A stretch of 37,025 bases of DNA from Sphingomonas sp. (GTDB taxonomy: Bacteria; Pseudomonadota; Alphaproteobacteria; Sphingomonadales; Sphingomonadaceae). The notes beneath the pieces were generated by a model. That model saw only the letters and a list, made by a program, of their open reading frames with translations, did not search any database and was not told where the DNA came from. How positions within the stretch are numbered: the stretch's first letter is position 1; each line of letters starts with the position of its first letter. Shown here piece by piece: positions 1 to 37,025 of this stretch. The position numbers were made by a program, and so were the translations under genes. Location: contig JAICXO010000008.1 of the NCBI GenBank assembly GCA_025980335.1, positions 1-37,025 of the forward strand. The letters run 5' to 3'.

Positions 1-1077
1 GCGGCGGAACTCGCCATCGAGCGGCTTGAACTCGTCGTAGGCCTGCCGCGCGCGATCTTCCTTCGATGCGTCCGAATAGACGAATGCGCGCCACAGCACG
101 ACGCCGTGATGCGGCGCGAGCGCGTCCGCGAGCATGTTCGCTCCATCGGCATGCGTGCGGCCATAGGTTTGCGGTCCCGGTTGCCCTTCCGCATTCGCCT
201 TCACCAGAAAGCCGCCGAAATCGGGGATCAGCCGGTAGATCTCGTCCGCCTTTGCGCGCCACCACGCGCGCACGCCCGGGTCGAGCGGGTCGGCCGTGGA
301 GAGGCCGCCGATCTCTTTGGGTGCGGAGAAGCGCGCCGAGAGATAGACGCGGATTCCGTAGGGCCGCCATGCATCGGCGATTGCCGCGACCTTGGTCAGA
401 TATTCGGGCGTCAGGATTCGCGCATCGGCGTTGACGTTGTTGAGCACCGCGCCATTGATTCCGACGGACGCGTTCGCTCGCGCATAGTCGATCAGCCGCC
501 GATCGATCGCCGGGAGCTCGTTCCAGTTCCACAGCGAACGCCCGGCATAGCCGCGCTCGATCGTGCGATCGAGATTGTCCCAATGGTCGAGCATCCGGAT
601 CGGAACCGCGGGAGAGTCGCACAAGTCGAGATGCGGCGGGAGCGAGCGGGTCTGCATCAGCCGGAGCAAGGCGAACGCGCCGTAGAGCACGCCGATGTCG
701 CGGTTCGCCTCGATCAGGGTGACGGCATGGCCGCCCGCCCGGGCGCTCCGGAGGCAATAGCCCTCGTCGCCTGCTCCTTTAAGCGGCGAGCGAGCCATGG
801 CGAGAATGATCGTCCCGTCGCGGAGCCCGCTTCCGGGTTTCCCGCCGAGCATGCCGGTGACCCCGCGTTGTAGTTCCCTCGCCGCCGCGTCGAGCGTCGC
901 CGAGCGTGCGCCTTCGACGATCGCGCTCGCTCGCGGAGCGTATGCAGCGCGCCACTGCGGCTCGACCGGGCGGTAGCGCAGCCAGAGGTCATAGCCGTCC
1001 TCCGCGGCTGCGGCGCTGCCAGCTGCGAAGACCAGCATCGCCGCAAACAGCAGCCGCAGAGGAGTCGTTGACAACAT
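1..1077 (-). CDS. aguA: GH67 alpha-glucuronidase, partial (C-terminal half off the window)
   Basis: The enzyme removes 4-O-methyl-glucuronic acid from the ends of xylo-oligosaccharides. I translated the minus strand from an ATG at 1077. The 359 visible codons stay open to base 1, so about half of a usual GH67 protein (about 700 residues) is present. Residues 1-20 form a Sec-type signal peptide ending in an Ala-rich stretch, so the product should be exported. Diagnostic GH67 strings are NNVNADARILTPEYL, GGFLVKANAEGQPGP and LWRAFVY. E297 in KANAEGQ is at the place of the family's general acid; the other catalytic carboxylates lie beyond the edge. The gene diverges from the GH10 xylanase gene, with only 42 bases and a LacI-type palindrome between their starts. 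The family is near certain; the start is likely but has only a weak ribosome-binding site. Confidence 0.93.
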   Translation of the reverse strand, partial: MLSTTPLRLLFAAMLVFAAGSAAAAEDGYDLWLRYRPVEPQWRAAYAPRASAIVEGARSATLDAAARELQRGVTGMLGGKPGSGLRDGTIILAMARSPLKGAGDEGYCLRSARAGGHAVTLIEANRDIGVLYGAFALLRLMQTRSLPPHLDLCDSPAVPIRMLDHWDNLDRTIERGYAGRSLWNWNELPAIDRRLIDYARANASVGINGAVLNNVNADARILTPEYLTKVAAIADAWRPYGIRVYLSARFSAPKEIGGLSTADPLDPGVRAWWRAKADEIYRLIPDFGGFLVKANAEGQPGPQTYGRTHADGANMLADALAPHHGVVLWRAFVYSDASKEDRARQAYDEFKPLDGEFRR

Positions 1078-1094
1078 CGGCGTGAGCCTAGCAT
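1068..1094 (+). promoter_or_regulatory. possible sigma70-type promoter for the GH10 operon
   Basis: A perfect TTGACA lies at 1068-1073 and TAGCAT at 1089-1094, 15 bases apart and just left of the palindromic operator. The -35 would lie across the aguA start codon region on the other strand. The spacing is short of the ideal 17, and promoter consensus in this group is loose, so this is a suggestion only. Confidence 0.3.
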
Positions 1095-1108
1095 TGGTAG
1101 CGCTACCA
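1095..1108. promoter_or_regulatory. LacI-family operator palindrome, site 1 (aguA / GH10)
   Basis: TGGTAGCGCTACCA is a perfect 14-base palindrome with a central CG, the usual form of LacI/GalR operators. It sits 17 bases before the aguA start and 11 bases before the xylanase start, so one bound dimer could block both genes. The identical core recurs at 27075-27088. Confidence 0.8.
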
Positions 1109-1119
1109 TAGGAGGGGTG

Positions 1120-2259
1120 ATGAAGCTCACACGGCGCCAGGCGCTCGCCGGCGGAGCGGCGATGCTGGCGAGCAGTGCGCTCGCGCGCCCGGTGGCGCCG
1201 GCGTCACTTGACGCGATCGCCGGCGAGGGCGGAAGGCGCTTCGGCTCGGCAGTTGCGTGGGCACCCCCCGGACTGGACGCGGGAAGCTTCACCAACCCGC
1301 GCTACGCGGCGCTTCTCGAAGCGGAATGCGCGCTGTTGGTGCCCGAAAACCAGCTCAAATGGCAGTGGGTCCGACGCGCTCCGGACTCGTTCGACTTCCG
1401 CGCGTTCGACGCAATCGCCGATTACGCGACCGGCCGCGGGTTCAAGCTGCGCGGGCACACGCTCTTCTGGACGCCGACCAAATGGTATCCGAAATGGCTC
1501 GCCGAAATGCGCTTCGGCTCGGCGGCCGAAGCCGAACGGCTGCTAACGAATCATGTGCGGACGGTCTGCAGCCGCTACGGCGACCGGATCTATTCGTACG
1601 ACGTGGTCAACGAGGCGGTGCAACCCGAAACGGGCAAGCTCCGCGACACCAACGTCACTCGTGCGCTCGGCGGAGAGGCGCTACTCGACCTCATGTTCCA
1701 CACCGCGCGCGAGGCCGCTCCGCATGCGCAGCTCGTCTACAACGACTATATGAGCTGGGAGCGCACGCACGACGACAAAAGGCACATCAAGGGCGTGCTC
1801 AAGCTGCTCGAAGGCTTGAGGAGGCGCGGCACGCCTGTCGACGCGCTCGGCGTCCAGTCGCACATCCGTCTGCTTGAGAAGGCGCCAGTGGCGGAGATCG
1901 TTCGCCAATCCGAGAAGCCGTGGCGGCGCTTCCTCGATGAGGTGGTCGGCATGGGGTACCAGCTCGTGATCACCGAGTTCGACGTGAACGACCATGAGGC
2001 GCCGACCGCCATCCTCGCGCGCGACCGGATGGTGGCGGACTACGGCAAAGCCTACCTTGATGTCATGCTCGGATATCCGCAACTTCAGGACGTGCTGTGC
2101 TGGGGCATGTGCGACCGCTACAGCTGGCTCGACGGGTTCGACCCGCGCGCCGACGAGACGCTCAAGCGCGGCACGCCCTATGATGCGAACTTCGCGCCCA
2201 AGCCGCTGCGAACCGCGATGGCCGCGGATTTTGCGCAAGCGGGGTCGCGGCATGTTTAG
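1120..2259 (+). CDS. GH10 endo-1,4-beta-xylanase, Tat-type signal
   Basis: This retaining enzyme cuts the xylan backbone outside the cytoplasm. The 379-residue protein opens with a twin-arginine motif (TRRQAL), a hydrophobic stretch and ALA, which suggests Tat export. The GH10 landmarks follow in order: ENQLKW, RGHTLFW, the acid/base E165 in VVNEA, ALGVQSH, and the nucleophile E286 in VITEFD. I chose the ATG at 1120 rather than the GTG directly before it because AGGAGGGG at 1109-1117 gives better spacing to it; the difference is one residue. The stop overlaps the next gene's start by eight bases, so it is the first gene of a coupled operon. The small single-domain build shows no carbohydrate-binding module. 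Confidence 0.95.
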   Translation: MKLTRRQALAGGAAMLASSALARPVAPASLDAIAGEGGRRFGSAVAWAPPGLDAGSFTNPRYAALLEAECALLVPENQLKWQWVRRAPDSFDFRAFDAIADYATGRGFKLRGHTLFWTPTKWYPKWLAEMRFGSAAEAERLLTNHVRTVCSRYGDRIYSYDVVNEAVQPETGKLRDTNVTRALGGEALLDLMFHTAREAAPHAQLVYNDYMSWERTHDDKRHIKGVLKLLEGLRRRGTPVDALGVQSHIRLLEKAPVAEIVRQSEKPWRRFLDEVVGMGYQLVITEFDVNDHEAPTAILARDRMVADYGKAYLDVMLGYPQLQDVLCWGMCDRYSWLDGFDPRADETLKRGTPYDANFAPKPLRTAMAADFAQAGSRHV

Positions 2260-3922
2260 ATGGGTCCTCGCGTTCGTTTTGCTCGTTGCGGCGCCGATGA
2301 CGGTATTCGCGAAGCAGGGGCCGGCCGAGTTCGACTGGTTCGAATATAGCGGCGACGACGGACTGCCGAAGGCGACGTCCGGCGAATATGCGAACCCGAT
2401 CCTCCAAGGCTTCTACCCGGACCCGAGCATCGTCCGCGCCGGACGCGACTATTATCTCGTCAATTCGACCTTCGCCTGGTTCCCGGGCATGCCGATCTTC
2501 CATAGCCGGGACCTCGTTCACTGGACCCAGATCGGCAATGCGATCGACCGGTCGAGCCAGCTCAAGTTCGACAAGCTCAACATGTGGCAAGGGCTCTACG
2601 CGCCGGACATCAGCTGGCACGACGGCACCTTCTACATCCTCAACACCTGCGTCGGGTGCGGCGGCAATTTCGTGATCACTGCCAAGAAGCCGCACGGGCC
2701 CTGGTCCGATCCGGTGTTTTTGCCGGGGGTCGAGGGAATCGACACGTCGCTGTTCTTCGACGACGACGGCAGCGCCTGGATCGTGCACAACGGGCCGCCG
2801 CCCGAAAAGCCGCGGTACGAGGGGCATACCGCGATCTGGCTGCAGCACTTCGATGCGAAGGCGCTGAAAGCGGTCGGCAAACCGCAAGTGCTGGTCGATG
2901 CCGGAACCCATCCGGAGCGCAAGCCGATCTGGATCGAGGGCCCGCACATCTTCAAAAAAGATGGGCTTTACTATCTGATCGCCGCCGAAGGCGGCACCGA
3001 GGAGGGCCATTCGGAAGTCGTGTTCCGAAGCGACAAGGTGACGGGCCCTTATGTCGCGCTGGCGAGCAATCCGATCCTGACCCAGCGCGATCTTCCGAAG
3101 GATCGCGCGCGACCGATCACCTCGACTGGTCACGCGAAATTCGTCGAGACTCCCGAAGGCGACTGGTGGGCGGTGTTCCTCGGCGTTCGGCCGTACGATT
3201 CCGCGGGCGACTTCAACACGGGGCGCGAGACCTTCATGATGCCGGTCCGGTGGAAGGATGGATGGCCGCGGGTGACCGATCCCGGGCAGCGGGTTCCATG
3301 GCTTGCTCCCGCGCCGAAGCTGCCGAAGCAGGCGAAGCCGCCGGTGCCGCTGAACGGGGACTTCAGCTTCCGGGAGGATTTCGACGCGGCGAAGCTGCCG
3401 CTGTACTGGATGCAATTGCGCAACCGGCAAGGGCATTGGTGGCGTGTCCGCAATGGCGCCTTGCAGCTCAATGCGCGTGCTGTCGCCCTTGGCGACAATG
3501 GCAATCCCTCGCTGCTCGCCCGCCGTCAGCAACATCTGAACGCGACCGCCACGACGGAGCTGCGTTTCCACGCCGCGAGCGACGATGCCGAGGCGGGGCT
3601 CGCCGCATTTCAGAACGACCAATATTGGTACTTGATCGCTGTCGGCAGCGATCACAGCGAGCCCGTCGTGCGGGTCCGCCGATCGCTGAACGGTGCCGTG
3701 TCCACGCTCGCCGAAGCGCCGCTTCCAGCCATCTCTGCGGTGCAGCTGAGGATCAGTGCGCATGGACCGAGCTACGATTTCGGCTGGAGCGCGGACGGCA
3801 AGCACTGGCACAGCCTGGTGAAAGGCGCCGACGGGACGATCCTGAGCACGAAGAAGGCGGGCGGGTTCGTCGGTGCGGTGTTCGGCCTCTATGCGCACGA
3901 CGGAAGCGGAGGGGCGCAATGA
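2252..3922 (+). CDS. GH43 beta-xylosidase / alpha-L-arabinofuranosidase
   Basis: This inverting glycosidase releases xylose or arabinose from xylo-oligosaccharides. The ATG at 2252 lies inside the end of the xylanase gene and gives a 556-residue protein with a signal peptide (residues 1-20, ending VFA). The five-bladed GH43 domain fills roughly residues 45-350, with the base D57 in PDPSI, the pKa-modulating D164 in GIDTSLFF and the acid E229 in WIEGPHIF. From about residue 365 a concanavalin-like C-terminal domain follows (LYWMQLRN), as in GH43 xylosidases. Upstream in-frame sequence is only the alternative frame of the xylanase gene. Specificity between xyloside and arabinoside cannot be read from the sequence. 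It ends in a four-base ATGA overlap with the reductase gene. Confidence 0.92.
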   Translation: MFRWVLAFVLLVAAPMTVFAKQGPAEFDWFEYSGDDGLPKATSGEYANPILQGFYPDPSIVRAGRDYYLVNSTFAWFPGMPIFHSRDLVHWTQIGNAIDRSSQLKFDKLNMWQGLYAPDISWHDGTFYILNTCVGCGGNFVITAKKPHGPWSDPVFLPGVEGIDTSLFFDDDGSAWIVHNGPPPEKPRYEGHTAIWLQHFDAKALKAVGKPQVLVDAGTHPERKPIWIEGPHIFKKDGLYYLIAAEGGTEEGHSEVVFRSDKVTGPYVALASNPILTQRDLPKDRARPITSTGHAKFVETPEGDWWAVFLGVRPYDSAGDFNTGRETFMMPVRWKDGWPRVTDPGQRVPWLAPAPKLPKQAKPPVPLNGDFSFREDFDAAKLPLYWMQLRNRQGHWWRVRNGALQLNARAVALGDNGNPSLLARRQQHLNATATTELRFHAASDDAEAGLAAFQNDQYWYLIAVGSDHSEPVVRVRRSLNGAVSTLAEAPLPAISAVQLRISAHGPSYDFGWSADGKHWHSLVKGADGTILSTKKAGGFVGAVFGLYAHDGSGGAQ

Positions 3923-4968
3923 TCCCGCAGCAATATCTTCCCGACCCGAAGCGATACGACGGCCGAATGCCATACCGGCGCTGCGGCCGAAGCGGTCTCG
4001 ACCTGCCGCTGGTCTCGCTCGGGCTGTGGCAGAACTTCGGCGGCGCCGACGTCTTCGAGACCGGACGCGCGATCCTCCGCCGCGCGTTCGACCTCGGCGT
4101 CACCCACTTCGATCTCGCGAACAATTACGGGCCGCCCTACGGCTCTGCGGAGGAGAATTTCGGCCGCTGGTTCGCAGCGGACTTCCGTCCGTATCGCGAC
4201 GAGCTGATCGTCTCGACCAAGGCCGGGTACGACATGTGGCCGGGCCCGTACGGCGACGGCGGCTCGCGCAAATATCTGCTCGCGAGCCTTGACCAGAGCC
4301 TCAGGCGCATGGGCCTGGACTACGTCGACATCTTCTATTCGCACCGGGTCGACCCGACGACTCCGCTGGAGGAGACGATGGGCGCGCTCGCCCATGCGTA
4401 TCGTCAGGGCAAGGCGCTTTACGTCGGCATTTCGTCCTACTCGCCCGAGTTGACGCGGCAGGCCTACGACATCCTCAAAGGCGAGGGCGTGCCGCTGCTG
4501 ATCCACCAGCCGTCTTTTTCGATCCTGAATCGCTGGATCGAGCACAGACTGCTCGACACGCTCGCCCAGTTCGGCGTCGGCTGCATCGCTTTCTCGCCGC
4601 TCGCGCAGGGGATGCTGACGAACAAATATCTCGGCGGCATCCCCGCGGATGCGAGGGCGGCGAAGGACGGCTCCTTCTCCAGGGGGTTCCTGACGCCCGA
4701 AAACCTGCAGCACATCGGCGCCCTCGACGAGCTTGCGAAAGATCGCGGCCAGACCCTTGCACAAATGGCGATCGCCTGGGTGCTTCGCGATCCGCGTGTG
4801 ACCTCCGCGCTGATCGGTGCGCGAACCGTCGGGCAGCTCGAGGATTCGCTCGCCGCCATGCGCAACCTGCATTTCACGCCGGACGAGCTGGCCAGGATCG
4901 ACAGCATCGCGACGGATGCAGGCATCGACATCTGGAAGGTGTCGTGGTCGATCGGCGCGGCCGGATGA
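3919..4968 (+). CDS. aldo/keto reductase, YghZ (L-glyceraldehyde-3-P reductase) type
   Basis: This 349-residue NADPH-dependent reductase has no signal peptide, so it should be cytoplasmic, unlike its operon neighbours. The AKR tetrad can be seen: D65 and Y70 in FDLANNYG, K101 in STKAG and H142 in YSHRVD. The strings LGLWQNFGG and YDMWPGPYGDGGSRKY are typical of the E. coli YghZ (AKR14) group. ATGA overlaps at both ends tie it to the GH43 gene before and the deacetylase gene after. Its substrate here is unknown. An aldehyde or aldose arising from pentose breakdown is a guess from context, not from the sequence. Confidence 0.9.
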   Translation: MIPQQYLPDPKRYDGRMPYRRCGRSGLDLPLVSLGLWQNFGGADVFETGRAILRRAFDLGVTHFDLANNYGPPYGSAEENFGRWFAADFRPYRDELIVSTKAGYDMWPGPYGDGGSRKYLLASLDQSLRRMGLDYVDIFYSHRVDPTTPLEETMGALAHAYRQGKALYVGISSYSPELTRQAYDILKGEGVPLLIHQPSFSILNRWIEHRLLDTLAQFGVGCIAFSPLAQGMLTNKYLGGIPADARAAKDGSFSRGFLTPENLQHIGALDELAKDRGQTLAQMAIAWVLRDPRVTSALIGARTVGQLEDSLAAMRNLHFTPDELARIDSIATDAGIDIWKVSWSIGAAG

Positions 4969-5861
4969 ACCGGCTGCTCGCAGCAGCGGCGCTCCTCTTG
5001 TTCGGCGGCGCGGCGCATGCGAAGCAGCCCGAAATCGCGATCACGATCGACGATCTTCCGGTGCATGCGCCTTATCCGCCCGGAGTTACCCCGCTTGAGG
5101 TCAACCGGAGAATGATTGCCGCGCTGAAGGCCGCGCATGTGCCCGCGACCGCGTTCGTCAATGGGGTGAACGCGACGGACTCCGCCACGATGCAGGCCCT
5201 ACGCGACTGGCGCGCGGCGGGGTTCGTGCTCGGCAATCACAGCTGGTCGCATCCGCATCTCAGCCAATTGACGATTCGGCAATTCGAAGAGCAGCTGACC
5301 ATGGGCGAGCCGCTGTTGTCCAAGCTCGGGAGCGGCACCGACTGGCGCTGGTTCCGCTATCCGTTTCTGGACGAGGGCAAAGACGACGAGCAGCGGATCG
5401 CCGCGCGAAAGGTGCTGGCGAAGCACGGCTATCGCATCGCGGCGGTGACCATGAGCTTTTCCGACTGGGCATTCACCCCCGCTTACGCGCGCTGCATGGG
5501 AAAGGGCGACAAGGCTGCGGTCGCCAAACTCGAACGGCTGTACCTGAAAGCCGCGCGCGAAAACATCGCCGCCAGTCGCGACACCGCGCGCAAGCTTTAC
5601 GGACGCGACATTCCCTACTTGCTGCTGATGCACGTCAGCGCGATGAGCGCGCGGATGATGCCGCAGGTGATCGGACTCTACAGGAACGCCGGTTGCCGGC
5701 TCGTCTCCTTGCCCGAGGCGGAGAGCGATGCGGCCTACGCGGGCTACACCGACCTGGGCTTGCCGCCGCCGCAGTCTCCGCAACAGCTCGCCCAAAAGAA
5801 GTATGTGCAGCTGATGCGGGCGCCCGACCATTCGGCGATTCTGAATTCGATCTGCTCCTAG
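4965..5861 (+). CDS. NodB-type polysaccharide deacetylase (CE4-like), exported
   Basis: This probably metal-dependent enzyme removes acetyl groups from a polysaccharide. The 298-residue protein has a signal peptide (residues 1-19, ending AHA). The NodB motifs are present: D29-D30 in TIDDLP, the metal ligands H92 and H96 in GNHSWSH, and RYPF at 131-134. As last gene of the xylan operon it could act on acetylxylan. It also sits next to the chitin genes, so N-acetylated sugars cannot be excluded. Its start overlaps the reductase stop by four bases, and its end overlaps the end of the convergent nagA gene by four bases. Confidence 0.88.
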   Translation: MNRLLAAAALLLFGGAAHAKQPEIAITIDDLPVHAPYPPGVTPLEVNRRMIAALKAAHVPATAFVNGVNATDSATMQALRDWRAAGFVLGNHSWSHPHLSQLTIRQFEEQLTMGEPLLSKLGSGTDWRWFRYPFLDEGKDDEQRIAARKVLAKHGYRIAAVTMSFSDWAFTPAYARCMGKGDKAAVAKLERLYLKAARENIAASRDTARKLYGRDIPYLLLMHVSAMSARMMPQVIGLYRNAGCRLVSLPEAESDAAYAGYTDLGLPPPQSPQQLAQKKYVQLMRAPDHSAILNSICS

Positions 5862-6991
5862 GCGGAGCCGACTCCGTCGATCCAGCTTCCGGCGACCCGC
5901 AACTCGGCGTCTAGCAGCACGAGGTTCGCGCGATAGCCCGGGGCGATCCGGCCGAGTTCGTGATCGACACCGAGGAATGCGGCCGGGTTGGCGCTCGCCA
6001 TTGCGACGGCACCGGCGAGATCGACCGCGAGCATCGACACCGCATTGCGAACCGCGCTCGCCATGTCGAGGTCGGCCCCCGCGAGCGTTCCGTTGGCGTT
6101 GACGCATTTCCCGTCGGCGGCCGTGATCTGCTGACCGCCGAGCATGAATGCCTTGCGTCCGCCGACGCTCGGCATCGCGTCGCTGACCAGCATGAACCGG
6201 CGGAGCGGAGCCGCGCGGAGCGCGACCGCCAGGACTCGCGGATCGACGTGATGTCCGTCGACGATGATCCCGCACCAGCTCTTATCGTCGTACAGGGCCG
6301 CTCCGACGACGCCAGGCTCGCGCGCATTCATCTGCGACATGGCGTTGAACAGATGCGTGAAACCGCGAAGCCCGCTCTTCAGCGCTTCGGCGACCCGGTC
6401 GGCCGTCGCATTGGTGTGACCGGCGCAGACGATCACGCCGGCGTTCGTCAGCTGACGGATTGCCGCCGCAGGCACCTTTTCCGGCGCCAAGGTGGCGACC
6501 GTCTTGCCGCCGGTCGGCTGCGAGAGGAGCGCGATTTCGAAGTCGCTGATCGGCCGCAGCTTCGCGGCGTCGTGAATGCCCTTCTTCTCGAGATTGAGGA
6601 ACGGTCCTTCGATGTGCACCCCAAGGACGCCCGGCACGCCGGCGGCAATTGCCGAGCGCGTGGCGTCCATTGCCGCCGCGATTTTCTCCGCGTCGTCGCT
6701 GATCAGCGTCGGCAGGAAGCCCGTCGTGCCGAAGCGTCGGTGCGCGGCGCCGATCGCCGCGATCGTCTCGGCGCTCGGATCGTCGTTGAACAGCCGGTCG
6801 CCGCCGCCATTGACCTGCACGTCGATGAACCCCGGCACGAGAGTCTGTCCGCGAAGGTCGAAGCGGGGGACGTCGGCGAGTTCGCCCTCGCGGACTAGGG
6901 CCGCGATCCGTCCATCCTCGATCACCACCGCGGCGTCGGTCACGAAGCCGCCGTCCAGCAGCACCCGTCCGTTGACCAGCGCTTCGGCCAT
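5858..6991 (-). CDS. nagA: N-acetylglucosamine-6-phosphate deacetylase
   Basis: NagA turns GlcNAc-6-phosphate into glucosamine-6-phosphate and acetate in the cytoplasm. The 377-residue amidohydrolase has the family landmarks in order: FIDVQVNGGG, the metal-binding glutamate in VHIEGPF, histidines in CAGHTNA and FTHLFNAM, and the catalytic aspartate in LVSDAMPS. No signal peptide is seen. The ATG overlaps the stop of the upstream deaminase gene (TGATG), so the two are translationally coupled and supply consecutive steps. It converges on the deacetylase gene of the xylan operon with a four-base overlap and no visible terminator between them. Confidence 0.96.
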   Translation of the reverse strand: MAEALVNGRVLLDGGFVTDAAVVIEDGRIAALVREGELADVPRFDLRGQTLVPGFIDVQVNGGGDRLFNDDPSAETIAAIGAAHRRFGTTGFLPTLISDDAEKIAAAMDATRSAIAAGVPGVLGVHIEGPFLNLEKKGIHDAAKLRPISDFEIALLSQPTGGKTVATLAPEKVPAAAIRQLTNAGVIVCAGHTNATADRVAEALKSGLRGFTHLFNAMSQMNAREPGVVGAALYDDKSWCGIIVDGHHVDPRVLAVALRAAPLRRFMLVSDAMPSVGGRKAFMLGGQQITAADGKCVNANGTLAGADLDMASAVRNAVSMLAVDLAGAVAMASANPAAFLGVDHELGRIAPGYRANLVLLDAELRVAGSWIDGVGSA

Positions 6992-8037
6992 CAGTGCGTC
7001 TCCGTCACCTTGGCGAGGTGCGGCGGCCGGTCGGGATCGAGACCGCGCGCGACGGCAAGCGCATTCGCGGCGCGGTAGAACGACTGGATCTGCAAAATCG
7101 GTTCGAGCAGCGGGGGCGATAGAATGCTCGGCAGCGTGGTCGCGCCGCGCGCGTCCGAGCCGGCGAGCAAGACGCGCGCACCGCGCTCGGCCAACGCTCC
7201 CGCAGTCTCCTCGACATTGCGGCCGGTCTCGTCAGATTGACTGAACATCAGCGCCGGGAATCCCTCTCGGACGAGCGCCATCGGACCGTGGCGAAGCTCG
7301 GCGGCACTGAACGCCTCCGCGTGCAGCTGCGAGGTCTCCTTAAGCTTGAGCGCCGCTTCCTGCGCGGCTGCATAGCCGACGCCCCGGCCAAGGACGTAGA
7401 GGTCGCTCGCGGCGGTGAGCTCGCCGACGAGCGCCGACCAGTCGAGCGCCCACGCTTGCCTCAGCAGCGCGGGAAGAGCGCGCAGATCGCTTCGGAGTCC
7501 GTCATCGTCGCTCCACTCGGCAACGATCCGCGCGATCGCCGCCAGAGACGCGATGAACGATTTGGTCGCGGCAACGCTGCGCTCCTCGCCGGCGGCGAGC
7601 CCGAACGATCTGTCCGCCATCTCCGCCAGCGGAGAGTCGGTATCGTTGACCAGCGCCAGCACCCACGCGCCTGCCTCCCTGAAGCTCGACACGGTCGCGA
7701 GCAGGTCGGGGCTTCGGCCCGATTGCGAAATGGCGATGCAGACGGCCTCGTCCGCCCGCAGCGGAGACGCATAGACGGACGATACCGACGGCGCCGCCGA
7801 GGCGACGGGCACGCCGATGCGCGTCTCGATCGCATATTTGGCGTAGGTCGCGGCATGGTCGGAGCTTCCGCGGGCGCAGGTGATCACGACGCGTGGCGAG
7901 CGGCCGCGGAGCTCCGCGCCGATCCGGTCGAGCTCCGCGGCAGCACCTTCCTGGCGGGCGACGGCGTCGCCCGCTTCGGCCGCCTCGCGGAACATGCTGG
8001 TGGCGCGCGCGGCGGCCGGTTCGCTTTCGTGGGTCAT
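6991..8037 (-). CDS. nagB-II: SIS-domain glucosamine-6-phosphate deaminase (NagB-II type)
   Basis: The protein is predicted to convert glucosamine-6-phosphate to fructose-6-phosphate and ammonia, the step after NagA. It has 348 residues with two SIS sugar-isomerase domains, each about 150 residues. The first shows CARGSSDHAA and ISQSGRSPD; the second shows LGRGVGYAAAQEAALKLKE. It lacks the glutaminase domain of GlmS, which marks it as the deaminase replacement seen in proteobacterial nag loci rather than the classic NagB fold. It is first in the minus-strand pair with nagA and diverges from the PTS genes. An AgaS-like isomerase role is the main alternative, but the partner genes favour GlcNAc. 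Confidence 0.9.
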   Translation of the reverse strand: MTHESEPAAARATSMFREAAEAGDAVARQEGAAAELDRIGAELRGRSPRVVITCARGSSDHAATYAKYAIETRIGVPVASAAPSVSSVYASPLRADEAVCIAISQSGRSPDLLATVSSFREAGAWVLALVNDTDSPLAEMADRSFGLAAGEERSVAATKSFIASLAAIARIVAEWSDDDGLRSDLRALPALLRQAWALDWSALVGELTAASDLYVLGRGVGYAAAQEAALKLKETSQLHAEAFSAAELRHGPMALVREGFPALMFSQSDETGRNVEETAGALAERGARVLLAGSDARGATTLPSILSPPLLEPILQIQSFYRAANALAVARGLDPDRPPHLAKVTETH

Positions 8038-8119
8038 TGCTATTGACGCACGCTAACGATGTGCCGGATGCTCGCACAATGACAAAATTGCGAGGGTGCT
8101 CCGCCGTGAGCTCCAGCCG

Positions 8120-10573
8120 ATGAGCCGAACCACCCTCGCCGCCCCGATCTCGGGCTGGCTGACCAGCGTCCGGGACGTCCCCGACCCGGTCTTTTCCGAA
8201 GAAATGATGGGCGTGGGTGTGGCGATCGATCCGATCCACGGCACGCTCGTCGCGCCTTGCGACGCCGAGGTGCTGCAAGTCGCGGCTGCGCGCCATTCGG
8301 TGACGCTGCGCACGCCCGAGGGCGCGGAGCTTCTGATCCATGTCGGCCTTGAGACCGTCGCGCTCGACGGCCGCGGGTTCGAAGTCCAGGTGCGCGAGGG
8401 CGACCGGGTGGACACCGGCGATCCGCTGATCAGCTTCGATCTCGACGCCGTCGGGCTGGAAGCGAAGAGCCTCGTCACGCCGATCCTGCTGACGAACACC
8501 GACAGGTTCCGCTTCGTCGCGAACTCGCTCGACCGGCTGGTCGAACGCGGTCAGCCGATCGGCATCATCGAAGGAAGCGGGACGGCCGAGGTCGCCTCGG
8601 CCGATGCCGCCGAAGTCCACCGCGCCGAAGCGGTCGTAGGCTTCGCACACGGACTTCACGCCCGGCCGGCCGCCCGCGTCGCAGATTGCGCGAAGCGCTT
8701 CTCCAGCCGCGTCACGCTCAGCTGCGGGGGCAAGACCGCAAGCGCGCGGAGCCCCGTCGCGGTCATGGCGTTGAACGCGCGCAAGGGCGACCGCGTCCTG
8801 CTCACCGGCGAAGGCGCGGATGCCGACGCTGCCATCGCGGCAATCGTCGGACTGTTGAACGCGGGCGATGAGGACGAGCACAAAGCGCCGGCTGCGGTGC
8901 CGCCGAAGCGGGCGCTTTCGGATAATGAGATTGCGGGAGTTTGCGCCTTGCCCGGCGTCGTTCTCGGGACCGCCGTTCACTGGCGGCGGCAGGTAACGCA
9001 AACGAGCGAGCAGGGCCGCGGCGTGGACGAGGAGCGTGCTGCGCTCCACCAAGCCCGTGCAGCGGTCAGGACGCGTCTGGAAGCGCTCGGCAGTGACTCG
9101 GCCGGCGCGGCCGCCGGAATCGCGAGCGCGCACGTCGCCTTGCTCGACGACGAGGATTTGAACGCGGCCGCCGCCGCCGCGATCGATCAGGGCAAGAGCG
9201 CCGCCCACGCGTGGGAGCTCGCGACTTCAGGCGCGGCGGAAGCGTTGCGCGCGGCCGATAATCCGCTGCTTCGTGAACGCGTCGCCGACCTCGACGACAT
9301 TTGCGCGCAGGTTACCGCGGCGTTGCTCGGGGATGCCGCCTCAACCGCGCTCGAGCTGCCCGAAGCAAGCGTGTTGGTTGCCGACGAGTTACTGCCCTCC
9401 GAAATTTTATCGCTACCGCGGGCGCGGATTGCCGGGATTGCGACGGCCAACGGCGGCCCGACGTCGCACATGGCGATCATCGCGGCGTCGTTCGGAATTC
9501 CGACGCTGGTCGCGATGGGCGCCGAGCTCGCGCGCGTTCCGGAGGGAGCGCGAGTGCTCCTCGACGCGAGCGGCGGCGTGCTGGTCATCGATCCGGACGA
9601 AGCGGCGCAGGCGCGGGCGCTCGCGGCGGCCCGGCAGGTCGAGGAGGGTGGCGACTGCGTCACCCGCGACGGCGAGCGCGTGACCTTGCTCGCCAACCTC
9701 GGCGGTCTCGGCGACGTCGAAGCCGCGCTTGCGGCCGGCGCGGAAGGATGCGGCTTGCTTCGCACCGAGTTCATGTTCCTCGATCGCGCCGATGCCCCGT
9801 CCCAGGAGGAGCAGCGCACCAACTACCAGGCGATCGCCAACGCGCTCGGCGGACGGCCGCTCACCATCCGCACGCTCGATATCGGCGGCGACAAGCCGGT
9901 CCCGTACATCCGCTTTCCGGATGAACAGAACCCCGCGCTCGGTGCACGCGGCATCCGCACCGGCCTGTTCGAACCCGCTTTGCTGGACGAGCAGCTGCGC
10001 GCCATCGCGGAGGTGAAGGGCGAAGCGATCAAGGTGATGGTCCCGATGGTCTCCTCGGCCGCCGAGCTGCGCCCGGTTCGCGAACGCATGAACGCGCTCG
10101 GCGCGGCGATGAAGTTCGGCGTGATGGTCGAGACTCCCGCCGCCGCGCTCACCGCCCCTCAGCTCGCGGCCGAAGCCGATTTCCTGTCGATCGGCACCAA
10201 CGATCTCGCGCAATACACGCTGGCGATGGACCGGACGAACCCGCTGCTCGCCGCATCGATCGACGCGCTTCATCCGGCGGTTATTCGCCTCATCGCGATA
10301 ACTGCGGAAGCGGGCCGCGCTGCCGGTAAGCCGGTGAGCGTCTGCGGCAATCTCGCGTCGGAGCCGCTTGGCGCACTGCTGCTGATCGGCTTCGGAATCC
10401 GCGAGCTGTCGGGCGTTCCCGCGGCACTGCCCGCGGTCAGGCACGTGATCGTCCAGGTGTCTGCGTCCGATTGCCGCAACCTTGCCGAACGGGCGCTCGA
10501 GTTCGAATCCGCGGCGGAGGTCCGCGCGCTCGCAGCCGACCTGCTCAATACAGCGCAAGGAGAAGCGCAATGA
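8120..10573 (+). CDS. nagF: PTS fusion protein EIIA(Glc)-HPr-enzyme I for GlcNAc
   Basis: One 817-residue cytoplasmic protein holds the whole phosphate relay from PEP to the permease. Residues 1-155 are an EIIA of the glucose family with active H74 in LIHVGLET. Residues about 170-255 are HPr with H180 in GLHARPAA. The rest is enzyme I, with phospho-H450 in GGPTSHMAI, the PEP-binding LLRTEFMF and active C742 in SVCGNLASEP. The architecture matches Pseudomonas NagF. I chose the ATG at 8120 because APISGW, the usual EIIA beginning, follows at once; a GTG at 8096 in the same frame has its purine-rich tract too close. The stop overlaps the nagE start (ATGA). Confidence 0.95.
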   Translation: MSRTTLAAPISGWLTSVRDVPDPVFSEEMMGVGVAIDPIHGTLVAPCDAEVLQVAAARHSVTLRTPEGAELLIHVGLETVALDGRGFEVQVREGDRVDTGDPLISFDLDAVGLEAKSLVTPILLTNTDRFRFVANSLDRLVERGQPIGIIEGSGTAEVASADAAEVHRAEAVVGFAHGLHARPAARVADCAKRFSSRVTLSCGGKTASARSPVAVMALNARKGDRVLLTGEGADADAAIAAIVGLLNAGDEDEHKAPAAVPPKRALSDNEIAGVCALPGVVLGTAVHWRRQVTQTSEQGRGVDEERAALHQARAAVRTRLEALGSDSAGAAAGIASAHVALLDDEDLNAAAAAAIDQGKSAAHAWELATSGAAEALRAADNPLLRERVADLDDICAQVTAALLGDAASTALELPEASVLVADELLPSEILSLPRARIAGIATANGGPTSHMAIIAASFGIPTLVAMGAELARVPEGARVLLDASGGVLVIDPDEAAQARALAAARQVEEGGDCVTRDGERVTLLANLGGLGDVEAALAAGAEGCGLLRTEFMFLDRADAPSQEEQRTNYQAIANALGGRPLTIRTLDIGGDKPVPYIRFPDEQNPALGARGIRTGLFEPALLDEQLRAIAEVKGEAIKVMVPMVSSAAELRPVRERMNALGAAMKFGVMVETPAAALTAPQLAAEADFLSIGTNDLAQYTLAMDRTNPLLAASIDALHPAVIRLIAITAEAGRAAGKPVSVCGNLASEPLGALLLIGFGIRELSGVPAALPAVRHVIVQVSASDCRNLAERALEFESAAEVRALAADLLNTAQGEAQ

Positions 10574-12252
10574 TCCAGCTCCGAATCGACAAGCTGCAGC
10601 CGCTCGGCCGCGCGCTGATGCTGCCGATCGCGGTCCTGCCGATCGCAGGGCTGCTGCTTCGGCTGGGGCAGGCCGATCTGCTCAACGTCCCCTTCGTCGC
10701 CGCGGCGGGTGACGCGATCTTCTCGCATCTTGGGCTGCTGTTCGGCATTGGCGTTGCGGTCGGCCTCGCGCGGGAGAATCACGGTGCCGCAGGGCTCGCC
10801 GGCGCGGTCTGCTTCTTCGTTCTCACCGAAGGCGCGAAGGCGCTGCTGACCGTCACGCCGGACGCTTATGCCGGGTTCACCGATCAGGCGGCGCGCGACC
10901 TCGCCGTCGCCGCATGGAAGGTGAAGCAACTCGACAAGCTCGGCGTCCCGGCGGGCATTCTGTCGGGAATCGCCGCAGGCATGCTCTACAACCGATTCAG
11001 CGACATCAAGCTGCCGGACTATCTCGCTTTCTTCGGCGGCCGGCGGTTCGTGCCGATCGCGGCGGGCGCGGTCGGGCTGGTCCTCGCGCTGGTTTTCGGC
11101 CTTGGCGACCCGTACATCGAAGCCGCGATCGACCAGCTGAGCCGATGGGTGGTCGCGTCGGGCAACGTCGGCCTATTCGCCTACGGGTTCCTCAACCGCA
11201 TCCTCATCGTCACCGGGCTGCACCACATCATCAACAATATCGCCTGGTTCATCATCGGCGACTTCCACGGCACGACCGGCGACCTCAAGCGCTTCTTCGC
11301 CGGCGATCCGACCGCCGGCTCGTTCATGGCCGGCTTTTTCCCCGTCATGATGTTCGGGCTGCCCGCCGCGTGTCTTGCGATGTACCACACCGCGCTTCCC
11401 GACCGGCGGAAGGCTGTGGCCGGGATGCTTCTCTCGCTCGCGCTGACTTCCTTCCTCACCGGAGTGACCGAGCCGATTGAGTTCAGCTTCATGTTCCTCG
11501 CGCCCGGCCTCTACGCGCTTCACGCCGTGCTGACCGGCCTTTCGATGGTGGTGATGAACCTGCTCGGCGTGAAGCTCGGATTCGGCTTTTCCGCGGGACT
11601 GTTCGATTATACCCTCAATTACGGCATCTCCACCCGCCCGCTCCTGCTGATCCCGGTCGGCCTCGGCTATTTCGCGGTTTATTATTTCTCGTTCCGCTGG
11701 TGCATCCTGCACTTCGACTTGAAAACTCCCGGCCGCGACGCCGGCGAGGTCGTTGCTCGTCGCGATCCGGCCGCGGGAAGCCGGGGCGGCGACTTCGTCC
11801 TCGCGCTCGGCGGCGCAGCGAACCTGGCGACGGTCGATGCGTGCATGACGCGGCTGCGGCTGACGCTCAACGATCCGGCGGCGATCGACGAAACCCAGCT
11901 TCGGGCGCTCGGCGCGAAAGGCGTGGTTCGCCCCGGCGGCAATGCGCTGCAGGTGGTCCTCGGCCCGATTGCCGACCAGGTCGCCGGAGAGATTCGCGCG
12001 AGCCTGCACGCGAAGCCGCAGGTTGCGGACGAACCGTGGCTTAGAGCTCTTGGAGGTGCCGACAACATTGACGACGTGCGGCAACGCTCCACGCGGCTGA
12101 TCGTCGATCTCGCCGATCCGAACCGTGCGAACGAGGCGGCCCTGAAGCAACTCGGCGCGCGCGCGGTGACCCGTTCAGAGGGCGGGCGGGTCCACCTGTT
12201 GCTGGACGAAGCGACAGCGGGGCAAATCGCAGCCGCGCTTCAGCCGGCGTAG
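10570..12252 (+). CDS. nagE: PTS GlcNAc permease EIIC-EIIB with a second, degenerate EIIB
   Basis: The protein imports N-acetylglucosamine and phosphorylates it. It has 560 residues. About 1-385 form the multi-helix EIIC domain (GLHHIINNIAWF, GVTEPIEFSFMF, LNYGIS). About 408-480 form an EIIB domain with the phospho-acceptor C425 in DACMTRLRL. A second EIIB-like repeat follows at about 488-560; it aligns well (GGADNIDDVRQRSTRL), but the cysteine position is R506, so it cannot carry phosphate. EIIA is absent because it is supplied by the NagF fusion encoded just upstream with an ATGA overlap. The start is fixed by that overlap and by GGAG at 10559-10562. It converges on the GH20 gene with a 13-base overlap. 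Confidence 0.95.
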   Translation: MIQLRIDKLQPLGRALMLPIAVLPIAGLLLRLGQADLLNVPFVAAAGDAIFSHLGLLFGIGVAVGLARENHGAAGLAGAVCFFVLTEGAKALLTVTPDAYAGFTDQAARDLAVAAWKVKQLDKLGVPAGILSGIAAGMLYNRFSDIKLPDYLAFFGGRRFVPIAAGAVGLVLALVFGLGDPYIEAAIDQLSRWVVASGNVGLFAYGFLNRILIVTGLHHIINNIAWFIIGDFHGTTGDLKRFFAGDPTAGSFMAGFFPVMMFGLPAACLAMYHTALPDRRKAVAGMLLSLALTSFLTGVTEPIEFSFMFLAPGLYALHAVLTGLSMVVMNLLGVKLGFGFSAGLFDYTLNYGISTRPLLLIPVGLGYFAVYYFSFRWCILHFDLKTPGRDAGEVVARRDPAAGSRGGDFVLALGGAANLATVDACMTRLRLTLNDPAAIDETQLRALGAKGVVRPGGNALQVVLGPIADQVAGEIRASLHAKPQVADEPWLRALGGADNIDDVRQRSTRLIVDLADPNRANEAALKQLGARAVTRSEGGRVHLLLDEATAGQIAAALQPA

Positions 12253-14804
12253 GGGCTCGGGACCTCGACGATGCGGCTGGTGCGGCGGCGGTCGTAAGTG
12301 CGCGTGCGTAGCTCGACCGTCCCGGTCACCCGCGTTGGCCCGGAATAAGCGTGCCACGAACCGCCGTTGACTCGAAACTCGATGGGCTGTCCCGGAAATT
12401 CACTGTTCGCCTCGAGCAGTCCGTTCACCACGCGCGCGCCGGGCGGCGCCAGGCGATACAAGATCCCGGCACGTTCGAGCGTGGCGAGCTGCGCCGGCAT
12501 GTTTGCCGCGAACTCGCTCCAGTTCTGTGTGAGCGCCGCCTGGTCGACCTTGCCGTCGCCATAGCTGTAGCTCGTGCCGGGGCGATACGGCGGCTCCCAT
12601 TGCGCCTGGTGCCACGCCCGCTCGGCGAACGCGATCAGCCGCGGGAAAAGCATGTAGTCGACGAGCGAATCGCGCCGCACGGTTTCGCTCCACATGTTCG
12701 CCTGAGCACCGGCGAATGCGCGGCCCGGCTGCAGCGGCAGCGGATCGGTCGAGGTCGGCGGCTTATTCTTGATGTCCTTCATCACCGACGCGTTCGCCGG
12801 CAGATTGTCGGGCATGAAGCTGAACACCTTGAAGCTGTCGGTGCCGCGCGTCGGCCAGTCGTAGCCGCGCTCGAGGGGGTGAGGCGCATAGGGAACGTCG
12901 AAGTAGAGGACGTTCGGGACCGCAATCACCGTTTTCCATCCGAGGTTCGCCGTCCGGTGCGCTTCGGCCGGAGCCGCGGTGAACAGGTCGCCCCAGATGT
13001 CCGACTGGACCGCCCGCGGCATTTTCGCCGGATCGACATGGTCGAGCCCGTCGCTCCATCCCGCGACCGTCAGGCCGTGCTTGGCAACTAGCCCGGATAC
13101 GCGTTCGATGAACATCGGGCCGAGCTGCGCAACAGTGAGGCCCGTCTTCGCCATCAGCGCCTTGCACGCCGGCGATCCGGACCATGCGCCGGCCGTCTCG
13201 TCGCCGCCAATGTGGAAGGTCTTCAGCGGAACGCCCGCCGCAGCATGAAGCGCGGCAACGTCGCCGATCACCACGTCGATGAATCGGTAGGTGCTGTCGA
13301 GGCACACATTGAGCGTATTGTCGTTGTAGTTCTGGATGCTCCGATAGCGCGTCATGTCGCCGGGCTCGACCAGGCGGAAGCGTTGGGCTTCGGCGCTGCG
13401 GCCCGCCGCCATCAGCCGCCGGTACCGCGCCTCCATCGAATGGATCGCCGCGCGCGAATGGCCGGGCATGTCGAACTCGGGGATGACCTCGATCCCGCGC
13501 GCGTTGGCCGCTTTCAGGATCTCGATGTAATCGGCGCTGCTGAGATAGCCGTTGACCGACGTGTTGCGGTCGGGGCCCGATCCGAGCTGCGGCAGCAGAC
13601 ACTGCGTTTCGCTCGGGTCGAAGCAGCGGTATCCGCCGACCCCGGTCAGCTCGGGGAAATGCGCGATCTCGAGCCGCCAGCCTTCGTCGTCGCCGAGATG
13701 GAGGTGGAGCTTGTCGAGCTTGTACCGGCCCATCTGCTCGATGACCTTGAGCACCTCGGCCTTGCTGTGGAAATTGCGCGCAAGGTCGATGTGCAGCCCG
13801 CGAAACGGAGAGCGCGGCGCGTCTTCGATCGTCAGCGGACGCAGGCTGCCATGCTCATAGGCTGCTTCCTGCGCGAGCGATTCCAGCGCGTAGCGCGCGC
13901 CCGCCGCGTCGGCGGCGACGATGTGGATCGCGCCGCTTCGCGCAGTCAGCCGGTAGCCTTGAGGCTGCAGATGGTCAGCGGCCGATATGCGGATGCTGAG
14001 CTCGGGCCCGGCGGCGCTTTCGCGCACGCCGCTGCTCGCGAGATCGGCAAGCGCGGCCTGGATCGCGGGCCGCTGCACACCCGCGAGGCGCAGCCGAACC
14101 CCGCGCGCCAGGTCCACGGGCGCCCCCTGGAGCCGCTTGACGAGCGAGGGCGTGGGGATGATCGCAACCTCCGGCGCGGCATGCGGCGCCGAATGGTCGG
14201 CAAATTCCGCGAATGCGCGATCCGGCGTCTGCCACCGCGTCAGGTCGTCCGCCGCCTGGGTGCCGAGATGCGCCTGATCTGTCATCGGCGCGACGAACGG
14301 CAGAAGCTCAAGCCCGCTCTCGGGATCGGTCGTCGGCCGCGTCGCCGCAATCACCGCAGGAGCGAGCTTGCCCGAGACGAGAAACATGTTCGGCATCGGG
14401 TAGTAAGCCGAGAAGAAATGGCCCTGCGACCACAGGCGGACGGGATAAATTTTGCCCGGCTGCAACTGCACGCCGCTGCGCGGCTCCAGCACATGCAGGT
14501 CGCCGTTGATCAGCCGCACGGTGAACGCGTCGCTGTCGCCTTGGATCACCGGATTGACCGAGCTGAAGTAGAGCTTGAAGTTGCCGTGCGCGAGGTCGGG
14601 CGCGAGCGTCTGAGGCATCGTCAGATCGAGTTCCGACAGGAAGCAACCGTCCGCTTGGCCCGGGCAATTCGCTGGCTTGTTGTCGAGGATGTGCAGCTGG
14701 ACGCCCATCCGATTGGCAAGTGCATCGAGCGCTTGCTGCGATGCTGCGAAGGCGGGCGATGCGAATGTCGACGCGATCAGGAACGCGATCATCTTACGGC
14801 GCAT
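12240..14804 (-). CDS. GH20 beta-N-acetylhexosaminidase (chitobiase type), exported
   Basis: The enzyme splits chitobiose and short chitin oligomers to GlcNAc for the PTS. It is 854 residues long with a signal peptide (about 1-20, ending AFA). The chitobiase layout can be followed: an N-terminal CHB_HEX domain (about 25-180), a GH20b domain, the catalytic barrel from about residue 330 (FRGLHIDLARNFHS, LHLHLGDDEGWRLE), and a C-terminal beta domain. The catalytic pair is D535-E536 in HIGGDETAGAW, as expected for substrate-assisted catalysis. It diverges from the chitinase gene; the 104-base gap contains an inverted repeat. No lipobox cysteine follows the signal peptide, so a periplasmic or secreted location is more likely than a lipoprotein. 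Confidence 0.95.
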   Translation of the reverse strand: MRRKMIAFLIASTFASPAFAASQQALDALANRMGVQLHILDNKPANCPGQADGCFLSELDLTMPQTLAPDLAHGNFKLYFSSVNPVIQGDSDAFTVRLINGDLHVLEPRSGVQLQPGKIYPVRLWSQGHFFSAYYPMPNMFLVSGKLAPAVIAATRPTTDPESGLELLPFVAPMTDQAHLGTQAADDLTRWQTPDRAFAEFADHSAPHAAPEVAIIPTPSLVKRLQGAPVDLARGVRLRLAGVQRPAIQAALADLASSGVRESAAGPELSIRISAADHLQPQGYRLTARSGAIHIVAADAAGARYALESLAQEAAYEHGSLRPLTIEDAPRSPFRGLHIDLARNFHSKAEVLKVIEQMGRYKLDKLHLHLGDDEGWRLEIAHFPELTGVGGYRCFDPSETQCLLPQLGSGPDRNTSVNGYLSSADYIEILKAANARGIEVIPEFDMPGHSRAAIHSMEARYRRLMAAGRSAEAQRFRLVEPGDMTRYRSIQNYNDNTLNVCLDSTYRFIDVVIGDVAALHAAAGVPLKTFHIGGDETAGAWSGSPACKALMAKTGLTVAQLGPMFIERVSGLVAKHGLTVAGWSDGLDHVDPAKMPRAVQSDIWGDLFTAAPAEAHRTANLGWKTVIAVPNVLYFDVPYAPHPLERGYDWPTRGTDSFKVFSFMPDNLPANASVMKDIKNKPPTSTDPLPLQPGRAFAGAQANMWSETVRRDSLVDYMLFPRLIAFAERAWHQAQWEPPYRPGTSYSYGDGKVDQAALTQNWSEFAANMPAQLATLERAGILYRLAPPGARVVNGLLEANSEFPGQPIEFRVNGGSWHAYSGPTRVTGTVELRTRTYDRRRTSRIVEVPSPYAG

Positions 14805-14847
14805 GAAGCAGGCTTTCCTCCCCCTCGATGCCCACTCGTGTCATGCG

Positions 14848-14889
14848 CTCGCGCGAGGGTCAATCTGACTGCAGTTGCCCTCGCGAGAG
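14848..14889. promoter_or_regulatory. imperfect inverted repeat between the GH20 and GH18 genes
   Basis: The arms CTCGCGCGAGGGTCAA (14848-14863) and TTGCCCTCGCGAGAG (14875-14889) are near reverse complements, separated by 11 bases. Each arm also holds its own small palindrome (CTCGCGCGAG, CTCGCGAG). It lies in the control region of two divergent chitin genes, so a regulator site is plausible. It is unlike the TGnTAGCGCTAnCA sites elsewhere. Confidence 0.4.
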
Positions 14890-14908
14890 CAGCGGCTAGG
14901 CTGCGGCC

Positions 14909-15946
14909 ATGCGGCGTTTCATCATCATTCTTCTGACCATGCTATTCGCGGCTGCACCCGCCAATGCGACAGACCGCGGAACAGTCGTCGGCTACATCGC
15001 CGCGTTCAAGGGTCTCGATCGCGAAATGAACCAGCGCGGCCTCGACCGGTACACGCAGCTCGATCTCGCCTTCGTCAACCCGACGCCCGCGGGCGAGGTC
15101 GTGAGCGCGGGCGGGCTTGCCTGCGCTCCTGCGGGCGGCGGCGCGATGATCTCCGACGCGCAGCTCCGCGCATTGGTGGCGTCGGCGCACGCGCACGGCA
15201 GCAAAGTGATTGCGTCGCTCGGCGGTGCCGTCATCCCGCCGTGCGGTGCGGACTGGACGCAAGTGCTGCAGCCGGCCATGCGCTCCACGCTCATCGCAAA
15301 CCTGGTGGAGATGGTGGAGCGCTACGATCTCGACGGCCTCGATATCGATCTGGAAGGCGAACTGATGATGCGGATCGACGCGGCGGGGAATTACGCGCCG
15401 TTCGTCCGCGACCTCGCCGCCGCGCTCCATGCGCGCTCGAAGATCCTCAGCGCCGCGACCGGCTCATACCCCGGCGGAATGGTGCCCGACGCATCGCTCC
15501 CCTACTTCGACCTGATCGGAATCATGTCCTACGATGCGGTCGGCCCGACCTGGGGTGCGCCCGGAGGCGAGCATTCGACCTACGCGCAAGCGCTCGCGGA
15601 CCTCACGCTCTGGATCGGGAAAGGCGTGCCGGCGAACAAGCTCGCGCTCGGCGTTCCGTTCTACGGCCGCGGGTTCGGAAGCTACCGCGAGGGCTGGAGC
15701 TTGCAGGACATCGCCGCCCAGTTCGGCGAACGGCAGCTCGATTCCGACGTGGTCGGCAAGCGCTGCGGCGGATGCGATTACATCACCTTCAACGGACTCT
15801 CCACGCTCGAGCGAAAGGCCGAGCTCGCCGGCGCGTGGGGGGCAGGGGTCATGGTCTGGGAGGTCGGACAGGATGTTCAGGACGGACGTGCGATCAGGCA
15901 AGTCGCCAAGGCATACGAGCGCGGGCGAGCCTACCGGCGGCATTAG
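14909..15946 (+). CDS. GH18 chitinase, exported
   Basis: This enzyme is predicted to hydrolyse chitin or chito-oligosaccharides. It has 345 residues with a signal peptide (about 1-20, ending ANA) and a single GH18 barrel. The signature LDGLDIDLE gives D142, D145, D147 and the catalytic acid E149. SLGGAV and IMSYD are the other usual GH18 strands. No chitin-binding or fibronectin domain is present, so soluble oligomers may be the real substrate. The gene lies between the divergent GH20 gene and nagX, whose start lies inside its 3' end. Non-chitinolytic GH18 members (endo-N-acetylglucosaminidases) are the alternative. Confidence 0.9.
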   Translation: MRRFIIILLTMLFAAAPANATDRGTVVGYIAAFKGLDREMNQRGLDRYTQLDLAFVNPTPAGEVVSAGGLACAPAGGGAMISDAQLRALVASAHAHGSKVIASLGGAVIPPCGADWTQVLQPAMRSTLIANLVEMVERYDLDGLDIDLEGELMMRIDAAGNYAPFVRDLAAALHARSKILSAATGSYPGGMVPDASLPYFDLIGIMSYDAVGPTWGAPGGEHSTYAQALADLTLWIGKGVPANKLALGVPFYGRGFGSYREGWSLQDIAAQFGERQLDSDVVGKRCGGCDYITFNGLSTLERKAELAGAWGAGVMVWEVGQDVQDGRAIRQVAKAYERGRAYRRH

Positions 15947-17045
15947 CGCCGACTCGAACAAGACCGGGCGGCTCGTCTCGCTCGATCTGCTGCGCGGACT
16001 GGCAGTGATCGGGATGATCATCGTCAACGAAATGGCGGGCATGGAGGGGCCGGTCTATCCTCTGCTGCTCCATTCGCACTGGAACGGGCTGACGTTCGCC
16101 GACGTCGTGTTCCCCGCCTTCCTGTTCATGGTCGGCGTCTCGATTCCGCTGTCGATGCGGCGAAGGGACGAGGTCGACTATTCGCGCATCCTGTGGCGCA
16201 CGCTGCGCCTGCTGCTGCTCGGCTTCATCCTGTCGAATATCTTCTGGTTTTCGCAGTTCAGCTCGGGAAGCTGGCGGCTGTTCGGCGTGCTTCAGCGGAT
16301 CGGCCTGGTTTACGGCGCCTGCGCATTCATGTTCCTGAACCTATCCGGGCGGACGCGCCTGATCGTCGCCGCGGCGATCCTGATCCTCTACTGGCCATTG
16401 GCGCTGGTCCCGACGCTCGACGGTGTGCCGACCGACATGTGGGTACGGGGACAGAATTTCATCGGCTCCGTCGATCGCGTGCTGCTCGGCGCGGGCAATC
16501 ACATCTATGTGCCGGGCACGCATGGCTACGACCCCGAAGGACTGCTCGGAACGTTGCCGGCGGTCGCGCAGGGCCTGATCGGAGTGACCGTCGGCGAATA
16601 TCTGCTTCGCAATCCCGAGCGGAGGCGAATGCGGGCGCTCGTGATCGCAGGCGCTGCGATGCTCGTCGCCGGCATCGCCTGGGGCTTCGTCTTCCCCGTA
16701 ATCAAGGATATCTGGTCGAGCAGTTTCGTGCTCGTCACGACTGGAATCGCGTTGCTCGTACTCGCCGGCCTAAGCTATCTGTTCGATGGGCGGCCGATGC
16801 GCGGGCTCGGTCGGGTCGCCGAGGTGATCGTGCTTCCATTCGGAATGAACGCGATCGCCGCATACACACTGCATGAAGTTGCCTGGGCACTGCTCGGCTG
16901 GGACCTGCTCCAGGCGCCCTACCGACAGCTCAAACCGGTCATCGGGCCTCAGCTCGCCTCGTTCGTTCCGGTGCTGCTGTTCCTCGCCTTCATCTGGCTG
17001 TGCATGTTCTATTTGTGGCGCAAGCGGTGGCTGATCCGGATCTGA
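15873..17045 (+). CDS. nagX: NagX-type multi-pass membrane protein (HGSNAT-like acyltransferase family)
   Basis: This 390-residue inner-membrane protein has about ten hydrophobic segments and the family opening LVSLDLLRGLAVIGMIIVN followed by VVFPAFLFMVGVSIPLS. Relatives include the catalytic part of heparan-alpha-glucosaminide N-acetyltransferase and NagX, found in proteobacterial GlcNAc regulons; its exact role in sugar uptake or acetylation is not settled. I chose the ATG at 15873 because GGGAGGT at 15858-15864 lies eight bases before it. That start places 74 bases inside the chitinase gene; a GTG at 15888 is the alternative. It ends exactly where the convergent GH3 gene ends, with no gap. 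Confidence 0.85.
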   Translation: MFRTDVRSGKSPRHTSAGEPTGGISADSNKTGRLVSLDLLRGLAVIGMIIVNEMAGMEGPVYPLLLHSHWNGLTFADVVFPAFLFMVGVSIPLSMRRRDEVDYSRILWRTLRLLLLGFILSNIFWFSQFSSGSWRLFGVLQRIGLVYGACAFMFLNLSGRTRLIVAAAILILYWPLALVPTLDGVPTDMWVRGQNFIGSVDRVLLGAGNHIYVPGTHGYDPEGLLGTLPAVAQGLIGVTVGEYLLRNPERRRMRALVIAGAAMLVAGIAWGFVFPVIKDIWSSSFVLVTTGIALLVLAGLSYLFDGRPMRGLGRVAEVIVLPFGMNAIAAYTLHEVAWALLGWDLLQAPYRQLKPVIGPQLASFVPVLLFLAFIWLCMFYLWRKRWLIRI

Positions 17046-19424
17046 TCAACCGGTGACCGTCAGCTTCGCGCTCTTGAGGTCGACCGAGTTCGGCCCGGCG
17101 TAGATGGTGAACGTGCCGGGCTCGACGACATGCCTCATCTCCGGGTTCCACAGCGCGAGATCGTCGGGCGTCAGCTCGAACGTGATGGTGCGCTTCTCGC
17201 CAGGCTGAAGGCTCACCCGCTCGAACCGCTTGAGCGCGGTCACCGGCCGCGTGACCGACGCCTCGTCGTCGTGGACGTAAAGCTGGACCACCTCGTCCCC
17301 CGCGCGCTTGCCGGTGTTCGCGACGTCGACTGCGATTCGCGCCGGCTGGTTGGCGGCGATCGACGGCGTCAGCACCCGCGGCGCTGAAATATCGAAGGTC
17401 GTGTAGCTGAGGCCGTAGCCGAACGGATACAGCGGCTGGGTCGTGCCGAACAGATAGCCGCGTCGCGCGGTCGGCTTGTGGTCGTAGAAGACCGGCAGCT
17501 GCCCGACCGAGCGCGGGATCGTCACCGGCAGCTTCCCGCCGGGGTTCACCTTCCCGAACAGCACGTCGGCGACTGCATGCCCGGTCTCCTGCCCGAGGTA
17601 CCAGCCTTCGAGCAAAGCCGGCGCATGCTCCGCGAGGTAGTTCACGGACAGCGGCCGCCCATTGAGCAGGATGACGACGGTGGGCTTGTGAAGCGCGAAG
17701 ATCGCCTTGGCGAAATCCTCCTGCTGGCCGACGAGGTCGAGCGACGAGCGATCGCCCAGATGCGTTTCGGCCCACGCCTCGCGGCTGGTCTGCTCGTTGC
17801 CGCCGAGCACCATCACGATCACGTCCGCCTTCCTGGCGGTCCGCACCGCGGCGGCGATCAGCTTCCTGTTGACCGACGCGGGCACGAGCTTCACGTCGTC
17901 GCACGACCAGCAACCGCTTTCGGTGATGCGCACGCCCTCGCTGTAATCGACTGTGAACTTGCCGCGGCCGGCGTCCTGCAATCCTTCGAGCACGCTGACG
18001 ACGTGCTTGGGAAGGTCGCTGTAGCCGCCGATCGGCGTGTTTCTGGCGTGCGTCCCAAGCACGGCGACGCGCTTGATCTTCGCCGGATTGAGCGGAAGCA
18101 GGCCGTTGTCGTTCTTCAGCAGGATGATGGCCTTGTCGGCCGCGTCGCGCGCCAAGGCGATTGCATCCGGCGTCGCCGTCTTCGCTTCGGCCGTCGCAGG
18201 GTCGGGATATGGGTTCTCGAACAGTCCCGCTTCGAATTTGAGCCTCAGCACCCGGCGGACCGCCCGGTCGACCAGCGCCATCGGCACGCGTCCGTCGCGC
18301 ACGAGCTCGGGCAAGTGGACGAAGGCTTCGGGGTCGGGAGTCTCGATGTCGACGCCCGACTTGATCGCGCGCTCGGCGGCATCGGCGACATTGTCGTAGA
18401 GGTGGTGGCGCGTGACCAGCTCGCGGATGCCGTAATAATCGCTGACCACCGCGCCTTTGAAACCCCATTCTCCGCGGAGCACGTCCTTCAGGAGCCAGCT
18501 GTTCGCGTGGCTCGGGATGCCGTCAATTTCGTTGTACGATGCCATGACCGAGCGGATCGGATAGGTCTTCACTGCGGCCTCAAACGGCGGGAAGAAGATT
18601 TCGCGAAGCTCGCGCTCGCCGATGTGTGCGGGACCGACATTGGTGCCGCCCTCGGGCCAGCCGTGGCCGGTGAAATGCTTGAGCGTGACGAACACCTTGT
18701 CGGACGGAAGCGGCAGCGTCGGTCCCTGGAATCCCTGGACCGCCGCCAAACCCATTTGCGTGACGAGATACGGGTCCTCGCCGTAGGTCTCCTCGATCCG
18801 CCCCCAGCGCGGGTCGCGGGCGACGTCGACCACCGGCGCAAGCACAAGCGTCGCGCCGCGCGCTCGCGCTTCGCGAGCAGCGACCGCGAACACGCGGGCG
18901 ACGACATCGGGATCCCAGGTGCTCGCGAGCGCAATCGCCTGCGGGAAGCTGGTCGCGCCGCGCGCGACATAGCCGTGAAGCGATTCCTCATGCATCAGGA
19001 TCGGGATTCCGAGACGGGTATGCTCGACTGCCCAGTGCTGGGCGGCATTGACGAACTCGGCGGTATCGCGCGGATCGCGGTTGACCGTCTCCCCGGAAGC
19101 GCCAGCGGCGCCATTCGATTGCGTCACGCCCCGGTAATCCGACGGTCGCGCAAGGCCGCCGATCCCATTCGGGAAGTTCTTCGACGCGAGCTCGGCCGAG
19201 AAGGTCCGATCGGCGGTCTCGAGCTTCGCCTTCTCTTCCCAGATCGTCTCCAGCTGCGCGACCTTCTCGTCGAGAGTCATGCGCGCGAGAAGATCGTCGA
19301 CGCGCTTCTCCACTGGTTGACGGGGATCCTTGTAAATCGGCATCTGCAGCTCCGCCGAACGCGCATGAGCGGCCGTCAGCCCGGTGGCAATGGCCGCGGC
19401 CACGATCAAATAGGTGAAGCGCAC
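17046..19424 (-). CDS. GH3 beta-xylosidase / beta-glucosidase, exported
   Basis: This retaining exo-glycosidase of 792 residues is probably active on xylo-oligosaccharides in the periplasm. A signal peptide covers about residues 1-22. The N-terminal barrel has MHEESLHGY, typical of GH3 enzymes near the xylosidases, LKHFTGHG, and the nucleophile D329 in VVSDYYG. The second alpha/beta domain and a fibronectin-like C-terminal domain (about 690-792) follow. The start is a GTG with AGGAG five bases before it. The gene diverges from the LacI regulator gene, with an operator-like site 22 bases before its start. Substrate preference is inferred from context and motif style only. Confidence 0.92.
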   Translation of the reverse strand: MRFTYLIVAAAIATGLTAAHARSAELQMPIYKDPRQPVEKRVDDLLARMTLDEKVAQLETIWEEKAKLETADRTFSAELASKNFPNGIGGLARPSDYRGVTQSNGAAGASGETVNRDPRDTAEFVNAAQHWAVEHTRLGIPILMHEESLHGYVARGATSFPQAIALASTWDPDVVARVFAVAAREARARGATLVLAPVVDVARDPRWGRIEETYGEDPYLVTQMGLAAVQGFQGPTLPLPSDKVFVTLKHFTGHGWPEGGTNVGPAHIGERELREIFFPPFEAAVKTYPIRSVMASYNEIDGIPSHANSWLLKDVLRGEWGFKGAVVSDYYGIRELVTRHHLYDNVADAAERAIKSGVDIETPDPEAFVHLPELVRDGRVPMALVDRAVRRVLRLKFEAGLFENPYPDPATAEAKTATPDAIALARDAADKAIILLKNDNGLLPLNPAKIKRVAVLGTHARNTPIGGYSDLPKHVVSVLEGLQDAGRGKFTVDYSEGVRITESGCWSCDDVKLVPASVNRKLIAAAVRTARKADVIVMVLGGNEQTSREAWAETHLGDRSSLDLVGQQEDFAKAIFALHKPTVVILLNGRPLSVNYLAEHAPALLEGWYLGQETGHAVADVLFGKVNPGGKLPVTIPRSVGQLPVFYDHKPTARRGYLFGTTQPLYPFGYGLSYTTFDISAPRVLTPSIAANQPARIAVDVANTGKRAGDEVVQLYVHDDEASVTRPVTALKRFERVSLQPGEKRTITFELTPDDLALWNPEMRHVVEPGTFTIYAGPNSVDLKSAKLTVTG

Positions 19425-19446
19425 GCTCCTGCTCCGCTGCAGAAAA

Positions 19447-19460
19447 TGGTAGCGCTAACG
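19447..19460. promoter_or_regulatory. LacI-family operator-like site 2 (GH3 / lacI-type gene)
   Basis: TGGTAGCGCTAACG matches the perfect sites at 12 of 14 positions, with a clean left half and a weaker right half. It lies 22 bases before the GH3 start and 76 before the regulator start, so it could serve the GH3 gene and autoregulation. Confidence 0.6.
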
Positions 19461-19536
19461 TAGCTTGGCGGCGCAGGCCGTCAACGCGTCCGATTGCATT
19501 GCAACAGCGGCTCACCTAGCAACGCGCGGGGACGAT

Positions 19537-20628
19537 ATGGCAAAGCCGAGCCGGCGCAGACGTGGAGTGACGACAATCGAGGACGTCGCGCGCGCGGCGG
19601 GCGTCTCGGCGATGACCGTCTCTCGCGTGATCAATCACGGCAAGAACGTGCGCGATTCGACGCGAGCCTCGGTGCTAGAAGCGATCGAGCAGCTAAACTA
19701 TTCGCCGAACACCGCGGCTCGAAGCCTGGCGGCGGGGCAGGCGACGCACATCGGCCTGCTTTATGCCAACCCGAGTGCCGGCTATCTCGCGCAGTTCCTG
19801 ATCGGTGCGCTCCACGCGGCGCGAAGCGCCGGGGTTCACCTCGTGATAGAGTCGTGCGAATCCGAGGATGCGGACGAGCAGGCGGAGGTCACGCGTCGGT
19901 TCGCGACGAGCGATGTCGAAGGCGTGATCCTCCCGCCGCCGCTTTCGGAATCGCAGCCTATCATGGCCGAGCTCGATTCGATGGGCATCCCGGTGGTGAC
20001 GGTGGCAATGGGCGCGCCACAGGCCGACAGCCTCAACGTGCGGATCGACGACCGCGCGGCGGCGAACGAGATGACTCGCTATCTGCTCGACCTCGGGCAT
20101 CGCAACATCGGCTTCATCAAGGGCCACCCGAACCACGTCGCCAGCCGCGATCGTCACCAGGGCTTCTGCGACGCGCTGACCGAAGCGGGAATGGATGCCG
20201 ATCGCGCGCCGGTGGAGCAGGGCTATTTCAGCTACCGATCCGGGCTCATCGCCGGAGAGCGCTTGCTCGGGCGTGCCGATCGGCCGACGGCGATCTTCGC
20301 GAGCAACGACGACATGGCCGCGGCCACAATCAGCATTGCGCATCGCATGGGCCTCAACGTGCCCGACGATGTCAGCATCGTCGGCTTCGACGATACCGCA
20401 CTTGCGACCAGCGTTTGGCCCGAGCTGACGACGGTCAAGCAACCGATTTCCTCGATGGCAGAAGCCGCGCTCGAGCTGCTGATTGCGGACCTTCGGACAC
20501 ATTCGCCGGGTGCTCCGCGCAAGTTCACCGAGCGGGTGCTGAGCCATGCAATGATGATCCGCGAATCTTCGGATTCGCCGCCCGGCGCACGGAAGACGAA
20601 GAAGACGAAAACGGTGCACAGAGCTTAG
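19537..20628 (+). CDS. LacI/GalR-family transcriptional regulator, probable xylan/xylose repressor
   Basis: The 363-residue protein has a LacI helix-turn-helix at about 12-33 (TTIEDVARAAGVSAMTVSRV), with A25 and M26 at the base-reading positions. The hinge-helix motif RSLAAG contains L64, the leucine that in LacI/PurR wedges into a central CG step. A periplasmic-binding-like effector domain fills about 70-340 (FASNDDMAAA, VSIVGFDDT). I chose the ATG at 19537, just before the HTH, over upstream in-frame codons that would run back over the operator region. The five palindromes with a central GCGC core in this window surround this gene, so it is the best candidate to bind them. The effector (xylose, a xylo-oligosaccharide or xylonate) cannot be told. 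Confidence 0.93.
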   Translation: MAKPSRRRRGVTTIEDVARAAGVSAMTVSRVINHGKNVRDSTRASVLEAIEQLNYSPNTAARSLAAGQATHIGLLYANPSAGYLAQFLIGALHAARSAGVHLVIESCESEDADEQAEVTRRFATSDVEGVILPPPLSESQPIMAELDSMGIPVVTVAMGAPQADSLNVRIDDRAAANEMTRYLLDLGHRNIGFIKGHPNHVASRDRHQGFCDALTEAGMDADRAPVEQGYFSYRSGLIAGERLLGRADRPTAIFASNDDMAAATISIAHRMGLNVPDDVSIVGFDDTALATSVWPELTTVKQPISSMAEAALELLIADLRTHSPGAPRKFTERVLSHAMMIRESSDSPPGARKTKKTKTVHRA

Positions 20629-20651
20629 CCGATTGCGCTGCGACAATTCTG

Positions 20652-20665
20652 TGTTACCGCTAACA
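20652..20665. promoter_or_regulatory. LacI-family operator-like site 3 (sugar symporter)
   Basis: TGTTACCGCTAACA is a near-palindrome with one central mismatch, and fits the same consensus (TGnTAGCGCTAnCA) except for a C in place of G at position 6. It lies 23 bases before the symporter start. Confidence 0.55.
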
Positions 20666-20688
20666 GCCGAGGGCTTCGGGAGAGGGAC

Positions 20689-22128
20689 ATGACGGAAGCA
20701 AGTCCGCAGCGGGCGAACATGGGCTTCATTGGCGCGATCGTCGCCGTAGCGACGATCGGCGGGTTCCTGTTCGGCTACGACAGCGGCGCCGTGAACGGCA
20801 CCCAGGAAGGGCTCAAGCACGCATTCGGGCTGGTCGACGGCAGCTGGTCCCCGACCAACGGACTTGGCTTCACCGTCGCCTCACTGCTGATCGGCTGCTT
20901 CATCGGTGCATTCTTCGCCGGGCGTCTCGCCGATCTGATGGGCCGCCGCAACACCATGATCCTCGCCGCCGCGCTGTTCCTCGGCGGCGCGCTGGTGCAA
21001 GGCATCGCCGGGGCCCAGATCGTCTTCGTGCTCGCCAGGATCTGCGGCGGCATGGCGGTCGGCGCGGCGAGCGTGCTTTCGCCCGCCTACATCTCCGAGA
21101 TCGCGCCAGCGAACATTCGCGGCCGGCTGACGACCGTGCAGCAGATCATGATCATCACCGGCCTGACCGCCGCATTCGTCGTCAACTATTTCCTCGCCCA
21201 GGGCGCGGGCGTCTCGACAGCGACCTTCTGGTTTGGCCTGGAAGCATGGCGATGGATGTTCCTGATGCAGGCCATCCCCGCGGCGATCTTCCTCGTCGCT
21301 TTGTTCATGATCCCGGAGAGTCCGCGCTATCTCGTGTCCAAAGGCCGCGAGGACCAGGCTGTCACGGTCCTGACCAGCCTGTTCGGCGGTGAGGCCGCAA
21401 TCCCGAAGTTCGAGGAAATCCGCGCGACCTTCGCATCCGACCACCGGCCGCGGCTTTCCGACGTACTCGCCAGGGCGGGTGGGCGCGGATTTCTCGGCAT
21501 CCGCTACATCGTCTGGGTCGGGATCATTATTGCGGTGTTCCAGCAGCTCGTCGGAATCAATGTCATCTTCTATTATGGCGCGACGCTGTGGAAGCTGGCG
21601 GGCTTTTCGGAACAGCAGTCACTGCTGATCAACATCGTATCGGGCGCAGTCTCGATCGCCGCCTGCTTCATCACTATTGCCGTGATCGACAGGATCGGGC
21701 GCAAGCCGTTGCTGCTGATCGGCTCCGCCGGGATGGCCGTGACCTTGTTCGTGATGGTCTATGCGTTCAGCCACGGCTCGCTCGATCCGAAGGGCAACCT
21801 GGTCCTCTCCGAGAATCTGGGTACCGTCGCGGTCGTTGCCGCCAACCTTTACGTCATCTTCTTCAACGTCAGCTGGGGACCGGTGATGTGGGTCATGCTC
21901 GGCGAGATGTTCCCCAACCAGATCCGCGGCTCGGCGCTTGCGGTCTCCGGCTTCTTCCAATGGTTCGCCAATTTCATGATCTCATTCACCTTCCCGATCA
22001 TGGCCGCGGGCTGGGGCTTGTCGGCGAGCTACACCTTCTACGGCGTATGCGCGGTAATCAGCTTCTTCCTCGTCGCGTGGCTGGTCCACGAAACCCGCGG
22101 CAAGGAGCTGGAGCAGATGGAGGGGTGA
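20689..22128 (+). CDS. MFS sugar/H+ symporter, XylE-like
   Basis: This 479-residue inner-membrane transporter of the sugar-porter family is predicted to import a monosaccharide, most likely xylose from its neighbours. Twelve hydrophobic segments can be traced. Family motifs are FLFGYDSGAVNG at the first helix, GRLADLMGRR between helices 2 and 3, PESPRYLV after helix 6, QQLVGIN in helix 7, DRIGRKP between helices 8 and 9, and ETRGKELEQ at the end. The start has a purine-rich GGGAGAGGG seven bases upstream. A LacI-type site precedes the gene. Downstream, after a 133-base gap filled by a repeat, comes xylD on the same strand, so the two may share a transcript. Glucose transport is the alternative. 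Confidence 0.9.
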   Translation: MTEASPQRANMGFIGAIVAVATIGGFLFGYDSGAVNGTQEGLKHAFGLVDGSWSPTNGLGFTVASLLIGCFIGAFFAGRLADLMGRRNTMILAAALFLGGALVQGIAGAQIVFVLARICGGMAVGAASVLSPAYISEIAPANIRGRLTTVQQIMIITGLTAAFVVNYFLAQGAGVSTATFWFGLEAWRWMFLMQAIPAAIFLVALFMIPESPRYLVSKGREDQAVTVLTSLFGGEAAIPKFEEIRATFASDHRPRLSDVLARAGGRGFLGIRYIVWVGIIIAVFQQLVGINVIFYYGATLWKLAGFSEQQSLLINIVSGAVSIAACFITIAVIDRIGRKPLLLIGSAGMAVTLFVMVYAFSHGSLDPKGNLVLSENLGTVAVVAANLYVIFFNVSWGPVMWVMLGEMFPNQIRGSALAVSGFFQWFANFMISFTFPIMAAGWGLSASYTFYGVCAVISFFLVAWLVHETRGKELEQMEG

Positions 22129-22135
22129 GCAATCT

Positions 22136-22257
22136 CCTCCCCTCGATTTCGAGGGGAGGGGGACCGCACGAAGTGCGGTGGAGGGGCCTTCGTTCAACTA
22201 GGAAGACCCCTCCACCAGCTTCGCTGGTCCCCCTCCCCGGCAAATGCCGGGGAGGAG
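22136..22257. repeat. composite GC-rich palindromic repeat
   Basis: Four hairpins stand in a row: 11-base arms at 22136-22159 (loop TT), seven-base arms at 22163-22179 (loop GAA), six-base arms at 22214-22228 (loop TTC) and 11-base arms at 22232-22255 (loop AA). In addition, GGTGGAGGGG (22177-22186) pairs perfectly with CCCCTCCACC (22207-22216), so the whole element is roughly symmetric. From memory such elements are dispersed between genes of sphingomonads. Its right arm ends in GGGGAGGAG, which serves as the xylD ribosome-binding site. Confidence 0.8.
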
Positions 22258-22261
22258 ATCG

Positions 22262-24040
22262 ATGACCCGCACGCCCGCCCGCCCGTTCCGCTCGCGCGAG
22301 TGGTTCGACGCTCCCGGGCGGCCGGACATGGCCGCGCTCTACCTCGAGCGGTACATGAACGACGCGTTCACGCGTGAGGAGCTGCGCTCGGGAAAGCCGA
22401 TCATCGGCATCTCGCAATCCGGCTCGGACCTCGTCCCGTGCAACCGAATCCACATCAAGCTGATGGAGCGGATCAAGGCCGGCATCCGCGACGCGGGCGG
22501 AATTCCGATGGAATTTCCGATGCACCCGATCTTCGAGAATTGCCGCCGGCCGACCGCGGCGCTCGACCGCAACCTCGCGTATCTCGGCCTCGTCGAGATC
22601 CTCAACGGCTATCCGATCGACGCCGTGGTGCTGACCACCGGCTGTGACAAGACCACGCCGGCCTCGATCATGGCCGCGGCGACGGTCGACATTCCCGCCA
22701 TCACGCTCAACGGCGGGCCGATGCTCGACGGCTGGCACGAGGGCGAGTTGGTCGGGTCGGGCACCGTCATCTGGCGCTCGCGGCGGCTGCTCGGGGCCGA
22801 CGAGATCGACGAGGAAGAGTTCATCCGCCGGGCGAGCGATTCCGCGCCGTCACTTGGGCATTGCAACACGATGGGCACTGCCTCGACGATGAACTCGGTC
22901 AGCGAGGCGCTCGGCATGTCGCTGCCTGGGCAGGCGATGATCCCGGCGCCATACCGCGAGCGGGCGCACATGGCGTACGAAACCGGCAAGCGGATCGTCG
23001 ACATGGCGTATGAGGACCTGCGCCCATCGAAGATTCTGACGCGCGAGGCGCTGCTGAACGCGATTGTCGTCAACGCGGCGATCGGCGGCTCGACCAACGC
23101 CCAGCCGCACATCGTCGCGATTGCGCGCCACGCAGGCGTGGAGATCACCCCCAAGGACTGGATAGAGTACGGCTACGACGTGCCGCTGCTCGTCAACATG
23201 CAGCCGGCGGGCAAATATCTGAGCGAACGGTTCCACCGCGCGGGTGGGGTGCCGGCGGTGATGTCGGAGCTGCTGCGCGCGGGCAGGCTGGACGGATCGG
23301 CGCTGACCTGCACAGGTCGCACCCAGGCGGAAAACCTCGAGGGACGCGAAGCAACCGATCGCGACGTGATCTTCCCTTATTCCGCGCCGCTCAAGGAAGC
23401 GGCGGGCTTTCTGGTGCTCAGCGGAAACCTGTTCGACTTCGCGATCATGAAGACCAGCGTGATCGGCGACGAGTTCCGCGCACGCTATCTTTCCCGACCG
23501 GGGCACGAAGGCGTGTTCGAGGGCCGCGCAATCGTGTTCGACGGCTCGAGCGATTACCACCACCGGATCAACGATCCGTCGCTCGACATCGGCGAGAATT
23601 GCATCCTCGTGATCCGCGGCGCGGGCGTGCTCGGCTGGCCCGGCTCCGCCGAGGTTGTCAACATGCAGCCGCCCGACGCGCTTCTCCACCGCGGCATCCA
23701 GAGCCTGCCGACGATCGGCGACGGACGACAGTCGGGCACCTCCGACAGCCCGTCGATCCTCAATGCATCGCCCGAAAGCGCCGACGGCGGCGGCCTCGCA
23801 TGGCTGCGCACCGGCGATACAATCCGCATCGACCTCAACGCGCGCACCTGCGACGCGCTCGTCAGCGACGAGGAGATTGCGCGGCGGAAGGCCGAACCCG
23901 CGCCTCCCGTGCCGGAGAGCAACACGCCGTGGGAAGAGCTGTTTCGCGAAAAGACCGGTCAGCTCTCGACCGGCGGAGTGCTCGAGTTCGCGGTCAAATA
24001 TCGCGGCACGTCAAACAAGGTGCCGCGGCACAATCACTGA
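22262..24040 (+). CDS. xylD: D-xylonate dehydratase (IlvD/Edd family)
   Basis: The enzyme removes water from D-xylonate to give 2-keto-3-deoxy-D-xylonate in the Weimberg pathway. The 592-residue protein runs parallel to Caulobacter XylD from RPFRSREWFD to the last residues PRHNH. The iron-sulfur cluster cysteines are C60 in LVPCNRIH, C128 in TTGCDKTTP and C201 in GHCNTMG. I chose the ATG at 22262 because the tract GGGGAGGAG lies five bases before it; that tract is part of a palindromic repeat. It faces xylC across a region with a second repeat. L-arabonate dehydratase activity is possible in this family, but the XylB-type partner favours xylonate. Confidence 0.95.
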   Translation: MTRTPARPFRSREWFDAPGRPDMAALYLERYMNDAFTREELRSGKPIIGISQSGSDLVPCNRIHIKLMERIKAGIRDAGGIPMEFPMHPIFENCRRPTAALDRNLAYLGLVEILNGYPIDAVVLTTGCDKTTPASIMAAATVDIPAITLNGGPMLDGWHEGELVGSGTVIWRSRRLLGADEIDEEEFIRRASDSAPSLGHCNTMGTASTMNSVSEALGMSLPGQAMIPAPYRERAHMAYETGKRIVDMAYEDLRPSKILTREALLNAIVVNAAIGGSTNAQPHIVAIARHAGVEITPKDWIEYGYDVPLLVNMQPAGKYLSERFHRAGGVPAVMSELLRAGRLDGSALTCTGRTQAENLEGREATDRDVIFPYSAPLKEAAGFLVLSGNLFDFAIMKTSVIGDEFRARYLSRPGHEGVFEGRAIVFDGSSDYHHRINDPSLDIGENCILVIRGAGVLGWPGSAEVVNMQPPDALLHRGIQSLPTIGDGRQSGTSDSPSILNASPESADGGGLAWLRTGDTIRIDLNARTCDALVSDEEIARRKAEPAPPVPESNTPWEELFREKTGQLSTGGVLEFAVKYRGTSNKVPRHNH

Positions 24041-24242
24041 GCTCCGGTTGCTGCGAGGAGCGGAGCGACGAAGCAATCCAGCACGACGGTCGCCCGTCGC
24101 CCGGCTCGGCCTCGCCGCTCAGCATGACGGGCCTGTCGCGCTGAATCAGCGGATAACCGCGGAATTGCGGATCAATTGCCGGCGCGGCGGAAGCGGCCGA
24201 CGCAAGTAACGCAGAAAGGATCAGTAGCGCACGAGCGGGCAC
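23994..24242 (-). pseudogene. possible remnant of an exported protein gene downstream of xylC
   Basis: From a GTG at 24242, which overlaps the last 22 bases of xylC, the frame reads a convincing signal peptide (ALLILSALLASAASAAPA) and about 20 more residues. It then runs into a dispersed repeat at about 24131 and ends antisense to the xylD 3' end after 82 codons. I do not recognise the protein. The picture fits the beginning of a fourth gene of the xylX-xylB-xylC operon cut off by repeat insertion or deletion. No good ribosome-binding site is seen, so a chance ORF is possible. Confidence 0.3.
24047..24131. repeat. dispersed intergenic repeat (GAAGCAATCCAG type)
   Basis: The stretch contains GCGAGGAGCGGAGCGACGAA and GAAGCAATCCAG at one end and CTCAGCATGACGG at the other. 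These phrases recur between genes in many alphaproteobacterial genomes, to my knowledge. It occupies most of the gap between the ends of xylD and xylC. The other copies needed to prove it a repeat are not in this window. Confidence 0.5.
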
Positions 24243-25096
24243 GCAACGCCGACGACGCCGGCAGCGAACGCGAACAAATCGCCGATCTGCGGCTGCTTCG
24301 CGATCTGCTCGGGCTTCAGCAATTGTCGCGCGCTGGTCGCGAAAGCGGTGCGGAGGCCACTGCCGCCGAGCGCGAGCTTGGTCACGTTTGCGACCGGAAA
24401 GCGAACTTCTTCGATCAACTCGCCCGAGACTGAATAGCGCCGCGCGCCCCAGCCTCCGTAGAGGCCGATCCAGACGGCGCCGGTGCTGTCGACCGTCGGG
24501 CCGTCTGGGAAACCCGCGCCTTGTTCGATCGTCACGAACGGGCGGCGCTCGCCGAGCCCGCCGTCAGCGCCGATTTCCGCCTTCTCGATCCGCCGCCGGA
24601 ACGTGTCCACCAGATAGAGGGTCTTCCCGTCGGGCGAAATTGCCGGGCCATTGGTGACGACCATTCCGCCGACCCCGGTCGGCCGCACCTCTCCATTCGC
24701 GAAGCAATAGAAAGCGCCGGTCTTCTCCTTCTCCTTGTTGTCCATCGTCCCGAACCACAGGCGCCCTTCGGAGTCGACCACCCCGTCGTTGAGGCGATTG
24801 TCGGGCTTGTCCGCCTCCACTTTCGCGATCAGGTCGAACGCACCGGTCCGCTCGTCGAAATGAAACAAGCCGGACTGGAGCCCGGCAACGAACCCGCCGC
24901 GCTCCGCCGGGAACACGAACCCGACCTGCTCGGGCGCCTTCCAGCTGCCGCGCTCGTCGATTGCCGGATCGTAGCGATGGACCAGCTGCTTCTTGATGTC
25001 GACGAACCACAAGGCGGAATCGCGCTCGACCCAGACCGGCCCTTCGCCGAGTTCGGCCTCGAGCTTCCACACCGCCTTCGGTTCGCTTGCGCTCAT
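24221..25096 (-). CDS. xylC: xylonolactonase, SMP-30/gluconolactonase family
   Basis: The enzyme opens the sugar lactone made by XylB to give the free acid for XylD. It has 291 residues, no signal peptide and the six-bladed propeller fold of the SMP-30 family. The metal ligands are likely E18 in LGEGPVW, N149 in VTNGPAIS and D198 in FPDGPTVD. It begins one base after the xylB stop, so it belongs to the xylX-xylB-xylC operon. The match to Caulobacter XylC is clear in motif order and length (about 290). Arabinolactone could also be hydrolysed; family members are often broad. Confidence 0.92.
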   Translation of the reverse strand: MSASEPKAVWKLEAELGEGPVWVERDSALWFVDIKKQLVHRYDPAIDERGSWKAPEQVGFVFPAERGGFVAGLQSGLFHFDERTGAFDLIAKVEADKPDNRLNDGVVDSEGRLWFGTMDNKEKEKTGAFYCFANGEVRPTGVGGMVVTNGPAISPDGKTLYLVDTFRRRIEKAEIGADGGLGERRPFVTIEQGAGFPDGPTVDSTGAVWIGLYGGWGARRYSVSGELIEEVRFPVANVTKLALGGSGLRTAFATSARQLLKPEQIAKQPQIGDLFAFAAGVVGVACPLVRY

Positions 25097-25097
25097 C

Positions 25098-25844
25098 TCA
25101 TCGCCACCCTGCGTCGACGAAATATTCGTGTCCGGTGATCAGCCGCGCATCGGCCGAAGCGAGGAACATCGTCAAGGCCGCGACGTCCTCGGGCACCAGG
25201 CGCGCCTTGAGGCATTGCGCCGCGACAATCTCCGCCTCGCCCTCGGGCGTGTACCATTGCATCTGCCGCGGAGTCTTCACGTTGCCGGGCACGACGCAGC
25301 AGACGCGGATATTGTCCTTGCCGAGGTCGCGGGCGAGCGCCCGCGTCAGCCCTTCGATCGCGGCCTTGCAGGTCTGGTATAGAACGAGGTCGGGAAGGGC
25401 GAGGTGCCAGCTGATCGACCCCAGGTTGATGACGGCCCCGCCGCCGTTCGAGCGCATGCTCTTCGCCGCCGCCTGCGCGCAGAAGAACTGGTGCTTCAGG
25501 TTCACGTTCAGCCGGTCGTCCCAGTAGTCCTCGGTCACGTCGGCGATGCTGTGGCGGTCGTCGTTCGCCGCATTGTTGACCAGCACGTCGATGGTGCCGA
25601 GATCGCCGATTGCCGCTGTCGTGGCGCCGATATCGCGCAGATCGACGCGGACGAACCGGGCGCCGGTGCGGCCCGCGAGCGCGTGCGACTCTTCGTCGCA
25701 AATGTCGAAGAAGGCGACGTCCGAACCCTGGCGAACGAAGCCCTCGACGATGCCCGCGCCGATCCCCGAACCGCCGCCGGTGACGAGCACCGTCTTCCCG
25801 CGCAGGCTCGGATAGATTGCGCGCCCCTCCTCAACCTTGCTCAA
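25098..25844 (-). CDS. xylB: D-xylose 1-dehydrogenase, SDR family
   Basis: The enzyme oxidises D-xylose with NAD+ to D-xylonolactone. The 248-residue SDR has the nucleotide motif TGGGSGIG (22-29) and the catalytic S143, Y156 and K160 (GSISW, YQTCK). Strings such as NNAANDDRH, VVPGNVKT, QWYTPEGEAEIVAAQCLK and GHEYFVDAGWR match Caulobacter XylB closely. The only standard in-frame start close to the conserved part is a TTG at 25844 with a mediocre GGGGG tract before it. A much better tract, AGGAGGGG (25824-25831), lies inside the reading frame in front of an ATC codon, so the true start is uncertain by nine codons. It is second or third in the minus-strand xylX operon. Confidence 0.95.
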   Translation of the reverse strand: MSKVEEGRAIYPSLRGKTVLVTGGGSGIGAGIVEGFVRQGSDVAFFDICDEESHALAGRTGARFVRVDLRDIGATTAAIGDLGTIDVLVNNAANDDRHSIADVTEDYWDDRLNVNLKHQFFCAQAAAKSMRSNGGGAVINLGSISWHLALPDLVLYQTCKAAIEGLTRALARDLGKDNIRVCCVVPGNVKTPRQMQWYTPEGEAEIVAAQCLKARLVPEDVAALTMFLASADARLITGHEYFVDAGWR

Positions 25845-25848
25845 TAGT

Positions 25849-25911
25849 TCAGCCCCCGATGGTCGCGGCTTTGACTTTGCCGTCGGTCGAATGTGTGTCG
25901 GTTTCGGTCAC
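25849..25911 (-). CDS. 20-codon small ORF between xylX and xylB
   Basis: A GTG at 25911 overlaps the xylX stop by four bases (GTGA) and has GAAGGAG about eight bases before it, a better ribosome-binding site than xylX or xylB has. It reads MTETDTHSTDGKVKAATIGG and stops five bases before the xylB TTG. It is hydrophilic, with no transmembrane stretch, and I recognise no relative. It may be a coupling or leader ORF that carries ribosomes from xylX to xylB, a true small protein, or the former N-terminus of xylB separated by a frameshift. Confidence 0.4.
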   Translation of the reverse strand: MTETDTHSTDGKVKAATIGG

Positions 25912-27044
25912 GTTCTGGCTCCTTCGAGCAACCCGCGAGCCGAGAGATTCCGCATCAGCGCGCGCGTGCCGAACTTCCACGCCGGCGCGTCGCGCGATGT
26001 CGAAACGACGTTCGCGAGCGTGCCGAGCCTCGGCGTCGAAATCCGCACCTCGTCGCCGATCTTGTGCGTGAAGCCGCGGCCAGGCTCGTCGCGGTCTTCG
26101 GTCGGTGCGAACAAGGTGCCGAGGAACAGCACGAAACCATCCGGATAATGGTGCTCGCTCACCGTCTGGGACACGAGATCCACGGGGTCGCGGCTGATCT
26201 CATTCATCAGGCTTCGCCCGGTGAGCCGGAATCCGTCGGCGCCGGCGATCTGCAGCTCGACCACGGCCGAGCGAATGTCGTCGAGGGTGAATCCGTCGTC
26301 GAACAGGCGCACGAACGGCCCAATCGCGCATGAGGCATTATTGTCCTTGGCCTTGCTCAGCAGCAGCGCGCTGCGTCCTTCGAAATCGCGCAGGTTTACG
26401 TCGTTGCCGAGCGTCGCGCCGCGGATCTTGCCCTCGCTGCTGACCACCAGCACGACTTCGGGCTCCGGATTGTTCCAACTCGAATCGGAGCGCACGCCGA
26501 CGTCCGCCCCCCAGCCGACGCTCGCAAGGGGCGCCGTCTTGGTGAAAATCTCCGCGTCCGGCCCAATCGCCACCTCGAGATATTGCGACCAGAGGCCGTC
26601 GTCGATCAGCGCTTCCTTGAGGCGTTCGGCGGGTTCGGTACCCGGCACGACCGAACGGATTGCGCCACCTATCCGCTGCTCTAGCTTGTCGCGAATTTCC
26701 GCGGCACGGGTGAAGTCACCGCGCGCGCGCTCCTCGATGACCCGCTCGATCGCCGAGATTGCGAAGGTCACCCCCGCGGCCTTCACTGCCTGAAGGTCCA
26801 CCGGCGCCAGGAATCGCTCGCGCGGAAACAGCGCAAGTTCGTCGACCCCGAACAGCCGCTCGCCGGAGACGCTCGCCGGATTGGTCATCTCCATCAGGTC
26901 GGCAATCGTCGGCGCGATGCGCGATATGTCTTCGACCGCGCCTTCCCGGATCAGGACCGAGGTCGGGCCATCGTCGAGCAGCAGCCGGCCTGCGAGCGTC
27001 GCGTGCGCAGCGTCGTCGGGGAGCATCGCGGCCGTGAATTGCAT
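25908..27044 (-). CDS. xylX: 2-keto-3-deoxy-D-xylonate dehydratase, FAH family
   Basis: The enzyme dehydrates 2-keto-3-deoxyxylonate to 2-oxoglutarate semialdehyde, the fourth Weimberg step. The protein has 378 residues with a C-terminal fumarylacetoacetate-hydrolase fold (about 150-378). Strings such as MLPDDAAHATLAGR near the start, SDSSWNNPEPEVVLV, GNDVNLRDFEGRSAL and LFLGTLFAPTEDRD are like Caulobacter XylX. I chose the ATG at 27044; longer in-frame reading would pass through the operator at 27073-27090. No strong ribosome-binding site precedes it. It is first in the operon with the small ORF, xylB and xylC, and diverges from the second GH3 gene. Confidence 0.92.
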   Translation of the reverse strand: MQFTAAMLPDDAAHATLAGRLLLDDGPTSVLIREGAVEDISRIAPTIADLMEMTNPASVSGERLFGVDELALFPRERFLAPVDLQAVKAAGVTFAISAIERVIEERARGDFTRAAEIRDKLEQRIGGAIRSVVPGTEPAERLKEALIDDGLWSQYLEVAIGPDAEIFTKTAPLASVGWGADVGVRSDSSWNNPEPEVVLVVSSEGKIRGATLGNDVNLRDFEGRSALLLSKAKDNNASCAIGPFVRLFDDGFTLDDIRSAVVELQIAGADGFRLTGRSLMNEISRDPVDLVSQTVSEHHYPDGFVLFLGTLFAPTEDRDEPGRGFTHKIGDEVRISTPRLGTLANVVSTSRDAPAWKFGTRALMRNLSARGLLEGART

Positions 27045-27072
27045 GGGGACGGAAGTGGCCCTCGACGAGTCA

Positions 27073-27090
27073 ATTGGTAGCGCTACCAAT
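27073..27090. promoter_or_regulatory. LacI-family operator palindrome, site 4 (xylX / GH3)
   Basis: ATTGGTAGCGCTACCAAT is a perfect 18-base palindrome, the longest of the five sites. It starts 28 bases upstream of the xylX start and ends 73 bases before the GH3 start, so it can control both directions. Confidence 0.85.
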
Positions 27091-27163
27091 CGGCGCACGA
27101 TCCTATTAGTGTCAAGCGGCGGCGCGGCGTGCACCGAAGCCGGCTAGGGGAGAGGACCGGAAG

Positions 27164-29422
27164 ATGCGACGAATTCACCTGTTGCTTGCATTGGCGTTGA
27201 GCTTGGCTGCCGTTGGCGCAACCGCGCACGCTGGTCCGAGCCGGCCTTGGCTGAATTCCGCGCTGTCGCCCGATCAACGAGCGCAGCTTGCGGTCGGGCA
27301 GATGACGCAGGCTGAAAAACTGACGTTGGTGCTCGGCTATTTCGCAAGCGACTGGCAGGGCAAGAAGCCTCCGAAAGGCGGCCGGTACGGTTCTGCCGGC
27401 TATGTGCCGGGCATTCCGCGCCTCGGCATACCGCCGCAGTGGCAAACCGATGCCGGCATCGGCGTCGCGACTCAGGGCGGCGCCACCGTCAAACGCGAGC
27501 GCACCTCGCTGCCCTCGGGCATTGCGACCGCCGCCACCTGGAACCCGCAGATCGCGTTCCAAGGCGGCCGGATGATCGGCTCGGAAGCGCGCGATTCCGG
27601 TTTCAACGTGATGCTCGCCGGCGGGGTCGATCTCGCGCGCGATCCGCGCAACGGGCGCAACTTCGAATATGCCGGCGAGGACCCGCTGCTGGCGGGGACG
27701 ATCGTCGGTTCGGAGATCGCCGGGATCCAGTCGAACCACATCATTTCGACTACGAAGCATTATGCGCTCAACGACCTCGAGACCGGGCGAAAGGGGCACG
27801 ACGCGCGCATCGATCCCGCCGCAGCGCGCATGTCGGACCTGCTCGCCTTTCAGTTTGCGATCGAACGCGGCGATCCAGGTTCGGTCATGTGCTCCTACAA
27901 CCGGGTGAACGGCAACTTCGCGTGCGAGAACGACTGGCTGTTGAATCAGGTGCTGAAGGGTGATTTCGGCTTCCGCGGCTATGTGATGAGCGACTGGGGT
28001 GCGGTCCACAGCACGGTCAAGGCGGCGATGAGCGGGCTCGACCAGCAGTCGGGCTGGCCGTTCGACGACAAGCCGTATTTCGGCTCATTGCTGAAGCAGG
28101 CGGTCGCTTCCGGCAAGGTCCCCGAGGCGCGGCTCGACGACATGGCGCGCCGAGTGCTGCGCTCCATGTTCGCGCATGGGCTGGTCGACGATCCGGTGCC
28201 GGGGAGCGCGGCGATCGACTATGCCGCGGATGAAGCGGTCACCCAGACCGACGCGGAGCAGGGCATCGTCCTCTTGAAGAACGACGGCAATCTGCTTCCG
28301 CTGACCGGGGCCGCGCGGCGGATCGTCGTCATCGGCGGCCACGCCGACAAGGGCGTGCTCGCCGGCAGTGGCTCTTCGCTGGTCTATCCCCGCGGCGGCA
28401 ACGCGGTTCCGGGACTCGAGCCCACGGGGTGGCCGGGGCCCGTGATGTACTTCCCCGATTCGCCGGTGAAGGAATTGGAGCGGCTCGCACCGAACGCGAC
28501 CATCAGCTTCGTCGATGGCGCCGATCCCGCCGCCGCGGCTGCCGCGGCAAGGAACGCCGACGTGGCGATCGTCTTCGCGACCCAATGGTCGAGCGAGTCG
28601 ATCGACGTGCCGATGAAGCTCGACGGCAATCAGGATGCGCTGATCGAGGCCGTCGCCACCGCCAATCCGCGGACCGGCGTCGTGCTCGAAACCAACGCCG
28701 GTGTGGCGATGCCGTGGGCGCCACGCGTGCCGGCAATCGTCGAGGCCTGGTATCCGGGGACCGACGGCGGGGCGGCGATCGCCAACATTCTGACCGGCCG
28801 CGTCAACCCGTCGGGGCACCTGCCGGTCACATTCTATGCGTCCGAGGCGCAGCTTCCGCGGCCGGTGCGCCCGGGCAGCAATTCCGAGATGGACCAGTTC
28901 ACGCTTCCGTACACGGAAGGCGCCGCAGTCGGATACAAGTGGGCGGACAGGAACAACCTTCAGCCGCTGTTCCCGTTCGGCCACGGACTTTCGTACACCC
29001 GCTACGATTATGGGCAGATCAGCGCGGCGGCAGCGCCGGGCGGCAGCGTCCGCGTGCAATTCACGCTGCGCAATTCGGGCAGCCGGGCCGGCATGGCGGT
29101 CGGGCAGGTCTATGCTTCGCCGGCCAACGGCGGATGGCAGGCGCCGCGACGCCTCGTCGGCTTCTCGAAGGTCGAGCTCGCCCCGGGTGCAGCGCAGACC
29201 GTCGCGGTCGATGTCGATCCGCGGCTCCTCGCCAATTTCGACGAGGCCGCGCACGCTTGGCGGATCGCTCCGGGCGCTTACATCTTCAGCCTCGGCGCGT
29301 CCTCGCGCGACCTGCGCGCCACCACGACCGTGACGGTTCCCGCGCTCAGCCTTCCCGCAAACTGGCGGCCGGGACAGGAAGCCGCTGCCCCAGCGCCGCA
29401 GTCCGGCGAGCGAGGGCGATGA
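27164..29422 (+). CDS. GH3 beta-glucosidase-type enzyme, exported
   Basis: This retaining exo-beta-glycosidase has 752 residues and a signal peptide of about 23 residues (ending AHA). The barrel shows DPRNGRNFEYAGEDP, TTKHYALND and the nucleophile D277 in VMSDWGAVH. The second domain (LLKNDGNLLPL, AWYPGTDGG) and a fibronectin-like end (about 650-740) are present. It differs from the other GH3 protein of this window in every motif, so it is not a recent copy. The natural substrate may be cello-oligosaccharides, given the GH5 gene nearby. An operator-type palindrome lies 73 bases upstream. Its last 77 bases overlap the end of the convergent oxidoreductase gene. Confidence 0.92.
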   Translation: MRRIHLLLALALSLAAVGATAHAGPSRPWLNSALSPDQRAQLAVGQMTQAEKLTLVLGYFASDWQGKKPPKGGRYGSAGYVPGIPRLGIPPQWQTDAGIGVATQGGATVKRERTSLPSGIATAATWNPQIAFQGGRMIGSEARDSGFNVMLAGGVDLARDPRNGRNFEYAGEDPLLAGTIVGSEIAGIQSNHIISTTKHYALNDLETGRKGHDARIDPAAARMSDLLAFQFAIERGDPGSVMCSYNRVNGNFACENDWLLNQVLKGDFGFRGYVMSDWGAVHSTVKAAMSGLDQQSGWPFDDKPYFGSLLKQAVASGKVPEARLDDMARRVLRSMFAHGLVDDPVPGSAAIDYAADEAVTQTDAEQGIVLLKNDGNLLPLTGAARRIVVIGGHADKGVLAGSGSSLVYPRGGNAVPGLEPTGWPGPVMYFPDSPVKELERLAPNATISFVDGADPAAAAAAARNADVAIVFATQWSSESIDVPMKLDGNQDALIEAVATANPRTGVVLETNAGVAMPWAPRVPAIVEAWYPGTDGGAAIANILTGRVNPSGHLPVTFYASEAQLPRPVRPGSNSEMDQFTLPYTEGAAVGYKWADRNNLQPLFPFGHGLSYTRYDYGQISAAAAPGGSVRVQFTLRNSGSRAGMAVGQVYASPANGGWQAPRRLVGFSKVELAPGAAQTVAVDVDPRLLANFDEAAHAWRIAPGAYIFSLGASSRDLRATTTVTVPALSLPANWRPGQEAAAPAPQSGERGR

Positions 29423-30353
29423 GCGCAAGTCCGTCGCGCGCGTCGTGGGGGTCGACCGGCGTGGGTCCGCCCTCGTCAATCGCGGCGACCACGCGCTTGT
29501 AGAAATCGAGGTAGCGTCCGCGTTCACTGGGCACGTGCTCGATGCTGCCGTCGGGCAGCGTGAGCGTGCCACGCCGCTCCTCGATTCCGAAGCGCGAATC
29601 GCGCGGGTCCATGCCGGCTTTGAGCTGCTCTTCCTGCGGATCGATGCCGTGCTTGACGAACGATCCGCCGCTGCCGTGCACGGCAAAGCGCGGCCGCGGC
29701 TCGCTTACCAGGCTCGACGCGCGCAGGCAGACGCGCATCGCTCCATATTCGAACGTGAGGTCGAAATAATCGTCGACGCTCGCTCCGAAGCGCTGCGCGA
29801 GGATGTCGGCAGAGACGGCTTGCGGCGTGCCGAACAATTGCAGCATCTCGTCGATCATGTGCGGGCCGAGGTCGGCCAGCAGCCCGGCCCCGAGTCCCGG
29901 CTGTTCGCGCCAGCGCTGCCTCACCTCGGGCCGGAAACGGTCCCAATGCGCTTCGACCAGGAACGGCTCGCCGATCCTCGGAAGCACCTCGCGCAAGGTC
30001 AGGAAATCGGCTGCCCAGCGACGGTTGTGGAAGACTGTCAGCATCCGCTCGGCGTCGCGCGCGAGCGCAAGCAGCGCGTCGGCTTGCTCGACCGCGACGG
30101 TGAACGGCTTGTCGACGACGACATGCTTGCCGTGCTCGAGCGCCGCCTTCGCGAGCGCGAAATGGCTGTCGTTGGGGGAGGCGACCACAACCAGATCGGC
30201 GCGCGCGAACAACTCTTCCGCGCTGCCGACCCGAAGCGGGTGCTCGCGCGACGTTAGCACCGCAGTGAGCTCCAGCCCGCCGGACGCGCGGATCAGCGGC
30301 TCGTGGAACACCGCCCCCGCGAGGCCGTAGCCGATCAGCCCAACCCGGATCAC
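29346..30353 (-). CDS. Gfo/Idh/MocA-family oxidoreductase
   Basis: This 335-residue NAD(P)-dependent sugar or polyol dehydrogenase should be cytoplasmic. The Rossmann motif GLIGYGLAG stands at 5-13, SPNDSHF and the catalytic-lysine motif VVVDKPF follow in the first domain, and the C-terminal beta-sheet domain shows DLGPHMIDEML. It resembles the E. coli YdgJ/YhhX group; the substrate is unknown. The start is a GTG with GGAGAG seven bases upstream. It diverges from the GH5 gene around a LacI-type palindrome, so it probably belongs to the same regulon. A 77-base tail-to-tail overlap with the GH3 gene is unusual and confirmed in both frames by conserved protein sequence on each side up to the tails. 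Confidence 0.88.
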   Translation of the reverse strand: MIRVGLIGYGLAGAVFHEPLIRASGGLELTAVLTSREHPLRVGSAEELFARADLVVVASPNDSHFALAKAALEHGKHVVVDKPFTVAVEQADALLALARDAERMLTVFHNRRWAADFLTLREVLPRIGEPFLVEAHWDRFRPEVRQRWREQPGLGAGLLADLGPHMIDEMLQLFGTPQAVSADILAQRFGASVDDYFDLTFEYGAMRVCLRASSLVSEPRPRFAVHGSGGSFVKHGIDPQEEQLKAGMDPRDSRFGIEERRGTLTLPDGSIEHVPSERGRYLDFYKRVVAAIDEGGPTPVDPHDARDGLALIALARRTAALGQRLPVPAASLREG

Positions 30354-30381
30354 CGCGTCTCTCCCCGCACCCGCTGCAACC

Positions 30382-30412
30382 TTGACGCGGTGCTAAATGA
30401 TAGCGCTATCAT
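30382..30412 (+). promoter_or_regulatory. possible promoter for the GH5 gene, overlapping operator 5
   Basis: TTGACG at 30382-30387 and TATCAT at 30407-30412 could be -35 and -10 boxes with a long 19-base spacer. The -10 would lie in the right half of the palindromic operator, a classic arrangement for repression. Spacing is poor, so confidence is low. Confidence 0.3.
30397..30412. promoter_or_regulatory. LacI-family operator palindrome, site 5 (oxidoreductase / GH5)
   Basis: ATGATAGCGCTATCAT is a perfect 16-base palindrome sharing the TAGCGCTA core with sites 1, 2 and 4. It lies 35 bases before the GH5 start and 43 before the oxidoreductase start. Confidence 0.8.
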
Positions 30413-30447
30413 ACCGCAAGCGAGAGATCGGGAAGAGGGAGAGCGGA

Positions 30448-31464
30448 ATGCGGTTGCGGCACATGGTTGCGTTGATTGTCTGGACCTTCGCCGCTTTGAC
30501 GGCCGTGCCCGCGCTCGCGGCCCAAGCCACGCCGCCGGTGCTCAACCAGGCCAACCAGCCGTTCCACCGCGGGGTCAACGTGCTCGGCTACGATCCCTAT
30601 TGGACGGTTACGGGCAAGCGCCGCTTCGAGTGGCGCCATTTCGGCGAGATCCACAAGGCGGGATTCGATTTCGTCCGGGTCGTGCTTCAGGCGTTCAAGC
30701 ATATGGACGACCAGAACCGGCTCGACCCGGCGTGGCTCGCCAAGCTCGACGACGTGGTGCGTGAAGCGCAGAAGGCAGGACTCGGCGTCATCATCGACGA
30801 GCATGATTTCAATCCCTGCTCGGAAGACCTCGACGTCTGCCACACGAAACTGACCGCCTTCTGGCAACAGGTCGCGCCCCGCTACGCAGACGCGCCGCGC
30901 AACGTCGCATTCGAGCTTCTCAACGAGCCTCACGACAAGCTCAACGGCGAGTCTTGGAACGCGCTCTTCGCGCAGGAGCTTGCGGTCGTCCGCCAGACCA
31001 ATCCGACGCGGATCGTGGTGGTCGGCCCGACGCACTGGAACAGCCTCGCGGACTTGCCATTGTTGAAGCTTCCGCCCGATCCCAACCTGCTCGTGACCTT
31101 CCATTATTACGAGCCCTTCCACTTCACGCATCAGGGCGCGACCTGGGTCGGTCCGGAAATCGAGAAGCTTCATGGGGTGACCTGGGGCAGCGCGGCCGAC
31201 CGAGCGGCCGTGCGGAGCGACTTCGACAAGGTCGCTGCCTGGTCGGCTGCCAATCATCGCCCGATCCTGCTCGGCGAATTCGGTGCCTACGACAAGAGCG
31301 GCACGCCGATCGCGCTTCGCGCCGCTTACACCGCGGGTGTCCGAAGCGAGGCCGAACGCCACCATTTCGGCTGGGCCTATTGGCAGTTCGACAGCGATTT
31401 CGTGGTCTGGGACATGGCAACCCAGCGCTGGGTCGAGCCGATCCTCAAGGCGCTGATCCCGTGA
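30448..31464 (+). CDS. GH5 endoglucanase-type glycoside hydrolase, exported
   Basis: This retaining endo-acting enzyme has 338 residues and a signal peptide of about 24 residues (ending ALA). The GH5 acid/base is E160 in FELLNEP and the nucleophile E277 in LLGEFG; RGVNVLGY and VTFHYYEPF are further GH5 landmarks. It has no binding module. The subfamily, and so whether it cuts cellulose, mannan or mixed glucan, cannot be told. I chose the ATG at 30448, preceded by the purine tract GGAAGAGGGAGAG, because upstream in-frame sequence runs through the operator. It is the last gene of the polysaccharide region before the tRNA. Confidence 0.92.
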   Translation: MRLRHMVALIVWTFAALTAVPALAAQATPPVLNQANQPFHRGVNVLGYDPYWTVTGKRRFEWRHFGEIHKAGFDFVRVVLQAFKHMDDQNRLDPAWLAKLDDVVREAQKAGLGVIIDEHDFNPCSEDLDVCHTKLTAFWQQVAPRYADAPRNVAFELLNEPHDKLNGESWNALFAQELAVVRQTNPTRIVVVGPTHWNSLADLPLLKLPPDPNLLVTFHYYEPFHFTHQGATWVGPEIEKLHGVTWGSAADRAAVRSDFDKVAAWSAANHRPILLGEFGAYDKSGTPIALRAAYTAGVRSEAERHHFGWAYWQFDSDFVVWDMATQRWVEPILKALIP

Positions 31465-31516
31465 CGCTGCGCGATTGCGATCCTCGCCAGTCCCCCGGAG
31501 TGGCTGCGCGTCGCAA

Positions 31517-31592
31517 TGGTGCCGGATGCAGGATTCGAACCCGCGACCTTCGGTTTACAAAACCGCTGCTCTACCGACTGAGCTAATCCGGC
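31517..31592 (-). tRNA. tRNA-Thr (anticodon UGU)
   Basis: On the minus strand the 76 bases fold as a tRNA: perfect seven-base acceptor stem GCCGGAT/ATCCGGC, D-arm AGCTCAGTCGGTAGAGC, anticodon loop TTTGTAA with anticodon TGT (reads ACA, threonine), T-loop TTCGAAT and an encoded CCA (31517-31519). The first pair of the anticodon stem (G-A) is a mismatch. It lies at the border between the polysaccharide region and housekeeping genes. Confidence 0.96.
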
Positions 31593-31609
31593 CCGCCGCA
31601 CGCTCTGAA

Positions 31610-32461
31610 TTATAGCACGCCGAAGGTCCACCCTTCCGTCCTCGCGATCTCGGGCGTCAGTCCCTCCGGATCGAATGGGCGCGGTTCGCTGAGCGCGAGC
31701 TGGCGCATGCCGGCCGCCGTCACCAGCGCGTCGGTCTGATGATCGTTGGGCTCGAAGCGAAGCCGCGCGGGGCGGCTTCCGAGCGCCCGCAGGGCTTCGT
31801 TCAAGGCGGCGCGTGAACGCAGTTTGCTCCCGCTGAGCCCCGCCCGGCGCAAATATATCCGCGTATAGATCTCCACCACGGCGCTGCCGTTCACGGGCAG
31901 CGGGTCCATCGGCCAGATCGCGACCTTACCGCCGAGGCGGTGGAGCAGGCGCATGCCGGCGAAGCTCGCCTTTGCGACCTGCGCCGCCCCGATGGGGTCG
32001 TAGGCGCTCGCCGTCTTGCGTCCCCCTTGCGCGTTCAGTCGCGCGTCGCACTGACGGAAGCGGACGAAGTCGGCCTTCACCCCGTCGGCGATGCCGAAAT
32101 AGAAATGCCGCCGGTGGACCTGCTCGAGGAAGCTCGCCGCGCCGAGGTCCTCGTCATCCGATTTCGCGTCGACATAGGCCCAGAACGCGCGCGCGGTCTT
32201 CGGCACATCCGCTTCGCCGGGCAGATATTCGCCGCGCTCGATCAGTGGCGGAGCGAAGCTGAAGTCGAAACCGAACAAGGTCGGCTCGCGCGCTGCACGC
32301 CGCAGCAGCCAGCGCAGCACCTCCTCACGCGACCACACGTGCCCCGGTCGAACCAACCGCGGCGCCGCGTTGCCCCGAGCCTCCGCAATCGCAATCCCCC
32401 GGTGCCGCGCCCCCTTCGCCCCCGACCAGTCGATCGCGATGTAGCTTGCGAAGTGCGTCAT
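31610..32461 (-). CDS. hypothetical protein with RNase-H-like (DUF429-type) motifs
   Basis: I cannot name this 283-residue protein. It begins YIAIDWSG (D11), followed by GFDFSF (D66), then VVEIYTR, then NDHQTDALVTAAG. The order of aspartate, aspartate, glutamate and aspartate on such strands is that of the RNase-H fold and of the DUF429 predicted nucleases, but this is pattern recognition, not proof. No signal peptide or membrane segment is seen. It lies just after the tRNA gene on the same strand. The 135 bases upstream, up to the YjbR gene, hold nothing I can identify. Confidence 0.7.
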   Translation of the reverse strand: MTHFASYIAIDWSGAKGARHRGIAIAEARGNAAPRLVRPGHVWSREEVLRWLLRRAAREPTLFGFDFSFAPPLIERGEYLPGEADVPKTARAFWAYVDAKSDDEDLGAASFLEQVHRRHFYFGIADGVKADFVRFRQCDARLNAQGGRKTASAYDPIGAAQVAKASFAGMRLLHRLGGKVAIWPMDPLPVNGSAVVEIYTRIYLRRAGLSGSKLRSRAALNEALRALGSRPARLRFEPNDHQTDALVTAAGMRQLALSEPRPFDPEGLTPEIARTEGWTFGVL

Positions 32462-32596
32462 CCCTCCTCCCTGCCGCGAAGCAGTGGGCGAAGCGAGCCC
32501 TTAGTGTCTGTCGGGCGGAACCGTTCGGCGGAATGTTCGCGGAGTCTTCCTTCGCGCCTTGGTGCGACAAGAACGATGGTCGCGCTACGCTCGCGC

Positions 32597-32947
32597 TCAT
32601 GGCCTTCGCCTCGTCCGTGGCTTTGCCTTCGGCTTCGCGGCCACGAAATCTCTCGACCGCGCAATCACCTCGCGGACGCGCTCCTCATCGTCGCTGTCGT
32701 AGCGGATCAGGACGCCCTCCCAGCCTATGTAATGCGGCGTTTGCCAAAAGGTGTCCGGATCGGTCTCCTTGAGGAGTTCGATCGTGTCGAGGTCGATCGA
32801 GACGCCGAAGGATGTCGCCGGCTCGTGACTCGGGAACAGGAACGCGCGTCCGTTGGCGACCACCTTCACCGCCGGCTTGCCATAGCTTGTTCCGAGTTCG
32901 GTGCCCGGCAGGGTCAGCGCAAATGCGATCGCCTCGTCGAAGGTCAT
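32597..32947 (-). CDS. YjbR/MmcQ-family small protein
   Basis: The 116-residue protein has the compact double-wing fold signature of the YjbR family: an N-terminal helix with the LTLPGTELGTSYGKPAVKV motif, then FLFPSHEP, and a C-terminal helix with ERVREVIARSRDFV. Such proteins are often thought to bind DNA, but the role is not established. I chose the ATG at 32947, four bases after the stop of the channel-like gene on the same strand, so the two may be cotranscribed. The end is a Lys/Arg/Pro-rich tail of about 12 residues. Confidence 0.82.
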   Translation of the reverse strand: MTFDEAIAFALTLPGTELGTSYGKPAVKVVANGRAFLFPSHEPATSFGVSIDLDTIELLKETDPDTFWQTPHYIGWEGVLIRYDSDDEERVREVIARSRDFVAAKPKAKPRTRRRP

Positions 32948-32951
32948 CGGG

Positions 32952-34262
32952 CTAGACCAGCGGCGGCTGCTCGTCTTCGGCGGGGGGCGCCTGGCGAAGG
33001 CGCTTGGGCCGCGGCGGCGACATCGGCGGCCCGCCGGCCTCGTCGGACCAGCGCTCGAGCACACGCGCCGCCGCATCACGGCCGCCGAGGCCGAACGCGA
33101 GCGCGCAGGCAATCGCGGCCGAGCCGAGGATCAGTCCGAAGGCGAGCATGACGATCTGGTCGGCGAGGCCCATGAAGGTCAGCCCGATTGCGGTGAACAA
33201 AGCGATGATCGCGTAACGCACGATCGTCTGCGCGTAGCCGCCTTCGCCCGTGCCGCTTCCGACCAGGTTGGCGATGATCCGCGCAAGCAGGATTCCGACG
33301 ACGATGATCAGCGTCCCGAAAATGACCTTTCCGCCGAGTGCGGTCACCTGCGCGAGGAAGATCGCGACCGTCCCGCCGCCGAGCTGACTCGCGGCCTCGA
33401 TCGCGGCGGCAAGGATCACCGCGATCATCGCAATGTTCGCGACGATGCGCGACGGGAAGGCGGCCGGCGGCAGCACGCCCGTCGACCGCACCGCATCGTC
33501 GAAGCCGGTCGGCGGCAGGATCGCTTCGATGATTGATTTCAGGAAGCGGCCGGCGACGAACGCGATGCCGAGCCACAGCGCCGCGGCGAGAACGTGCGGG
33601 ATCGCGGCGAGAATCTGGTCGAGCATCGCGGTTGCGGGCGCGGAAATGGCGGTGATCTCGAGCGCCTGGAGCGCCGCGATCGCGACCGGGATAATGATCA
33701 GCGCATAGACGAGCACGCCCGCGGCGCGCGCGATGCTCGCGCGGGTCGATCCCGGAATGGCGCCGGGCGGCACCGCGTCCGGAGCAGTCCGGACCGTCCC
33801 TTCGGTCGATCCGATGCCGATGCGTGCGAGCAGTCCGTCGACGTTGGCCGCGATCAACACGGTCTCGACCAGCCGCCGCACGATCCGCGCGACCACCAGG
33901 CCGACGAAGAAGATCAGCCCGGCCGCGATCAGGTGCGGCAGGAACGCGAAGATCTCGGTCACCAGATCGTTGATCGGCGCGAGGATCTGACCGACTCCGA
34001 GGAACCGCAGCGCGGCCATGATCCCGACCAGCCAGATGATCAGCTTGGCGATCGTGCCGAGCTGATGGCCGACGGTCTCCTCGGGCGTTCCGGTCACGTG
34101 CTTCTTGAGTGCGGGGCTCCGGTCGACTGCCTTTTTGAGCACCCAGCCGACCGCCCGCGCCACGATCCACGTGACGACGAGGATCAGGATGGCAATGAGG
34201 ATCTTGGGCCCCCAGTACATCGTCTGCGCCTGCCAGTAGGCACCTGAATCGACCTGATACAT
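32952..34262 (-). CDS. TM-helix (CmpX / mechanosensitive-channel-like) membrane protein
   Basis: This 436-residue inner-membrane protein has about ten hydrophobic segments arranged as repeated units, each with a stretch like LPHLIAAGLIFFVGLVVARIV, IPHVLAAALWLGIAFVAGRF and GKVIFGTLIIVVGILLARII. That repeated TM-helix pattern is known from CmpX and related small-conductance-channel-like proteins. The soluble beta domain of true MscS is not evident. The last 45 residues are a charged, proline-rich cytoplasmic tail. A role in osmotic or envelope-stress response is a family-based guess. Confidence 0.82.
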   Translation of the reverse strand: MYQVDSGAYWQAQTMYWGPKILIAILILVVTWIVARAVGWVLKKAVDRSPALKKHVTGTPEETVGHQLGTIAKLIIWLVGIMAALRFLGVGQILAPINDLVTEIFAFLPHLIAAGLIFFVGLVVARIVRRLVETVLIAANVDGLLARIGIGSTEGTVRTAPDAVPPGAIPGSTRASIARAAGVLVYALIIIPVAIAALQALEITAISAPATAMLDQILAAIPHVLAAALWLGIAFVAGRFLKSIIEAILPPTGFDDAVRSTGVLPPAAFPSRIVANIAMIAVILAAAIEAASQLGGGTVAIFLAQVTALGGKVIFGTLIIVVGILLARIIANLVGSGTGEGGYAQTIVRYAIIALFTAIGLTFMGLADQIVMLAFGLILGSAAIACALAFGLGGRDAAARVLERWSDEAGGPPMSPPRPKRLRQAPPAEDEQPPLV

Positions 34263-34294
34263 CTGTTGCTTGCTCCCTGCTCAACCTGCGCGGC

Positions 34295-35635
34295 TCAACT
34301 TTCGTCCTTGGCTCTTTGTTGCAGCTCCTTGCGGCGCTGCGCCCAAGTGTCCAGCCGCTCCTTCACCCGCGCCTCGAACCCGCGATCGGCAGGTTCGTAG
34401 AAGGTCTGCGGCTCCATCCCGTCCGGCCAATAATCCTGTCCCGAAAAGCCTCCCTCCGCGCTATGGTCGTAGGCATAGCCTTTGCCGTAGCCGACGCTCT
34501 TCATGAGCTTGGTCGGCGCGTTGAGGATGTGCATCGGCGGCATGAGCGAGCCCGTTTCCTTCGCCGACGCCCAGGCCTTCTTCTGGGCGGTGTAGGCTGC
34601 GTTCGATTTGGGCGCTGTCGCGAGATAGAGGCAGGCCTGGACGATCCCGATCTCGCCTTCGGGGCTGCCGAGGAAGTCGTACATCTCCTTCGCTGCGAGG
34701 CATTGCAGAAGCGCGTTCGGATCAGCGAGGCCGATGTCCTCGACCGCTGCGCGCGTCAGCCGCCGAAGTACGTAGAGCGGCTCCTCGCCGGCGACGAGCA
34801 TGCGTGCGAGATAGTAAAGCGCCGCCTGCGGGTCCGATCCGCGAATGCTCTTATGAAGCGCCGAGATCAGTCCGTAGTGTCCCTCCCGATCCTTGTCGTA
34901 GACGGGCACGCGCCGATGGAGCATGTCGCTAAGCTCGGCGGTGCCAAGCGGCTCCTTCAGGTCGACCGAGAACAGGGTTTCGGCCTGATTCAGGAGAAAG
35001 CGTCCGTCTCCGTCGGCGCTTGCGATCAGCGCTTCGCGCGCCTCGTTCGTGACCGGCAGGGGCTTCCCTTCGATCGCTTCGGCACGGCGCACGAGCTCTT
35101 CGAGCGCGTCGTGGTCGAGCCGCCTCAGGATCAGCACCTGGCAGCGCGACAGAAGCGCGGCGTTGATCTCGAAGCTCGGGTTCTCCGTCGTCGCGCCGAC
35201 CAGAGTCACCGTGCCGTCCTCCACATACGGCAGGAAGCCATCCTGCTGCGCGCGATTGAAGCGGTGGATTTCATCCACGAACAGCAGAGTCTTCTGCCCG
35301 GCCCGCGCGGCGGTGCGTGCCTCGGCGAAAATCTTCTTGAGGTCGGCGACGCCCGAGAACACCGCCGACACCGCGACAAAGCGTAGCCCCACCGCGTCCG
35401 CGAGCAGCCGCGCGATGCTGGTTTTGCCGGTCCCGGGCGGACCCCACAGGATCATCGAGGCGAGCCGGCCCGCAGCGACCATGCGCCCGATCGCCCCCTC
35501 GGGTCCGGTCAGATGCTCCTGCCCGACGACCTCGTCCAACGATTTCGGGCGCAGCCGGTCAGCAAGCGGCGCACTGGTCGGCGGCGCCTCGGCCACCCGG
35601 CTCGGCAACTGCTGATCGGCAAACAGGTCCGCCAT
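34295..35635 (-). CDS. rarA: replication-associated recombination protein A (MgsA/WRNIP1 family)
   Basis: RarA is an AAA+ ATPase that acts at stalled replication forks. The 446-residue protein shows ADRLRPKSLDEVVGQEHL at the start, Walker A GPPGTGKT (65-72), Walker B LLFVDEIHRF, the sensor stretch GATTENPSFEIN, and the RarA C-terminal tetramerisation region (SIRGSDPQAALYYLARM, PMHILNAPTKLMKSVGYGKGYAYDH). I chose the ATG at 35635 (MADLFAD) over an upstream in-frame start because family members begin there. It diverges from the PadR gene; a symmetric operator-like region lies between them. Confidence 0.96.
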   Translation of the reverse strand: MADLFADQQLPSRVAEAPPTSAPLADRLRPKSLDEVVGQEHLTGPEGAIGRMVAAGRLASMILWGPPGTGKTSIARLLADAVGLRFVAVSAVFSGVADLKKIFAEARTAARAGQKTLLFVDEIHRFNRAQQDGFLPYVEDGTVTLVGATTENPSFEINAALLSRCQVLILRRLDHDALEELVRRAEAIEGKPLPVTNEAREALIASADGDGRFLLNQAETLFSVDLKEPLGTAELSDMLHRRVPVYDKDREGHYGLISALHKSIRGSDPQAALYYLARMLVAGEEPLYVLRRLTRAAVEDIGLADPNALLQCLAAKEMYDFLGSPEGEIGIVQACLYLATAPKSNAAYTAQKKAWASAKETGSLMPPMHILNAPTKLMKSVGYGKGYAYDHSAEGGFSGQDYWPDGMEPQTFYEPADRGFEARVKERLDTWAQRRKELQQRAKDES

Positions 35636-35682
35636 CCGCCGGCAGCATAGTCGGCGCGCAGAAAATTGCATCAGGAGGCTTG

Positions 35683-35722
35683 TTCAAGATAGTACGAAGA
35701 TATATCTAAGCTGCATCTTGAA
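35683..35722. promoter_or_regulatory. nested symmetric operator-like region before the PadR gene
   Basis: A central palindrome AGATATATCT (35698-35707) is flanked at equal distance (seven bases each side) by the inverted arms TTCAAGAT (35683-35690) and ATCTTGAA (35715-35722). All share one centre at 35702.5. The right arm touches the AAGGAG ribosome-binding site of the PadR gene, so binding there would block translation start. PadR regulators commonly bind AT-rich palindromes in front of their own gene. Confidence 0.6.
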
Positions 35723-35732
35723 GGAGAGTCAC

Positions 35733-36341
35733 ATGCGGTATCGATGCGGCCCGGGTGGGCGATTCGAGATCAGTTTGCCGGAAGGCCTGATGGCGATGCG
35801 CGGTGGACGCCGGGATTGGGGACCCTTCCACTTCGACTTCGGCGACGAGGGCTGGAGCGGCGGCCGCCGCGGACGCCGTTCGCGCGTATTCGAGGGCGGC
35901 GAGCTCAGGCTCGTGCTGCTCAAGCTGATCGCCGAGCAGCCGCGCCACGGCTACGACCTCATCCGCGCAATCGAAGAGCTCACTGGCGGTCGTTACGCCC
36001 CGAGCCCGGGGGTCGTCTATCCGACCCTGACGATGCTCGAGGAGATGGGGCTGGTCGAGCAATCCGCCGGCGAAGGCGCGCGCAAGCCGTTCCAGATTAC
36101 TGAAGCCGGCACAGCGCACCTGCAGGAGAACGAAGAGGAAGCCGACGAGTTGATCGCGCGGCTGAAGCGGCTGAGTCCATCGCATTATCCCGAGGGCGGC
36201 TCGCCCGTGTGGCGGGCCATGCGCAATCTCGCAATGGCGATCCGCAACCGGCTCGGTCAGGGCGATGTCAATGAAGACACGCTGCACGAGCTTGCGGCGT
36301 TGATCGACGAGTTCGCTCAGCGCGTCGAACGGCTGAAATAA
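35733..36341 (+). CDS. PadR-family transcriptional regulator with N-terminal extension
   Basis: The 202-residue protein has a Gly/Arg-rich N-terminal extension of about 50 residues followed by a PadR winged helix (about 55-130: LRLVLLKLIAEQPRHGYDLI, PSPGVVYPTLTMLEEMGLV) and a C-terminal dimerisation helix. The extended layout recalls E. coli YqjI, but the Cys/His-rich metal site of YqjI is not evident here (only C5 and few His). AAGGAG lies six bases before the ATG; a TTG at 35718 would put the ribosome-binding site inside the gene. A symmetric palindromic region overlaps the start zone and suggests autoregulation. Its targets are unknown. Confidence 0.9.
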   Translation: MRYRCGPGGRFEISLPEGLMAMRGGRRDWGPFHFDFGDEGWSGGRRGRRSRVFEGGELRLVLLKLIAEQPRHGYDLIRAIEELTGGRYAPSPGVVYPTLTMLEEMGLVEQSAGEGARKPFQITEAGTAHLQENEEEADELIARLKRLSPSHYPEGGSPVWRAMRNLAMAIRNRLGQGDVNEDTLHELAALIDEFAQRVERLK

Positions 36342-36344
36342 AGC

Positions 36345-37025
36345 TCAGCGCCCCGTCATCCGCGCCAACCGATGGCGTTTGTTGATCGCATGCATATAGA
36401 CCCGGATCACGGTCGCGTTGATCGAGTCCCAGTCCATCGTCTTTGCGATCGCCAGCGCCGCTTCGCCGTGACGGCGGCGCAGGTCCGGGTCTCGCGCATA
36501 GGCTTCGAGCGCTTCGGCGAACTCGTCCGGCTCGGTGCCGTCGACAAGCATGCCAGTGACCTTGTCGCGCACCAGGTTCGTCGCCCCCGTCGCTTCGGCC
36601 GCGATGACCGGCAGGCCGCACGCCATCGCTTCGAGCGTGACGTTGCCGAATGCTTCGGTGATCGACGGGTTGAGAAGCAGGTCGGCGCTGGCGAGCGCAC
36701 ACGCGAGTTCGTCGCCGGTCAGCTGGCCGGTGAAGATCGCCTGCGGCACCTGTTCCTCGAACCATGACCGCGCCGGCCCTTCGCCGATCACCAGCACGCG
36801 GTGCTTGAGCCCGCGCTCGGCAAAGGCGTGGATCGCATCGGCGAACACGTCGAGGCCCTTTTCCATGACGATTCGGCCGAGGAAGGCGATCACCATTTCG
36901 TCGTCGGCGATCCCGATCGATCGGCGCCATTCCATGTCGCGGCGGTCGGGGTTGAACTGCTCGCGATCGACGCCGCGCGCCCAGAGCGCTATGTCGCGGT
37001 TCATCCGTTGGAAGCGAAGGATGAC
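36345..37025 (-). CDS. GT4-family glycosyltransferase, partial (N-terminus off the window)
   Basis: The frame is open to the right edge, so the gene begins outside the window; 226 residues of the C-terminal nucleotide-sugar-binding half are present. ALWARGVDREQFNP, FLGRIVMEKGLDVF, VIGEGP and the EX7E motif in SITEAFGNVTLEAMACGLPV mark a GT4 retaining glycosyltransferase. It probably transfers a sugar to a lipid or polysaccharide acceptor at the inner face of the membrane. The acceptor and donor are unknown. An internal ATG at 37004 is not the true start because the family sequence continues upstream of it (VILRFQR). Confidence 0.9.
   Translation of the reverse strand, partial: VILRFQRMNRDIALWARGVDREQFNPDRRDMEWRRSIGIADDEMVIAFLGRIVMEKGLDVFADAIHAFAERGLKHRVLVIGEGPARSWFEEQVPQAIFTGQLTGDELACALASADLLLNPSITEAFGNVTLEAMACGLPVIAAEATGATNLVRDKVTGMLVDGTEPDEFAEALEAYARDPDLRRRHGEAALAIAKTMDWDSINATVIRVYMHAINKRHRLARMTGR

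Follow-up and report, generated by a model that had tools for sequence, protein, structure and literature searches.

The window analysed here, a stretch of 37,025 nucleotides of a Sphingomonas genome, carries genes for xylan hydrolysis, sugar uptake and xylose catabolism on both sides of a gene for a XylR-like regulator of the LacI family (Table 1). The GH67 gene could also start earlier, at the ATG at 1077. For the sugar porter, the XylE model scores best, but under its own cut-off. Genes for the xylose dehydrogenase, lactonase, xylonate dehydratase and keto-deoxy-xylonate dehydratase of the Weimberg pathway lie together in the window; xylB was called over an equivalog cut-off, and xylC, xylD and xylX by family only, with predicted specificity.

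The preliminary description had assigned the Weimberg pathway to this locus, which holds for the genes of the first four enzymes and not for that of the last, alpha-ketoglutarate semialdehyde dehydrogenase, of which no close relative was found in the 83%-complete genome (best match 34% identity). A distant enzyme could serve this step. Members of a close aldehyde dehydrogenase family (79% identity or more) were present in 8 of 12 genomes searched, counting G012, the source of the query, and G000, G004, G007 and G030 had none; the best NCBIfam models for the query are 2,5-dioxovalerate/ketoglutaric semialdehyde dehydrogenases, with scores under the cut-offs. The sister genomes G033 and G012 carry the aldehyde dehydrogenase gene together with a further gene (a SASA-type carbohydrate esterase in G033), and at the corresponding places (24040-24221 and 25845-25908) the window has short leftovers, one matching the esterase start over 46 aa (59% identity; E 1e-15, the search being tiny) and one aligning over 12 aa with the start of the dehydrogenase, a match that is doubtful at E 0.13. 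The leftovers reflect either two real gene losses or assembly faults.

Table 1. Genes and operator sites of the xylan and xylose locus (positions in the window).
Feature	Position	Strand	Basis or location
GH67 alpha-glucuronidase, N-terminal part	1-1038	-	Pfam GH67N, GH67M; cut by contig end
Operator (xyl-box) TGGTAGCGCTACCA	1095-1108	.	GH67 (alpha-glucuronidase)/GH10 (xylanase) gap; exact match
GH10 endo-xylanase	1120-2259	+	PF00331
GH43 glycosidase with beta-xylosidase C-terminal domain	2252-3922	+	PF04616, PF17851
GH3 glycosidase	17046-19424	-	PF00933, PF01915
Operator TGGTAGCGCTAACG	19447-19460	.	GH3/lacI gap; 1 mismatch
LacI-family regulator, XylR-like, 363 aa	19537-20628	+	Pfam LacI (PF00356) and Peripla_BP_3 (PF13377) over cut-off
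Operator TGTTACCGCTAACA	20652-20665	.	lacI/sugar porter gap; 1 mismatch
Sugar porter of MFS, XylE-like	20689-22128	+	PF00083; TIGR00879 over cut-off
IlvD/EDD-family dehydratase, predicted xylonate dehydratase XylD	22262-24040	+	PF00920; dihydroxy-acid dehydratase subfamily over cut-off
SMP-30/gluconolactonase family, predicted xylonolactonase XylC	24221-25096	-	PF08450
D-xylose 1-dehydrogenase XylB	25098-25844	-	NCBIfam equivalog NF053674, 411 bits vs cut-off 400
FAH-superfamily, predicted keto-deoxy-xylonate dehydratase XylX	25908-27044	-	PF01557 over cut-off; no NCBIfam match
Operator (xyl-box) TGGTAGCGCTACCA	27075-27088	.	xylX/GH3 gap; exact match
GH3 glycosidase	27164-29422	+	PF00933, PF01915
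GFO/IDH/MocA oxidoreductase	29346-30353	-	PF01408, PF02894
Operator (xyl-box) TGATAGCGCTATCA	30398-30411	.	oxidoreductase/GH5 gap; exact match
GH5 glycosidase	30448-31464	+	PF00150

Operator sites in the window and elsewhere in its genome

Five sites had been reported at the positions of Table 1 as sharing the pattern TGnTAGCGCTAnCA. The positions were correct, and a pattern search with up to two mismatches returned exactly these five in the window; the shared pattern applies in full to the sites at 1095, 27075 and 30398, and those at 19447 and 20652 each deviate from it by one mismatch. All five are intergenic, in the gaps before the genes named earlier, whose identities were confirmed by profiles. 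Dinucleotide shuffles of the window gave a mean of 0.53 matches at the same tolerance, with 4 as the largest number, and 0 of 100 reached five. The xyl-box TGGTAGCGCTAACA of Xanthomonas, described with the LacI-type repressor XylR in PMC10380989 and PMC7748154, fits the pattern exactly, as do three sites of the window, with the other two one mismatch away. Inside the xylan locus lies an N-acetylglucosamine/chitin gene set (5858-17045; NagA-like amidohydrolase, SIS protein, PTS EIIA-HPr-EI and EIICB, GH20, GH18 and HGSNAT-like proteins), across which no xyl-box was found within two mismatches.

Counterparts of the sites recur in related genomes. Exact sites corresponding to 1095 stand at the GH67/GH10 junction in G004, G007, G008, G010, G015 and G020, and next to either GH67 or GH10 in G009, G012, G033 and G035. 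An exact site like that at 27075 directly precedes xylX in all but one of the 11 site-bearing genomes (10, the window's own included); in the remaining one, G007, an exact site precedes an aldehyde dehydrogenase gene that stands ahead of xylX. The 14-mer at 30398 is identical at the oxidoreductase/GH5 junction in G033 and G004. At the GH3/lacI place of 19447, one-mismatch sites are present in G033 and G012, and exact sites lie upstream of lacI in G004, G008, G009, G010, G015, G020 and G035. The 14-mer at 20652 also occurs in G033, G012 and, on the other strand, in the lacI/porter gap of G007; this gap contains other one-mismatch variants in G004, G008 and G010, and no site was found in it in G009, G015, G020 and G035. 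Since lacI is flanked on either side by sites within one mismatch in the sisters G033 and G012, those at 19447 and 20652 were accepted. Sites within one mismatch adjoin lacI in 11 of 12 genomes with a regulator ortholog, which points to autoregulation of lacI, predicted here to act through the operator at 19447.

Of the five exact sites in the genome assembly (2.37 Mb, 83% complete), three lie in the window and the other two on contig C147. This contig ends with the same 141 bases with which the window begins, and the GH67 gene is divided between the facing contig ends, with its C-terminal part on C147, so the two contigs are taken to be neighbours; in joined coordinates all five exact sites fall within about 59 kb. 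One exact site of C147 precedes a TonB-dependent receptor gene followed by three tryptophan-halogenase-family genes, the other a small ORF followed by cupin and GH29 genes, and a one-mismatch site on this contig stands between GH35-like and GH27 genes. The earlier proposal of a regulon spanning hydrolases, uptake and catabolism is supported, and the predicted extent of this regulon is wider than the window.

Beyond the five exact sites, 12 one-mismatch sites were detected in the genome, at least five of which have counterparts beside the same genes of related genomes (the two in the window, C147:25742, C147:28379 and C39:35967). Allowing one mismatch, the motif gave 17 matches vs 32 for a control consisting of the motif read backwards; exact matches numbered 5 vs 3. 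Because the backwards control is the commoner of the two at one mismatch, loose matches carry no weight alone and the loose genome-wide scan was rejected as evidence. The argument rests on exact matches, location, conservation and co-occurrence.

Distribution of sites and regulator among relatives

Regulator orthologs (58% identity or more; the next best same-genus LacI protein has 46%, and the ortholog of G010 is in two pieces) were found in 12 of 37 same-genus genomes, that is, in the window's own and in 11 of 36 relatives. Exact sites total 52 and are distributed over 11 of these 12 genomes (G000, 5; G004, 7; G007, 3; G008, 3; G009, 5; G010, 6; G012, 7; G015, 4; G020, 4; G033, 5; G035, 3), with 0 in the remaining one, G030, and 0 in the 25 genomes without ortholog, yet 20 of these 25 carry other LacI relatives. 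The backwards control did not show such a split (10 matches in the 11 site-bearing genomes, 16 in the other 26). The gene xylX is present in the very same 11 of 37 genomes that hold exact sites. Hence the motif, with 52 exact sites in 11 genomes and 0 in 26, is not equally common elsewhere. Nor did another LacI gene track it better: the 25 ortholog-free genomes hold no exact site, and apart from the protein at 19537-20628 no LacI HTH was found in the window's own assembly, from which a second such gene could be missing because it is 83% complete.

By gene calling, none of the 52 exact sites falls within a gene, and most adjoin xylan or xylose genes. Neighbours within 450 bp comprise GH3 (11), GH10 (10), xylX (10), GH67 (8), lacI (6), TonB receptor (5) and other assigned genes (12), and 19 were unassigned by the reference set. 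On a tree of the lpd gene from 35 of the 37 same-genus genomes (a gene tree, not a species tree; G028, with no lpd hit, and the partial G027 were left out), the presence of regulator and sites changes at least seven times. In seven independent pairs drawn on this tree, the two went in the same direction in 6.8 on average (6 or 7) and never in the opposite one (sign test, p 0.016-0.031, median p 0.016). Thus, co-occurrence, conservation and location support the initial idea of a LacI-type operator family that links xylan breakdown, xylose uptake and catabolism.

The exception, G030, encodes an intact, 80%-identical regulator with an identical recognition helix (C1:112504-113586), and neither an exact site nor xylX was found in its genome. 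A changed specificity was rejected for this case, the recognition helix being identical and the lacI region containing no near site; the regulator of G030 was probably left behind after loss of targets and sites. In other genera of the order, 6 of 24 genomes have one exact site each, and xylX was detected in 2 of 14 other-genus genomes searched, G048 (with one exact site) and G039 (a xylX relative, with no exact site).

Predicted mode of control and alternative readings

The protein encoded at 19537-20628 has the domain make-up of XylR-type regulators, a LacI-type HTH with a periplasmic-binding-protein-like sensor domain. Its recognition dipeptide is AM, and the hinge leucine described earlier, L64, was confirmed and is shared by all 10 rows of an alignment. 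The sites, their conservation, their co-occurrence with the regulator and, where TTGAC is present, the spacing to it are observed; binding, promoter position, repression and inducer are inferred. Very probably, the protein is a XylR-type repressor with TGnTAGCGCTAnCA as its operator, and xylan breakdown, uptake and xylose use are under its joint control. In the proposed mechanism, the repressor would occupy, without inducer, operators that overlap the -10/start region of its target promoters, those of xylan hydrolases, the outer-membrane TonB receptor, the xylose porter of the inner membrane, xylX-B-C and the repressor gene itself. On binding of xylose, or of a close xylan product, to the periplasmic-binding-protein-like domain, the repressor would be released, whereupon degradation, two-step uptake and oxidative xylose catabolism would be induced together. 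By analogy, the inducer is probably xylose.

The same regulator and operators could respond naturally to another compound, such as a xylo-oligosaccharide, xylonate or a glucuronylated fragment, which we consider possible and the less likely reading. Among the predicted targets are the TonB receptor and debranching enzymes with oligosaccharides as substrates, and the regulator belongs to the AM group, the Caulobacteraceae and Lysobacteraceae rows being in the separate PM group; against this, PMC10380989 reports that xylose releases or inactivates XylR in Xanthomonas and Caulobacter. The two groups were compared in the best 80 of 416 confirmed homolog loci in named genomes (L138 and L165 being identical copies of G012 and G008, respectively). 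An exact site was found in 31 of these 80 loci and a site scoring 18 or more in 57, and the DNA examined of the other 23, some of it short, had no site with such a score. The dipeptide reads AM or SM in 29 of the 80, mostly from sphingomonads, with some Azospirillaceae and Rhodospirillaceae and a Massilia, and PM or LM in 51, from Caulobacteraceae, Lysobacteraceae, Steroidobacteraceae, Sphingobium, other Sphingomonas and more. A motif-free count of CG-centred palindromes in the gaps near these best 80 loci put the core TAGCGCTA first in both groups, with counts of 21 (runner-up 6) and 19 (runner-up 12), and separate operators for AM and PM regulators were rejected, the core being the same in both.

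In a 74-row tree that includes 43 of the 80 named loci, the AM and PM groups form one 55-row clade (SH-aLRT 99) and the window protein lies in its AM part (SH-aLRT 91 for 26 of its rows); the AM label requires four changes on this tree, one of them from the row of G058, whose HTH actually reads IK. This quick tree, built with no bootstrap and with the experimentally studied XylR proteins absent, groups the window regulator with Caulobacteraceae and Lysobacteraceae homologs.

Some LacI-family proteins activate, and some of the sites lie >200 bp from the called start. PckR, moreover, is predicted to be a dual regulator in PMC4052901. An activator or dual regulator in place of a simple repressor is nevertheless improbable, for where TTGAC is present the operator stands 16 or 24-27 bp from it, across the presumed -10/start region, and a protein bound there would be expected to block. 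This box is present in 15 of 103 full-length flanks of the 52 exact sites and absent from 88, and its distance to the operator edge never departs from 16 or 24-27 bp, with seven cases of 27 bp and four of 16 bp; 500 shuffles gave a mean of 1.4 and a maximum of 7, in a set in which flanks of orthologous sites from related genomes are not independent. The main settings are 11 bp apart, about one helical turn, and within the window the spacing is seen for GH10, xylX and GH5. Given the usual 17-bp spacer from TTGAC, the -10 element would come to lie at the operator edge or inside it, and this geometry fits steric repression.

That the motif is bound by a different regulator, either a LacI protein from the missing part of the 83%-complete genome or a member of another family, is still less probable. 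G059, from another genus, does encode a LacI protein of 42-46% identity with the recognition dipeptide MM and an exact site beside its gene; the absence of exact sites from the 25 ortholog-free same-genus genomes, though 20 of them hold other LacI relatives, and the sites that adjoin the present gene in 11 of 12 ortholog genomes speak against it. Chance or base composition as the origin of the palindromes has a negligible probability in view of the window shuffles and of the confinement of 52 exact sites, all intergenic, to 11 genomes, even though one-mismatch matches in the own genome are no commoner than those of the control pattern.

Further candidate targets and known xyl-box systems

In G007 (L066:3960-7979), an exact xyl-box precedes a GH43 gene that has xylulokinase and xylose isomerase genes behind it, so both xylose routes of this genome may be under a single operator family. 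The lpd gene, encoding the E3 component of 2-oxoglutarate dehydrogenase, is attractive as a target because the Weimberg pathway ends in 2-oxoglutarate. An identical exact xyl-box lies between lpd and a divergent glucokinase-like gene in G004 (L086:6149) and G010 (L088:6324), which are not sisters on the lpd tree; G007 and G015 have the glucokinase-like gene near lpd and no site, and no lpd site was found in the window's genome. As a general target lpd was rejected, the site being upstream of it in 2 of 12 genomes and shared with the glucokinase-like gene, hence ambiguous.

A protein of about 600 aa with a signal peptide recognized by eye (L083:7314-9110, L019:7995-9812, L220 and L221) gave no Pfam or NCBIfam match. 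It occurs in 4 of 61 genomes searched, all four of which encode the regulator, and in 4 of 4 a xyl-box lies within about 35 bp upstream of its start (one exact, three with one mismatch). Tentatively, it may represent an undescribed secreted family with a new glycosidase- or esterase-like activity on xylan, a suggestion we put at somewhat under even chances. Small domainless proteins also stand beside xyl-boxes, at L016:16784-17176 (130 aa) and L085:2365-2745 (126 aa), the former recurring with its site in G033 and G012.

PMC10380989 and PMC7748154 depict the Xanthomonas XylR regulon as similar to the window in its LacI-type repressor and in its xylan degradation and xylose genes as targets; the route in Xanthomonas is that of xylose isomerase, whereas the window has oxidative, Weimberg-type catabolic genes. 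Xylose-induced TonB receptors of Xanthomonas, comparable with the TonB receptor predicted as a target here, appear in PMC1790865, together with a palindrome of 20 bp that stands upstream of the xylose regulon in Caulobacter and also before Xanthomonas xylose genes and two TonB receptor genes; the letters of this palindrome are not given there, and it is presumably the same motif as the xyl-box. Caulobacter crescentus is alike in that XylR acts at a xyl-box and is released by xylose (PMC10380989) and in its xylXABCD Weimberg operon (PMC6475665).

Altogether, the regulon make-up corresponds to that of XylR systems, with a TonB receptor, xylan hydrolases and xylose catabolism among the predicted targets; the recognition dipeptide differs, being AM in the window regulator and PM in the Lysobacteraceae homologs found. 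In the window the regulator, porter, hydrolases and catabolic genes share one locus, unlike in C. crescentus, where xylR is located apart from xylX. The LacI-family regulators GluR, PckR and GapR (Ravcheev 2014), as portrayed in PMC4052901, likewise control carbon metabolism in alpha-proteobacteria, but their targets belong to central carbon metabolism, unlike those in the window, and the words XylR, xylan and Sphingomonad- are absent from the main text of that paper. A literature search, with subscription papers and regulon databases outside it, found no report of a xyl-box regulon in sphingomonads.

The operator, the regulator type and the regulon breadth are already known; what is new is the sphingomonad instance with Weimberg genes. 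The xyl-box rule is thereby extended to sphingomonads with Weimberg-type xylose genes, for which the operator matrix is ready. The xyl-box also nominates genes for xylan use, namely those of the domainless protein of about 600 aa, the cupin and the tryptophan-halogenase-family proteins, and if the suggested activity of the first is true, this enzyme family would have become visible only through the xyl-box regulon.
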